Shown: positions 1 to 64,000 of the stretch, piece by piece | Numbering within the stretch: position 1 is the first letter of the stretch | Layout: each line of letters begins with the position of its first letter | Assembly (NCBI GenBank): GCA_963377175.1 | Contig: CAUJNA010000469.1 | Span: 895,288 to 959,287, forward strand | DNA: 64,000 nt | DNA from: Effrenium voratum | Taxonomy: Eukaryota; Sar; Dinophyceae; Suessiales; Symbiodiniaceae | Direction of reading: 5' to 3' | Translations under genes and position numbers: made by a program | Notes under the pieces: generated by a model | What the model saw: the letters and a program-made list of their open reading frames with translations, nothing else | Told to the model about the DNA's origin: nothing | Databases searched by the model: none

Positions 1-959
1 CCCTGGACATATGCCGTTTGCCAAGCCCTTAATCTGCGATGTGCAGACCTTTAGTGTTCCCCAAAAAGAATGCCGCTCAACGCTGAGACGTTTAAGTCGT
101 TCAATGCGAAATGCGCAAAGCACAACTGGGATCATTGCGTACGTTAATTTGTTAATTGGTTCTGTGGAAAGCTGCACTTACGTCTGTTTGTTGCGCCCGG
201 TTTTTGTGCGGATATCATTTGGACAAGGACAGGGGGACAAGTTCTGGGACCCATTTACTGATCTGAGTTTCACATTGGCCCGTTCAACATTATACAGACA
301 TGTTGACTGGTAAACAAGTCATGCCACATCCGCAAAGTTCGCATAATGCAAGCCCCTGTCTTGCAAGCAGATTGGCTTGGGGGTGAGCGCCGACCAATCG
401 GCGCTCACGTCTTCCAATGGGCCCATCTGTCACTCACGTTGCCCAAGGCCCAGCCCGCGAAACGCTTCGCTCAAAAACGCGGCTCCTGGCAGCCCGCGCA
501 GCTCAGGCAACAGCTGGCACCAATGGCGCCGATCCTGGGCTCCAGCTTCCCAGGGGCGAAACGCTGGAGAAGTCCGCCCCGAAAAAATGGGCCCAGCTCT
601 GACCATGGCAGTCATCCCAGGTAAAGGACCTTTTGATCGAGCCGAGCCTGTGTGAGTGAGGAATGACCTGCTGGCTACCGAATGGCCTCGTGGCTGATGT
701 CCTTGGAACATCTAAGCATCAATCACCTGGAAACTTGGGCTCTTGCCCTGGGCCAGCTCACCCTGCAGCTTGACTTTTCGAACACCCAGAGCAGGCATGG
801 TATGCTGCAATCCTCGCAGATTCTCCCGGCCCTACTGGGACATGGAGCATCATTTAGGTGGGGATTTGTGTCAACCAACCAGTAAATTTCACAGCCAAAT
901 AAGGCAACACTCCGCACAAGGGTGTGACGCTGGTTCCAAGCTTGGCCCATCGAGCACTC

Positions 960-1110
960 GGTATTTGGGCATGCCGACAAGCCTCAGCATAGCGCTCAAG
1001 CATGCGCTGGGCACCACGTAGTCGTCTTCCACGAGCATAATCTCAGGACCGCTTTCCAGTGCGCCCTTTGTCGCCGTTTGCACCACCGGTGTGGCGTCGG
1101 TTTGCAAAGC
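960..1110 (-). CDS. Possible exon resembling a glycosyltransferase
   Basis: The minus frame reads ESGPEIMLVEDDYVVPSACL then SAMLRLVGMPKYR, recalling the EDD metal-binding segment of some glycosyltransferases. Splice sites are not convincing. Low confidence. Confidence 0.25.
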
Positions 1111-3406
1111 AACGGCGCATAGAGTGGCAGTTGCCAACAGGGTGCCCACAACCGTGCCGGCTTTGAACCTGCACAGGGTCGCGGGTTTGCTTTGCTGCAG
1201 GGAGCCTGGTGCTTCCTGTCAATCCCTTGCCTCAAGCTGTCATGGAACAAGTGGATGTTTGAAGCAGCACAGCTTGCTTCAAACCATTTCACATGGCCCA
1301 TGTGATTGGCCTCTGCAGCGGCCGCAGGTCGTTCACATGGCTCGGCTCGCCGAAGGCTTGGTACCCCTCCCTAGAATCCATGGCGACTACCCGAAGCTAC
1401 CGCTACCTGTGAGCAGGACCATTTGCAGGAATTCACCATCAAACTTGCTTTCAAACACCTCAATCACCGTCGACCTTAGCTGTGTGAATCAAACGGGTTC
1501 ACAGCAGCTCCGTCCTGGGGTCTGGTTGTCAGTGTGCTCTGCGCGGAGGGTGGCGTCTCCTTTCGGCCAAAGTGCCGGTTGATCCATGTTGCGACGGGCT
1601 CAAAACACGCTCGAGTTCTCGGGACGCTTCTTGGAACAGCAATATACAGCAATATTGAACGTTGCCACCCTCAGCTGCCAAAATCCGCTCAATCAACCTC
1701 GGGGGCGTTGCTCGTAGCTAAGGACCTCTCGTTTCTCAATTTCTCAAGGCAGTTGGCCAGGCATGGTTTTCCCTTGCGCCACTACCAGAGAGGCAAAACC
1801 GATCCTTTCCCAAATCCATACAGCTCGTCGTGGCGGCATTGCAGTCACCGGGTCCTGCAGATCCAGGCTGTGCTTCGCACGGCTGTCCAGCCTCAATGCG
1901 CGGCCCCCCCCCCCCCACGCGAGCTGATCTAAGTCGAATCTAAGAGATCTGTGTGGGGCAGTCGGGAGGCCAGCGAAGAGCCTCTCCTTGAGCCGAAGTT
2001 CAAAGGCCCGCCCCTTCGCGGAGCAAGGCCCCGACGAGTCCAGCGGAGAGGCTGTGCCCTGACGGTGGCACGCACAGCACGCTTCGCCGGCCAACAAACA
2101 CACCCAAAGAAATCATCAGGTCTCCGACAGCCAAATCACAATTTGAGATGAGCATGGTGTCTCTGTGCCTTACTTGTGAGCGAGACGCGATGCACATCAC
2201 AGAATCTTTCCCGTGGCACTTGATTCATTGGAACGGATCCCCAGGGCTGGCCGCTTAGCGCTGACTGGTGAGTTTCCTCGGGCTTCCTTCACTCCAGCCC
2301 AGCTTCAACTGGAGCCCGTGGAGGGACCTAGGTTGCTTCCAGCCTCGCTGGGAGGAAGGGGTCCAGCCCCACACTGACCTCAGCCATTGACCGATGCTCT
2401 CTCGCCTGCGCTGGTTAGCCCCTTTGCACATTTTTAGCACACATAGTATGATACCCAAAGCTCCCCATGACGACACTATGGCCTTTTGTGTTTTAAACCT
2501 TCCCACCTCAAACTTGTTCTTCTCTGCTACCGCGATCGCAAGACCCATGAGAAGAGAGGATCTTGGCTTCAGGCCGAATTGGCTCACCTGAGCGTGCACA
2601 TGATATCACATGATGCTGTGTCTGGCCCAAACCCGACAGTGCTTCTTCTGCGCTTTCTTCACTGTAACTCAGTATCCACAGTGACCGCCTTGCTCAACCA
2701 ATTTGCTTAGCCCAAGTGAACATGTACCTCGGCAGCTTTAGGACAATTCAAGCTGACTTTCCCCGTCAAGTTCTGCACCAACCCATGTTTTTCGAATCAG
2801 ATTGTTTCATCACCTGCACACTCACCTTCCAACCTGAGCAACCTCACAGACTCAGCTACAAGAAGCGAGGGACCATTGCTGTATGCGTGTCTTGCCATTT
2901 TGGAACCCTGGGGGCAGCTAAAAGGTGGAGACTGAAACAAAAAAAGCCCGGCGCCCAGCACTTAATGCATTGCCAAGTGTCGCTTGACACATTTGCACCT
3001 TGGCACCATGTGCAAATGACATGAGACTTGAACACTCACGGATCACAAGCCTACCTGGGTCGACTTCGTTTTAAAGACACATACACACACCAATGGCAAA
3101 CACAAGTCTATGGATTTCCTATTGCACCTTGGGACTACCCTAGATTCATTTCCCCAACTATTCCCAAAAAAAAGAAACGAATAACCCCATTGTTCTCTGG
3201 AAATAGGCGAATTTAGGGTGAGATTCGCCAGGCATATTTCCATTGTCAGCCAAATCCTTAGAACAAGTCACCTAACGTTTCCAACGTGGCCTCACGTTTT
3301 TCATTTGTAGCCAGCAGGCGAAGGGCACCACTGGAGCTGGAGCGTCCTGGCAGACTCCAAGTGACCCCCAACCAGCGGACCCCTCCAACGGGATTCCCAG
3401 CAAGTC

Positions 3407-3496
3407 ACATGGAACCTGACGTTCGGGACCCGGTCCCTTTGAAAGGAACAGTTGACCCCACATGACCCCCCCCCCCCAAAACGTCAGGTTCCATGT
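3407..3496. repeat. 17-bp perfect inverted repeat, possible MITE
   Basis: ACATGGAACCTGACGTT at 3407-3423 is the exact inverse of 3480-3496. Between them lie a GGGTCCC segment and a C-run. Related ends CAGGTTCCAT and CATGGAACCTGAC occur near 28255 and 35570. Confidence 0.6.
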
Positions 3497-4724
3497 TCAT
3501 TGGTGGGAGGGTATGTGCTGATTCAAAAATTATGAATGGTGCTCTGGAAGCTTCTCAGGACGGGACCCAGACTGGGTTCCGCTTTGGATGGAGGAACTCT
3601 GCATGTCTGTCCTAATTTCAGTGTTAATTTTGAGTGCAGCCTCTGACATGCGCAGGCACATCTCATCCCTGCCCACCCCCAACCCTGGGCAACACAGTTC
3701 AAAAAGATTGCCTCTCGTGCTAAGAAGTACACACCTCCTGAGCAATTGTGGGCAAGGGAAAAAAGACGCCGCCCGCAATGGCATCCAAGCCCTGCCTTCT
3801 TGCCGGGGCCTGCAAGCTGACGAAAGGCAAAAGTGGACAACATCCACGAATAAAATCGGCATACATGCGTGCACATCTTCGCCCACATCTGGTCATTCAT
3901 GACTGGGCCGCACTCACATGCGAAACCTCTGGCGCAAGCATGGCACATGGCACAGAGGGCCTCTGTGGCAGCGCCTTCTCGTCGCGCCTGGCATGGCTAA
4001 AAATTGTCCAGGGTTGCTTGTACATCCCCCTTGGGCAAATGACCCCAAAAGGCCTGATGTTCATACCCCTCTCCCCTAAAGGGGTACATACCCCTTAAGT
4101 GGGTTGGAAACCAGGGAAGCAAAGGGTATGCGGTATGAACAAAGGGTAATTATATACCACCCTGAGAAATTGCCGCCTCACAAGGCCCATATCCAGTCCC
4201 CGCCTGTGTGGGCTGGAAGCATTCCCTTCCCCAGACCTTGGGAGGCCACGGCCCGCTGGGAGACGTGAGCCGGAGTCCAAAAAATCGAGAATGTGACTTG
4301 GCCATGGGTCAAAAGCCTCAGTAAACATCCCAATCCCCACTATGGGTGGTGAATTCACCTACCCCAAAATTGTACCATTGGATTTGACGCATACCCACTT
4401 GGCAAATAGAGGCCGACACTTGCCAATCATACTAACCAGATGTTCATCCCAGCCACTCCCTGTTTAGATCCAGCTTCGCTGGATCAATCAGCTGAACAAA
4501 TGCATGCCTTCCAAGCCACAAGACTGCAGAAAATCGCCGCGGGCTGTTCTCCACATTCTTCTCAGCGGCTTCCTCAGACCGAGACCTCAGGCAAAAACAG
4601 TAGAAGAACGGATCCAGATCCAAGCAAATAGCCGGGACCTGCTCCTCTCCCACTGGCCGCGCATGTTGGCATGTTGAACCACTTTGACCAACATGCCTTT
4701 TGCATCACATGTTTTTTTGTTCAC

Positions 4725-5260
4725 CCTGGCAGGCTTGCAGCCAAGAGTCTCCACAGGTAGCCGTTGCGATAACGAGCGCCTGGGGCTTTTGCACCTCTTC
4801 TCGGTGTCTTTCATCTCCGCAGCTTTCAGAGAGGCAGTCTCCTTTGGGATGCCTTTTGTAGACTCCCTGGGAGAGCCTTTGGTAGACTCTTTGGGCGTGT
4901 CTTTGATAGACGCCCTTGGGGTGCCCTTGGCAGACTCCCTTGGAGTGCCAAGCTTGGAATGCCTTGGGCTGGATTCCCTTGGAGTGCCGTTGGACTCCTT
5001 GGAAGTACCTTGGGTCGATGCCCTCGCGATTGGGCCAGCCTCCTTCAAAAGCTCCTTCGCAGACCCTCGCCGCGGGTCTTTGGAAGCGTTTGGAGCTTCC
5101 TTTGGCGCATCCTTCACACTTGTTAGCCTCGGATGCGACTCGCCAACCTTTCGTCGCTCAGCTGGGCAACTGGACGTGGGCCCTGTCTCATGGTGTCTGC
5201 AACTGACCTCGAACGGCTCTGGGTCGTCCAAGGGCATTGATGCAAAGATGGCAGGCACAA
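4725..5260 (-). CDS. Exon with TPRES-like repeats, host protein of unknown function
   Basis: The minus frame is open over this stretch and contains repeated units such as GTPRESAKGTPRASIKDTPK and SPRESTKGIPKE, a Ser/Pro/Lys-rich low-complexity region that could be phosphorylated. The 3' end at CCAGG|GTGAAC is a plausible donor; the 5' end is not fixed. It lies downstream of coiled-coil exons on the same strand and may be part of the same gene. Confidence 0.45.
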
Positions 5261-6099
5261 AAAAAACGATTTGAGAACATGGAGCGATTTCCCGACCATG
5301 CCGCTCAACAAGAACCAGACTGAGACATTCATGAAAGCAAGGGGACACGCAGGGCTCGGGCACCACTTCGGGCTTCGAACTTGGGATCGGCCTATGTTCT
5401 TGGTATGGTGCGGGCCTTTCCCAGGTAAAAGTTGTTTTTGCTTTTAAATATCAGACTGCGCCCAACGCCTCTCCGCAATGCTCCAAAAGCCAAGCCAACT
5501 CCGCATGTTTAAGGTGTGAACAAGCTCAGGCGTTCCAGTGCCCCATTGGGAGACCTGAGCAAGCACAACAACCTGCATTGACAATCCTCCCCACAAATAT
5601 ATATATATATACATATATACAAACAAAACAAGAATTGCACTCCTTGGAGAGAGGCATGCTGCTCATCTTAAATCACATATTCTTGAATCAGGTTTCGCTG
5701 CCGCCAAAAAAAGAAGAAGCAACCAACGACACTTTCAAAGGGACCTCTTTCAGTGTCCTTGAGTTGGGTTCAGGCGCTGCCCTCCTTAAAAGACAAGCCC
5801 ACGTCTTGTTTGGTCGCACGCCAAGCCTGGATGCTTGGACGGCGACATATCAAAAGCCAAAGGGCAAAACAAAGCTGAGTGCTTCGGTGGGCTTTGCCTA
5901 GGACAAACTTCAAAGGGATGGCTGAAAAACATATATGGGCTATGAATCTTGGAAGTGTCCTCAGAGATTCGGGCATAAATCGCCAGAAAAAAGAAGGAAA
6001 GCAAAAAAAACAGATGCTCACCCAAACGTCCAACCATTTCAAGGTCAGGCTCTCGACATGCGTGTTTTATTGCTTCTTGGGACAGGCCGAGTTCTTCAC

Positions 6100-6167
6100 C
6101 AAGTCGCTGTGAGGCAGATGAGGCCCTGCGTCGGATCGGCGCGGCTTGGGACCTGAGGGCTGCTTCC
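6100..6167 (-). CDS. Probable exon, coiled-coil host gene
   Basis: The frame encodes EAALRSQAAPIRRRASSASQ and RL, with acceptor AAAG|GG and GT donor CTTG|GTGAAG. Charged and helical; no family recognised. Confidence 0.4.
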
Positions 6168-6946
6168 CTTTCGACGAAGAGTACCCTCAAAACAACGCCC
6201 ACATCCATGGGTGGATTTCATGTCTGGGAGCTTCTTTGTCTGAGAAAAGGACCCAAGCAGGAAACCTTCGGGTCTGGGCAAGGTCGCAAAGTGGAAGTCT
6301 CTGTGTGGGTGCTATGGCTCAAGATTGCCCTCCAGTGGTGAAATGAGAAGCACTGCGGCCACTCAACAGCTGAATCGGCTTTTCATTCGAGGTGTTGTAT
6401 GAGATTCTTGTGGGACTACTGGCTGGGCGCAAACGAACAGGCTTACCCACCCATGACTCTATGCGGACCCCCGGGCCCCATGCTTTAGGGTGTCAACTGC
6501 GAACGGCTCTGCATTCAGCGCTCAGGCCAGTGGCACGGGCTTGAAGGTCGCCTGCTTCCTTGGGCTGCCTGAATCGGGCCTGGCAGTGGCCACAGGTGAC
6601 GGAGATGCGGATATGCCCTTTGTGCATAGCTTGGGTGAAGGACATGACCCCGAAACCCCAAAACCCCGAACAGGCAGAGTGGGTTGGCAAGGGACCCACA
6701 GAACCGGCGCGACAACCAGGAACTGTCTAGTGTTGACCACGGATTCAAACACCCCCGGGCACGAAACTGGGCGTGTTCCCCCCTGATAAATCCCCACTCA
6801 AAACAGGGACTCCCCTTCCCCGTGTATTGCTAAACAAGGGCTTTGTTGCTATGGGGTCAACATGAAGTTGTACACATTTCATGACCCCTGACCCGGCCAA
6901 ACCCGCCGAAGGCCGAAGGCCCACGACACGGCCCGCGGGTTTCTGC

Positions 6947-7023
6947 CTGCGCCACTTGGGCCGCAGCCTTCGCACCTCCTGGCGCAAAGCCTTGAGGTGC
7001 TGCCGCTCCTTCTCCAGCGTCGC
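6947..7023 (-). CDS. Probable exon, coiled-coil host gene
   Basis: 77 nt between CGAAG|GCG and GCGCAG|GCAG (GC donor). It encodes ATLEKERQHLKALRQEVRRL and five more residues, a clear heptad-rich helix. Confidence 0.5.
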
Positions 7024-7502
7024 CTTCGGTCGCAAGCGAACCGCCCGCGGAAAAATGGCGCGAGCTCGCGCAGAGTGGCCCGAAGGCTCGCCTTCTACAC
7101 GGAAGCCCATGTGTTGGCGAGTCACAACCCTTGTGCGACATGGAGGGAACTTCTTGGAACCCCGTAGTACAGTAGCTCGTATGTAGGCAGTTCACCATCC
7201 CACGTCAAAGCGTAAGACGGGTTCCAACTTGCATCTAGTTCCATGCCGGAATGGCTGCAGCTGGGGTCCGACACACAAAATCTGAACATGTTTCAAAGGC
7301 GCCACTCCTCCTGAGCCGGAGCTGCCAAGCAACAGCTCATTGGTCCAAATGTGGGCGTGTTTCAGCACTCGAGGACATATCGACCGCGATTTCCTGTCTC
7401 ACCCTTGCTGTCTTTGGCTTCCCTTGAAACCAGCTCAACAATAATTATCCTCCAAGAAAGGCCTCCTGTGTCACTGGCTGGATCCAAGCTCTTGCGGCTG
7501 GC

Positions 7503-7551
7503 CTGCGTCTCTTCGTTGCTGGCGAGGGCTTCCTGATGCTTGGCCTGGGCT
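7503..7551 (-). CDS. Probable exon, coiled-coil host gene
   Basis: 49 nt between TTCGCAG|A and ACGCAG|GCC (GC donor). It encodes AQAKHQEALASNEETQ, a short helical segment consistent with its neighbours at 7.0 and 8.3 kb. Confidence 0.45.
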
Positions 7552-8039
7552 CTGCGAAGCGCAGGTGCCCACCCAAGGGAAGCCATTCAACCGGGGAAGC
7601 CTCCTTTAGGGCTTGGTCTCTCATCCCAAAAAAGGCGCGAGGCGTTGTTGGGAAACCGCAATTTCTCGGTTCAAAGCTTGAATGTCGTGAGAGCAGCAAT
7701 GGCCCGAATGCATAGCCAAAACTCTGAAAGTTTGGTGAGCTCGTCAGCCAGAGCTTTGGTCTTCCTCGGCAAAGACGCGCGACGGCAGTTCCAAAGAAGC
7801 ACCAATGGGCCCCGCGCAACCCTGTCGCCCGGGTAGAAAACAGATTCCTCTTTGGTTGGTTGACCAGTTTGGAGAGAACAAGCGCGGAGTCAACAAGTGT
7901 GCGATGATCAAACCGCAGTTAAACTGGGTGAGATAAATAGGGGCTCTGGAACAACTAGCTAAAATACCGGACCAATCCCCTTTTGGTGCCCTTTTTCTGA
8001 GAAAACCAAGGCATTGTGGGCTACCACTGTATCAGGTAA

Positions 8040-8150
8040 CCCTTAAATTGGTGGTTTGGATGGGTGGCTTGGGGCTTGAACGCCTGGTGCTTGTAGACGG
8101 TAAATAGGAAACCCCTCCTTAATCACCAAACCACCAATCCAACTCACTAA
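8040..8150 (-). mobile_element. SINE relative, minus strand
   Basis: The reverse complement reads GGTGGTTTGGTGATTAAGG, then GGCGTTCAAGCCCC (B-box-like), then CACCCATCCAAACCACC, aligning with the copy at 17.6 kb. Confidence 0.4.
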
Positions 8151-8234
8151 CCAACTAGATACAAGCTGAGTGTTTAGCACCCAGAAAAACAAAACAATTA
8201 AAAAAGGTAAATAAATCTCGTGACACTCTGCTTC

Positions 8235-8295
8235 AGAGCCACTTCCTCTCCTCCAGCTGTTGCTGGAGCATTTGGCGCAGCGCTGCCACACGCAT
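8235..8295 (-). CDS. Probable exon, coiled-coil host gene
   Basis: After acceptor TGCCAG the frame encodes MRVAALRQMLQQQLEERKW, a typical coiled-coil helix. The 3' end is uncertain (a GA donor near 8246 or a stop just after). Confidence 0.45.
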
Positions 8296-8983
8296 CTGGC
8301 AGACTCAATCGACGCCGGCTTCCCTCTTGACTTCGACCCTCATCCTCTTTGGGTTTTGGGAGCAAACATCGAGGTTGTCGGCGATTCAAACCGTTTAGGC
8401 CAGTTGAGGCCGAATGGGAATACACCCCCTCTCCCTCGAAGCCACCAATGCAAACTTTGTCATTGCCTGACTTAGCCATGCCCTTTTGGGTTCCCTCATT
8501 CTCCGGAACATGCCATCGAGATGCGATGACGGGAGCTAAAGGAAGCCGGCAGCAACAAATGGCTCAACTTCCAGCCAGTTTCAAACCCGTTGGGTTGCAA
8601 CGGAGACGCGAAATGTCTCCAAGTCATTTGCATCCAAGAAAAGCTCTTGGTCTCTCACCTGCATTGTTCGGCCAAAGCGGAGTCAATCACTACTGAAAAC
8701 TATTGAAAACTGGGGAGGGGGGAGGGGGGGCATTTTGGAATGGCTCCGCCTAAGGCCTTGGGAGGTGCACAAATGCTGAAGGTTACGCAGCGAGATCGGT
8801 CAAATTTCTGGTCTCATCTGCCTAGCACCACATTAGCTCGTGGCCACCATTGCCCCTTGACCTTGGAAGACAAGACTTGTCACATTTGGGAAGCTTTGCA
8901 CTTGGCGTTGTTCGTTGCCCTTGGCTGGGGCGCAAAAACACTAACGTACGATTCACACAACCAAAAACAATAAGACACACGCA

Positions 8984-9031
8984 CAAACAAACAAACAACC
9001 AACCAACCAAACAAACAAACAAACAAACAAT
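8984..9031 (+). repeat. CAAA/AACC microsatellite
   Basis: ACAAACAAACAACCAACCAACC and further CAAA units. Confidence 0.9.
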
Positions 9032-9084
9032 CAAGACCAACACACGATCACACATGATCACACGCACATACACGCATGAGCTGG

Positions 9085-9178
9085 CGCTCGAACAGCATAA
9101 GCAACGCCCGCCTTAGTGCACTCCAATTCTTCCTCGCGCGCCAGCGCTTGCTGCCGCAATTGGTGAATGGGCCTTGGC
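9085..9178 (-). CDS. Probable exon, coiled-coil host gene
   Basis: The frame encodes HQLRQQALAREEELECTKAG and VAYAVRA. Splice sites were not fixed. The helix composition matches the other exons in this cluster. Confidence 0.35.
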
Positions 9179-9389
9179 CAAGCGAGAAACCTCGTATGGA
9201 AACCGTTTTGCGGGTTAGCCGGGGACGGGCCTTTGACAAACGCAATATGCTTCGAAACCGAGGATGTTTTGAGTATAGGGGACAGGAAAGTCAAGTGAGC
9301 CCCGGGCAAAAACGAAAGCTAGGCAAGGTTAGCATCTCGTTTTGTTTCAAAGCTGAAGTAGCTCGCAGCCCAAAAAGCTGGCCGAAAGC

Positions 9390-9553
9390 TAAGGCTGCGG
9401 CAGGTAGGGAAATTGGGTGGACATCGGGGAGTCCGGGCGGCCAGGATTGGAGGGGGAGCCCAGTCCCCAGTAGGCAGATGCTGATGCAGTGGTGGCAGAC
9501 TGGGGGGACACCTGCGGCTCCTCCTTGGGCGCTTCCCCGTTGAGGACACGCAC
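9390..9553 (-). CDS. Probable exon, Ser/Pro-rich
   Basis: Acceptor TTGCCAG|GTG opens VRVLNGEAPKEEPQVSPQSA, then a Ser/Pro-rich stretch to about 9390. A linker-like segment between the acidic exon at 10.1 kb and the coiled-coil exons. Confidence 0.35.
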
Positions 9554-9919
9554 CTGGCAATTGGATACCCCAGAAGTTTGGTGAGCATTTTTGAGTCCCG
9601 AACCCAACTCACTGCCTGAGTGGGTCGGCCAGAGAGTCTCCAAACTCTTTACTTAGCCCAAAATGGGCCTTCCTCAACGCTATAAAGTCCAAGAACTCAG
9701 GGAGTCAGGCACGCAAAATGGCACCCTCATGTCCCATCGCCTCGTAGCCCGCTGCCCGCAGCTCCGGCTGGGGCAAGGTCCGGAAAGCGGGGGCGCGATG
9801 CAGTTGCTCCGAAACCCGGTCGCGCTCGCGCTCCGAGCGCAGCGCTCCTGTGCTGGAGCTGCGTGCAGTTGGCTGCGGGCTGTGCCCGCCGGCGGCGTCA
9901 GCGCAGCTGACGCCCGGAG

Positions 9920-10157
9920 GGCGCCAGGGCCGGGACTTGGGACGACGCCTGGAGCCCAGGCTGACATGTGCGCTGCCCGTGGTCTGGGTAAGCGTGGAGG
10001 TGGAAGATGCTGCTTCCGGGCTTGGCGCTGCATCCAACGCCGCTTCTGTGGTTTCGATGGCTATGGGCTCCTCTGGGATGAATGCGGGCTCTGCGCTTGG
10101 CTCCTCTGTGCTCATCGGCTCAGCTGGGTTGAACCACTCATCTGTGGTGTCGGCCAT
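9920..10157 (-). CDS. Possible first exon, acidic N-terminus
   Basis: An ATG in good context (AAGCCATGGCC) opens MADTTDEWFNPAEPMSTEEP followed by an acidic, Ala/Thr-rich segment. The exon end is not fixed; the open frame continues to 9705. An overlapping + strand ORF is less protein-like. Confidence 0.35.
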
Positions 10158-11466
10158 GGCTTGAAATCGAGGCTCGAAGACTACCGGATTCCACCAAAGG
10201 CGAACCTTCTGGCCTGAATCACCTAACGAATAGCAATACCGGCGATGTCACTGCCATCCTCCTGAGCCAGGGACGGCAACTTTCAAGGGAGCTTGGCCCT
10301 ACCGCCGTGCGAACCAAGGGGCTACAATTCCAAGCCGGGCGATTCAGCCATGACGCTTGGCTGTGTCAAGCCTGGCAGCCATTGCTTCTTCCCCAGCTGG
10401 CCCCATGGAAAGGTGTGGTTCTCCACATGTGCTTCTCCGCACCTACTGACTGGTGCGAAGTGAACTTTCCCCTGCCACATCACCTGCGATTTGCTTGCTT
10501 CCATTTGGTTAAGACCCCTGGGAAACAATGACATACTTCCAGTAGTGGAAAAATCCTTTTAAAACCAACAAGGTGTTTTGTTTGCTTAAGACAATGGAAG
10601 CTTGAGGCTCCTCACCCCGAAAACCTTTCCGTGAGGTCCAAGGCACATCACGGCCGCGGCGCCAGCGCGGATGGCTGCCCTGGGCCGGGCTGAGGTGCCT
10701 TCACTTTGCCTTCGACGCATGCCACCTCAAAGGACCCACCCAAGAATTCAGTTTCAGAAACCTATTTGACCTTGTTAGAATTCTGTCGGCCCCCTGCACT
10801 TGGGCTCCCCCTTTCTCTGGTTCGGCAAGTTCACGAGATCACAAACAAAGGACGACACATGCGCCACATCTCTGGATTTTGACTCCTAGGTCCCATGTCC
10901 TACCACGTCATCCTGCGGCGATTTCCTAATCTTGTTGCCCCAGTCTAGGTGTCACTTCCCCATTCTTTCCAGAAATCTTTCTTTCTAGAAAACCACTAAA
11001 AACCTTGGGGAAATGGCGGCCGGTTCTTGGAAAAAAAAAGCAGAACGATGGCTAAAAAGAATAGGGAATCACCCAGAAAAAGTTGGCCTCCCAAAGCCGA
11101 AGCCCAAGCCCCAGCCACTGGGTCTGCCGGCTGGAAGGGCGGATAATACTTCTCCCAACCTCAGCGGGCAATTGCCTTAGGTTCTCGCAGTGTCCTCTTC
11201 AGGCCTTCCGAACACGAGCATCTTTGGCCAAAAAAGATAGGGGCCCGGAAATGCAAGACGTGTCATAAAATCTCAGGGCAAAAATATAAAGCGTCAACCA
11301 AACTCCTAGGCACGGCGCAAACCTCCATTTGCTTAAGCCTCCTGGAAAAAAATCCTGTAGTGATGGATTCCCTTTAAAACCAACAAAATCTCAGGGCAAA
11401 AATACATAACCTCAACCAAAATCCCAGGCGCCCGCCGCCGGTCGCAACTGTCCTCAAAGGTCCCAC

Positions 11467-11577
11467 CTCTCCCCACTTGGGGGCGCCACGGAGCCGGGCG
11501 TCAGCGATGGAGTTGCTGGTGGTGCGTCGCGTCTCCTGACACCATTTGGGGGGCTTCGCGTCCAAAAATGGGTTGCC
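11467..11577 (-). CDS. Host exon, unknown product
   Basis: 111 nt, 37 codons, phase 0, with a pyrimidine-rich acceptor CTACCAG|GGC and donor GAG|GTGGGA. It encodes GNPFLDAKPPKWCQETRRTT and 17 more residues. No family recognised. Confidence 0.5.
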
Positions 11578-12149
11578 CTGGTAGATGGAAATAAGGACTA
11601 AACCAGCGGTCGGCGATAGGCACTTTGACCAGAGGAATTGGCAAGTGATTTGGGAATGTTCCCCTAGGTTTTGCAGATGGGCCGTGGCTTGTTGCGGATG
11701 TGGTCTTAGCTGCTGGCATGGACGACGGCCGCTCACAACATCTCCACAGGCACGGCCCTAAAACCGGGAATTTTCAGATGGTCCCGGCCTCAACCAAATG
11801 CAGGGCCCGACCCCGCACCCACTTCCATGCACAAACAGTACTTACTTGGGGTGGGCGGGGCTCACAAGAAAAAGCCTTCATTTGCTCAAAATGTGCAACT
11901 GATCTATCCCAATAGGGTGTCCTGTCCAAGAGTTTGAGCCAGAGCCCAAGCGTGTGGCTGTTCCCAGCGCAAATGTCGAATCGGCCCTTGATTTCACAAG
12001 TACCTGCCGGAAGACACTCCCAACCATAGGTGGCCTTTTGGAAAGAATAAATGGATGGGTGTCCCTGGCAAATGCAACCAACCCCCATCGAAACCAGCGG
12101 AACCCATCCACTTTTATCGACACGAACCTAAAAAGGACATGCTCTCAAC

Positions 12150-12227
12150 TCTGGAGCTCATCCAACGCCTGATCGTTCAACACGAAGTGCTTCACAGCCG
12201 CGGCCACTCCGGCTTTGTCTTGCATTC
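12150..12227 (-). CDS. Host exon, unknown product
   Basis: 78 nt after acceptor AGAG|GA. It encodes MQDKAGVAAAVKHFVLNDQA and LDELQ, with donor A|GTTGAG. It may be in the same gene as the exon at 11.5 kb. Confidence 0.5.
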
Positions 12228-12682
12228 CTCTGACCTTGGAGGCTCTTTTTTCTTTTTTCGGTACTCGAGACGCCGGGGGGGAGGGGGGAAAAAGAAAACG
12301 CTTTCAAGAAAAACGGCCGACGGAAAGCCCTCCGCAAGCTGCGGGGGTTGCAAAGGGTAAAAGGGCACTACTGAGGGACCTAGATTAATTCGAAAAGGGT
12401 GTCTCCGACCAGGCATTTAGTTCGCGCCGGGTACATACCCACCCGTGTGTTTTTTTGCGTGTCTTCGGTTTTTGTGCTTGAATTCTGAGGCAGTTTGGCA
12501 AACGTGCATCTTTGTGGGTCTTTGAACATCCCGGTAACTAACTCATTTCAGAGTAAAGCCGCGCATTTTTTGTTCTAGTCAGGACACATGGCAGGGAGAC
12601 GTGGGCTGCCAGAAGCCGGGATGTCCTATCCCAGTGGAACTTGAAATCCGCCGCCTTTGTGGACTGCGTTGTTTGTTGTTTC

Positions 12683-13165
12683 GCTTGAGCGGGTGCACTT
12701 GAGCGGGTGTTCTTACCATTTGGCATGCGTGCGTGCAGCGCAAAGCGGGTGCACTTCAGCGAGTGTTCTTACAATTTGGCAGCGCAAAGCGGGTGCGCTT
12801 CGGCGGGTGTTCTTGCCATTTGGCATGCGTGTGTGTGCAGCGCAAAGCGGGTGCACTTCCGGAGGTGTTGTTACCATTTGGCATGCGTGTGTGCAGCGCG
12901 AAGCGGGTGCACTTCAGCGGGTGTTCTTACCATTTGGCATGCGTGTGTGCAGTGCTGAGAGCGGATGCACCTCAGCGGGTGTTCTTTCCATTTGGCATGC
13001 GTGTGTGTGCAGCGCAAAGCGGGTGCACTTCCGGGGGTGTTGTTACCATTTGGCATGCGTGTGTGCAGTGACCAGCGGGTGCACTTCAGCGGGTGTCTTT
13101 CCATATGGCATGCGTGTGTGCAGTGCGGAGCGGGTGCTCTTGAGAGGGTGTTCTTACCATGTTGG
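12683..13165 (+). repeat. Minisatellite with a unit of about 60 bp, 7-8 copies
   Basis: Units contain GCGGGTGCACTTCAGCGG, then GTGTTCTTACCATTTGGCAT and GCGTGTGTGCAGCGCAAA, with point changes and some shortened units. Long open frames across it are repeats of the unit and are not taken as genes. Confidence 0.9.
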
Positions 13166-13699
13166 CGGGGGTAAAAAACCCACTTTGACTTGCGGGTGGG
13201 TAAATACCCGGTACCATTTAGTTGCCATAGGCCCGAAAAGCCTGCCTGAGGGTTTTGGGAATGAACCGTTTGGGACTTCCCTCAAAGGAACCATAGTGGT
13301 GTTTTTCTTTCGGGGTCATAAAATCCAAAACCTGGTGTTCCAATGGTTCAACCCAAAGCCGTGCAAAGAAATAATTCACAAGGCGGCGAAGGCACCCAAA
13401 TCTAAGGGTTTTTCACTTGAACCATAGCCAAAAACATATTATAAGGCACCCCAAAAAAATGGCTATGACGGCGCCCAACTTTTTGCCGGTTCTCCCCCGC
13501 TCCTTCCAAAATATGGCCAGCCCTGCCCTCTGCTTTTTCCTCTCCCCGAACTTTTGATGTTTGAACCAAGCCATAGGTGAGCTTCCGCCCTCGGTTTTCC
13601 GAGCTTCCGGCAAAGGCCGCTGCCAGCTCCCGGCCCAGAACGGTGTCCTGTGGCTCGAATGTTGCCAAGAAGCCAAATGGACGAGGATGACTCCCAAGT

Positions 13700-13828
13700 G
13701 AGTCACAATCAAAACCCGGTATTAAAATGGTCAACCCAGAACCACGTAACGAATTAAGAAGGCGGCCGGCGGCCGCAACTATTTCTGGCTGGGACTGCCC
13801 CTTACTTCCCGGGTTTTGATTGTGGCTC
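13700..13828. mobile_element. MITE, 129 bp, with 20-bp terminal inverted repeats and AAGT duplication
   Basis: The left end GAGTCACAATCAAAACCCGG and the right end CCGGGTTTTGATTGTGGCTC are inverted repeats with one mismatch. The flanks both read AAGT (13696-13699 and 13829-13832), a 4-bp target duplication. It has no coding capacity, so it would need a transposase in trans. Confidence 0.8.
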
Positions 13829-14808
13829 AAGTGATGTCAACCAGGCCCTGGGCCCTTAAAACGGGAACCCACCAGAAGCTTCAAAGAATCCTGGTCAAAG
13901 CATGTTTGGCTCACTTCCTGAGTGGATTAGCCAAAAACAGTGCACCATACATTTTTGTTCACCAAAATTCTAAAAAATGGTCCCAGATAGTTTGAAAGTC
14001 CAGGAACTCAGGGAGTGAGTTGGTGGATGGGTGTTACTGTTTGGGACAAATGTGCACCAACCGTGGTGGATTGTTTCCAACAAAAGACCATAGCCAGGAC
14101 CTTGTTAACAGCTGCATGTTGAATGTAGCTAAGGCCCAAAGTTGTCCCCACGCTTAAGCCTCTTCGCACAAGAAATCAGCCTAGAATAGCTCCAATGCAC
14201 CCGAAGGAAAAAAAAACGCTACCCCGTTTTGCAGGAAACCAATGCCTCAAACAAACCAAAACCCAAAAGCCACGAACCTATGGCTGTCTGGCCTCCTAAG
14301 ACCTCCTGGCTGCGCGCCTCACCCGAAATGAACTCGGCATTGCGGCCGCCGTAGGGGGTCTCAGCGCCGGCTTTTGTTGGAACTGAGGTAATGGTTGAGA
14401 GGGATAGCTGGGAGCATTCCTACTCAACTGTCAAACTGTCAGGGAGAACCAACAAGTGCGTTTGCGAGAGTTCAAATGCACCGAGCAAGTTTTGGAAGCG
14501 CGGAGGTTTATTGAACGCGAACAGTTTTGAAGGCCATTGTTCAATGGCTTGAGCAATGCTTGGCAAACAAGCACACGCAGCACATGGCTTTGCTGCATGG
14601 TACCACCCTCCAAAGTGACTCCCGGGGCTTCCAAACAAGCTGACCGTCATGAAAAGCGATGTCAGTTCAGCCCCCGTCATGTGGGTGGCCTTGTGCCCTC
14701 ACGAGCAAGTTACAATTTGGAGCGATGTCACGGGCCACAGGATCACAGAACGTGTTGGAGCCGCACTTTCGCCAAAAAACACAAGCGATGGAAGTGACAA
14801 GATACCCC

Positions 14809-14865
14809 TCTCTCCCCCCCCACTCTCTCTCTCGCTCCCTCTCTCTCTCTCTCTCTGTTTCTTTC

Positions 14866-14910
<45 letters not shown>

Positions 14911-14912
14911 GT
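14809..14912 (+). repeat. CT microsatellite
   Basis: About 100 bp of CTCTCT with a few interruptions. Confidence 0.95.
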
Positions 14913-15169
14913 GGAAATCTGATCCAGACTTTTGATGTGTGTGTATGGCTGGCTGCCTTTCAGATCTTATCTGCCCAATCACCAGCCATGCACAGGGCTG
15001 CGGCCCTATGCAGGTTCACCGCCGGAGCCAAGATCATGTTCGCACCCTGCCAATGCTGCCATTGTGCCCACCCGCACCCAAAGCAAAACAACTTAGGCCA
15101 ACAAGCAGCGAATTTCCTGCTGTCTATGCAACAAGTCTGAATGTTGATGATGCTGCTTGTTCTAACACG

Positions 15170-15260
15170 CTATTGTAACATGGTCTATTTGTGTGTAGAT
15201 GGTCTCTACCATGGTATTGTAACATGGCATTGTAACATGGTCTCAACATGGTGTTGGCAT
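15170..15260 (+). repeat. Short AACATGGT repeat cluster
   Basis: TATTGTAACATGG recurs three times with TCTACCATGG in about 90 bp. Confidence 0.6.
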
Positions 15261-16128
15261 TGAGTTGTGTCCATGCTGATGTTGGCGTTGCCGATCCCAA
15301 AGCTCAGATGTCGCCTTGTCCCGAAACTCCCTGCCCATGGCTTCTGCCTCAGCCGGCCGGGTGCTGGGATTCCTGTCAGCGTTCGGACCTCTGTGGCTCA
15401 CAGCCAGGGCCATAACCAGCACCAGCCTTGCGAGCGTGAATCAAAATGAATCAAACAAGCGGCAGCAACAGAACCACCAGCATGGCACGAGCTTTTAGCC
15501 CAAAGCCCCCGCAACACCCCACGAGCTTTCAGCGCGGCAAGAGCATGGCAGGAGCTTCAGCACAAAACCTCCCACCCAGCAAACTGCAGCATCACCAGCA
15601 CACAAAACTCTGACATGTTCTGTGCTGAAAAAAGCCCCATGAGCAACCCCAGCACCACAGCAACGCCTTCTGCTCATCAAATAAGCCTAGACAAGCAAAC
15701 CCTTTGCAACAGCTTTCCGCACAATGCTGGCACTTGGCCCACCTGACTCACCTGCGCGTGCGTGCTTGGGTTCGGGCAAATATGGGTCACTCGCATGGAC
15801 GTCGCTCACGCATGTGCTGCCATAGCAAGTGGCACACGCGCACCAGTGACTCAAGTGGCAGCAAGTGACCCAATCGACCCAGGTGACACGTGTCAAATAA
15901 TGTTATCTCGATTCTTTTGACCTAATTTATCCAAGTGGCGCATTTCAAGTGACCCCGATGTAAGATCAGATTGCGCCCAGCCAGCCCCGGCCTTCTTCTT
16001 GAAAAAACAACCGGTGCCCTCGCCATCCGCATGAGTTTTTGCTCATTTGTTTACCGACTGAAACAATGCCTCGCTGTCAAAGGGGTATCAATCACCAGGT
16101 TCCCTCACTCGAATTTTGGCCTCATCGC

Positions 16129-16239
16129 CCTGAGTGCAGCGCCCATCGCTCCACCAAATTGGCATCCCAAGTGGCCGACAGAACCAGCGGTGCTGGCCTT
16201 GGCAGTCTCAAGGCAAGCAACAAGTGCTTTGCCCAGAAC
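16129..16239 (-). CDS. Possible host exon, unknown product
   Basis: 111 nt, phase 0, between CCGCAG|GTT and CAGG|GCGATG (GC donor). It encodes VLGKALVACLETAKASTAGS and 17 more residues. Confidence 0.35.
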
Positions 16240-16496
16240 CTGCGGGCGGAAAACAAACATGCGGTTGATTCGTTGTTGGGTCTTGCAAGCATCTGGCAAC
16301 ACAAGCGGGGTTCCATTGGCGGGGTGAATCGGATGCTTCGGTGTGGGCGTGCGGCAAGCCAGAAGAGACGGACAGCTACAAGCAGGGGTTTGGAGCAAAC
16401 GATGCCTCAACAAGCCTCTATGTGTATACATGTTTACAAGACAGAATGCCGTGTACATATGCATCTATACGTATAGTACCTATGCAGTGTATATCT

Positions 16497-16561
16497 CTAT
16501 ATATATGTAAATAAACAAATATACATACACACACACACACATATATATATATATATGTACA
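16497..16561 (+). repeat. AT/CA microsatellite
   Basis: TATATATGTAAATAAAC followed by (CA)n and (TA)n runs. Similar TA runs occur at 5598-5622 and 63351-63395. Confidence 0.9.
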
Positions 16562-17574
16562 TACTCACTCACACTGTAGCGCCTTCTGAGTTTAGCTGCA
16601 GCCCACGCTCGCCATCTCACAGAGCGCCAGGCCAGGCCGTGACGGTTCCCGCAATATCCTGAAGCTTACGAGCTTGTGGTGTCTTAAAATTTTGGGACCT
16701 GCCACAAAATGGCCTCGTGGTTTCCCTTCAAACCACCGAAGCAGTCCAGCAGTTTGAGACCCATGTGTCACGATGTGCGTCTTATCTGGTGCGATAGGTA
16801 GGGGATGTGATAAACGGAGCCTCCAGATTGATGGTTTATGGCGGGGCCGTTCCAGTTCTCATTCCCTGCTGAGCACCAGCGAGTGAACATAGGGGACAGG
16901 AAGAGAATGGCTTGGGTCCTTGTGGTTTCCTTTCACAGTGTCACACCACCTCCCCAAAACAAGGTCCACCCAAAAAGTAGACCCACCCACGTGATGGTTT
17001 CATGGGAAGCTTTGCTTCCCATGGGCTTAGCTTTGCTTCCCATGGGCTTGGCGTGATGGGTAACCCTCTGCCTCGAATGGACATCTCTCAATGGCGCAAG
17101 TGGCCAGCGCAGTCCTTCTGCGTTGTTCGGAATCCTGCCGACCCATCCTGACATGGCGCCCAAGGACACAATCGTTGAACACAAACACCATATCATCCCA
17201 CACACGGGCACCCCATCAAACCCAATGTGGCGAGCTGGCGAATGCCATGCTGAGAACATTATTTGAGAAGAAAAAAAACACATGCAACAAACAAGCAGTT
17301 AGGTCCTCCAATAGGGAGGTTATAATAAGTTATAAGGGTACCCTTTTTTCCGTAGCCTGTCTTAGTAGGGGGACGCCCCCCCCCAAGAAAGGGTAGAAGG
17401 GCACTACTGGGAAACCCAGGTTGCAGGTGTGGAGATTTTGTTTGCTTGGGATTGTGGGGGGATGCGCGGCCTGATTCACTCAGGGCTCCTTAACTGCAAT
17501 GAAACGGCAGGCTGCCACAGTGAGGGGGTAGCTGTCCGCCATCCTCCAGTATCATTCAGCTTCCCTCTAACTGG

Positions 17575-17700
17575 TGGTTTGGAGCCCGGTGGTTTGGTGG
17601 TGAATTGGAGTGGTTTGACATTTGGCCTCTAAACCAGGGTTTCGAATCCCCAATGCACCAATCCAAAGCACCAATTCAGGGGAACCCGAATCATGGTGTC
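17575..17700 (+). mobile_element. tRNA-like SINE copy
   Basis: GGTGGTGAATTGGAGTGG begins an acceptor-like arm that pairs with CCAATGCACCA about 65 nt on, and GGGTTTCGAATCCCC resembles the T-arm and pol III B box. Related copies lie at 33193-33275 (+) and 8040-8150 (-). This suggests a tRNA-derived SINE family, not a functional tRNA, because the anticodon arm is poor. Confidence 0.5.
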
Positions 17701-17744
17701 ACGAACAAACAAACAAGCCTCAGCGTCAGCAGCAACCCTCCATG

Positions 17745-18238
17745 CGTATGTGCGAGTCCTTGTGTCTGTCTCTGTGTCCCCGTGCATCCGTGTCTGCATG
17801 TGAAACTCTCGGTGTGCATCTGGCTGTGGGTCTGTGAGTCTCTGCATATGTGTCCGCGCATCTGTCTTTCTGTGTCTGTGTGTCTGCCTGTCTCTGTGTC
17901 TTCTCTGTATCTCTGTGTCTGGGTCGGCGTGTCTGCGTGCATCTGTCTCTATATTTGTCTGTCTGTGTGTCTGTGTGTGTGTGTGTCTGTCTGTGTGTCT
18001 GTGTGTATGTGTCTCTCCGTCTGTCTCTCTGTGTCTCTGTCCGTCTCTCTTTGTCCGTGTCTGTCTCTCTTTGTCTGTGTCTGTCTCCCTCTGTGCATGT
18101 TCGCGCGTGGGTGCTTGTGTGTGTGCGTGCGCGTGCGAGTGCGGGTGTGTGGGTGCGGGTGTCCAGGTGTGCGTGCGTGCGTGCGCGTGCGTGCGTGCGT
18201 GTCTGTGTGTCTGTGTGTGTGTGTGTGTGTGTTTGTCG
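17745..18238 (+). repeat. GT/TCTG low-complexity tract
   Basis: About 490 bp of TGTCTGTGTGT-type sequence, passing into GCGTGCGTGC near 18130-18200. Cys/Val- or His/Thr-rich ORFs over it are artefacts. Confidence 0.9.
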
Positions 18239-19593
18239 GGTGCCCTTTTTCTCCACTTGAATACGCAGGCCTTTGCCCTTGATTGCCAGCTTCGCAGCTT
18301 GGTGTATATAGAACAATCCGAGCCTCGTGTTGCCAAGTCCTGCTTGGCTGCTTGCCCCCGTGGCAAGCCATGCAAGCTATGAAGCTAGGCAGAAGATGGC
18401 AGAAGCAGCTAAAAAAAAGGCACATGGGTTTCATGAGCGTACCACGTGCACCGGTTCTGGCGGAAAATGCCACAACTGACGGAGTGCGTTCGAGCGCATT
18501 CCCAGTCAGACATGACATTTGGTCAAGGGTTGGCACTGGTTGCTGGTTAAGGGGCTACTGACGTTTCTCATGTCATTCTAGAGCAAGGCTGCACAAATTT
18601 ACTGAAGTCTGGTGGCCCTCCAGTTGCCGAGGAACAAGCGGCTCAAATTGGCAAGCCGCCTTTCGCGCCTGGAAATCCCAATCGCCGAAGCGGCTGACTG
18701 TTCATCTCAAACCACTCACGTGCCAAACACGTCGAAACAGCAAAATGGGATCACTTCGGCAGCGCTGGCAAATTGCAAGAGGGCCATCCACGCCTCCCAG
18801 TCCCAACCAAGCCAAACCTCGCCTAGCGAAATTCTTCGGAACAAGCGATTACAACGGTCACTTAAAGGATCTGAGCGCTCTGAGCCTGCGAACCTGGACG
18901 ACCAATCAAGCAAGTGTGACTCACCCTTGGAAGTCCATTTCTTCCATGTCTTAAGCAACATGAGTGCCAAGTATATTGCATTCTTTTTTGCAGGCTCCTT
19001 GCGGCAAGCTCGAATTTGACCGTCGGTCCCTTGCAGCTTTGCGCAGTGCCACCCTAGGCGAAGCAAAAGTGCTAGAAAGGAGTATTCAGCTTTGCCTATG
19101 CATCCCTACCCTGTTCATCTCTCATCTCTCCTCTTGGCCCCCTTAAACTTTTCGGTTTGCGCGGAAGCTGCAATCCATGGGGCAGCTCTGCAAGCGGCAC
19201 TGCGGCCAGATTCGCAAAGCTACCAACCTTATGTTACTTTTCCGCCAGGGCAAAGATTGCGGCCAAGATGTTGGCTATTTCCGCCCAAGACCAAGGTGCA
19301 TCAACCAAAAAGGAGCACTCAAGATCATTCCAGCCTGTGGGCAAAAAGTCAGAACGACACCGATTTTTGTTTAATAAAAAAGACGCGGCTATCCAACTTC
19401 GGAACGAGCTGAGTCTGATTGTTGCATTTATTTGCAACTCGCTGCGGCATCGTCCGATTCCGAATCTACTCAGGGCCGGCCTTTCACTCACCAAGCCACG
19501 CCGGAGTGGCGGCGATGCTTTGCAACGTAAAAAAGGCCTGCCCCGATTCTTTTTCCTGTCCGGCCTGACTCGGCCTCACTCGCCTCACCTCAC

Positions 19594-19746
19594 CCGGTAC
19601 ACCGCCATCATCACCCGCGGGTTGAAATCCACGACCCTCCCACGGTGCCCCTTGGGCCGCGGCGGGTCTGAGGCGTCCCGCATGGTGGGCAGCAGGGGCC
19701 AGGTGCGGCTGGGATCCATCTCCTCGGACTCGGCGTCCGAAGGCAC
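19594..19746 (-). CDS. Host exon, unknown product
   Basis: 153 nt, 51 codons, phase 0. The acceptor has a long pyrimidine tract and ends TCGAG|GTG; the donor CGG|GTGAGG is canonical. It encodes VPSDAESEEMDPSRTWPLLP, then a basic stretch ending VVDFNPRVMMAVYR. No family recognised, but splice sites and composition are good. Confidence 0.6.
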
Positions 19747-20036
19747 CTCGAAACAAAGGAAAACACCAACAAAATAGTGGGACCCTCCTGGACATAGGTG
19801 ACCTTTTGGTAAAATAGATGGCCCTGGTACATGAAATGAAACCCACATAAACCAGCGCCATCTATTTCAAGGCAAACTCACCTACAAAGCACACCTATGC
19901 TCCTGGATTGCCACTCTGACTGTTTTGAGGGCAAAGTGCCTGAAAAAAGCAGCAACTTGGCGATCCAGGCTACATCAATCACGAGGTGAGCTTGATTTTC
20001 CGAACCCAGCCGCCGGCTTCCCATGGTATGTCTCAA

Positions 20037-21395
20037 CGGGTTGGTTGGTTGGTGGGTGGGTTGGTTGGTTGGTTGGTGGATGTTGGTGGGTTGGTTGGTG
20101 GGTTGGTTGGTTGGTTGGCTTGTTGGTTGGTGAGTTGATTGGTTGCTTGGTTGGTTGGTTGGTTGGTTGGCTGGCTGGTTGGTTGGTGGGTTGCTTGGTT
20201 GGCCGCTTGGTTGGTTGGTTGGTTGGTTGGTTGGTTGGCTGGTTGGTTGGTGGGTTGGGGGGTTGCTTGGTTGGCCGCTTGGTTGGTTGGTTGGTTGGTT
20301 GGCTGGCTGGCTGGTTGGTTGGTTGGCTGGTGGGTTAGTTGGTTGGTGGGTCGGTTGGTTGCTTGGTTGGTTGCTTGGCTGGTTGGTTGCTTGGCTGGTT
20401 GGTTGCTTGGCTGGTGGGTTGGTTGGTGGGTTGGTGGGTTGGTGGGTTGGTGGGTTGGTGGGTTGGTGGGTTGGTGGGTTGGTGGGTTGGTGGGTTGGTG
20501 GGTTGGTGGGTTGGTTGGTTGGTTGGTTGGTTGGTTGGTTGGTTGGTTGGTTGGTTGGTTGGTTGGTTGGTTGGTTGGTTGGCTGGCTTGTTTGGTGAGT
20601 GAGTTGATTGGTTGCTTGGTTGGTTGCTTGGCTGGTTGGTTGGTTGCTTGGCTGGTTGGTGGGTTGGTTGATTGGTTGGTGGGTTGGTTGGTTGCTTGGT
20701 TGGTGGCTGGTTGGTTGATGGGTGGGTTGATGGGTGGGTTGATGCGTGGGTTGATGGGTGGGTTGGTGGGTTGGTGGGTTGGTGGGTTGGTGGGTTGGTG
20801 GGTTGGTGGGTTGGTGGGTTGGTGGGTTGGTGGGTTGGTGGGTTGGTGGGTTGGTGGGTTGGTGGGTTGGTGGGTTGGTGGGTTGGTGGGTTGGTGGGTT
20901 GGTGGGTTGGTGGGTGGGTGGGTGGGTGGGTGGGTGGGTGGGTGGGTGGGTGGGTGGGTGGGTGGGTGGGTGGGTTGGTTGGGTTGGTTGGTGGGTCTTG
21001 GTTGGTGGGTCCTGGTTGGTGTGTTGGCGAATTGCTTGGTTGGTTGGTTGGTGAATTGCCGGCTGGTTTGTGGGTTGGTGGGTTTGTTGGTTGGTGGGTT
21101 GGTTGGTTGGTTGATTGGTTGGTTGCTTGGTCGGTTGGTTGGTGGCTGGTTGGCTGGTTGGCTGGTGGGTTGGTGGGTTGGTGGGTTGGTTGGTTGGTTG
21201 GTTGGTGGGTTGGTTGCTTGCTTGGTTGTTTGGTTGGCTGGCTGGTTGGTTGATGGGTGGGTTGATGGGTGGGTTGGTGGGTTGGTTGGTTGGTTGGTTG
21301 TTTGGTGGGTCTGTTTGGTGGGTCGGTTGGTTGCTTGCTTGCTTGGTTGGCTGGCTGGTGGGTTGGTGGGTTGGTTGGTTGCTGGGTTGCTTGGA
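20037..21395 (+). repeat. TTGG / TTGGTGGG satellite-like array, 1.36 kb
   Basis: An almost pure tract of TTGG and TTGGTGGG units with runs of GGGT near 20910-20970. It opens long spurious ORFs on both strands (PTNQPTHQ or VGWLVGG repeats), which are artefacts of the 4- and 8-bp units. The G-rich strand has many G runs of two and three and could form G-quadruplexes. Confidence 0.95.
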
Positions 21396-22904
21396 TTGCA
21401 CAATTGCAGCGGGTGTGAAGTGCAGGCAATTCACATCCCGGTTGGATCAGGCAATTCACATCCCGGTTGGATATCACAAGTTTGCGTCAAACTTTCACGA
21501 GTCCGCAATGTCAGCTCATTCTACCTGAGTCTTGGGCATCTACCAAAAGAAGTCGCGCGAAGTCGAACCCCAAGCCGCCCAATCTACCAAAACAAAACAA
21601 AAAGCGCGCGAAGTCAAACCTCCAAACCTCCCGTTTTGCCGGGGGCTCCTCGTGCGTCTCTCCCGTCTCGGCGTGTTGCACAGACTTCTCAACCTCCTCG
21701 CCGTGTGACGAGTGCCCCTGGCTGAAGCCCTCGTACCGGGGTGAGGACCCAAATGAACCTTAATTGACTATATGAATTTATTCATGAAATTGATTAAGTC
21801 ATGCATTCATGAACTGGTAACACAAATAGGGAGGCTCCTCAGATACAATTATTACCTTCCCCCGCTTGACCCTTGCCACGCATTACCGGGCTGTCCCTGT
21901 GTCCCTGTCCTGCGTGAAAAGGCTGTGCTCCAAAAAGCAGTCATCCTCTGCCTTTCTTGGCACAGCGCAGTCGGAGTCCTGCGAATCGAACGGATCCACC
22001 AACGGAACCGAAAGTTGGAGTCGCTGTTGGTGTTTGGGTCCTCCGGTAGAGAGGTTAGAACAAGGGTATCCGATATTTTTCTGTAGTCTATTTTAGTAAG
22101 GCCTCCCAACCAAAAAAGGGGTGAGAAAGGGCACCTAGCTGGGGGACTTGGTTGGGCAAACAACGGGCGTCTTCGTTTGGGCAAGCAACCCGGGGAGTCT
22201 GTCAAGACTTGGCTCGATGCGCTGCAGTTCACAGGTTACACTCCGTGCACATCCCGCACCTGGCGCTGAACTTCATTAGTTCATAGCGGCGCCTTTTTTG
22301 CGCCCCATCTGTGAGCTGCAGGATTGGAACTGGATCAAAGCAAGATGCAGTATCCACTTGCCCAAAGGACCTGGAAGAAAAGGTTAACCTTTTGGGACCT
22401 GCACTAAAAATGGACCAAAATTGGAAAACCAAAAGGTCACAAGGTCGATTCGCTTTGGGCAAGTGAGTCCAGGATAACTTTTGCATGCGTATCTCGCCAC
22501 GCAAAAAACAAAAAGCGGAGGGATCTAACAAGCTTGTGCCGGAGCTCTGCTGCTTGCGAGCTTGCGGGCGTGCGGCGCTCCAACAAATTGTCTCAAACCG
22601 AGAAGATCAAATGCTGATGTACAACACTTTGTTGCCACTGGTTTCGGCCTCTTTGCAAGCAAGCTGTCAGTTGTCATGGCAGCACATAATTGTTCCAAAC
22701 GTGACAGTGCCCAAATGCCTTGTGGACAACCATTTTGGAGAGGAATCCTGTGCACTCCCACGTTTTGAAGGCAATTCAGGATCCCTTCACCTTGCTGGTT
22801 CTCTGAAGCGAACGAGGGAATTCGGAATGACCCCGGTGAATCGTCCTTTCATGCTCCTCAGCCGAATCCCCAGGTCCCAAAAATCCCGAATGCTAGGTCC
22901 TCCA

Positions 22905-23005
22905 GCAGAGAGGTTAGAATAAAGGTAGCCTTTTTCTGTAGTCTATTTGAGTAGGGGAACCCTCCCCCAAAAAAGGGTGAAAAAGCGCTACTAGGAAACC
23001 GAGCC
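22905..23005 (+). repeat. Dispersed repeat family with AGAGAGGTTAGAA and GGGTGAAAAAG ends
   Basis: Shares AGAGAGGTTAGAA, GTAGTCTATTT-AGTA-GG, CCCCCAAAAAAGGGTG and a GCRCTACT-GG end with 22052-22150 and 17310-17422. Weaker relatives lie at 12345-12390 and 30055-30145. Confidence 0.65.
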
Positions 23006-23761
23006 TGAAGTTCAACTTGGCTTTGCCAGCCCTTCCTCGTCGTCTGATTCCGCTGCCGTCGTGGCATCGCTGACGCCCCGGCCGAAGCCGCTGCATGCGT
23101 TTGCCAGGTCCTCATCGCACGACTAAGAACCACTCGCTACGAAACTGTTCCCTCCAAGCTGCATGCTGCAAGCAATCCAACCACAACTCACTAGCAAAAA
23201 TGCCGGGTTTGCCTTGTCCCTTTCAATATGTTGGGACTCGGGACTTGAACACTGAAACAGGGGTTCACTTAAAAATGTCCTGACCTCAGCCTGGGCAGAA
23301 ACGACACGCCGAACCCCACTAACCATCAACTAACCAGCTCTAGGAGTCGTCTTGCCCCTTTTGATGGACACGGTAAGGTATGTACTGTGGACTTTTTGGA
23401 TTTACCTGGAAGACCGTACCACTTTCGGTGGCCCTCTTGGAAGGGGAATTTCTCATTCTACCAGGCCCTGCGGTTCAACATGATCCTCCGGATTGATCCC
23501 AAGCTAACTCCTAAACTTTGACAAGCCGCGAGCTCGTTGAGAAACTTGGTGCCAGCGCTCATGGCGGCGACCGGTGCAGTGGGGGCGTGAACTTCTACTT
23601 GGAGCCAAAGCCGCTGCGCCCGGGTGGTGTTTTTGTTTGCCGAGGATTCGGCGGCCGGCACTAAGCTGCCGCATTTGAGAGGTTCTGAAAACCACGCCAC
23701 TGTGCACCTGTTGAAAACACCACCGTCAACATCCCCAGCATCGTTGACCCCCAGCAGCTTT

Positions 23762-24295
23762 AGGGCAGGGTTGGGGTGTGTTTAGTTGTGGCTTAGGCTG
23801 GGTTTGTTGTTGTTTAGGGTTGGTTTGGGGATGGCAAGTAAGGGCGTGCCTAGGGTTTGTTTAGGGTTGGCTAAGGGTGGATGTTGGGCTGTTTAGTTTT
23901 AATTCAGGTATTGGTTTAGTAGGATGGGTTTAGGGCTGGTTTTGGGTGGGTTTGGGATTCGGGGGAGCTGGTTTTAGTGGGGGTTTAGGGTTGGTTTAGG
24001 GTGGTTTTTGCCAGGCTTAGAGATAATAAAAAAAAGTTTGTTTATGGTTTGTTTAGGTTAAGGGGGGTTTTGGGCTGGGGTTGAGGTGGATTGCGGTTGG
24101 TTTAGAGTTGGTTTAGGGTGAGTTTAGAGTTGGTATCAGGTTTGCTGAGGGGTTGCTTCGGGTTGGTTTAGTGTGGGTTTAGGGCTGGTGGTTTTTGGGA
24201 TGGTTTGAGGCTGGTGTGGGGTGGATTTAAGGTTGGTTGAAGACTGCTTTAGGGTTGCTTTGGGGTTTCTTCACGGTGGGTTTGGGTGGTGATTC
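23762..24295 (+). repeat. Degenerate telomere-like TTTAGGG tract
   Basis: GTTTAGGGTTGGTTTAGGG-type units recur for about 530 bp with much drift. TTTAGGG is the plant-type telomere repeat also reported for dinoflagellates. Interstitial and degenerate, so an old telomere insertion, a repair scar or an unrelated GT-rich minisatellite. Confidence 0.7.
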
Positions 24296-26000
24296 AGAAT
24301 TGGCTTGGGAACAGCCAACCACCAAAAGGCACACACAACTCGCAAAAAACAAACCAGGAGAAAAACACAATAATAAGACACAACAAAAACTGAGCTCGGT
24401 TGCTTTCTGCTCCCCTGCTAAAAGTTTAACTGTTCTTGTTTTAATGGAAAACCCATCAGTTGGCAAAAAGTTAAAGTCCTAGCATCCAAGCAAAATGCAC
24501 CAAAGTTAGAAAACTGCACACCAATGAGAGAAATGTATGCACCCCGTTGATCTAGGGTGGTGCGTGAAGGCTTGGCATTCGGGCGGCCAAACCCACCCAC
24601 GCGATTCGACCTGCGACCCTGTCACACGCCCTCGAAAACTAGGACGCAAAGAACGGGACGACGCACAACATCGCACGAATCGCTACATGTCACAACCCCA
24701 TCCAGATTTCCAGCACGCATGGCCAAATATTCGAGGAAGCGGCGTCCAACCGAATGAAAGCCCAAGGATTTCCGCACCTGCATCTTGATGCACGGGATCC
24801 CGAGACGAGGCACCCCCAAAACCTCAGCGCGCAAGCCTGCAGCAAAACAAGCTCGAGTCGAGCCGTTGGAAAGCAAGGCCCTCACCCCATCCAATAGTTC
24901 AGAACAAACATTCTTGAAACCCAAATGGGGCTCGGCCTCAGTGATTCGGGTGTCCAAGAGACTAAAAAGGATGGCGCCCAAGGACAACAGCAGGTCTAAC
25001 AACAACTAGACTGGGCTGCCCATTTTCCTTTTTGTCATGCTCGCCTTACAAACAACATGTTGTCAGGCCAAAGTGACCTGTATCGTCTGGGTTGGGGCCG
25101 TAACCTGAGCTCAGTCGGAGAATATTGGAACATATCAGGAGAACAAAGCGTCCAGCACCTTTAAGCGCAGGTTGAATGCCAAACATGGCCACATGTTAAC
25201 CTAGTATTGTGGCCCCATGTTAACATGTTTTATGGGACAGGCCTGAAAAAGCAAATGCTCAATATTAATATGTTCAATCAAGACCGGGGGATGATTAGTA
25301 CAGCGGCTTAAGAAGGGCTGAGTTTGTGTGGGCACCTCCATAACTCACTCGCAACTTCGTCATGTTGATATGCATTTCCGTCTGACTCGTAACTGGTTGC
25401 TTGTTGCTTTGATGTCTGTCAATTTGTCGGATTGGTTTTTGCAGGCAGCTGTTGGGCCGCAGAACCTCATGCTGATACCTCTGTATAAAAGAAAGGCATG
25501 GCCCATGCAGCACGGCGGCACATTAATCAGACATGCAGCGCTGCCGATGTAGTAGCCGCGTTTTTCTTTGAAGCCTCACACCCAGTGGGCTGACAAAGTT
25601 CTGAAGTGGTTGGGGGGCAGGACGCGGTGAGCTCGAACAAACTAAAACATGCGCCTTCCTTCTGAACAGTCCCATGCACAAAATTGCACGAGGGAAGTGG
25701 TCTTAGTGCCACTCTGACCTGTTGAAAGTTTGCGTGGCACAGCCTCGGTCACCAATCAGATTTTCCCATCTCCCCTCTTGAGCCATCACAGAAAGGAACA
25801 GCAAAAGGTGACGTTGAAACCTGCCAAAGCAGCAAAAGCGGCGACCAAGATTCACGCGCTCAGTTGGCAAAATAAGGACCAAGGTAAACCCAGTTCCGCA
25901 AAAGTCCAAGTTCCGCAAACCATTTGACCTTCGACCTTTGAGGGGTAAGCCCAAAACTCAATGGGGTAAACCCCTCATTTGACCCACCTTTGACCTTCAA

Positions 26001-26081
26001 CTAGCGACCAATTGGTCGAGGCGGTTTCTTCCGGGCTGAGACGCCTTCGAAGCCGATGCCGCGGATCATTCGGTACTTCTC
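26001..26081 (-). CDS. Possible terminal exon
   Basis: Acceptor CCGCAG|GAG opens EKYRMIRGIGFEGVSARKKP, six more residues and a TAG stop at 26001-26003. It may be the last exon of the methyltransferase gene or belong to another gene. Confidence 0.4.
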   Translation of the reverse strand, partial: EKYRMIRGIGFEGVSARKKPPRPIGR

Positions 26082-26726
26082 CTGCGGATCGAGGCGTAGG
26101 CCATCCCCAACCAAAAGGAACGAGTGGTGGAGCTGTAAACGTCGTACAAAAGGGGTGCATGGCTGGTTTACGTATGTTTATGTGGGGTATAACCAGGGGT
26201 AAACTTATATGCTGGTTTATATAGATGGTTTCTCTATGCTTATAAGCTTATACGTTTGTATCTGGCGTAGATTTGGGGGGGTCGACCCTGAGGCTACGAC
26301 TCTGGAGCCCGTGATGTGCCTATGAACAAGCTCACGCCCGGCGCTCGCGACATGTGCACCGGACCTCGATCGTCATCTTCTTTACCAGGTTCTTTGCCCA
26401 GTCTGCGGTGCTGCTTGGCTCCTTGGTGAATCAAATCAAAGCCAACGCTTGCACCCCGAATCCCGCAGCAAGCAACCCCAGCCAACTGACCAAGGCCCCT
26501 TCCCTGCAAAGACTTCCCTTGAACTCCCGAAACGGCAGACCAGGAAGCCAACAGGGCATGTTTGACGCCCGAAAAACAAACACACGTACACACACGCACG
26601 CGAGCTTCCAGCCTCTGGGACGGGCATGGCATGTTCTTGGCAAAAGCCAGGAGGAAGGCCATGAGCGCCTGGCGATCACCCCTCTCAGTTGCCTAAAGGA
26701 TGGGACCCAGGCATAAAAGGGATCAG

Positions 26727-26945
26727 CCTTTGGGACCTTTACTCAGAATGGTCGCCAAAAATGGGAAACCAACATAGGCCAGATCTGGGGGACCTGAAAC
26801 CAAAATCACCTTTTGGGACCTTTATATAGGTCAGATCTGGTGGATTCGCTTTGCTTTTGGGACCTTTACTAGAAATGATTGCAAAAAATGGGAAACCAAT
26901 ATAGGTCCGATCTGGTCGATTCGCTTTGGGCAAGCAAGCCCCCGT
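26727..26945 (+). repeat. Locally triplicated TTTGGGACCTTTA repeat
   Basis: Three partial copies of GGGACCTTTACT, AAAATGGGAAACCAA and AGATCTGG, followed by GATTCGCTTTGGGCAAG. Another copy lies at 22389-22476. Confidence 0.7.
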
Positions 26946-27625
26946 TCTGTGTGAACTCCGTGTTCCGGCTAGCATGGGCTCGCCTGCCATGCGGGCAACT
27001 TCCGAACTGCGGCGTCTTGCAACACGCAACTGATTTTGTCAGTCAGCAGGCATTCCAACTGTCTCCGGACGTTGTGCATTGTCCTTCTCCGGTGCCGGGC
27101 AGGCAATAGAAACTTGCAGAGCGCTGAGCCAAATCCAATCCTCAACTGCGAAACACATGCGGCGCCAAGACCACATAGACTTCACACCGATGCAACATGA
27201 GGTCGAGTTGGCGGATTGCATGAGGCGGCCCTGCCGAATTGCGTGCAGTTCTGCGGCATTTGGCAAGACCGTCCAAGGCATGGCTGCCTGGATCGGCCTG
27301 CGGGCCATCTGACCCGAGCCAAAAAACAAACTATTGTTCTTGGGGCGCGCAGGCGCCCAGCGTCCGGAGGGGTGAGTGAACCGAAAAAGGGTACCAAGAC
27401 ATGCGATCTAACAATCCGCTGGCCACCAGAAACCATGTGTTGGTATCCCAAGATCTTGATCCTCACCAAGCATTCGCGCGAATCTGGTGCTCTCACCCCG
27501 GCCGGCCAAAAAACTCGGATGCAAGTCATGTGAATTGAGCATTGAATTCGTTGAGCGCTCTAGTTCCAAGTGGTGCACTTTGGGATTCGGTTGCGTCGGA
27601 TCACGGGAAGGCGGTTGTCATGTGC

Positions 27626-27736
27626 CTTCGGTCGCCTCTCGTACTCCGTCTCGTGGGCCTCACGTTGACGCCTGGCCGCCTCGGCCCAATGGCCTGAGTG
27701 GTTTTGGGCCTCTTCGGCCACCTCCAGGGCCATATC
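27626..27736 (-). CDS. Probable exon, coiled-coil tail of the methyltransferase gene
   Basis: 111 nt, phase 0, between CTCGCAG|GAT and CGAAG|GCAC (GC donor). It encodes DMALEVAEEAQNHSGHWAEA and 17 further charged helical residues. Confidence 0.5.
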
Positions 27737-28039
27737 CTGCGAGCACAGGTTGCTCATGGGCGAGAGCAAAAACGACTACAGTCCCTCAGACCCACTAGAA
27801 TAGGTTCCGAAATGGGTGGTGAGTTCACCTACCAAAGTGGTAGCATTGGTTTTGACCCACGGCCTAAATGACTACACTCCCTCAGACTAACAGCCGGAAG
27901 CTCCCAGAAGGCCGCTTGCAAATGGAACCAAGTCTTCCAACCAGGGTGGGAGCTTCCATCTTTGTCTGGAGGGTAAGAAGCAAAATAAGCAGACAGCGAG
28001 TCAGCCAAAACCCGCGCCAAATTCGCTGATTTCCCCCCC

Positions 28040-28167
28040 TGAGACCCGGCCCTGCCGATCCGAAAGCTCCGAAGCTGCGCAGATCTGCGCGCCTCCAGCT
28101 GCTCGGCCCTGCAGCGGATGGCGCGAAGCGCGGCCTCCTGACGGCCGCCCAGCGTGGCCACCATCGC
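28040..28167 (-). CDS. Probable exon, coiled-coil tail of the methyltransferase gene
   Basis: Acceptor CTCGAG|GCG opens a frame AMVATLGGRQEAALRAIRCR continuing EQLEARRSAQLRSFRIG. The 3' end is not fixed: the frame stays open to about 27.83 kb. Confidence 0.45.
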
Positions 28168-28656
28168 CTCGAGTCGACGAGTCGAGGGCCCTCCCTTTTA
28201 CATGGCAGCTGACAGAAGGTCCCTCTAAGAGGAACCTGTGTCTGCCAAGGGGTCCCTCAGGTTCCATTTTCATTGGGAGCAAATGGAGTGCCGGAATATG
28301 GCCGTGGTTGTCAAAACCAATGAAAAGTCCTGACAAGGTCATGGTCCTCACAAGTTTGGCCAGCGCGCCCTGTGTCCAAAGCAAAAGCCCTCCTTCCCCG
28401 AACCTTTTTGCCAAAGGACCCATCGCACAGTGGATAAGATAACCACGGCTTGCGGCCTAGTTTTTCTTTGGCTTTCTCTCTTCTTCCTTGGCTTTGCCCA
28501 TTGGATCTTTATTGGTTTTCCATTGCTTTGCCCGTTTTGCCGGACCTCCGCGTATCTGCCGAAAAACAGACAGACCCTGCGCAATGTCTGTGTCTGGCCT
28601 TGCCTGGCCCCACACAAACGAAGGGGAAGGAAAAAAAGAGGCAAAAGATCTAGGGG

Positions 28657-28800
28657 ACACTTCCCCATTCTTTCCAGGGATCCTTCTTTTCAGAAAGCCA
28701 TCAACAAACCCAGGGAAACAGATCCGGTTTTTGAAAATAACGATGGTTGAAAAGATCTGAAAAGAATGGACAAGGAATCAAGCCCTAGAAAAGCTAAGTC
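28657..28800 (+). repeat. Dispersed repeat family CACTTCCCCATTCTTTCCAG
   Basis: About 145 bp align with 10945-11095 (CTAGG-G-CACTTCCCCATTC, AGAAA-CCA, AAAAGAAT-GG-AATCA). A further copy starts at 63966 and runs off the window end. Confidence 0.7.
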
Positions 28801-28839
28801 TGAGCAATTCGGCACTGCCTCCGCGCGGGGAGCCCTCAC

Positions 28840-28938
28840 TCCGGTCCCTGGGTAGCTTTCCTGCGGCGAGCCGCTCGCAGCTTCGGCAGAAACTCGTCGT
28901 CCGCTTCCATGTCTTCAGGCGCCACAAGGGGACTGAGC
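28840..28938 (-). CDS. Probable exon, tail of the methyltransferase gene
   Basis: The frame encodes EDMEADDEFLPKLRAARRRK with a GTGAGG donor at its end. The acceptor is uncertain (CTTAG|GC or CTCAG|T). An alternative frame is also open here. Confidence 0.45.
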
Positions 28939-29682
28939 CTAAGTGGAACTGCAGGAGGCATGGTAAAACCCAAGCCTTTGGCACCGTATGCTGTCACAGC
29001 TCTTGCAAGCCCAAAGTTGTTTGGACACCACCCATGGGTGCCATCGTTGCCCCTGTGATCCCCTGTGAGGCTGGAACCTAGTTTGAAGGATTGAAGCGTT
29101 TTCGATGGGAATTACGCAGCTTGCTCACTGAGAACTTGACGCCCAATACTCACAAACCTTGCCGTGAAAGTGCAGTTCAGAGTGGGGGGGAGACCGATGT
29201 CCATCAGGACATGTCAAGAAAGCCCATTTTAGGCGGGTGTACGCGTGGACATGCGGGCGTGTACGCGTGGACAAGGATAGAGCGCTTTTTTTTCCCTCAA
29301 AAGAAAGACGAACCTTGATCTCACGTGACTGGGTCCCCAAGATAGGCCGCCAGTGTTTACCATGGTTGCTTCCCTTCCGCTCTTTTTACCGCCTTCTTGG
29401 CACCTGCCAAAAGGTGTGCTCGATGCTTTTTCCAGGCAACATGCCCTGACCGGGTTCCGGGTTCCGGGTTTGCACCAAGGCGCAAAGGCAGCTGCAAAGG
29501 GCTCTGCCCCGCGCCTAGGACCTGCACTCGGCACACTAGACCCTGAGAATTCTGTGAATTGCCCACTGTGATACCCAAGGAAGGCCTTCCAAATGATGAA
29601 AATCCTCTAGAAGAGGAGCTGCTCTGGTGAGGCAATCCCATTTTGCACACATGTGTTTTTTCACACACACACACACCCCGCC

Positions 29683-29708
29683 AAAAAAAAAAAAAAAAAA
29701 AAAAAAAA
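29683..29708 (+). repeat. Poly-A run
   Basis: About 26 A after CACACACACCCCGCC. A similar run lies at 60712-60731. Either could mark a retroposed 3' end; no coding relic was seen beside them. Confidence 0.8.
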
Positions 29709-29842
29709 CTACAAACAAACTGGACAAGCTCATGTCCTCTCCCCAAGAGGAGAGGGAAACAAAAACGAGGTAAAACCAACACAGCAAAAAAAAAAAAAAC
29801 AAAAACACGACCAAAGCCTCGCCCCTCTCAGACTCTCCGCGC

Positions 29843-29965
29843 CTGGCAGTCCCAAAGGGCACGGCGGATGGGCCCCGTCTCCTGGTTGGGCCGGAAGCCG
29901 AAGGCCACCAAATACCTCTCTGGGCCCGCCACGCGCGAGGCCATGGGCTTCACCACGCGCACCTC
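29843..29965 (-). CDS. Exon, FtsJ/CMTR-like methyltransferase: KP-SR and ERY motifs
   Basis: 123 nt, 41 codons, phase 0. It encodes EVRVVKPMASRVAGPERYLV then AFGFRPNQ. The KP-x-SR...E-x-Y-x-V pattern closes the FtsJ fold, with the final catalytic Glu in PERY. The acceptor is CGCCAG|GAG and the donor TGCCAG|GCGC (GC). If unspliced the frame would stop four codons later, so this could also be the last exon. Confidence 0.85.
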
Positions 29966-31223
29966 CTGGCGAGGACTAAGTCAAGGCCATGCGGCTTTAA
30001 AGGGGTTGCTGGATGTGGCTGGGCTCTCCAGTTTTTCCTTAGATGCCCAGGGGCACCCTTTTTTGCGGGTTGAGTTTTTTTTGGGAACCCGTACCCAAAA
30101 AACAGAGGAAAAAAAAGGGGCACCACTGGGCAACAGAGTTTCGATCTGCGAAAGGTGAACAAAAAACTTCTAGTGGCTTAGGTTCCAACTTAAAACCTAG
30201 AAACCTAAGAGGATGAGTGGGAGCCGATCTGCTAGCAGTCAGCTTAACTTTGAAGGGGGTTGGGCAAAGGATAATCTACAGGAAATGGCCCCAAAACACC
30301 ATAAACAAGATGTTTTCCGTAGAATTTCCCGTAGCCCAACCCTTTTTTCTTTCAGTGGCTTAGTGGGAACTACTGCTAAACCAACTGAGAACCTTTTTGA
30401 CTTTGGAGGCTGTGTAGCTTGCAAATTCCATCCACCCGCAGTAAAACCTAAAACTGAAGAGGATGGCTGGGAACTAAGTTTAGGATCGCCTGGGCCAAAA
30501 AGGTTTAGGATCCCCTACCTCAATCGTACCTCAATCAGACCTGCCTCAAGTCCTGGTTACATTCCAGTAGGAGAGCTCTTGGCTCGTCCGTGGGGTGGCT
30601 CCAAAGCGACAGTTGCCAGGTCCTTTTTTTCCCTCGAGAACCCTCACTTCACCTGCAGCATCGATATCAGCCTCCCTTCATCGGAGAAAGGGGCTCAGCC
30701 GGGCTTATTCACATCCAAAAGGCCCGGCGCTCAGTGCAGAAGCCATGGAGGCAACCTCCATCCGCAAACTTGGAAACAGCGGCGGAAGTTGGAACCGCTA
30801 TGCCACCAAACTACACCAAACACCGATTTGTTTGCGCACGGAGTAAGAAACAAGCCAGGAACACAAAGAATAGATTGAATGAGTGCCCCATCTTCATCAC
30901 CAGGCCTAAACTTTGCACAGATTCTCTACAGGGGTCACTGTTGAATCTCATTGGCGGTGATCAATCCAAACTGCAACGAGGGGCAATTCAGCAAACCGGA
31001 GTCAACCGCTTCAAACTCGCTTTCTCAGCCCTCCCCGCCCCCCCAGCCAAAATTAAAAAGAAGAACGTTTCAAAATCGCTTTCCCAGCCCCTTCCCCCCC
31101 CCGCCGCCCCCAGCCAAAAAAATGCAGAGGCCACGTGCACTTTCCCAGCCCTCCCCTGCCCCCCCAGCAAAAAAAATGAAGAGGCCACGCGCACATCACG
31201 GCCGGACAAATTCCGCCGCTCGC

Positions 31224-31279
31224 CTGGAACAGGCGGGTGGTGAGGTAGAGCAAGGCCGAGGTGGCGCTGGAGAAGGAGC
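31224..31279 (-). CDS. Exon, FtsJ/CMTR-like methyltransferase
   Basis: 56 nt, phase 1 to 0, encoding SFSSATSALLYLTTRLFQ. This matches the helix between the catalytic Lys and the KP-SR motif in FtsJ-type enzymes. The acceptor is CCGAG|GCT and the donor TTCCAG|GCGAG (GC). Confidence 0.8.
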
Positions 31280-31280
31280 C

Positions 31281-31460
31281 TCGGTTGCCTTCTGCTCCCC
31301 TGCAAAAAGTGTTTAACTTTTCGTTGTTTAATACATAAAACCCATCTAAAAGCTGGCACAAAGTCAAAGCCCTAACATCCAAGCAATGTTTTACTTTTAG
31401 CTGTTTGCTGGAAAACCCTAAAAGTTGGCAAAAAGTCCTCAAGTCCCATCCCTTGGCAAC
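31281..31460 (+). repeat. Dispersed repeat family GGTTGCYTTCTGCTCCCCTGC
   Basis: Shares GGTTGC-TTCTGCTCCCCTGC, AAAAGTT-AACT, GGAAAACCCAT and AGTTGGCAAAAAGT with 24399-24493, 33568-33690 and, more distantly, 62130-62222. The copy at 31.3-31.46 kb fills most of the 187-bp intron between two methyltransferase exons and seems internally duplicated. Confidence 0.7.
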
Positions 31461-31466
31461 ATGCGC

Positions 31467-31564
31467 CAAAGGAGCTGTAGAGCTTGCAGATGAAGCGCCC
31501 CCCCGGCAGCAGGCAGCTGGTAGCCAGCAACAGCTCTGCCAGGAGCAGGCGGTAGAAGTAGAGC
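31467..31564 (-). CDS. Exon, FtsJ/CMTR-like methyltransferase: catalytic Lys strand
   Basis: 98 nt, entering in phase 2 and leaving in phase 1. It encodes LYFYRLLLAELLLATSC followed by LLPGGRFICKLYSSF. GG-x-F-x-x-K holds the second catalytic Lys. The acceptor is CCGTAG|GC and the donor TTTG|GCGC (GC). Joining to the next exon gives the same Lys-to-FS spacing as I recall for CMTR1. A dispersed repeat begins right after the donor. Confidence 0.85.
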
Positions 31565-32143
31565 CTACGGGTGTCTCAGCACAGGGAACTCCCCCCCCCC
31601 GGCATAAAAATGGGTGTTGTCCTTTTGGGTTTCCTTTAAAAAACTAACCCAACAAGGGGGTACCCTCCAAAAAACATCGTTTCCACCTGTTTGAAGTCAA
31701 CCTGAGGTGAAACAAGCCATCTCCAATGTGTGAGCGTTGCATTGTTGGCTCAATTCTGTATGCCTGAGAAAGCCGCTGAGAAATGGCAAGTCGGATCGCC
31801 ATGTCTAGGACGATAACCTGGTTGATCATGGAAGCAGGGGAAATGTCTACAACATAGAACTGGGCATCGCTCTAGCTCAAGCAGGGCCCCCTAAACGCGC
31901 ATCGGAGCTTGCGACCCCCCCCCCCCCCCAAACCAAAACAACACATGCCGTCGCCCTTGCCTCTGAATTAATGTGTGGCATCCTCAACTCGTCACATTGG
32001 TATTGACTAATATAGTTGGGACAGCCCCATGAAGAACAATCATAAGAGCTCCAGAATAGGGGCCTGAAGGGGGAAGTATGCCTTGATTGGTTGGTCACAA
32101 GCCCCTTTTGGAAGACGTAGGCAACGATGATGGACATTCGCAT

Positions 32144-32258
32144 GAGTCATCATCAAAACCGATGCGTACTACAATGGTCTATCCAGAACCATGTAAAGAA
32201 AGAACAAGGCGGCTGCACCCATTTATGGTTGACACTGACCGGGTTTTGATCGTGGCTC
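32144..32258. mobile_element. MITE, 115 bp, second copy of the GAGTCA family, GCAT duplication
   Basis: The ends GAGTCATCATCAAAACC and GGTTTTGATCGTGGCTC are inverted repeats. The flanks both read GCAT (32140-32143 and 32259-32262). The interior shares AATGGTC-A-CCAGAACCA-GTAA and AAGGCGGC with the copy at 13.7 kb. A more decayed relative lies near 13305-13430. Confidence 0.8.
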
Positions 32259-32669
32259 GCATGGGGATTTCTGTCCATCCCTTTGAGGTCTAAATTGCAG
32301 CCCCAGGATCTCCAGCAGATTCGGGGGGATGGCCTTGTCCTCAGTTGCGCATTTCTGAACCTTCTTCCCACGGCCGAGTGCAAGCCCTTGGTCATCTGGC
32401 ACACAACGACCAACCACAAGAACCACTTTGTGCTGCGGGTGCTCTTTGAGAAGGGGTGGCCCCTTACCTCACTTGACAAAAACAAAAAGTTCAAGTGTTT
32501 TATTTACCACCAAAACGGTCTTTCCCAAAAGGCTTAAAGTCCCAGGAACTCAGGACGCGAGTTACGGCGATAAACCATGCCGAGCGCATGCTTGACACCG
32601 TCGCAATGTCAAGGTCAGTGGTGCCCTTGTCATCGATCGACCGGTTGGCCCTCAGACCATATAAGACTC

Positions 32670-32797
32670 CGAGGGTCGCTGAAGCCGCCGTCCGCCACGC
32701 AGAGGAACACGCCCTTGGCGGCACAGAGCATCTGCGTGGCGTGCTGCAGGTTCTCGGGCTTCAGAAGGTCACCCGTGCCATCCGCACCCCAAAGCGC
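32670..32797 (-). CDS. Exon, FtsJ/CMTR-like methyltransferase: GADGTGD and ADGGFS motifs
   Basis: 128 nt, phase 0 to 2. It encodes WGADGTGDLLKPENL and GVFLCVADGGFSDP. In CMTR-type proteins GA(N/D)GTGD and (A/V)DGGF occur in this order; the Asp of ADGG is a catalytic residue of the K-D-K-E tetrad. The acceptor is GCGAG|GCG and the donor CG|GAGTC, a GA donor. The split Arg codon completes with the first base of the next exon. Confidence 0.85.
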
Positions 32798-33192
32798 CTC
32801 GCAGGGATGGCGCTTTAAGCCTCCCCCAAAGGCAGGTGGCCCAAAAAAATGACCCCCCCCCCAGTTTTGAATCGCCACTTATTTGTTTGTTCCTGTGTTG
32901 CTTCCTTTTCGAAAGAACCTCTCAGTGCCGTTGTAGGGGAAAAAGCAAAAGCTTCACCCATCTTTCGCAGCCCACAGACCTGCCAGGAGGGGTGCTGCAT
33001 CAAGTCTGGGTACCAGTCATCCTTCTGCTCCGCCTGACCAGCGACCAAAGCTCCCCTTGGTTTGTTGGTTGACGTTGGAAGGGGAGCAAAGATTGAAACA
33101 AAAATAGCAGTTAAGTGCGGATTTCAAGCACTAAACCACACTAAGCAAGCACGTAAAATGTGTCCCATCGAATATGAAGTGTTCGTTGCTTT

Positions 33193-33275
33193 GGATCCCG
33201 GTGGCTTTGTGAATTGGAGTGTCCGATTTACCCTCCGGGTTCCTTTCCCCACCAATCCAAGACACCAACTAAGGG
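33193..33275 (+). mobile_element. SINE relative, diverged
   Basis: Shares GATCCCGGTGG, GTGAATTGGAGTG, a CCGGGTTC-like box and CACCAATCCAA-ACACCAA with the copy at 17.6 kb. Confidence 0.4.
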
Positions 33276-33843
33276 CTGCCTGATGGGCCTAATGCCAAAA
33301 CAACATGCATCATTCATGCTCACCGCCGCGGCACAAAGCCGGGGGGGGGGGGGGGGGAGAAAACCTTGCTGCGAAACATGCCAGGCGTGCATGCTACTGA
33401 GCTTTTCCTTCAGCAAGCTTTTCCTGCCTTGTCCCAAGAGTTGTCACCTGATGTACCCTGCAAAACAACCATGCCCTATCCTACAACTTCCTTTTCAACG
33501 CCTCCTTTCCCTGCCATCTGCCCCCAAGGCCTTCTGCCGTGCAAGGCCCATGAGTGGTTTGTGGACTCGGTTGCTTTCTGCTCCCCTGCTAAAAGATTAA
33601 CTGTTGGTGGTTTGACACGGAAAACCAATCTAAAAGTTGGCAAAAAGTTCTCAAGTCCCAACATCCCTTGGCAACATGCACCAACGTTTAGAAAGTCTGG
33701 GAAAGACGACACAAAAGACCACCAAGCAACTCCCTGGTCGCTCCGGAATTCTAGGATCCAACTCCTGCAACATGTGCCAAAGTGGTGTACAGTATGCGGA
33801 TCGCGTGTGTGGCGCGTGTTGGCGTGTGAGCGCTTCAGCTCGC

Positions 33844-34008
33844 CTGCCAGTCCTCCTCCGTGCCCTGGCCGCTGCGCAGCGTGAGCCCGAAGCCCGCGAG
33901 GCCTTTGGCCAGCAGAAACTGGGACCAGGCCCCTGGGCCCCCGCAGAGGTCCAGGAAGAGGCACCCTTCCGGCAGATCCTCCAGCAGCCCGCTGGCAGAC
34001 ACCAGCTC
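33844..34008 (-). CDS. Exon, FtsJ/CMTR-like methyltransferase: SAM-binding loop
   Basis: 165 nt, exactly 55 codons, between acceptor CCACCAG|GAG and GC donor TGGCAG|GCGAG. It contains LFLDLCGGPGAWSQFLLA, the motif I SAM-binding loop of FtsJ/RrmJ-fold RNA 2'-O-methyltransferases, followed by GFGLTLRSGQG. This exon gives the clearest family assignment. The enzyme would methylate ribose 2'-O of an RNA; cap methyltransferases (CMTR) are the closest match by motif wording. Confidence 0.85.
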
Positions 34009-34772
34009 CTGGTGGCTTGCTGGACTTTACACTTTTGGGAAGACCATCTCAGTGGCTTAGATCCACTCGATCGGAAGTGAGCTAAACATCACCCCACCCG
34101 CAGCCCAAGGCCTGCCAAGCAGGTTGGTTTGGTCAGGCACCTCCCCTTTGGCCTGAGCCTTGGTGGGGGCAACAACGCTGACCTTCCAGCCTGCAAGGGC
34201 TCCAGGGCCCTTGTTTGGGCTACAGGGCGGACGGAATACACGAACACCGCACGACTCGCACGACATACGATGTGAGGAAGAGGGCGGGGGAGTAGACAAG
34301 GACCTGGGCAACTTTCCAGAAATGAAACAAACGAGTTCGAACAACAAGTGTGGTCCAGTGCCAAGAAGAAAACGCTGACGTTCATAGGCAGAAGGCCCGA
34401 AGGCTGCGGGTTGAGGCCACCTGAAAAAATCAGCCGGCTCCTGTGGCTCGATTCCAGCGAGGGAAGCTCCAAGGATTTGACGCGGATCCAACCGGACAAT
34501 GAGGCATGCCTATGAAAATGATAGACTCACCGTCATAGGTGAGGCCGCAACTCGCAACCCTGAGGTCGCCAGAAACTCTTCAGGATTATTGAACTTCACG
34601 CCACAGCACCGGACCAATGGATCAACCGTACCCAAGCAAACGCAAGCACAAGAAAACGCGTAACAACAAACGTAACCCCAAAGGCAACTTCTTCCGGCGG
34701 CAACAAAAAAGTTGGCCTTCCCAAAATGGCCCGAACACGCGCGCGGCAGGGTGGGCACGAATGGCTTGGCTC

Positions 34773-34857
34773 CTCCAGCTTCTCGCCTGCCCGGTTCTCA
34801 TGGTCTTTGCCCTCCTTCCCAGAGTGCGGGAAGAGCTGATCCCGGGCCACCCTTTGC
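34773..34857 (-). CDS. Exon, FtsJ/CMTR-like methyltransferase gene (start of the core)
   Basis: 85 nt with acceptor CTGAG|GC. It encodes KDHENRAGEKLE, matching the RAG-x-KL helix that precedes the SAM loop in FtsJ-type enzymes. The donor is GAG|GAGCC, a GA donor of the kind reported in Symbiodiniaceae. The join to the next exon is in phase. Confidence 0.65.
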
Positions 34858-35187
34858 CTCAGGCGCGCGCGCGCGCGCAGGTCCTAACCCACGGTGCGAC
34901 GGTGATGGCTCGAATTTGAGGCCCAACCGTCATTCCAACCGCATCCAATCACAAGGCCCTGTTCTAGATGGTCAGATGGGATGAAATGACAGGATTCCCT
35001 CATTCCCTTGCTGTTTAAGTTTGGGGTTTCCAACTCAAAGTTGCGGGAGCTGTGGATGAAATGGAAGCCCTAAGCGAGTCAAACAAGAAAATATGGCACT
35101 CCAGTTGGTACCAGGGCTTGTCCGCTTATGTGCAGCCTTCACCCCGTACCTTCCAACTCCATCTTGATTCACTTGCGAAGTGCTTAC

Positions 35188-35274
35188 CATTATGGTCTCG
35201 CTAGCTTTGAGACCCAAAGCCAAGATCTCCAACTCATTGCATCGTCCAACCACCAACTCCCCACTGATCTGACA
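35188..35274 (-). CDS. Exon, FtsJ/CMTR-like methyltransferase gene
   Basis: 87 nt ending at a canonical ATG|GTAAGC donor; the acceptor is TCTCAG|TG. It encodes GELVVGRCNELEILALGLKA within 29 residues. The phase join to the next exon shown is not perfect, so a further exon may be missing between them. Confidence 0.5.
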
Positions 35275-35444
35275 CTGAGAGCTTGCTGTGCGCTGATCGT
35301 GTGAGCTCCTCAGCATGACAACTAAGGCGTGATCAAGATTCCCGGCCCCAAAATCACCATGGACACTTTTCCCAATGAGTGGCGAAAGTCATCTTGCTGG
35401 GTGGATTCCCTAATCGCATGAGGACCTTTTGGCCAACCCCCAAC

Positions 35445-35525
35445 TCTCCGGATTTCGAGTGGCATGACGGAGCGTGCCTTGGGTGGCGGGGGCTTGTTCC
35501 ACAGCTCGTCCAACTGCGCCTTGGC
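35445..35525 (-). CDS. Exon, FtsJ/CMTR-like methyltransferase gene
   Basis: 81 nt, phase 0, encoding AKAQLDELWNKPPPPKARSV and seven further residues. The acceptor is CTGAG|GCC and the donor AGA|GTTGGG. Assignment to this gene is by position. Confidence 0.5.
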
Positions 35526-35605
35526 CTCAGGGATTGGCCTGGATTGAACCCCCCTCCCCACCAAAGGACATGGAACCTGACCTTCAGGGGGTCCAGGTGT
35601 TTTCC

Positions 35606-35741
35606 TGGCCAACCAGCCAACCACCTAGCCAGCCACTCACCCAGAAACTCACCCCCAGCCAACCACCCAACCAGAAACTCGCCCCCACCTACCCAGCCGC
35701 ACACCCAGAAACTCGCCCCCACCCAGAAACCTGCCCCCAGC
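35606..35741 (+). repeat. Minisatellite of CCAGAAACTCGCCCCCAC-like units
   Basis: Several imperfect units (CCCAGAAACTCGCCCCC, CCAGCCAACCACC) lie next to the exon at 35742. Confidence 0.75.
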
Positions 35742-35816
35742 CTCCCAAAGCTTCAGCAGCAGATCTTCTTCTCCGTGGACACCCTTCAGCAGCTGCGCCT
35801 TGCTGGGCTTTACCAC
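35742..35816 (-). CDS. Exon, FtsJ/CMTR-like methyltransferase gene (N-terminal part)
   Basis: 75 nt encode VVKPSKAQLLKGVHGEEDLL and five further residues. The acceptor is GCCAG|GTGG and the donor GAG|GCTGGG (a GC donor). It lies upstream of the methyltransferase core on the same strand; assignment to the same gene rests on order and strand only. The neighbouring 35606-35742 is a GAAACTCGCCCCC minisatellite. Confidence 0.5.
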
Positions 35817-36543
35817 CTGGCACTTCGCCAGGCTTTTTGGCGTCTCGACGACGCGACCCCCCCCCAAAAAAAAAAAAACAAGAAAAGAAGGTAAGGGCAT
35901 GAAAGGGCCGGTTGGCACACAGGTTCCTTCTGGAGGAAAAAGGGGGAAACCCCTTCTGTTTTCTGCTTTCTTTTTTTGATTGATTTTTGTTTTTGTTTTT
36001 TAGTTGGGGGGGGGGGGGAGGGCAGTACAAAGCGAACCACAGTACCCCGGCTTGAGAAACACGCACACTCCTAGGCCTTCCAAGCATTACCCATACAAAA
36101 AAACATGTGGACAATACAGGCAAAGATGTGCCTTTTGTGGACACACCGGAAGAGCACTGCAAATTCGAAAAGAAGTACCAATCAGGGAAGGACAAAGCAA
36201 ATCCGCAAAACACGCATCCCAACCGTGTTCTACATGCAAGCAGCAGCTAGTCACAGCTACGGCTGGTCACAGCTGGTCATGTGGAAGATTGCCCTTTCTG
36301 CGAAGCCCCAAAGTGGTTGGTTCCCATCCCTACTGTGGAAATCCTGCACCACCTAACACATCCCAAGAAATCCCGGAATGATGAGTCCCCTGCAAATGAC
36401 AACGAACAATGGTTCTCCAAGTGGGGCAGGATTTTGTCACTTTGAAGGCAAAACGTGCACGGCAGGGGTGCTTAAGAGATTGTGATTCGGGCACGAGCCT
36501 GTGCCCAGGCAATGGGTAAGTTGGGGTAAACAAGCCACAAAAG

Positions 36544-36862
36544 AAAGGTTCCCCAAAAGCAAACCAATCCCCGGTCCCAAAGATCAGGGTTTCCCACACA
36601 CCAGAGAACAACAACCAAAGGAAAACAAACCAAACAAGAAAAGGGTTAACCCGCAACCTTGGTCGACAACAGGCCGCACGACTGGTCCCTACCAACCTGG
36701 CGGCGGCCCGAGGTCTCTTTCTCCCCCGAGATGCCGTCGGTCGACGCAGGGGTTCGGCGACGCCCATTCGAGGCGCGACGGAACCCAAAACTTGAGCCAA
36801 ACACCACAGGTCAGTCACTACCGCGACATCCCTGGTGATGAAATAAACCATGGCTAATCACA
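36544..36862 (-). repeat. 3' LTR of the giant copia element
   Basis: This copy is identical to 60164-60482. The match begins at AAAGGTTCCCC and ends at GGCTAATCACA on the + strand; the bases on either side differ. A purine tract lies directly internal to it, as expected upstream of a 3' LTR. Confidence 0.93.
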
Positions 36863-36872
36863 CCCCCCTCAC
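36863..36872 (-). promoter_or_regulatory. Polypurine tract (plus-strand DNA primer)
   Basis: In sense orientation GTGAGGGGGG lies immediately before the 3' LTR start TGTGATTAG. This is the position and composition of a polypurine tract and supports the LTR boundary. The role is inferred from position. Confidence 0.7.
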
Positions 36873-37443
36873 GAGGAGCCCGTCATATGACGGGTGGAGC
36901 GTGCCATTTACTGATAGGATTTAACTGCTCGCATACGTCCGCAAACAGCTGGACACTACCGCCGTCAGCGGTGGAGCAAACCCACAAAGGCAGTCGCGCG
37001 ACATCCCGGGCATTAAATTCCCGCCACCACCCCGAATTAATCGGGGTAACGCTATCCAACATACCTTGTGGAAAAGTCCACATGACGACAATGGGTCACA
37101 ACTGTTTGCATCAGAAATGCAAGAAGTTTAATTCTTATCAGAAGCCATGAAATAAAAGATAACGTATGTCCATTAGTACCCTCGCCTAACGGCAAGAGGT
37201 ACTCCTGACCATGCGTACCTGAAAAATGCCTGAATTCCGCAAACCCGGGAGTAACCCCCCATCAGTTTGCTTTCCCTCTCACTCACACTGCTTCCGGATG
37301 AACACGTCCAGCAGCTCAGCAGCGGTACGGGAGAGACATGACCTCCGCGCCTCAGCGGTCCGGGAGGAACATCACCACCTCCGCACCGCGCTGACCATGG
37401 AGAACGGACGCAAGCCTATCGGCCGCAATCCTCGTGACTCAGC
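36873..37443 (-). other. 3' untranslated region of the element, rich in hairpins
   Basis: No ORF of note is present between the stop of the large 3' ORF and the polypurine tract. It contains a 16-bp perfect palindrome at 36879-36894 (CCCGTCATATGACGGG), a stem ACCGC/GCGGT near 36957-36972, a 6-bp stem CCCCGA/TCGGGG near 37031-37047, and two members of the TA(A/T/C)C-loop hairpin family (37185-37192, 37415-37422). A third begins at 37443, at the ORF end. A role in RNA packaging, stability or reverse transcription is possible but not shown. Confidence 0.6.
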
Positions 37444-40400
37444 CTATCGGCTATCGTCACGTCTCCTCCGGTCACGTCCGCCCCGCGCACGGTCCCTATC
37501 ACGATCCCTTTCGGATCTCCTGCGATCATCTCGCCTTCGATCCCGCTCCCGATCGAGTGAATCATCATCACGACGATCACGAGCATCGTCCCTCCTCCTG
37601 TCGCGATCATCCTCGCGCCGCGGACGATATCTGCGCCTCCTCGACTCTCTGGAATCCCTGGTGTCCACGGTCCTAACGGACCTCCGAGAAGGAGTACGGG
37701 AAACATCCGACTCCCTACGCCTCCTCCCAGATTGAGAGTTCGTCACGATCTGGTTGAGAGCTTCCAGTGCCGACGCGTCCTCACCATTTCTGATGAAATC
37801 CCTAACCTGCTTGTTCAGCACTCTGTTGGTGGAGATCGTCAAGAAAGCGTCCACCACCGAACTCTCAGGCAGCACCAGGAAGTGACCCTCCACCGGGCTC
37901 GCCGCGGCCCGCTCAGCAGACTGCAGCCGGATCTCCCCGCCTTCAGGCTTCTTTGCCATCGCCTTGGAGGCAGTCAAAGGCGCTACCGCATCCTTTGCCG
38001 AAGATCTGCCAAGCGCGGAGTGAAGATCATCCCCGCTAGCTTCTCTCGCTGCCGCACCTGGTCTGCTGTCGACGTCGCCAGGCCTCGTGGATGCCTCCCG
38101 CTTTGTCGACTCCTTCGCAGCCTCGTCGGGATCCCAACGGGACTTCCTTTCTCTCTTCTGCCCTTCGGCCGACCCGCGGCTACCGCCGGGAGCGTCACCT
38201 CCGCCTGTCTTCTCCTTCTTGACCTCAACCTTCGGTTCGGCCTGCTTCGTCTCCTTAGCCACAGCTTTTGGAGCCGGAGCACTCCTCGCCTCAGATGCCG
38301 AAGCAGCCTTCCCTTTCGGCTCTGCCTTGGGAACCGGGGTCACTTTAGCCTTGGCACTCGGCCTGGCCCCTTCAACCACCATCTCGGCCCAAGACTTCTT
38401 CGGCTGAGCTGCTGCTGCATCAACCTCCATCGGAGCAGGTCCAGCGTCATCCTTCGCCTTTGGGACGGATGGGCTACCGCCCTTACCGGATCCTTTACCC
38501 GGCACTTCACCTGACTTTGGTGGCGGGCCGGAAGGGCTACCGCCCTTACCGCCCTTTTCCCCCTTCTTCCCTTTTCCTTTTCCGCCCTTGGGGACCGGTT
38601 CCTGCTTGGGACCAGGACTCGGCGCAGCATGATGCACTGATTGGAGTCCCTCGATGTCCACGTTCAATGGTTCGGGTTGACGACCGTCAAGAACCGTCCT
38701 CACCCTTTCGTCGCTAACGTAGACGAATGGGTCACGGAATGGTGCGGGAGGCTCCGACTGTCCGGCATTGATCGCCTTCTGCACCTTGGCTATCGCCTCC
38801 TTCAACCTCTTCTTCTCATCATACCCTGTCTCCGATACCATGTACTCCCTGAGCTGCGACATCAACGCATGACTCTCCAGGATGTCCACGTCCTTTCGAT
38901 GGGTCGGGTACAATGGGGTCAGATGACCAGCCGCAGAACCAATCACGTATGCCATCGGGATATAGAATGACAAGTACGTGTCATGACGAGCGAACTTCCT
39001 AACGGAAGTCGTCATACGCCTACCCCACTGCGCAGCGTGTCTTGGATTGGCTCGGAAATACTCCGTGACCGACTCAAATCTATCGACTTGGTTGGTCTTG
39101 ATCAGGTGCTTCGCCACCCACTTCTCCACAAACGCATCCGAGGCCGAAATCCCAGACACATAGGAGAATTGGAAGAGCACCTTCGCCAGCTCATCCCACG
39201 CCGCATCGACACCTCCCTTGTCTTCACCAAGATAAGGGGGAAGTCTGATGCCGCTCTGCACCGTCATCCTTAGATCGGATGCCATCGAATAGGAAATCAA
39301 ATTCCTCTTGATGACTCCGACCACTTCGGAGGGAATCCTCCTGGGCTTGAACTGCCCCATGGTCCTCACCCACTCCGGCACGATGTGGCACGTTTCGAAG
39401 TCCTTTTCCTCCGCGTTGGGGATAAAGTTCGGGTAAAAGACCGGGAGCGCGCACCCGGGACACAAGTGCATCCCATTCGGCATCAATTCCGCGCACCTCA
39501 AGCAGAACGTGGCAGTCACATTCAGCCTGATCTCTTCCCGTGATCGCTTGTGCTCTCCCCTAACGGGGGTGAAGTCACCGTAGTCCCATGCCCGGTGGTA
39601 CACTATCGTGTAATCATCGTACATATACGCCGCCTTCCAAGCCCCCATGTGGATCTCGTTCCTAACGGCAAGAGTCTTCCTTCTCGTCAAAAACACGGGT
39701 CCAACCAAGGACCAGTGCACCCGAAGATCCACCATTACCACCACGTACCTACCGGAGTAGTTCCGCAGCCTGTCCCTGACATACCACGAAGGCGATACCT
39801 CAGCATCCGGCGCCATGGCTCCCACAAGTGGGATCAGGCCCTCATCCTGCCTACCATCCCCAATGGTCTCGTACACATCGGGCCTCGTGATCAATATCTC
39901 GATCATGGCCTTTCCATTTCGCCTCACCCTTTGGAGCTGAACCGCCTTCCGAAAGTCCGAGAACTTCATGATGACGTATCCCACCATGGGGAGTTCATTC
40001 CAATGCATCTCATACATCAGAGATCCGCCAGGTGCATCTTCCTGAGTATACCTGTGCCTAACGGCACTGTAACTCAAGTCGCGTCCGATCCGCGTGTGCC
40101 TAACGGCAACCAACCTGGTGCTCTCCTTGAGGAGAACGCCATCCCCGTCGTACATGACCATGAGCATCGCCTCCACTTGCCCTATCGGGAAAGCTTTAAG
40201 CGTCGGAATGAAGAACTTCCAAGACATCTCAGCGTTCTCCATACCCGAAATCTCCTTCAGGAACCAGATGGCCTGGTCACTTTTCACCCAGTTTCCAGCC
40301 TCGCGTCCGGTCTCCTTCAGCACACGTTCCTCGAATAACTCCGAGACTCTCTTTGAATTGATGACCAAGCCGTCGAAATCGCACGAGAGCAGTCTCATCA

Positions 40401-43400
40401 ACTCCTTCGCCGCCTCCCGTCCTGCAACAGTGCCCACTGTCTCCTCGTAGTTCGGGAGGTATTCACCCAACCTCGTCTTCGAGGGAACCACAATCTGGCA
40501 AGTGACGGCCTCATCAGGGATAACTCCCGTTTCCCTTAACTCTGGATTGATCTCTCGCCTATCGGCAAGATAATCCTCCTTCCCATCCAGTATCACAAGA
40601 TTGTAGGTCATCTTGCTCGCCGCCCCACTAGGCCTGAACTTCCTGCTATCATCCAGCTGGTCAGGAGCAAAGGGTCCACTAGGGGCAGCTGCACTCACCA
40701 GAGGCGCTCCTCGCCCAGAGCAGAGGTGCTTCTTGTGGAAGTTCACCATCTGATTCAGCTGCGATAGTGCGTAGGCACGATCCTCCAATGACGCACTCTT
40801 CATCCCAGCCTCAGTCAGAGGAGCCTCAGGCTTGTCATAACTCGCCTTACCGCCCCATCTCGCCGCGACCAGCTCAGCAGACTTCGCAGGGTCGATCAAA
40901 TTCCCCGACCATCCAGGCATATTGCTCAACCTCCTAGTCAACGCGTCTACCGACGCAGCCAAGTCTTCGTCCGTCACGGTGTAAGGGTCGACATTCTCCC
41001 TGTCGTCCTGACCCACATCCGGAAGCCTATAGTCCCCGCGGATGGCCTCCATCGCGGTCCTCTCGGCTTCCTCAGCCTCCTCTTGCGTGGCCACAGCTCT
41101 AGGAATCAGGAGCGCGACCTCAGCCGGCAACGACTTCTCCATGTTGATTGGAGTATTCTTGGGAAGGATTCTTCGATCATCTCCCTCCCCGCTGTACACG
41201 TATTCCCGAGCAGCCTTTCGGTACTCCTCAGCGGTAGCCCCTCTGTAGTTGGAGGCCTTGCTCGGGCCTTCCTTCCCAGCCTCGGTACCCCGAGGCGTGG
41301 ACTCCTTCGTCACGGCGGAGCCCTTCTTGGAGCCTTCCTGATCCACGTCCATGTCGTCCTTCTTCTTCTCCGTCACGGACAGCTTCCCAATGTCAGGAAG
41401 GGTCACATCATCATCCTTTCCTGACCCGGCGCCCCTATCGGGGGCCGGCTCGGTCCTCGGTTGTCCCGAAGAACTCGCCCCAGGATCCACATCGCCCTCG
41501 TCATCCACATGTGGTCGCTTTCCCCACACGATCTTCGTCTTCGGCTTCAGTGGGACAGCGACACCTCCAGCCATGTGGTGTCCAGGCCAAGTGGCTCCCT
41601 CAGGGTCATCTTCGAACCATGACTTCCCGAACGGGCACCCATCCCTACCAAGGATCTCCTTCCTATCGGAAGGGGTTCCTGAATGTGACAATGCCGACAC
41701 ATGAGATAGTAGCACCTCAACCGCTGACTGTGCCAACGTGTCAGGCATCTGCTCCCTCGTCGGGACAGTCCGCAGCTCCGGAGCGAGGTGGCCGGCAATC
41801 ATGCTGAAAGGCGCAGTCCCCAACCGCTTGCCCAATACCGCCTCGTTCAGCGCGTTGAAGTACTTCTGCAGCTTCTCCAACATTGCCGTCGCCGCCATCA
41901 GCTGGGGATGAAACATGGGCATCCGCCACGCGCGCCCAAGGGCGGAATCCACGTGCGATGCGATCACAGAGATCGTCCCTACCAGCAAGTGCGATGATGC
42001 AACCTCCGGCACCCAAGTCGGGTCGTCCAAAGGAATGCATTGGCCCGTCTGCGCGTTCAGCAAGGTAGCCCTCACCCCCGGCGCTCGAAGACAATCATAC
42101 GCCCTGCGGTTCGGGTCACTAACGACACCACGAACCATGTAATCATCCCGATCGGGCATATCTGCCCAGTCCCCCGGAGGTGCTCGCCCATGATGGTACT
42201 TCGCCTGAATGTCCTGCCTCATCCCTAACGGGATATGGGCAGCCTCGGACGCCACCTTCTTCATGTTCCATTGCTGATCACCCCACGGCGTAGACTTCCG
42301 ATCTCGAGGATTGATGTACTCCTGATCGATCCTTCCAGCAGCTCGGGAAGCATCCAACGCCCCGTACATGAAATCGTTATGCACGGCCCTCTCCAATACC
42401 GCATTCCACTCGCTATCGCGATTCGGGAACACAATGTGGCTAGTCTCGTTCGCCTTCCTCCACTCCTCCGCGGTAACCCGCTCTTGAGTGATTGCCTTGT
42501 TCCTGATCACAGCATAGATGAAGGGCTCACCAGCCTCCCTAGCCAGGACATGCTGAACGATGAACCTCCTATTCGACCTGCTTTCCGCCGGTCTTGCTGA
42601 TGTCCGCGAGCCCCTCGTGGATTGATATGAACCATGCTCACGGTGATGCCGAACTTCCGCTGACTCCAACTCGGGGGCCTCTCCCGGGTGCTCCGGGTAC
42701 GGCGTGTTTGCATAATTGTGTATGCCCCCTCGAGACTCCTGGGTTGAAGCCGCCTTCGGGGTCGCTGCAGTATCCCGCAGGTCCCCGTCGTCGTCCGTGT
42801 ACTTCGGAGCATAGGAGATGGGCACACCCGGGCCACCTGCACCCGACGCCTCCTCCTTCTTCTGACCACCAACAGGTTCTCGAACCCTGCGTTCCTCCCT
42901 AACGGGCGACGCCGCTCGCTTAGCCGCAGGCGATTCCATCGGCGGCTCTGTCGTAGTCGTAGTGGCCTGAGGCACCTCAGCTGCCCTACCGGGGGTCTCT
43001 TCCTCACCTACAGCGGGAGCCTCGGCTTCCTTCTCCGGTTCCATCTCAACGTCTCCGGCGAACTCCAGCACCTCGGCCTCGGTCGGGACCCCACCATCGT
43101 TGAAGGTATCCGTAGGAAGATCGACCCCTTCCCTATCGGGTAGGAGATCATCGACCTCGGCGGAGCCACCCGCGTTCTCCTCCTCAATCGTCGCTCTAGG
43201 CGTTCGAAGATTCGAGGACCATCGATTCCCAACTTCGGTCGCCGGGACCTGAGGTGAAGAAACTCTCGGACTCCGAGGTGGGTTCGGCGGGGATTTCGGT
43301 CTCACCGATGCCAGCATCTCCTTTGTGACTAACGCCTTAGGAGGTGCTTTCGGGGCAGCGATCTGACCCTCCACTTGCTGACCTGCGTTAGATGATTGCC

Positions 43401-46380
43401 CACCAGAGGCAACGCCTACCGGCGGTCCTCCCAGAGCGGCACCTGTCATGTCGACATCCTCAGACTCAGACATCGATCCGCCATCACCCATCTTTGAAGA
43501 AGTACCCTCCTTCAAAAGCTTGAGGATGTTGTCCCTGATGTGCAACGTGACAGAACCAGGCCATGTAGTCCTGGTCAGGGAGAAAAAGTCCGGAACTGCC
43601 GCAAGGTAGGGCGGCACCACGGCCCATGCTCTCTGGACCGGCCGATTCCTGCCGTAGCTGTCAACTTCGCTCCCCCATGACACCGCGTCTGCTGAAACCA
43701 CTGGGATCAGGTTCGCACGGAGATCGCCCATCTTATGCTGGATCTCCTTAGTCATGTGAACCCCTTGGTCACCCTCTCGATCTAACGATCGCCCCGGACC
43801 ACAAACCATCACCTTGACCTTGTTGTTGAGCGCGACCAGCGACGCCACGTCCTTACTCCACACGGTCGCCGCGTCACTTCTGGCCTTCCATGCGTTCCTC
43901 TCCCACCTATACAGGTAGGAGCCACGGAGACCAAAGACATACAGGTCATGCTTGGCAGCATCTGCATTGTTGTACTTCTGGAGGCATTCTTCCGTCCGCT
44001 TGTCCATCAGCTCGTACGCCTTGTCGATCATCATCCGAAGGGATGTCTCCTCGTTATCACGAGTGCTGGTCACGTAGTGCACCTCACAGTTCTTGAACGG
44101 CCGGCTATCTGGGGAACCCCTCAGCCGGTCATTCTTTGTCCTGCACTTGAGGATGTCATCCGCCAACGTTGCTGGGTCCATCCCTTTCTTGTTCTTCGTG
44201 GATGCAGTGTTGAACGTCTGATCCAGCAGATAGAACACAGTCGCATCCGGGGCCGCGGACTCCTCTTTGAACGCCGGAGGACCGTACCCGGCCGCCATGG
44301 CCGCAGCGATCCTCACCGCAGCACCTGTCCCACTAGCCGCTAAACACCGAAGCAAGATTACCATCTTGTCTTGGTAGCGACTCATCTCGTGCAGAACAAT
44401 GGATGGGTAGATGGACAGCATCACATCCGCTAACACGGCGATTGCCCATGTGTCCCACAGCCTTTCCATTTGGATTGGATCAACTGCCACACGGGAGTAT
44501 CCTCCCTTCGGCAGCTCCATAGCTGGCGGAACAACCTTCCCACTCCTGACCAGGCGCATCACCTTCCTAGCTTGCTCGAAACACTCAAGCTCCTGCGGGA
44601 AGAGAGCACCCCGACCAACGGCCTTTGCCTCGTCCTTGATCTCGGTAAGGTATCCCTTCGTTAGTGTGAGCTCAAACGTTTCACCCCGGATGGCCTCAAA
44701 CATGTTCGACTTCGGCACGATTCTGGCGAATAGTGCCCCACCTTCCGCTTCGGCCGCCTGAGGGGTCCCTGGAGCAGCACGCATGTTCTCCTCTTCGACG
44801 GAAAGACCTATCGGCCCCATGTAGTTCTCTGGGAAGAACTTGTGCATAGCCCACACTACCGATGGAGCATGCGGATTCCATTCGACGAATGGGTTGTAGT
44901 ACTGCAGGGTGCTATCGCCCCCTGAGTTGCACAGCTCCACATATTGTGAGTCCGCCGCAGGCTTCTCAAGCTTGATGCAGATCCCACAGATCCCCAACCT
45001 CGCGTTCGGGAACACTCGTTGGGCTCCTCGCTTGACGCCCTTCAGGTGGGGATTGTCGCTGAACAGATTCTCGGACTCGTCCGGTTGCGCGATGCAAATC
45101 GCGACCCTCGCCCACGTGTTCTGACCGTAGTGCGACAGGGTGCTGTATCCCAGGGCCTCGACCGCCTTCAACGATGTCCACACCCCTACCCATTCATCAC
45201 TCGCGGTGGACGCAGTAACCTGCATACCACCCAGGATGCTCCACAATGAGGATTGCGAGGTTCCATGGATGAGGACCTTCTCAGTGTCCGTCTGGCCCCT
45301 GAAATTGATGGCCAAATCGAAGAAAGCCCATCCATCGTCGGGACCAATTTCCACGTCAGTGGTACTCGCCGGATTCTTGGGCGAGATCCTCAACACCTGT
45401 CTACGGTCCCAGTCAAAGGCATCATGCAAGGACGTGACCACACCTGACATCTGTCCCATCGCGTGCAGGTAACCCCGCATTCCAGGCTTATCAGCCGACG
45501 CAAACTTTCTGACCGACGGGACCGACGAAAGCCTTCGTCCCGAGGAACATCTAACGATCTCCTCCCTGTTTCTCCCTTCCGTCAGCATCATCGCGTCCAC
45601 GACCAGCTCCGGAGGCGTGAACAAAGCGTTCGGCCTCTCGCTCATCCAGGCACGGATTGCGTTGAAATGGTGCTCCGCATCACCGAAATCATCTCCGCTA
45701 TACAGAGGGTGATCTCCGAATGCCACCTCTGCCTGATCAGCGACCGCCTTTACCAAGGCAGTCTGCGGGTGAACCGTCTTCCACTCCGGCCAGGCTTTCG
45801 GGTCTGCAGCCCACATTCCTCCGCATGGTTCAGCTGCCGGCTCCGTACTGCTATCCATGGGTAGCGCGCTCTTGCCACTTTCAATGCCCTCCTCAATCGC
45901 AAACACGAGATGGTAAGGAAGCAAGAAAGCAGGGTCCGTCGGAACCGCAGCGCAGAGAATGGCCGCCAAGTGCACGGCGTTCAACTCCGTGACCTCCACT
46001 CCCCGGCGCTTCATCTCAGCCACTATCGCAGCAGTCCTGATCGCCCGGTACCGGAGCAGCTTTTCATGGTCCGTCACCGGCATGTGCGACTTGTCGAGCT
46101 TGTCCTTGCTGATGTGGGACACCCTGCCAACCAGTTCGTCGAACCTCGCAGCACTGTCATCCTCAATCAGCTGATCAGCCTTCTCCATATCTGGATCAAT
46201 CGTGGTGAACTTCGGATCCTGTCCCCTAAACCCTTTAATCGTCCACTCGCGGTACCCCGCAAGCAAACAACTGGCCACAGCCTTAGGCTTCTCCATACCC
46301 AAGCCCATCTCCAGGTCCCAGGACGGCCGCGGAGGCGTCGCCATGCAGTGCCCCAGGCCCATTCCGCCAGCTGCCGCCAT
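37444..46380 (-). CDS. Giant accessory ORF of the copia element, 2,978 codons, unknown function
   Basis: One uninterrupted frame of 8.9 kb with ATG at 46380 (context ACGCATGG, in-frame TGA just upstream). It takes the env position but I see no signal peptide or membrane segment. Residues about 365-515 contain VLIHGTSQSSLWSILGG, then GVWTSLKAVEALGYS and QYYNPFVEWNP, which faintly resemble the H-Y-E layout of ADP-ribosyltransferases. Residues about 720-1000 alternate strands and helices. Then come a P/E-rich linker, a second globular region with a CxxC...CxxC zinc ribbon (FCLRCAEL..HLCPGC, about 39440-39515), a K/G/P-rich linker, a KRERKSRWDP motif as in splicing factors (about 38130), and an RS/RD-rich tail. 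Its integrity over 9 kb implies recent selection. No confident homology was recognised. Confidence 0.85.
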   Translation of the reverse strand: MAAAGGMGLGHCMATPPRPSWDLEMGLGMEKPKAVASCLLAGYREWTIKGFRGQDPKFTTIDPDMEKADQLIEDDSAARFDELVGRVSHISKDKLDKSHMPVTDHEKLLRYRAIRTAAIVAEMKRRGVEVTELNAVHLAAILCAAVPTDPAFLLPYHLVFAIEEGIESGKSALPMDSSTEPAAEPCGGMWAADPKAWPEWKTVHPQTALVKAVADQAEVAFGDHPLYSGDDFGDAEHHFNAIRAWMSERPNALFTPPELVVDAMMLTEGRNREEIVRCSSGRRLSSVPSVRKFASADKPGMRGYLHAMGQMSGVVTSLHDAFDWDRRQVLRISPKNPASTTDVEIGPDDGWAFFDLAINFRGQTDTEKVLIHGTSQSSLWSILGGMQVTASTASDEWVGVWTSLKAVEALGYSTLSHYGQNTWARVAICIAQPDESENLFSDNPHLKGVKRGAQRVFPNARLGICGICIKLEKPAADSQYVELCNSGGDSTLQYYNPFVEWNPHAPSVVWAMHKFFPENYMGPIGLSVEEENMRAAPGTPQAAEAEGGALFARIVPKSNMFEAIRGETFELTLTKGYLTEIKDEAKAVGRGALFPQELECFEQARKVMRLVRSGKVVPPAMELPKGGYSRVAVDPIQMERLWDTWAIAVLADVMLSIYPSIVLHEMSRYQDKMVILLRCLAASGTGAAVRIAAAMAAGYGPPAFKEESAAPDATVFYLLDQTFNTASTKNKKGMDPATLADDILKCRTKNDRLRGSPDSRPFKNCEVHYVTSTRDNEETSLRMMIDKAYELMDKRTEECLQKYNNADAAKHDLYVFGLRGSYLYRWERNAWKARSDAATVWSKDVASLVALNNKVKVMVCGPGRSLDREGDQGVHMTKEIQHKMGDLRANLIPVVSADAVSWGSEVDSYGRNRPVQRAWAVVPPYLAAVPDFFSLTRTTWPGSVTLHIRDNILKLLKEGTSSKMGDGGSMSESEDVDMTGAALGGPPVGVASGGQSSNAGQQVEGQIAAPKAPPKALVTKEMLASVRPKSPPNPPRSPRVSSPQVPATEVGNRWSSNLRTPRATIEEENAGGSAEVDDLLPDREGVDLPTDTFNDGGVPTEAEVLEFAGDVEMEPEKEAEAPAVGEEETPGRAAEVPQATTTTTEPPMESPAAKRAASPVREERRVREPVGGQKKEEASGAGGPGVPISYAPKYTDDDGDLRDTAATPKAASTQESRGGIHNYANTPYPEHPGEAPELESAEVRHHREHGSYQSTRGSRTSARPAESRSNRRFIVQHVLAREAGEPFIYAVIRNKAITQERVTAEEWRKANETSHIVFPNRDSEWNAVLERAVHNDFMYGALDASRAAGRIDQEYINPRDRKSTPWGDQQWNMKKVASEAAHIPLGMRQDIQAKYHHGRAPPGDWADMPDRDDYMVRGVVSDPNRRAYDCLRAPGVRATLLNAQTGQCIPLDDPTWVPEVASSHLLVGTISVIASHVDSALGRAWRMPMFHPQLMAATAMLEKLQKYFNALNEAVLGKRLGTAPFSMIAGHLAPELRTVPTREQMPDTLAQSAVEVLLSHVSALSHSGTPSDRKEILGRDGCPFGKSWFEDDPEGATWPGHHMAGGVAVPLKPKTKIVWGKRPHVDDEGDVDPGASSSGQPRTEPAPDRGAGSGKDDDVTLPDIGKLSVTEKKKDDMDVDQEGSKKGSAVTKESTPRGTEAGKEGPSKASNYRGATAEEYRKAAREYVYSGEGDDRRILPKNTPINMEKSLPAEVALLIPRAVATQEEAEEAERTAMEAIRGDYRLPDVGQDDRENVDPYTVTDEDLAASVDALTRRLSNMPGWSGNLIDPAKSAELVAARWGGKASYDKPEAPLTEAGMKSASLEDRAYALSQLNQMVNFHKKHLCSGRGAPLVSAAAPSGPFAPDQLDDSRKFRPSGAASKMTYNLVILDGKEDYLADRREINPELRETGVIPDEAVTCQIVVPSKTRLGEYLPNYEETVGTVAGREAAKELMRLLSCDFDGLVINSKRVSELFEERVLKETGREAGNWVKSDQAIWFLKEISGMENAEMSWKFFIPTLKAFPIGQVEAMLMVMYDGDGVLLKESTRLVAVRHTRIGRDLSYSAVRHRYTQEDAPGGSLMYEMHWNELPMVGYVIMKFSDFRKAVQLQRVRRNGKAMIEILITRPDVYETIGDGRQDEGLIPLVGAMAPDAEVSPSWYVRDRLRNYSGRYVVVMVDLRVHWSLVGPVFLTRRKTLAVRNEIHMGAWKAAYMYDDYTIVYHRAWDYGDFTPVRGEHKRSREEIRLNVTATFCLRCAELMPNGMHLCPGCALPVFYPNFIPNAEEKDFETCHIVPEWVRTMGQFKPRRIPSEVVGVIKRNLISYSMASDLRMTVQSGIRLPPYLGEDKGGVDAAWDELAKVLFQFSYVSGISASDAFVEKWVAKHLIKTNQVDRFESVTEYFRANPRHAAQWGRRMTTSVRKFARHDTYLSFYIPMAYVIGSAAGHLTPLYPTHRKDVDILESHALMSQLREYMVSETGYDEKKRLKEAIAKVQKAINAGQSEPPAPFRDPFVYVSDERVRTVLDGRQPEPLNVDIEGLQSVHHAAPSPGPKQEPVPKGGKGKGKKGEKGGKGGSPSGPPPKSGEVPGKGSGKGGSPSVPKAKDDAGPAPMEVDAAAAQPKKSWAEMVVEGARPSAKAKVTPVPKAEPKGKAASASEARSAPAPKAVAKETKQAEPKVEVKKEKTGGGDAPGGSRGSAEGQKRERKSRWDPDEAAKESTKREASTRPGDVDSRPGAAAREASGDDLHSALGRSSAKDAVAPLTASKAMAKKPEGGEIRLQSAERAAASPVEGHFLVLPESSVVDAFLTISTNRVLNKQVRDFIRNGEDASALEALNQIVTNSQSGRRRRESDVSRTPSRRSVRTVDTRDSRESRRRRYRPRREDDRDRRRDDARDRRDDDSLDRERDRRRDDRRRSERDRDRDRARGGRDRRRRDDSR

Positions 46381-46674
46381 GCGTCAGCAGGTTCGGGCCA
46401 CCGGCCACGGAACCACGGAGGAACTGGGAACCCAGCCTACCGGCCAGAATTCCCCTGTCCTTCAGAAGGCTCAGCCTACCGGCCAGAGACCCTCTCCCTA
46501 GAACAAGAACCTAGAAGATGAATAATTGACTGAATCCGTTCTTCACGAAGTAGAAGAAAACCTTAGTGATAGGCATATCTGCCTCATGCTTCAGTACTGG
46601 TCAGTAAGCGCACTGAGTCGCCTGTGAATGTGGTGCGGTTGCCCGCAATGTGAGCCAGCTTGATCAAGCAAATG
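46381..46674 (-). other. Spacer between pol and the large 3' ORF
   Basis: The 294-nt gap holds no ORF. Two hairpin-family members (46436-46443, 46475-46482) lie in a duplicated AGCCTACCGGCCAGA motif. An in-frame TGA lies one codon upstream of the next ATG, so the 3' ORF is not a fusion to pol. Expression of the next ORF must use a separate RNA, reinitiation or internal entry; the sequence does not say which. Confidence 0.6.
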
Positions 46675-49600
46675 CTACGCAGCAACGAAGTTGTTCAACC
46701 ACTTCCCAACAGCAAGCAATCGGTCGTGCTGAGAGAGAGTATCCCCTCCTCGCATCTTGCAAGTACTCCAAAACGAATTGAAGGACTTAGAAGAAAAACA
46801 CCTAAACACAATCCCATGCCTCTTGAGACCACATTGGCAAGCGCAAACAGACCTACAATCGAACCCATGCGTGGTAGCAACTCCTTCAACCTCACCTTCC
46901 TTCAATATATTGCATTTGGGTCGGTAGAGAATGATCGGAACACATCCACTGGTCCGAGCATCACAAGCCAAGTTGAACCTTTGCCTAACGGCAGCCTCGG
47001 TCCTATCCCTGAGCTTTCTGGTCTGTCCCCACTTCCCAGTCCTGGAATCAACCCTATCGGGTGCAAGATCATTAAGAACAAGCACGATATAACAAAGGCT
47101 ATCGCCTTCAATCCTACCAGACCGTATGATGTGATTCCTGTAACCAGGAGCAATTTGAAGCGTGACAACCCTGCAAAGATCACTATACGCAAGAACTCCG
47201 GCTATCGCCTGGTCCGCAATAATAGTTTTCTCGCATCTTTTCCCTCCTTTTTCCTCGTCAATCACGATTCCCTCGTACTCAGAGAGTAACCTCTCAATGA
47301 GCCGATTGAAACCGGATTTTGCACCTGATTCCATGCGTACCCCCCTAAGCGGGGGCAGTCCAGGAGCGGCAGGGGGCTTAAGACAGGGTTGGGTGGGTTG
47401 GGCCAAATATTCCTGCAGGTATCCCGGCAGAAACATACCAAGGGTGTGCAGATTTCTATTCCACACGACCTTGTCAATGCAGGCCTTAGTGAAAATGTCT
47501 GCGCCTTGGTAGTGAGACGGGCACGCAACGAACCGAAAAATTCCAGCATTAAAACGTTCGTTGAGCCACGAGATGTCAATGCGCTGCGTCCTTGACATGT
47601 AGCGCATGTTGGGATTATTCCCAGTTATAACGATCCGGCATGCCGATTCGTTATCCTCCAGCACGTTGATAATAAACGGCTGGGTCTCCTTTCCCTTCCC
47701 AATAGCGTGCTGCCAGAGGGTAGCTAATGCCATTCCCTCCTTGGACACTCCATGGTCGAGAGCAACAATCTCTGCTTCGGGAGTCGACTTCGAAACGGAA
47801 GTCTGTTTCTTGCTTACTCCAGTGATGGGCATGTAGGTCCTAGGACCCACAAGGCAAATGAGCACTCCCGATGTGCTCTTGGAATCAGTACGATCCCCAG
47901 CCAGATCCGCATCACAGTAAGCAACCAACTCAATGAACTCTGGGCTATCGCCCACCCAACCGTACAAATGAAGATCGAGCGTAGAGTTCACATATGAGAT
48001 TAACCTGTGGAGCTTGCGGTCACAAAGATGATTCCACTTCGTGACCCGGCTGGCTAACGCCTGCACGGGACGAATTAGGTCATATCTGCCCATCCGAGCT
48101 CCGTAGAGAACCTTCATCAGCACCGCCGCCGCGTCATTTCCGAGGCATCCTGGCTGCGCATTGACGGTCTCCATGTCCATCGCCTGGTTGAAGAGTTTGT
48201 CAAATTCAGGATTGACGGAATTCTCGTCAAACTCCGGCTTGCTCTCGTCCAGGAACGGAGTTTCAACCTTCTGCAGCTTCTTCGGGTACTTTCCCTGACA
48301 CAGCTCAATGTATCTATCGACACATGCCTGCATGAAGCTGCTCTCGCTGTACTTGATGAACCTTATCGTGGTTTCCGGCTTGGGGATGTCCTTAGAGAGT
48401 AACCCCTCTGGACCAAACCTCAAGTCGGGTTGCTCCTTATCAGGAGGATTGCCGACCGTCCACGCCAGTCTCGGGTCAAAGTGACCCTTGACCACCTGTT
48501 GCGTGAATTCGTGCTCGCAGCCAAGATATCTCTTGAGCTGCCTTGGTTCCTCCATCTTGATGACCTTCGAGATCAGCGCCCATCCTTCTGCGATGTTCTT
48601 CGCCGGCCCACTCATCTTGAAGTCATCCACGTACACGACAAGGAAGAGGTCGAGCTCCTCATGCCTAAACACGCTGGCCCAATCCTTCACCTTGACGTAA
48701 CCGACCTTCTTCAGCATTGCCTCACAGTGCTGTTCCCAAAAGGTACCAGCATCCGGATGTCCATATAGTGCAAGCACGAGGACAACGACCGGATCCTTGT
48801 ATCTGGGATTTCCGCTGCCGTCGAACCACTCAGGTGGCCATTGATCGCGAGGAATCCTCACCCAAGTCTTCTTTCCCTTCAAGCGGGCCTGAGTGTACGC
48901 AGATTCCCCATCACTCACTTCCAGAAGATTCCCTGGAAGTAACCCGTGAGCATCACCCATCTTACCCGCCGCCATAGTAGCGGGGCAGGAGGTGTTCTCG
49001 GAGAACAGGGCCCAATGCCCGATCTCGTCACGGACGAAGCATCCCTCGAACACGACTCGCCCTTTATATTTGCGATTTGGATCGTCCTCCGGCAGCTCGT
49101 GATTCTTCTCGACACAAATGTCGAAAATTCTACCAACATGGATCTTCTCCCCTTCCTTACGTGCCTTGGCCGCAACATCATGCCACTCTTGGACAGTTGA
49201 CAAGTCCCAGCATCCCTGCGACGTTAACTTGTCCCACTCCTTCTGAAGAGCGGCCTTAGCCTTGGCATTCCCAGCTTGTTCCTTCTTGTTCACTGGCCTA
49301 GCGACACAAGCATACAAGGGAGGAAAGACACCCGAGCTCTTCGGCCGATGAGAAAGGGATATCTCCCCCCTGGGCATAGAGAACTCAAAGGTCTTTCCAT
49401 CAGATCCAATCGTAGGGGCAGCAGCAGCTATACCAGTGCTTCCGAAACCCGCGGATCCCCTATCGGTTCCCCGCTTGGCTTTCCTAGGGACGATCGACGC
49501 GTCGATGAGCATAACACGCTCCAGTACGATCTGCGCAATGCGGTCCCCAGGGTTTACGACGAAGTCCTCATCCCCATGATTAAAGAGGATGACCTTGATC

Positions 49601-51870
49601 TCTCCGTCGTAGTCGGGATCAATGACCCCACCGCCTACAGCGATCCTGTTCTTCACGGCTAGTCCTGACCTGGGAGCTATCCTAGCATATACCCCAGCGG
49701 GCATCTCTATCGAGATTCCGGTGTTGACCAAGCCTGACCCCCCTGCGGGAATACATGCTCCCTCAGAGGCATAGGTATCCAAACCCGCACTCCCCGAAGT
49801 AGCCCGCGTCGGGATCTTGGCAGCCTCACTGTTAAGACTAACGTACAAGGTATTCGGCTTCTTCTTCCATCGCTGTTCAACCGGGTCAACCTCGACCGGC
49901 ATTGCATTCGCGACCTTCTTGAAAGTGCCGTTCGGGTACCACGCTCCAACGATTGCCTCGCACATTTCACTCGGATAGAGAGCAGTCGTTGGGGTGACTG
50001 ACCCCTCAATGCGTGCATGAAGGTATCCCTTCTCGTGCTTGCATTTCCGACCTGACAGCTCATCAATGAGCTCCTTGGAGGTCGTCGCAACCTTCCACTG
50101 CTTCCTGATTGGCACACCGTCCTTGTCCTGCATCCCGAAATCACAGCCGTCGAAATCAACGGTCTCGACATCAGGATCAGCAAGAAACCTCTGCATGAAC
50201 GGTTGCTTCCATCCAAGACAGTGTCTAGGCCACTCAAATGCAACCCTGCCCCCTCCTCGCCTAACGGCTCGGGAGGCCCGCAGGAACGCCGCAAACATGA
50301 CCTGAGAATTCCTTCTAAGATCGTTCAGGTGTGATGCAAACTCAGCACCGTGAATTGAAAGGTTGACATACTGCCATGTACTCCACGGTCCGCACGGAAT
50401 TGACGCCCACAGGTCACACCCAGGATTATCCTCGATGATCCCAATAAGCCGACTAACGTCTTTGGCTTTGGTGATGTCAAATGAGCCAACGTGAACGCGA
50501 ATTGCATCGCCTCCACACTCCATCATCACTGCGGACAAACGCGAGTCAGGTTCACACGCAAACTCGATGAGGAGCTTGCGGCCAGGCGCTGGAGCAGCCG
50601 GGTCCCTCTCAGGATGTTCGCGGCGTCTTTCTTCCCTTAGGGATAACTCCCGTTCGGTTTGAACATATATCTCCCGAGACCGGGTGGACATCTGTCTCCA
50701 ACTATCCGCATCAATTGAATTGGGTTTTCCGGTGCCTGCGTATGGCCGCTCACGCCTATCGGCGGATTGGCCATAGTCGATCCTGTCTCCGTGCAGCTTA
50801 TGACCCTTCTTCGGACCTCCGGCAGGTTTGGCTCCTTCTTCCTTTGGCTTAAACCTACCGTGGGGAGCACATCCCTTATCAAAGAGGATGGTCACACCAG
50901 TCCAAAATCCACGCGTGAAATGCCGATGATTGGGAGCATCGTGATGACGATCATCTCTCACCCAATTTCCAACGGCATCAAGCCCCCGCATGTGCGTGAC
51001 CCTAACGGTGTCAAGCTCCTCATGCGAAGGACCACCTGGAGGAAGGTCCTCGTTCGTCGTCCCGAAGAACTTCTTCCGCACCTCAACGTGGATGCGATAC
51101 CAGGCGCTGTCCTCGTCGTGCCGCTCCCAGTAATCTGAGACGCACGCGTCACCACTCCCTTGGACAGCCTTGCTCTGAATGGCCCCATCAGACTTGGAAG
51201 AGCTACCGCCCCCCTCGTCCTGTTGGTCATCGTCATCATCATCAGGATCATCAAATCGACCTTCATCAAAGTCGAATTCATCCCTGATCCTCTTACTCGG
51301 CTTAAAGTCGGCTCTTCGGTCAGCTAACGCCTCCCGAATGGTCCGAGTCCTAGCGTCATAGGATGCCAACATCGGGAACACGTAGGGCTCCTCAGGGTTC
51401 TTCCAGATACGTTTGACCTGGTGTACACTTGGTTTCCTGAGACCCCTTTGGATGTGCTCGAGATCAGCAACGAGATAGTCGCCCTTCCACAGCCCCCCTG
51501 GTTCTAACCGATAGCCCAGAAATAGGCCTGGCTTGGAAGATGGGGCGAACTTCGGATCCTCCTCTATCTTGATGAAGTCCCGCTCTTTCTTCTCGGCGGG
51601 CAGGGCAGTAGTGACGCTTGTCTCTTCAACCTCTACCTCATCAATGGGAACAAAGTCCGGACTCGTCGTTGCATTCGGGTTCATACTCCTCGTTCTCATA
51701 GATCTCGGCCTCGTCCTCATCGATCTGATCAAAATCACAGTCGAAATGAGTTTCTCCAGTCCATTCGTGGTTACCTCCACGGTCGTTCTCGGCCTGGAGC
51801 CAGTTTTCGTCAACAACAAATTCGGTCGATCCGTCCAGATAGTTAAGGACTGTGCTCCGCCTCCTGCCAA
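46675..51870 (-). CDS. Pol: integrase C-terminus, MTase-like module, dUTPase, reverse transcriptase, RNase H
   Basis: 1,731 codons on the minus strand. Residues about 100-170 carry PGLFLGYRLEPGGLWKGDYL, resembling the copia integrase tail. Residues 431-600 form a methyltransferase-like module, and 674-813 a complete dUTPase. Residues about 857-1120 are a copia reverse transcriptase with the first catalytic Asp in EVSDGESAYTQA and the YVDD box at 1080-1083. Residues 1310-1465 are a copia RNase H (YCDADLAGD, STPEAEIVAL, EDNESA, GADIFTKACID). A poorly conserved 250-residue tail follows, ending at 46675. The ORF overlaps the integrase ORF in a +1 relation near 51680; its first residues before about 51680 are probably not translated. 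Mini-hairpins are sparse over the RT/RNase H core. Confidence 0.92.
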   Translation of the reverse strand: MAGGGAQSLTIWTDRPNLLLTKTGSRPRTTVEVTTNGLEKLISTVILIRSMRTRPRSMRTRSMNPNATTSPDFVPIDEVEVEETSVTTALPAEKKERDFIKIEEDPKFAPSSKPGLFLGYRLEPGGLWKGDYLVADLEHIQRGLRKPSVHQVKRIWKNPEEPYVFPMLASYDARTRTIREALADRRADFKPSKRIRDEFDFDEGRFDDPDDDDDDQQDEGGGSSSKSDGAIQSKAVQGSGDACVSDYWERHDEDSAWYRIHVEVRKKFFGTTNEDLPPGGPSHEELDTVRVTHMRGLDAVGNWVRDDRHHDAPNHRHFTRGFWTGVTILFDKGCAPHGRFKPKEEGAKPAGGPKKGHKLHGDRIDYGQSADRRERPYAGTGKPNSIDADSWRQMSTRSREIYVQTERELSLREERRREHPERDPAAPAPGRKLLIEFACEPDSRLSAVMMECGGDAIRVHVGSFDITKAKDVSRLIGIIEDNPGCDLWASIPCGPWSTWQYVNLSIHGAEFASHLNDLRRNSQVMFAAFLRASRAVRRGGGRVAFEWPRHCLGWKQPFMQRFLADPDVETVDFDGCDFGMQDKDGVPIRKQWKVATTSKELIDELSGRKCKHEKGYLHARIEGSVTPTTALYPSEMCEAIVGAWYPNGTFKKVANAMPVEVDPVEQRWKKKPNTLYVSLNSEAAKIPTRATSGSAGLDTYASEGACIPAGGSGLVNTGISIEMPAGVYARIAPRSGLAVKNRIAVGGGVIDPDYDGEIKVILFNHGDEDFVVNPGDRIAQIVLERVMLIDASIVPRKAKRGTDRGSAGFGSTGIAAAAPTIGSDGKTFEFSMPRGEISLSHRPKSSGVFPPLYACVARPVNKKEQAGNAKAKAALQKEWDKLTSQGCWDLSTVQEWHDVAAKARKEGEKIHVGRIFDICVEKNHELPEDDPNRKYKGRVVFEGCFVRDEIGHWALFSENTSCPATMAAGKMGDAHGLLPGNLLEVSDGESAYTQARLKGKKTWVRIPRDQWPPEWFDGSGNPRYKDPVVVLVLALYGHPDAGTFWEQHCEAMLKKVGYVKVKDWASVFRHEELDLFLVVYVDDFKMSGPAKNIAEGWALISKVIKMEEPRQLKRYLGCEHEFTQQVVKGHFDPRLAWTVGNPPDKEQPDLRFGPEGLLSKDIPKPETTIRFIKYSESSFMQACVDRYIELCQGKYPKKLQKVETPFLDESKPEFDENSVNPEFDKLFNQAMDMETVNAQPGCLGNDAAAVLMKVLYGARMGRYDLIRPVQALASRVTKWNHLCDRKLHRLISYVNSTLDLHLYGWVGDSPEFIELVAYCDADLAGDRTDSKSTSGVLICLVGPRTYMPITGVSKKQTSVSKSTPEAEIVALDHGVSKEGMALATLWQHAIGKGKETQPFIINVLEDNESACRIVITGNNPNMRYMSRTQRIDISWLNERFNAGIFRFVACPSHYQGADIFTKACIDKVVWNRNLHTLGMFLPGYLQEYLAQPTQPCLKPPAAPGLPPLRGVRMESGAKSGFNRLIERLLSEYEGIVIDEEKGGKRCEKTIIADQAIAGVLAYSDLCRVVTLQIAPGYRNHIIRSGRIEGDSLCYIVLVLNDLAPDRVDSRTGKWGQTRKLRDRTEAAVRQRFNLACDARTSGCVPIILYRPKCNILKEGEVEGVATTHGFDCRSVCACQCGLKRHGIVFRCFSSKSFNSFWSTCKMRGGDTLSQHDRLLAVGKWLNNFVAA
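49432..49851 (-). other. dUTPase domain inside pol
   Basis: Residues 674-813 of the pol ORF show all five trimeric dUTPase motifs in order: GSAGLDTYA; RIAPRSGLAVK; GVIDPDYDGEIKV with the catalytic Asp; NPGDRIAQIVLE; and the C-terminal arm RGSAGFGSTG. The enzyme hydrolyses dUTP to dUMP and keeps uracil out of reverse transcripts. Non-primate lentiviruses and betaretroviruses carry one; it is unusual in Ty1/copia. It lies between the methyltransferase-like module and RT. Confidence 0.95.
50071..50580 (-). other. DNA methyltransferase-like (Rossmann) module inside pol
   Basis: Residues 431-600 of the pol ORF read LLIEFACEPDSRLSAVM, then DLWASIPCGPWSTWQ, then RVAFEWPRHC. These resemble C5-methyltransferase motifs I (SAM loop), IV (Pro-Cys nucleophile) and VI (ENV-like) in the right order, but they diverge from the canonical PCQ and ENV. 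Cytosine methyltransferases have been reported in retrotransposons of Symbiodinium and Klebsormidium; whether this is the same family I cannot tell. It could be an inactive Rossmann domain. Confidence 0.5.
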
Positions 51871-52729
51871 GGTCTTTGATCTTGACTGGACAGCTCGTCC
51901 CTATCGGGATAAAGAGCTCGGTTCGCGCTTCAACGTGGACGCGAGTGAGAACCTTCTCGTCTTCATTTGCGATCCAGTGGTCTCCTCCTTCATCAACGTC
52001 CTCTGAGTCGATCTTCCCAGCATGTCTGGAGTCGTTTTGGGCGTTTTGAACCCCCCCCTTTCTATCCCTGCGAATCTTGGGAGCAATGGGGTAGAAGTCG
52101 ACCAGACAACCAAACGGCAGAATGACTCCGCTGAAGTTCCCGTTACCGTGGCGTCGCATCCACGGTGATCCCTCACCGCGATTTTCGATGTTCCTTGCCA
52201 TGGAAAAATGCCTAACGGCAAATGGCCACCATCGAGGTTCAAATCCAGCTTGACGCAGGAGCACACGTGCCCCGTGAAGAACGAGCTTAACCTTGTTCTC
52301 GATCAGGCCATTGGTCTTGGGCATGCCCGGTGTAGAAAGCCGGTGCAATGCTCCAAGCGTAGTGACAGCATTCTTCAGCTCTGGGGCCTGGTCGCTGTAC
52401 ACTAACTTCAGAGTTTGCCCCCCTGCAAACCTGCGAAATGCCTCCAGCGTATTGCTACGGGATCTGGATTGCACAGGGAGGACTTCGAGGTAGTCAGTAG
52501 CGAGGTCATAGAACACTATCGCGTCCGCCTCGCCATGAAATCCTCGATCCTTCAATCCGCGCAACACCATCGTGTCAGCAGTGGTTAGGTCCCCGAAACT
52601 TACCACGTCATGCGCAGCAGCACCACCTTTGCGGCGAAGCTTGACATTCTCCATTCTTCGCACGCTGGCAGTGCGGGCAATAGGGGTTCTTCGGGAGATG
52701 GGTAAGCATATGGCGAAGCGTCTTAGCAT
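51641..52729 (-). CDS. Retrotransposon integrase catalytic core (separate frame)
   Basis: Integrase inserts the cDNA into the host genome. The D,D35E triad is visible: VVSFGDLTTADT, then YSDQAPELKNA, then KTNGLIENKVK. The first about 25 codons overlap the protease ORF in another frame; the biological join is probably near 52654, where the zinc finger reads CQRAK and this frame resumes MENVKLRRKG. One extra A in AAGAATGG would account for the +1 shift. The C-terminal part has FIPIGTSCPVKIKDL and WTGETHFDC, a copy of the module seen before the zinc finger. The frame ends within an acidic stretch and the protein resumes after another +1 shift in the pol ORF. Confidence 0.85.
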   Translation of the reverse strand: MLRRFAICLPISRRTPIARTASVRRMENVKLRRKGGAAAHDVVSFGDLTTADTMVLRGLKDRGFHGEADAIVFYDLATDYLEVLPVQSRSRSNTLEAFRRFAGGQTLKLVYSDQAPELKNAVTTLGALHRLSTPGMPKTNGLIENKVKLVLHGARVLLRQAGFEPRWWPFAVRHFSMARNIENRGEGSPWMRRHGNGNFSGVILPFGCLVDFYPIAPKIRRDRKGGVQNAQNDSRHAGKIDSEDVDEGGDHWIANEDEKVLTRVHVEARTELFIPIGTSCPVKIKDLGRRRSTVLNYLDGSTEFVVDENWLQAENDRGGNHEWTGETHFDCDFDQIDEDEAEIYENEEYEPECNDESGLCSH

Positions 52730-54332
52730 CTGCCCGCCATTCAGCCTCTGTGCGGAGTCCGGAGAGAAAGTTTATCTCGACAATGTCACCATCATCCCCT
52801 TCCCCCGGGCCAGGAAAAGGTGGTGAGTGGCTATCGCCCTCACCCCCCTGTTCCGCCTTTCCGGGAAGAGCAACGGTCTCGCACTTGACCCGAAACCACG
52901 TTTCACCCGTCCAAGGGACATCAGATGCTATCGCATGCTGATCTCTTTCGGATAACTCCCAAAGACTATCAACCAGCACCTCATGGGTAACCCCATTTCG
53001 ATGAACGACAGTTTTCCTGTAGTTGTCCAATCGATCAACTCCAACTGGGCAATCATCGCCTATTGGCACAAACTTTGCTTTGCGCGGAAGCCGGTGCTCC
53101 TTCACAACATGGCCCGACCGCTCAGTGCGCCAGGTGTCCCGTAGCTCACTCTTGGCCGCAAGCTTAGACCTACACAGCGGAATCTCGCTTGCTTCAAGCC
53201 CTCGATACGCCGCCCCGGGGGCAGGCATAGCAGGGATTGGCTCAGCATCATCAAGAGTGGGAGAAACGAACTGAGTGTCACCATGAGGAAGATATGGCAC
53301 GTTGTTGATGACATCCAATGTCACCGTCCGGCCCGAAGGACACGTGAGAGTAGGCTTGCAACCTGCAGTCCATACAAACGAGTATCCCATATCCATACAG
53401 CGCTTCCCAACGGATATGATGGAAGGAGTGGACTCAAGGACGTGTGCCTCAATCACCTCGTCGAGGTTCCCAACATCAGCATCAACACGACCAGCGGTGC
53501 GAGTCGCCCCGTTAGCAGTGTGCAGCGCGTGAGTGTGTCCGCCTTTGGCAATCAGGGCCCTATCGGGTCCTTTCAAATCATCAAGACCGACCAGATCCAT
53601 TGGGCAGCCAGTATCTACTAGCCACCTCACCCCGCCGTATCCCACGGGTGCAGCAACCTTCTGAGTGTACTTCGGCTTTCGAACAACGCGATGCCCCCGC
53701 ATATCCCCAGGATTGGTGTCGATGTCCTCGTCATCGTCTAAGAGCACTTGGGCGTGAACAGCCGCTGCTCTTATCAGAGCACTTTGAACTTCCCTAGCAA
53801 TTCTCTTGCGCGAAGGGAACTTAATCGCATTTGGATGGCTGTATCCAGCCTCACGGCAGCGATTCACGACCCTACCCGTATTGTCATTCTCAATCGAGAC
53901 AACAAACACATCAGGAAGATCGGGAATCTTGACCCTGAGAGGTTCCCTACCGGGACCCTTCGGGAAGTACTTCTTCCTCCAGGACAGTGCAACCTCCGCA
54001 TCATCACAGTACCAAAACGTCGTCTTGGTATCACTTCGTCTTGGGAGTCTCCTGAACAAGGTTGCTCGGCGATCACAAAAGTTCACCCCGATATCCTCGA
54101 TCACGGTCCCATTTGCGTCAACTGTCCGTCTCCAAATGACTTGGTCCCATTTAGGACCTCCACCGGTAGTGCCGGAGAAGAACAATGCGCCTCGCTCGCT
54201 TTTCTCCCAACTGCTAACGCAAGGAGGAAGGCAACCCGGTGCAGACCCACCGGTAGCTGGGGCAACAGCCCACATAGCTGGACACGCCACAACAACACGG
54301 TTGGCCTCAGGGTAACGGCCCGCCCCGCCTAA
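52608..54332 (-). CDS. Retrotransposon aspartic protease and integrase zinc-binding region
   Basis: About 574 codons if entered by -1 slippage; there is no good ATG near the start (the first start-like codon is GTG at 54290). The protease active site is RWLVDTGCPMDLVG about 225 residues from that GTG, followed by the hydrophobic strands expected of a retropepsin. The C-terminal end carries LRHMLTHLPKNPYCPHCQRAK, an HHCC-type integrase zinc finger. The frame is lost just after this motif; the integrase core continues in the next ORF after a +1 shift. Residues around the motif VPIGDDCPV...WTGETWF resemble a segment after the integrase, indicating an internal duplication. The product would cleave Gag-Pol in virus-like particles. 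Confidence 0.85.
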   Translation of the reverse strand, partial: LGGAGRYPEANRVVVACPAMWAVAPATGGSAPGCLPPCVSSWEKSERGALFFSGTTGGGPKWDQVIWRRTVDANGTVIEDIGVNFCDRRATLFRRLPRRSDTKTTFWYCDDAEVALSWRKKYFPKGPGREPLRVKIPDLPDVFVVSIENDNTGRVVNRCREAGYSHPNAIKFPSRKRIAREVQSALIRAAAVHAQVLLDDDEDIDTNPGDMRGHRVVRKPKYTQKVAAPVGYGGVRWLVDTGCPMDLVGLDDLKGPDRALIAKGGHTHALHTANGATRTAGRVDADVGNLDEVIEAHVLESTPSIISVGKRCMDMGYSFVWTAGCKPTLTCPSGRTVTLDVINNVPYLPHGDTQFVSPTLDDAEPIPAMPAPGAAYRGLEASEIPLCRSKLAAKSELRDTWRTERSGHVVKEHRLPRKAKFVPIGDDCPVGVDRLDNYRKTVVHRNGVTHEVLVDSLWELSERDQHAIASDVPWTGETWFRVKCETVALPGKAEQGGEGDSHSPPFPGPGEGDDGDIVEINFLSGLRTEAEWRADAKTLRHMLTHLPKNPYCPHCQRAKNGECQASPQRWCCCA

Positions 54333-54337
54333 AAATC
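54329..54337 (-). promoter_or_regulatory. Candidate -1 ribosomal frameshift site at the gag stop
   Basis: In sense the gag frame reads GAT TTT TAG. The P-site Phe codon TTT can slip back one base onto TTT, after which the next codon is TTA in the protease frame, open to 52608. The downstream sequence is very GC-rich (GGCGGGGCGGGCCG) and could slow ribosomes. It is not a canonical X-XXY-YYZ heptamer, so the call rests on the U5 run, the stop position and the frame relation. Confidence 0.55.
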
Positions 54338-57300
54338 CGTCAATCCTTGAGCGGGGCTGTCGAGACGCCTCGCCTCCCTATCGGGAGGACTGGGCGTTGG
54401 CGATCTAGGGGTATCCCCCTCTTCATCCTCAACAACCGGACCGGCAGTGGAACGAGGCGTGATAGGCTTCGTGCCTGGTGGTGGCTTCTGATGCAGGTAC
54501 TTGCACGGCTGAGCTGTGCACTTGCCATACATCCAGTCGTAGCAGTATCCGAAGAACATAGGCTTGTCCCTAACGGGCCTATCTCCAGTCCTCGGCGTAG
54601 AAGGCGCAGCGGGGTTCCTTGGGCTCTTGTCGTGCTCAAACCTGCATTCCCGGCCATATTGACACTTCCCAGTCTTCGTATACTCCCAGCACGCCCGATC
54701 AGCAGGCCCAGCAGGGGACTGTCTTCTTGGCGACTTGGGAGATGGCGTGCGCTTGTCCCTCTGACTGCCTCTTCCTGGTGAAGCCCTGTCCCTTTGACTG
54801 CTCCTTCCGGGCGAAGATGATCTTGGTTTTCCGTCGGGTTTCCCATCCCTTCCGGACCTAACGGACCTTGAAGGGCTGGGATCACTCTTCCTGGCAAGTG
54901 GGTCGTACCGCCGTACAACACCAGGGGCACCAGGATGCCTATCCCTCTCCCGGGATTGAGAGCCTGATCGTGACCTTTGTTCGTGAAAGGTCTGGTACAT
55001 CTGGAGCGTGTTCTGGCGCTTCTGCCACCGTTCGACACAGTCCTGACAAGCCTTATAAAGCCACGCGAACGACCTAACGGTCATATCGCGATCCCACCTT
55101 TCAATGTCAGGCCGCATACAGCGCAGATGACGAACGTTCTCGATGAACACAGCCAATAGTACCCCATCATCGATCTTCTTCCTAATCCCAGAAATGAGAT
55201 TGTCCCAGGTGCTCAGATAACTCCGGAGCCTTGCCTCATCATCGGAGTGACCTGTCTGCCGGCACTTGAGACTGGTCAACTCAGCGATCTTGAAGGTCTG
55301 ATCGTCTTCGACTCCAGTCTGCAGGTGGTTCAGCAGAAGCTTCAAGATCTGTCTCCCCTTGATACCCTGCGGAGGACTCATATTCTGAGCGGCTTCGGTC
55401 AGGCGATTCATCTTGTCCCTAACAGCCCTGGTCTTGATACACTCCCTGATAGCGCTCGTGAAGTTTGAGTCCAAAATCGGGTACTTGCAGGGTCCGCCAA
55501 GAGCATCATAGTCAAGCCTCTCAGTCTCTGATATCCACGCTAACGCGTAGTCAGAGTCAAAGCTGAAAGCATTCCTGACCCTCTCCTTGATCTCTGAAAG
55601 CCACTCCCGCAGCTTATCAGCTGTCGGCTCGGCAGGCAGCACGATTGTGTTGCACTTGTGATGGAACCGGTCCTTATCGACAACGGTGGAAATGAGAGCC
55701 CCTATCGGGGTACATGAGGTAATCCTGCAACTTTCACACAGTCTCGCAGGCATAGGGCAGCAAACTTCACACGCCCTCATTCCGCAACCAACGCAAGGAA
55801 CAAGAGGGAAACCAGGCTCAGGGATCCTGCTGCACTTTGTGCACCTGTCCCGTCCATCGTCTCCCCTCAAGGCTTCAGGGAGAAGACCACCATCTCCCTG
55901 CCTACCGGCACCATTCACACTATAGCCGAGGCTAAGACCCGGCCCAAGGTTACCACCGCTCGCAACACTTGAGGGGTAACCTGTGGCATTGCTAGACTGA
56001 CTAACGCCAGCGCCAACCCCTTGGTGACTAACTCCACCTCCGTAGGCAGGGCCATAGAAGCTGGAACCACACTGATTGTTCCCAATTCCATGGGCATCCG
56101 CAGCACTACCGTGGAACCCAGGCGCTCCACCAGGGTAACCCCCGGTAGGAGCCCCTCCACTCGGGCCTCCAGAAGGCCCAGCGGGATCTTGGCCTCCACC
56201 ATAATGTCCAGGACCTGGCGGTGGAGCTGGGGCATGTCCAGGCCCACCACTTCCGCTTCCACCTTGACCAGGTGGTCCGCCTTGCCCACCACCTCCCCCG
56301 GGAGGAGGAGGAGGGGGCGGTCCAGCTTGAGCGCGTTCATGCCGAATATTGCAGCGTGCACATCGCTCAAGGCCGTCATTTCCGAAGTAACTGTGATTCT
56401 CACAGACGTGAGTCCCACAATCCGTGCAGAGATACATGGAGACCTCCTGAGCATTCTTGCGGCATGCCCAGCATTTCATCTTCAAGAAATGACAATTGCA
56501 ACAGTCCCCATCGTCACCACGGCAAAGCCCGCAGAACTCACGACTGCATGTCACACACGAGAATTCAGCATTCGGGTGTCTACGGTCGTTGGGATCATCA
56601 AGGGCACAAATCTTCGGCGCGTCTGGGCCATCACCGCCGGGAGCCCCTCTTGCAGCCGGCGCTGAGGCCTGTCCACGATCCGAAGGAGCTCCAGCAGTCC
56701 CTCGCCTATCGCCGGGACTCTGGTTGTCGGCGCTGATTCTGCTCCCAGGAGTCCTCCACTCATCACCAGGACTCTGGATGTCGGCATGGGCCCTATTATC
56801 CCCACCACCTCCTGAATGACGACCTGGGTTCGGAGAGACGTTTCCGCTATCGCGGATTGGCCTATCAAAATTCGGAGAGACGCTCCCGCTATCGCGGATC
56901 GGCCTCTCCCCCCTCGGTTGTCGACTCCGGGCCTCAGATCCCCTATCGGGGACGGCAGCAGGCCTCGGGCTCCTATTCCTACCCGCATCCCTATTGGGGG
57001 AAATAGAAACGTCCCCCCTTGCGCGCGCGCGGGGACCACCCCTTGCACGCTCCGGTGGCGAATGCGACCTGTCAGGCAACCCCCGAACCCTCCTGCTCCT
57101 GCTGTCGGACCTCTCCCTAACGGGATAGATGGGATGCCTGTCTGCGCGAGAAGGATCGACCCTATCGGGCACATTCGGCAAAACATGATCAGGCAAAATA
57201 ACGCCTTCGCCTGGTCTTACCGGCAGGCCAGTACCCCGGCCGTCACCCTCCCCTGGTGTAGGCGTCGGTGACCTGATCCTATGTCCTTGCCCCGCAAACG

Positions 57301-60148
57301 CATGGTAACCAACATTCCGTCTTTCTCTGGGTTGTGGAGGAGCTTCATTAATCTGCTGGACACCCTGAAGCATGCCAGCAGCCTCGTCAAATTGACCCTC
57401 CATTTCAAAGAGCTGGGACATGATTCTGTTGTTCGCGGCGCTAAGGTTACGCACGTTACCATCGATAGCGCTGACTCTCCGCATAACACCTTCAAGTGTA
57501 CTCCGGAATGTGCCGAGCTCTCGCCTAACGGCAGGCTGCACTTGGTCACTGCTGGCAGGAAGATTACGGATCTGCCCTTGGATGCCATCAACGACCCGAT
57601 TCACAATTGCCGATCTCGCTTCATACTGTTCAACATGTGACTTCACGGTTTCAAACCTCGAAATGATGTCGTCATGATCCCGACGTTGACGTTGAATTCC
57701 TCGAGCCAGATCATGCATCTTCCGATTGATCTCGTCAACAGCCTCATGCCAGTCCTGCGGGGAATCATGCCCTGATGGTCTATCGACCTCCTGAGAACCC
57801 CTTCCACTCTGCAGTCTAGACACTCGATTAACAAGACGAGTGTGCTCTTCTTTGACCCCTTCAATAGATTCAGAGGCCCACTTAGCAAACTTCTCGTGTT
57901 CAAGGAGAGCTTCCTCAATCTTCAGGTTTAACTCCCTGAAATTCGCGTCAACCACACTGCTGCTGGCCCTATCGGACAGATTCGCGACAGGATTCGGGTT
58001 CCATACACCTGCCGGTGTCCGCATCCCAACGGTTTTCTCTACCGAGAACATCCGTTTCTCAAGCTTGTCCAAATCCTTAAGGGTCTCGTCCTCAGAAGCA
58101 GCATGGCTTCTGCGGGCAGCCTCACTATTTTCCTGAATCATCAGGCGAAGCCGATCAGTCGATGCCTCATTGTCCCTGACAGATTCATGGACCTCGTGGG
58201 ACAATAGGTTAATCCTCTGCTCCACGACCTCGGCTTGCTCATCGATGGCTTGCCTCATAATGGCCTTGCTATCGGGAATAACTTCCCTTGCGAACCGTTG
58301 AACTATCATTCGCATCCTCCCGGCATCAGATTGGGTCGCAACCTCAGCTGCCAGGCGATCGACCTTGTCCTTTGTCCGTTGACTCTCGTCGCTCCATTCC
58401 CTTCGCATGGAACTCACCTGACCGTTCAGTACCCTGATTTGGTCAGCAAAGATGTGGAACGCCTTCGCGACTGAGCCGGAAACCTCACCTCTCTCGAGCA
58501 TCTCCTGGATGTGCAAATCGAACACCTCCTTCGCCCTAGCGTCAGCTGATTCGCCGGAAGACTGGGATCTGAGGGCGGGAGGAGTCGATATCTCGATCCT
58601 CTCAGGAGCCCCACTAGCCCCGGCATGTCTTCCGGGGTCATCCACGGGACAATCATCAATCCTGGATGGTCTACTCGGGGTAGATCCCCTTCTCCGGCTA
58701 TCGCCAGATCGAGGATCAATGTTGGATGCACGTGACTCGGGGGTGGAGTGGATGTGAACATCAGCGGGATCGGGCATCTCCTCATCCTGCGGAGTTGAAT
58801 CCATTGGTGAGGGGCTAGCCCTCCTCGCCTTTGACCTATCGGTCTCAGCGGCGAGAGGTGGCGGTCTCTTTGCAGAAACACTACGTTCCCTGGCAGTCGA
58901 ACCCCATTGAGGTGTGAACTCGTTGCTTGACCTCAGAGTTTCAAGATCACTGGTATCTCGCCCTAACGGGCTAGCGATCGACGGACGATCTTCGATCCCG
59001 AGTGCATCGGCAAGCCGACCATCTCTGGCACCTGTCCTAACAACATCGGCAGCCCGCTCAGTGATCCTCGGTGAACCAGTAACCCGGTTCGAGCTCACGT
59101 CTCTCTGACTCAACGGACCTCCAAATGTGATGTTGGGAAAGGGGGGAACATTCGGGGAATCACCAATAGCCGGGGGACCTACCGGTCCCTCGCGGTCATG
59201 AATGGCCTCCAATCCCCGAAGAACTTCCCGACTTTCCCTGGCTCTCTCTCTCTCGCTTCTGGCGTCCCTGTCAACACGAAGGTCCCTGACGGCTCCACGA
59301 GAGAGGCTCCTGGGCCTCGCAGCATCACGGATCCTAGCATTTCGTCGTGGTTGGTCCTCCTCCTCATCACGGCGATCCGCAAACGCGGCATACTCATCAT
59401 CATCATCGACCTCAAACTTGGCAGCGGCGGGATTAGTCCTTGCAGTCTCACGGCTGCCTGCATCTCGGCGCGAATGGCTCTCCTCCTCATCCGCAAAATT
59501 GTAATCTTCGCCATCATAAGACTCAGATTTGGCAGTATTAGGGTTGGGCCTACCGGCATCAGACCCCTGCTTTGAGCTACTGCCCCAACCTGCGGTTGAT
59601 CTCAACAGATCATCGTATCCGAAGTCCGTGAATTTCCGCTCCTCGTGCTCATCAAACTGACCTGGATTCTGAGAACCAGTGGATCGGCCCGGGATACCTC
59701 CCGGAACCAGAACCATAGTTCCTGGTCCCTGCGGCCTACTCTCAAACTCATCCGAGACCTGCGACTCACCTGGAACAAGAGATCTCGGAGGTCGAATCGG
59801 CATGGCCTCCGGGTCATCCGAATGAGGGCGGGCCATGTCCATCGCCATGCTGGTGAAGTCAAAATGTCCACGCCTGTGACCTGATTCAGAGCCACTCCTA
59901 CCGGAGTAAACCCTTCGTGTCCGCTCGTCATCAGTGGCCTGGCGGAAAATACGATCGTCTCCATCGTCGGCGTACCTGCCACGGCCCCTGGGTGTATCCC
60001 TACCGGGATCTTCACCCCTGCGGTCCTGACCTGTCGAACCTGCTTCAAAATCCTCGTAGTCATAGTCCGGCAGGTCCTCACCTGAGCGGAGGCCACCTAG
60101 GATGGCCTCCTCATCCACGACGCTCCTGCGAGATCGTGGGGTCGACAT
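54329..60148 (-). CDS. Gag-like polyprotein with Cys-rich modules and two CCCH zinc fingers
   Basis: Structural protein of the element, about 1,939 residues from the ATG at 60148; the frame also opens at 60253 inside the LTR. The N-terminal third is charged, R/S/D-rich low complexity. A long predicted coiled coil follows (about 57.3-58.5 kb), then a Cys/His-rich module at 56346-56580 (CxxCxxxxCxxC spacing and CWACRKN, RING or B-box-like). A G/P-rich linker leads to a second Cys-rich module at about 55730-55840 (CTKC...CVGC...CEVCC). A helical, capsid-like segment occupies about 54960-55640. Two CCCH fingers close the protein: C-x8-C-x5-C-x3-H at about 54632-54691 and C-x7-C-x4-C-x3-H at about 54491-54546. 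These sit where most copia Gags carry a CCHC knuckle. The ORF ends in TAG within a U5 run, suggesting -1 frameshifting into the protease ORF. Confidence 0.85.
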   Translation of the reverse strand: MSTPRSRRSVVDEEAILGGLRSGEDLPDYDYEDFEAGSTGQDRRGEDPGRDTPRGRGRYADDGDDRIFRQATDDERTRRVYSGRSGSESGHRRGHFDFTSMAMDMARPHSDDPEAMPIRPPRSLVPGESQVSDEFESRPQGPGTMVLVPGGIPGRSTGSQNPGQFDEHEERKFTDFGYDDLLRSTAGWGSSSKQGSDAGRPNPNTAKSESYDGEDYNFADEEESHSRRDAGSRETARTNPAAAKFEVDDDDEYAAFADRRDEEEDQPRRNARIRDAARPRSLSRGAVRDLRVDRDARSERERARESREVLRGLEAIHDREGPVGPPAIGDSPNVPPFPNITFGGPLSQRDVSSNRVTGSPRITERAADVVRTGARDGRLADALGIEDRPSIASPLGRDTSDLETLRSSNEFTPQWGSTARERSVSAKRPPPLAAETDRSKARRASPSPMDSTPQDEEMPDPADVHIHSTPESRASNIDPRSGDSRRRGSTPSRPSRIDDCPVDDPGRHAGASGAPERIEISTPPALRSQSSGESADARAKEVFDLHIQEMLERGEVSGSVAKAFHIFADQIRVLNGQVSSMRREWSDESQRTKDKVDRLAAEVATQSDAGRMRMIVQRFAREVIPDSKAIMRQAIDEQAEVVEQRINLLSHEVHESVRDNEASTDRLRLMIQENSEAARRSHAASEDETLKDLDKLEKRMFSVEKTVGMRTPAGVWNPNPVANLSDRASSSVVDANFRELNLKIEEALLEHEKFAKWASESIEGVKEEHTRLVNRVSRLQSGRGSQEVDRPSGHDSPQDWHEAVDEINRKMHDLARGIQRQRRDHDDIISRFETVKSHVEQYEARSAIVNRVVDGIQGQIRNLPASSDQVQPAVRRELGTFRSTLEGVMRRVSAIDGNVRNLSAANNRIMSQLFEMEGQFDEAAGMLQGVQQINEAPPQPRERRNVGYHAFAGQGHRIRSPTPTPGEGDGRGTGLPVRPGEGVILPDHVLPNVPDRVDPSRADRHPIYPVRERSDSRSRRVRGLPDRSHSPPERARGGPRARARGDVSISPNRDAGRNRSPRPAAVPDRGSEARSRQPRGERPIRDSGSVSPNFDRPIRDSGNVSPNPGRHSGGGGDNRAHADIQSPGDEWRTPGSRISADNQSPGDRRGTAGAPSDRGQASAPAARGAPGGDGPDAPKICALDDPNDRRHPNAEFSCVTCSREFCGLCRGDDGDCCNCHFLKMKCWACRKNAQEVSMYLCTDCGTHVCENHSYFGNDGLERCARCNIRHERAQAGPPPPPPPGGGGGQGGPPGQGGSGSGGPGHAPAPPPGPGHYGGGQDPAGPSGGPSGGAPTGGYPGGAPGFHGSAADAHGIGNNQCGSSFYGPAYGGGVSHQGVGAGVSQSSNATGYPSSVASGGNLGPGLSLGYSVNGAGRQGDGGLLPEALRGDDGRDRCTKCSRIPEPGFPLVPCVGCGMRACEVCCPMPARLCESCRITSCTPIGALISTVVDKDRFHHKCNTIVLPAEPTADKLREWLSEIKERVRNAFSFDSDYALAWISETERLDYDALGGPCKYPILDSNFTSAIRECIKTRAVRDKMNRLTEAAQNMSPPQGIKGRQILKLLLNHLQTGVEDDQTFKIAELTSLKCRQTGHSDDEARLRSYLSTWDNLISGIRKKIDDGVLLAVFIENVRHLRCMRPDIERWDRDMTVRSFAWLYKACQDCVERWQKRQNTLQMYQTFHEQRSRSGSQSRERDRHPGAPGVVRRYDPLARKSDPSPSRSVRSGRDGKPDGKPRSSSPGRSSQRDRASPGRGSQRDKRTPSPKSPRRQSPAGPADRACWEYTKTGKCQYGRECRFEHDKSPRNPAAPSTPRTGDRPVRDKPMFFGYCYDWMYGKCTAQPCKYLHQKPPPGTKPITPRSTAGPVVEDEEGDTPRSPTPSPPDREARRLDSPAQGLTDF

Positions 60149-60163
60149 AGAGCTTGTAGTTGA

Positions 60164-60482
60164 AAAGGTTCCCCAAAAGCAAACCAATCCCCGGTCCCAA
60201 AGATCAGGGTTTCCCACACACCAGAGAACAACAACCAAAGGAAAACAAACCAAACAAGAAAAGGGTTAACCCGCAACCTTGGTCGACAACAGGCCGCACG
60301 ACTGGTCCCTACCAACCTGGCGGCGGCCCGAGGTCTCTTTCTCCCCCGAGATGCCGTCGGTCGACGCAGGGGTTCGGCGACGCCCATTCGAGGCGCGACG
60401 GAACCCAAAACTTGAGCCAAACACCACAGGTCAGTCACTACCGCGACATCCCTGGTGATGAAATAAACCATGGCTAATCACA
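60164..60482 (-). repeat. 5' LTR of the giant copia element
   Basis: This copy is identical over 319 bp to 36544-36862. In sense orientation it starts TGTGATTAGCC and ends GGGGAACCTTT; only the start is of the usual TG type. A frame in the gag register is open through part of the LTR, with an upstream ATG at 60253. The better gag start is the ATG at 60148, only about 15 nt past the LTR end, which leaves almost no leader. Confidence 0.93.
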
Positions 60483-60885
60483 GAGATACATGAAAGGCGG
60501 CTGAGCATTTTGTTGGCTTGGCCACGTCCGTGCTTCAGCCTATAGCCTCTTCTCGGGTGGGTTGTTTGAAATGCATGACACTATCCCCGCAATCTTTTGT
60601 TGACTCTGGCATTCTCTCGGTCTAGGATGAGCCATAACTCCATATGCCTCTTGCTTTCTAAGTGCGATCTGCGTGTCAAGTTCTCAATGCCTCTCAATGG
60701 ACCCCCCCCAGAAAAAAAAAAAAAAAAAAAAACAAGACGATGGTTTTCCTGTTGGTTTCCACTTAAAACCACAAACAATGGGCACCCCCCAAGAAAGACA
60801 GACCCACATGTATTCTCCGTAACACTGCGCTCCCTCTCCAAGGACCCGCGCCTGGGGCGTGGCCAGGCGCAAGGCATTGCTTGAG

Positions 60886-60986
60886 GACAGCGAGAAGACC
60901 TGCAGGCACTCCTGGAACGGCGCCTGGATCCTTACAGCCTCGGATCCGCGAGCGCATCCGCGAGCGCATCCGGCAAAGCCCATCCG
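60886..60986 (+). CDS. Possible plus-strand host exon
   Basis: 101 nt between CTTGAG|GA and CATCCG|GTGAAA. It encodes QREDLQALLERRLDPYSLGS, then a duplicated Ala-Ser motif from a tandem 12-mer GCGAGCGCATCC. The opposite strand is also open, so confidence is low. Confidence 0.35.
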
Positions 60987-61775
60987 GTGAAAACATGAGA
61001 GCGACTTCCCAGCCAGTAGCCACCAACAGGTGGTTTGTGGTTTAAGCAGCCTGGAAGGCGCTATGTTTGCGGTTGGCTCTGCCTTCCTTAGATCCACCAA
61101 AGTGGGAGGTGGTGTAGATGATCAAGGTGTTGAATGGGCTCTTCAACCAATGAAAAACATGGTGCAACCACCGTGTTGACTAACTCAGCAACAGTTTCTT
61201 CCAACTTGCAAATTTTATGATGGGTGTATTGCCTGAAGTGCCCCGAGATTGCCCCTCTATGCATTTCTCCGACCCCATATGCAGCAGTGCCGAGCTAGGA
61301 ACATGTACTTGAGTCAACTTGAGTCCTTGATATTCAGCAATCGATGCTCCGCAAACACATGTGCACACATGTCGCACTAGTCGATGCGCCCCTCAAATCC
61401 CAGAAGCGTGGATTGCATCATGAGCCTTACGCGGTCTCCTGGCCTCAAAAAGTCAAGATTGGCACAACAAGCCTCCTGGCGCGTCCAACCCGCAACAGCA
61501 TCTCCGACTCCCAACGTCGGAGTTTTGCCGGCACGGGGCAGTTCTGAGAGGCCAGATGACACCAAGCCATTGCCACAAGGGCCGGTCCCTTTCCTCTGTT
61601 CAAAACCGCTTTCTCTCGCTCCGCGGCTTCCTTTTCTCTCTACTGGTTACTCTTTTTTCTATTTCTTGCTTTTTCCCCCTTTTTTCCAATCCGCCCCCTG
61701 GTTTCCACCTGGACGCCCCCCAGTGACAAAAGCCCCCCAGGCCCCAGACGCGTCCGCGCGCGCGCATGCGCCCGC

Positions 61776-61886
61776 CTCGGGCGTGCGGACCCCGGCGAGG
61801 CCGTTGAAGAAAGCCTCGAGGCCCTCCTCGCTCACCGTGGCGCGGCGCTCCACTCGGTGGCCCCATGCCACGAAGATCCCCGACTC
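61776..61886 (-). CDS. Host exon, unknown product, upstream of the retroelement
   Basis: 111 nt, 37 codons, phase 0, between CGCCCCAG|GAG and CCCGAG|GCG (GC donor). It encodes ESGIFVAWGHRVERRATVSE and 17 more residues. It is on the same strand as the methyltransferase gene on the far side of the retroelement, so it could be an upstream exon of that gene or of another. Confidence 0.55.
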
Positions 61887-61915
61887 CTGGGGCGGAAACG
61901 AGGCCCCAAACACTT

Positions 61916-61957
61916 GGGTGTCTTTGGGCTTTGGACGCCCCACAAAAGCCCGAAGGA
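61916..61957 (+). repeat. Palindromic repeat GTCTTTGGGCTTTGGACGCCCC
   Basis: Contains TTTGGGCTTT and CAAAAGCCCGAA, which can pair around GGACGCCCCA. Copies lie at 61993-62026, 62056-62093 and 62368-62408, all in the same orientation within 500 bp. Confidence 0.8.
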
Positions 61958-62639
61958 GGCTGGAATGCAGTGATAAATCCAACTTTCGGTAGTCTTTGGG
62001 CTTTGGACGCCCCACGAATAAGCGCAAACGCAACAAACACATGGAATAGTGGAGTGCTTAAAATGGACACCCCACAAAAGCCCGAACAAAAAAGGAATGG
62101 AGTGATTCGGCAAAAAACGCCACTTGGTTGCTGGCGAGACCCCCCTGCAAAAAGCTTGTCACTTTTTGTGGGTCCAATGGAATACCCGTTTCCCAAAAAG
62201 TTAAAGTCCAAAGATCCAAGCGTATAATGTTGACTCCATATTAATCAACCCAAGTTCATTAATAGGGGGCGGCCCAGGGTTTAGTGGGGATCATCACTTT
62301 TGGAGGGGATCACCCGCTGTTAATAAACTGGGGTTGGTTTACATGGGGTCAGCCATAAAGAACAATGGTGTCTTTGGGGTTTGGACACCCCACAAAAGCC
62401 CGAACGAGAATGTGGCCATCTTACCTTCAGGAACCTAGGACTGCTTTGATCTCCAGGGAAGCTCGTGCACGTTTGAGCATGCAGGAAAGCAAAGAAAGCC
62501 CTAATGAAAACGGAAACGCAAGGTTCAGAAAGCCAACAAAAGGCTTAAATGAGGCAAACCCAAAGGAAACACAGAAACAGGGACGGCAAAGAAACCATGC
62601 AATCAACAAATTAGCACGAAGGAACGTTACAAGATAGAT

Positions 62640-63060
62640 GACACCAAATACAGCCAGCTTCCCTTTTGCTAGACCTCCAATGAACAGGGGCTTCCATTGA
62701 GTTTGCCGTTGCACCAGCTTTTTCACCAAGCAAACCACCAGGACCCTGTTGACCTCCCTCTGATTCATCCATTATAGTGACCTCCTCTAAATTGCCTTGA
62801 AGCGAACACACACACACACCCAAGAAAGAGAGACCCCCTCAAAGCATGCTTTACCCGGATCCTCTACATCAGCTTGCAAAGGCCCAAATGGGTGTCTTTT
62901 GAATTGCACCCCCGATGTGGGGGGGACTTCAACATGAAATTGTTGCCATTGTCCTAACAGGCCCTTGTGCTACAGTGGGCAAGATCCAGGTACCCTCAAA
63001 AACCAACCACGGCCAAATCTCTGGATGGACACGACCCAAGTAGTTACCCTCAAAACCCCA
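62640..63060. other. Non-coding stretch
   Basis: Nothing beyond short AT- and CA-rich patches was seen. Confidence 0.4.
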
Positions 63061-63062
63061 AC

Positions 63063-63274
63063 TTTGCGACTTTCAAGGCCCAGCGCGCCCCATCGAACTC
63101 CGAGCTCCTCCACCTCGTGCTTGCGCCGGCTGTGGCGGCGCAGCTCCACGCAGACCCCGTCCACCACCGCCACGGCCATGGCCACGGCCAGCTCCGTGAC
63201 CTCGGAGTGCTCCGAAACGGCGCGGATCCAACGGCCGGGGCACCCCGGAAGGTTGGACCCATGGACCCAAGATA
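63063..63274 (-). CDS. Host exon, unknown product
   Basis: The minus frame encodes RAVSEHSEVTELAVAMAVAV, then VDGVCVELRRHSRRKHEVEE and a short tail. The acceptor TTCAGCAG|TA and donor AAA|GTTGGG are plausible. The opposite strand is also open but His-rich and less convincing. Confidence 0.45.
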
Positions 63275-64000
63275 CTGCTGAATATATGTTGTCGTGTTTG
63301 TCTAACCCAGCTATGACCCAGCTACTTGGAATATATGCTGGAGATCTGGTTTGAATATATATATATATATATACACATATATATATATATATATCAGGTG
63401 GCTCCAACTTTGGTCCCAGTGATCGTATGGACCTCCGGCAGGTGGGTTGTTTCCTTGTGGGCTGCATTTGAGACCATCCAAAAACGGAGCCAGTTTGGAG
63501 AAACCCGTGGTACTTGAGAAAGGGGTTCTTTGCTTTATTTAACACCATCCAAAACGGTGCGACACGTTGCCCAACTTGACTCGGGCCAACAAAGTAGCCC
63601 GGATGGCTGATACCAACAATGACGGGCGAAATCGGGACATGACACAGCTTTACTTCACCCAAAATCATGCAGAATCTCTGAGTTAAAGGACACACAGTTG
63701 GGCATTCCCTGTGAGGTACTCAGAGCTCCCTCCCACTCTTAGAAGCTGCCCTTGAAAAACTGGCAGGTCTCTATCTAAATGCTACCAAGCTCCATCAGGC
63801 GAATATCGTAGGGTGCTAATTTCAGACCACGGAAAATGAGAAAGCCAGTGTATCCGTGACAATTCAGTACAACCACGCCAAATGACCATCGCGCACAATT
63901 CAACCATGCGCCGACCATTTTTCGCTGCAGCTGGAACCTTTTCAACCTGCGGAGGTATTTTTTCTAGGGGCACCTTCCCCATTCTTTCCAAGGATCCTTC

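Follow-up and report, generated by a model that had tools for sequence, protein, structure and literature searches.

The window analysed here, a 64,000 nucleotide stretch of the Effrenium voratum genome, harbours an LTR element in which short hairpins with a common loop recur on one strand, raising the questions of whether they are selected as RNA structures and, if so, what might read them. Judged by its sequence, the element is a copia-type LTR retrotransposon:

36544..60482, minus strand as sense: whole LTR element, 23.9 kb; its LTRs match each other at 100% identity across 319 bp
60164..60482, minus strand: 5' LTR (by sense orientation), 319 bp
36544..36862, minus strand: 3' LTR (by sense orientation), 319 bp

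In addition to the identical paired LTRs of the Ty1/copia type, it encodes an RVT_2-type reverse transcriptase, the PF07727 match to which (E 2e-5, 24.8 bits) lies below the cut-off of 31.6; the same domain also occurs in close relatives, P0003 and P0004 among them (46-47% identity across >90%). No Pfam match to an integrase was found on the element copy in the window, no 5-bp repeat indicative of a target-site duplication was seen at the LTR edges on inspection by eye, and Rfam yielded 0 matches at the gathering threshold across 36544-60482. Five ORFs were recognised, in sense order:

54329..60253, minus strand: Gag-like ORF, listed from TTG, first ATG at 60148; 31 hairpins with stems of at least 3 bp
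52608..54290, minus strand: ORF2, 560 aa, spanning 9 hairpins
51641..52729, minus strand: ORF3, 362 aa
46675..51870, minus strand: Pol ORF, dUTPase and copia-type reverse transcriptase (PF00692, E 6e-37; PF07727, E 2e-5, below cut-off); 17 hairpins
37444..46380, minus strand: ORF5, 2978 aa; 38 GDUA hairpins start inside, 37 wholly within and one over the stop

The sequence-only reading had estimated about 70 hairpins, which are real but too few, the loop rather than a C-loop-G unit being the constant part. Between the LTRs, the sense (minus) strand contains 262 GDUA tetranucleotides, where D is A, U or G. Watson-Crick stems of at least 3 bp flank 103 of these, against 4.6 expected, and stems of at least 4 bp flank 74, against an expectation of 1.1 derived from all other tetraloops. 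Four paired layers are found at 110 GDUA sites once G-U is counted as a pair, and adding GCTA to GDTA gives stems of at least 3 bp at 105 of 308 sites. The array and representative members are:

37132..60009, minus strand: GDUA-loop hairpin array, dispersed over coding and non-coding sequence; Watson-Crick stems reach at least 3 bp in 103 and at least 4 bp in 74
41279..41296, minus strand: hairpin, 7-bp stem, loop GGUA
59174..59189, minus strand: hairpin, 6-bp stem, loop GGUA
38994..39009, minus strand: hairpin, 6-bp stem, loop GUUA
54373..54388, minus strand: hairpin, 6-bp stem, loop GAUA
43778..43791, minus strand: hairpin, 5-bp stem, loop GUUA, also named in the sequence-only reading
46435..46584, minus strand: segment of the pol-ORF5 interval with three hairpins, whose loops lie at 46579, 46480 and 46441

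The octamer underlying the earlier estimate, CCTA(A/T/C)CGG, does occur 49 times on the plus strand of the window, every copy within 37185-60006, and once on the minus strand, with 0.94 expected under a first-order Markov model. The next pair outward is Watson-Crick in 42 of the 49 and G-U in two more, the version with loop TAGC (CCTAGCGG) occurs 0 times in the window, as claimed, and the five further sites named as having other stems are all present.

The loop is constant while the arms vary, with 48 different 4-bp arms among the 74 longer hairpins. Of the 103 hairpins, 67 close with C-G and the other 36 with G-C, A-T or T-A. The loop has four bases, those of 3, 5 and 6 bases built on the same pattern being at expectation, and the excess of paired layers reaches layer 5 and is absent at layer 6. 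At stems of at least 4 bp, GNRA (5 versus 4.3 expected) and YNMG loops (6 versus 6.6) are at background, and GCUA is found at 0 of 46 sites; YNUG loops slightly exceed expectation (8 versus 3.3). GDUA hairpins are also at background on the antisense strand and in the left flank. The mean predicted probability of pairing in context is 0.83 for 73 GDUA sites, compared with 0.32 for 98 other tetraloops with stems of at least 4 bp. No regular spacing was found (CV 0.87, KS P = 0.15). It is true that the LTRs lack hairpins (3 GDTA, 0 with a stem of at least 3 bp), but this carries no information, because at the internal density each LTR would have only ~1.4; the reported scarcity in the reverse transcriptase core is not significant (4 versus 7.8 expected, P = 0.11).

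Several lines of evidence show that the GDUA hairpins are selected as sense-strand structures. Shuffling right arms among the 262 sites produced 2.4 stems of at least 4 bp (maximum 8 in 2000 shuffles), and codon-preserving shuffles of the five ORFs (1000 per ORF), proposed originally as a check, gave 1.9 ± 1.4 (maximum 7) where 71 are observed. Composition and strand-symmetric inverted-repeat bias were rejected as causes on the basis of the hairpin counts and these codon shuffles. Where a single non-Watson-Crick pair falls within the first four layers it is G-U in 32 cases, A-C in 2 and another mismatch in 25, compared with 234:152:777 for all loops; G-U is thus tolerated and A-C is not, which argues for selection on the sense RNA or, less probably, on sense cDNA. 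Between copies of the element, 10 of 686 stem sites vary; elsewhere the figure is 1208 of 21834 (P = 1e-7), so that stems change at around a quarter of the background rate. Within the loop, G, U and A vary at 1 of 228 positions and N at 5 of 76. Pairing and loop positions G1, U3 and A4 are therefore constrained, and position 2 is free but for C. The compensatory stem change reported earlier holds between different sites, although a search among the copies revealed no two-sided change at any single site. The broader claim, that the fixed loop reflects selected RNA structure, is strongly supported by the codon shuffles, G-U/A-C asymmetry and between-copy constraint, the same evidence of structural selection that bears on dispersed packaging signals, and by a loop signature in one relative's protein, described below.

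Hairpins within ORFs had been said to occupy only the two frames in which their UAG is not read as a stop. As UAG is a stop codon, this rule does hold for loops followed by G, but otherwise it does not: 11 of 99 hairpins (GCTA included) are in the third frame. Ten have G-C or A-T as their closing pair, and the remaining one, at 37448, spans the end of ORF5 such that its UAG is the ORF5 stop codon.

Pairing is preserved in copies of the element's own lineage, but not in the next copia families read. The nearest of these has a pol 59% identical to that of the element and no hairpins, and its alignment with the element is gap-free at each of the 17 pol hairpins, 11 of which fall in conserved sequence and the last six where no residues are shared. 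The gap-free alignment indicates that the pol hairpins arose by substitution, and an origin by insertion or template switching was rejected on the same basis, again with no residue identity at the last six. In the parts of these elements that were read, which lie outside gag, 30 PF07727 loci of other copia families (110,088 bases, 28 distinct) contain one GDTA hairpin with a stem of at least 4 bp on both strands together, seven loci of family B (38,592 bases) contain four, from near-identical copies, and five loci of family C (27,987 bases) contain one. Other copia families were consequently rejected as carriers of the GDUA code, the hairpin density being absent from the parts read, and as far as read the hairpins appear confined to one copia lineage. 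Outside the source genome, DNA relatives were found neither in viral_contigs with a pol query nor in viral_contigs or genome_contigs with a piece of ORF5.

The explanation we favour, at evenly balanced confidence, is that the ~100 hairpins are dispersed packaging signals bound by Gag to collect and condense the element's own RNA. One protein would recognise the common G-(A/U/G)-U-A loop, presented on variable stems of ~5 bp that are scattered at irregular distances along the sense strand between the LTRs. The likeliest reader would be a pair of tandem CCCH fingers in the Gag-like ORF, which by eye has coiled-coil-like and Cys-rich parts, together with:

55013..55630, minus strand: capsid-like domain, Gag ORF residues about 1542-1747
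54479..54703, minus strand: two CCCH zinc fingers, Gag ORF residues about 1851-1925, C-terminal to the capsid-like domain

This pair sits where retroviral Gag carries nucleocapsid and is a candidate hairpin reader. Its matches to PF18044 (E 3.5e-5) and PF22628 (E 5.7e-4) are both below the curated cut-off, and sequence comparison with CCCH chains in the PDB gave a best E of 0.002, with weak matches to MBNL1, TTP and POS-1-type proteins. The likeness to Unkempt/MBNL/TTP-type proteins is one of finger motif, tandem CCCH fingers being common to both; those fingers bind largely single-stranded motifs, and Unkempt prefers UAG. Contacts that are individually weak but repeated identically many times over 23 kb of RNA would provide selectivity over host RNA and aid capsid assembly.

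Precedent for such an arrangement comes from MS2-type ssRNA viruses, in which coat-protein sites are distributed genome-wide (PMC4751978) and many dispersed stem-loops share a recognition motif in the genomic RNA (PMC4751978, PMC6281560). The element likewise has 103, or 74, stem-loops with a common motif spread over 23 kb, but it is an LTR retrotransposon, its motif is a strict GDUA instead of a degenerate series, and its ~100 sites are known from sequence alone. Protein recognition of the loop is credible because the GNUA/GNYA class reportedly includes UNCG-like folds and is read by a viral protein at enterovirus oriL. In domain d of oriL, GNUA is described as 'optimal' for binding by viral 3CD, and GUUA and GCUA as UNCG-like (PMC6563195, PMC5633025); the accessible text of PMC5633025 gives no such report for GAUA or GGUA. 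GAUA, GUUA and GGUA are all stem-borne in the element and fit the loop sequence of this YNMG-like class, GUUA being shared with the enterovirus loop, while its reported member GCUA is not enriched. By contrast with ~100 copies here, oriL has a single replication-origin hairpin, at which YNMG and GCUA are functional; as YNMG is unenriched and GCUA excluded in the element, fold class alone would not account for recognition, which would depend on the sequence. Ty1 and Ty3 RNAs are similarly selected by Gag, as is proposed here, although the cis-acting packaging sequences of Ty1 lie in the 5'-terminal 580 nt, and dispersed uniform hairpins are not mentioned in the part of the source available (PMC4974528). 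No report of dispersed hairpins in retrotransposons was found among the open-literature matches listed, judged by their titles and the opening lines of their abstracts.

A more specific formulation is advanced tentatively, at slightly less than even confidence: a genome-wide identity code of ~100 protein-read GDUA tetraloops on arbitrary short stems, built by substitution in a single lineage throughout all coding sequences, with a CCCH-finger Gag reader replacing a single packaging signal. The packing of RNA genomes through numerous dispersed hairpins has so far been argued mainly from degenerate sites. Those described here are uniform and numerous enough for a single sequence to reveal them, for codon effects to be set apart and for synonymous edits to serve as a test, and the element would model both the genome-wide installation of a packaging code and the constraint this places on protein evolution, seen as Asp/Val/Gly exchanges at loop codons. 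Were the CCCH pair of Gag the reader, hairpin-loop specificity would be new to this finger family and would supply a compact RNA tag-reader pair.

An unlikely, yet still serious, alternative is that the reader is the protein encoded by ORF5, or else an RNA-binding protein of the host, acting in export, localisation, translational repression or condensates and not in encapsidation. In its favour, every ORF contains hairpins, and any element mRNA would carry them. Scoring the 7982 candidates that shared most words with ORF5, at 0.55 to 1.75 times its length, identified one homologue, P0125, which is 58% identical and has Asp/Val/Gly exchanges at loop codons: such swaps account for 5 of 8 changed first-phase loop codons, against 2 of 45 control codons (P = 4e-4, in a post hoc test). 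The sole homologue found thus bears the loop-codon signature, and ORF5 and the hairpins travel together as far as seen; given the extent of that search, ORF5 may be less restricted than this suggests. Against an ORF5 reader, the protein has no Pfam match, and so none to an RNA-binding family, and structure prediction gave no usable fold (pLDDT 28.5).

Two further possibilities are improbable, and to a similar degree. Were the hairpins RNA modification or cleavage sites for an element or host enzyme, a loop this small and strict, its U-A fixed, would be of the type used by many modifying enzymes, and seven relatives do carry a KptA-like domain (PF01885). However, from copy to copy no positions vary less than G, U and A of the loop (1/228), such that no mutagenic editing is visible via reverse transcription, and cleavage at ~100 places would be expected to ruin the genomic RNA. 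Alternatively, the loops might be read by no specific protein and be mere stability caps, the mini-hairpins serving to make the RNA more compact or to protect it against host defences, as could be suggested by the UNCG-like fold reported for GUUA (PMC5633025) and the small YNUG excess; yet the other stable caps, YNMG, GNRA and GCUA, are unused at the counts given above, and selection ends near 5 bp.

A DNA-level role, with hairpins in single-stranded cDNA serving recombination, integration or replication, is very improbable: one-strand asymmetry would be equally expected of a single cDNA strand, but such roles are disfavoured by the tolerance of G-U-type pairs in the sense strand only (32 versus 2), most simply explained by RNA, by the spread of sites across the whole element and by the lack of such hairpins in the other copia families read. 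Template switching can yield perfect short inverted repeats, but an unselected mutational artefact, whether of mobile mini-hairpins or template-switch palindromes, is equally improbable, given 17 of 17 gap-free pol hairpins (the last six without residue identity) and a constant loop borne on many different arms at sites constrained after their birth.

A copia-type LTR retrotransposon of 23.9 kb, on the minus strand of the window (36544-60482), carries a dispersed set of hairpins in which the sense tetraloop GDUA (D being A, U or G; N denotes loop position two) caps a Watson-Crick stem. Its long ORFs are, in sense order, Gag-like, ORF2, ORF3, Pol and ORF5; Pol has dUTPase and copia-type RT domains, and close homologues with a named source are from Symbiodinium, which points to a Symbiodiniaceae dinoflagellate as the probable host. 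ORF2, ORF3 and Pol occupy separate frames here (46675-54290), and 13 of 27 copies among the matches listed have a 2566 aa open frame around pol. The outer LTR edges (36539-36544, 60482-60487) show no visible 5 bp target site duplication, despite the identical LTRs.

LTR pair and GDUA hairpins with stems of at least 4 bp (position of the loop G)
36544-36862 and 60164-60482, minus-strand element: LTR pair, 319 bp each, identical
60004, 59902, 59698, 59183, 58967, 58840, 58592, 58433, 58282, 58043, 57784, 57121, 56947, 56893, 56851, minus: hairpins 1-15 of 74
55906, 55706, 55618, 55544, 55078, 54415, 54382, 53951, 53845, 53775, 52991, 52932, 52216, 51905, 50760, minus: hairpins 16-30
50647, 50027, 49711, 49363, 48530, 48441, 47949, 47290, 47144, 47103, 47058, 46989, 46579, 46256, 46191, minus: hairpins 31-45
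45754, 45492, 45219, 44654, 44501, 44362, 44058, 43786, 43420, 42477, 42417, 42229, 42162, 41667, 41439, minus: hairpins 46-60
41289, 40951, 40524, 40104, 40062, 39607, 39564, 39003, 38541, 38478, 38184, 37677, 37448, 37139, minus: hairpins 61-74

The sequence-only reading had counted 49 plus-strand octamers CCTA(A/T/C)CGG, mostly with complementary outward bases, and both observations were reproduced: all 49 lie within the element and none elsewhere in the window (Markov expectation 0.94; one on the opposite strand), with the third pair Watson-Crick in 42 and G-U in two more. A scan of all tetraloops in the 23.3 kb internal region found stems of at least 4 bp on GATA (36), GTTA (21) and GGTA (17), about 48 to 77 times expectation, and at most three on any other tetraloop. 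Stems of at least 3 bp flank 103 of 262 GDUA sites (4.6 expected), and of at least 4 bp, 74 (1.1 expected); the corresponding counts are 2/46 and 0/46 for internal GCUA, and 2/164 and none for all GNTA on the antisense strand. GNTA stems of at least 4 bp number 2/199 (plus) and 1/228 (minus) in the left flank (1-36543). YNMG, GNRA, GNCA and AGNN tetraloops, and loops of three, five or six bases, are near expectation, with YNUG slightly above it (8 vs 3.3). Closing pairs are C-G in 67 cases and others in 36, all four Watson-Crick kinds being used. Conditional pairing exceeds expectation in the first five base pairs outward from the loop and not in the sixth (9 vs 8.6), so approximately 5 bp are under selection. 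At 37444-37448, the ORF5 UAG stop codon sits in the loop and closing pair of one hairpin (loop G 37448).

Codon use as the source of these hairpins was ruled out by 1000 synonymous-codon shuffles of the five ORFs, ORF2 and ORF3 being trimmed against overlap: 71 stems of at least 4 bp were observed vs 1.9 ± 1.4 (maximum 7), and 96 of at least 3 bp vs 6.6 ± 2.4 (maximum 16). The 74 stems use 48 distinct 4 bp arms, and random reassignment of right arms across the 262 GDUA sites gave a mean of 2.4 (maximum 8; 2000 shuffles).

The 1.16 Gb genome holds at least 27 pol copies of 96-100% identity. Relative to C1035, the most divergent copy among the matches listed, stems differ at 9/862 sites and the rest at 851/22219; of the five loop changes, four exchange A, G or U at N and the fifth falls on A4. 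Across four copies for the gag and ORF5 sides and eight for pol, with hairpin sites taken from any copy, shared changes counted once and gapped columns left out, variable columns number 10/686 in stems vs 1208/21834 elsewhere, and 1/228 at loop G/U/A vs 5/76 at N. Nine changed pairs could be compared in every copy: six stay paired via G-U or A-U and three break. One copy lacks a further hairpin through deletion, and no two-sided compensatory change was seen at any site in these copies.

Where the first four layers contain a single non-Watson-Crick pair, it is G-U at 32 GDUA sites, A-C at two and other at 25 (234, 152 and 777 for all loops). As a sense A-C is an antisense G-U, the far commoner G-U places selection on the sense strand, most simply as RNA or, less probably, as sense cDNA. 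Allowing G-U, four layers pair at 110/262 GDUA sites vs 36/1420 GNNA loops with A, C or G in third place. In 184 nt contexts, GDUA hairpins have a mean predicted pairing probability of 0.83 (73 sites), and other tetraloops with stems of at least 4 bp one of 0.32 (98 sites); GDUA stems have the higher GC content, so the difference is supportive only. The hairpin code is real and strongly selected on the sense strand across one retrotransposon lineage.

The expectation that related elements would keep the pairing held for most changed stem pairs between genomic copies but not for other copia families of this genome, which lack comparable hairpin density in the parts read. The pol of one such family (C; 59% identical) can be aligned across all 17 pol hairpins without a gap, so those in conserved stretches, at least, were built by substitution; the last six align where no residues are shared. 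In P0125, the single ORF5 homologue found (58% identical), 13 first-phase loop codons (GNT) comprise five kept, five Asp/Val/Gly swaps and three other residues, vs 66, two and 43 at 111 other GNT codons (Fisher P = 4e-4 among changed codons, post hoc, because the pattern was first noticed in this alignment). Second-phase codons have no excess of Ile/Leu/Val swaps (3/6 vs 5/12), nor have the closer relatives P0122 (1/17 vs 10/156) and P0070 (1/3 vs 3/68) of loop-codon swaps; 0/19 changed loop codons are Asp/Val/Gly swaps in the more distant pol proteins P0001-P0004 and P0016.

The best mechanism, to which we give roughly an even chance, is dispersed packaging via Gag, the candidate reader. No Rfam family matches the element. 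Dispersed coat-protein sites are documented in MS2 (PMC4751978). Packaging of Ty1 has been mapped to the 5' end (PMC4974528). For the enterovirus oriL/3CD contact, GNUA and YNMG loops are both given as optimal (PMC6563195), and a UNCG fold is reported for GNYA loops, GCUA and GUUA by name (PMC5633025). A GAUA inside an EMCV octaloop was found to be unstructured by NMR (PMC3173479), which counts against a general rule.

By eye, the Gag ORF (54329-60253) has two Cys-rich, B-box- or RING-like stretches upstream of a capsid-like domain, and the N-terminal part of ORF5 (44189-46380) a KptA/ADP-ribosyltransferase-like stretch, without Pfam confirmation; PF01885 is present in seven relatives of the element. 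A long 8 bp tandem-repeat array at 19976-21500 has open frames on both strands.
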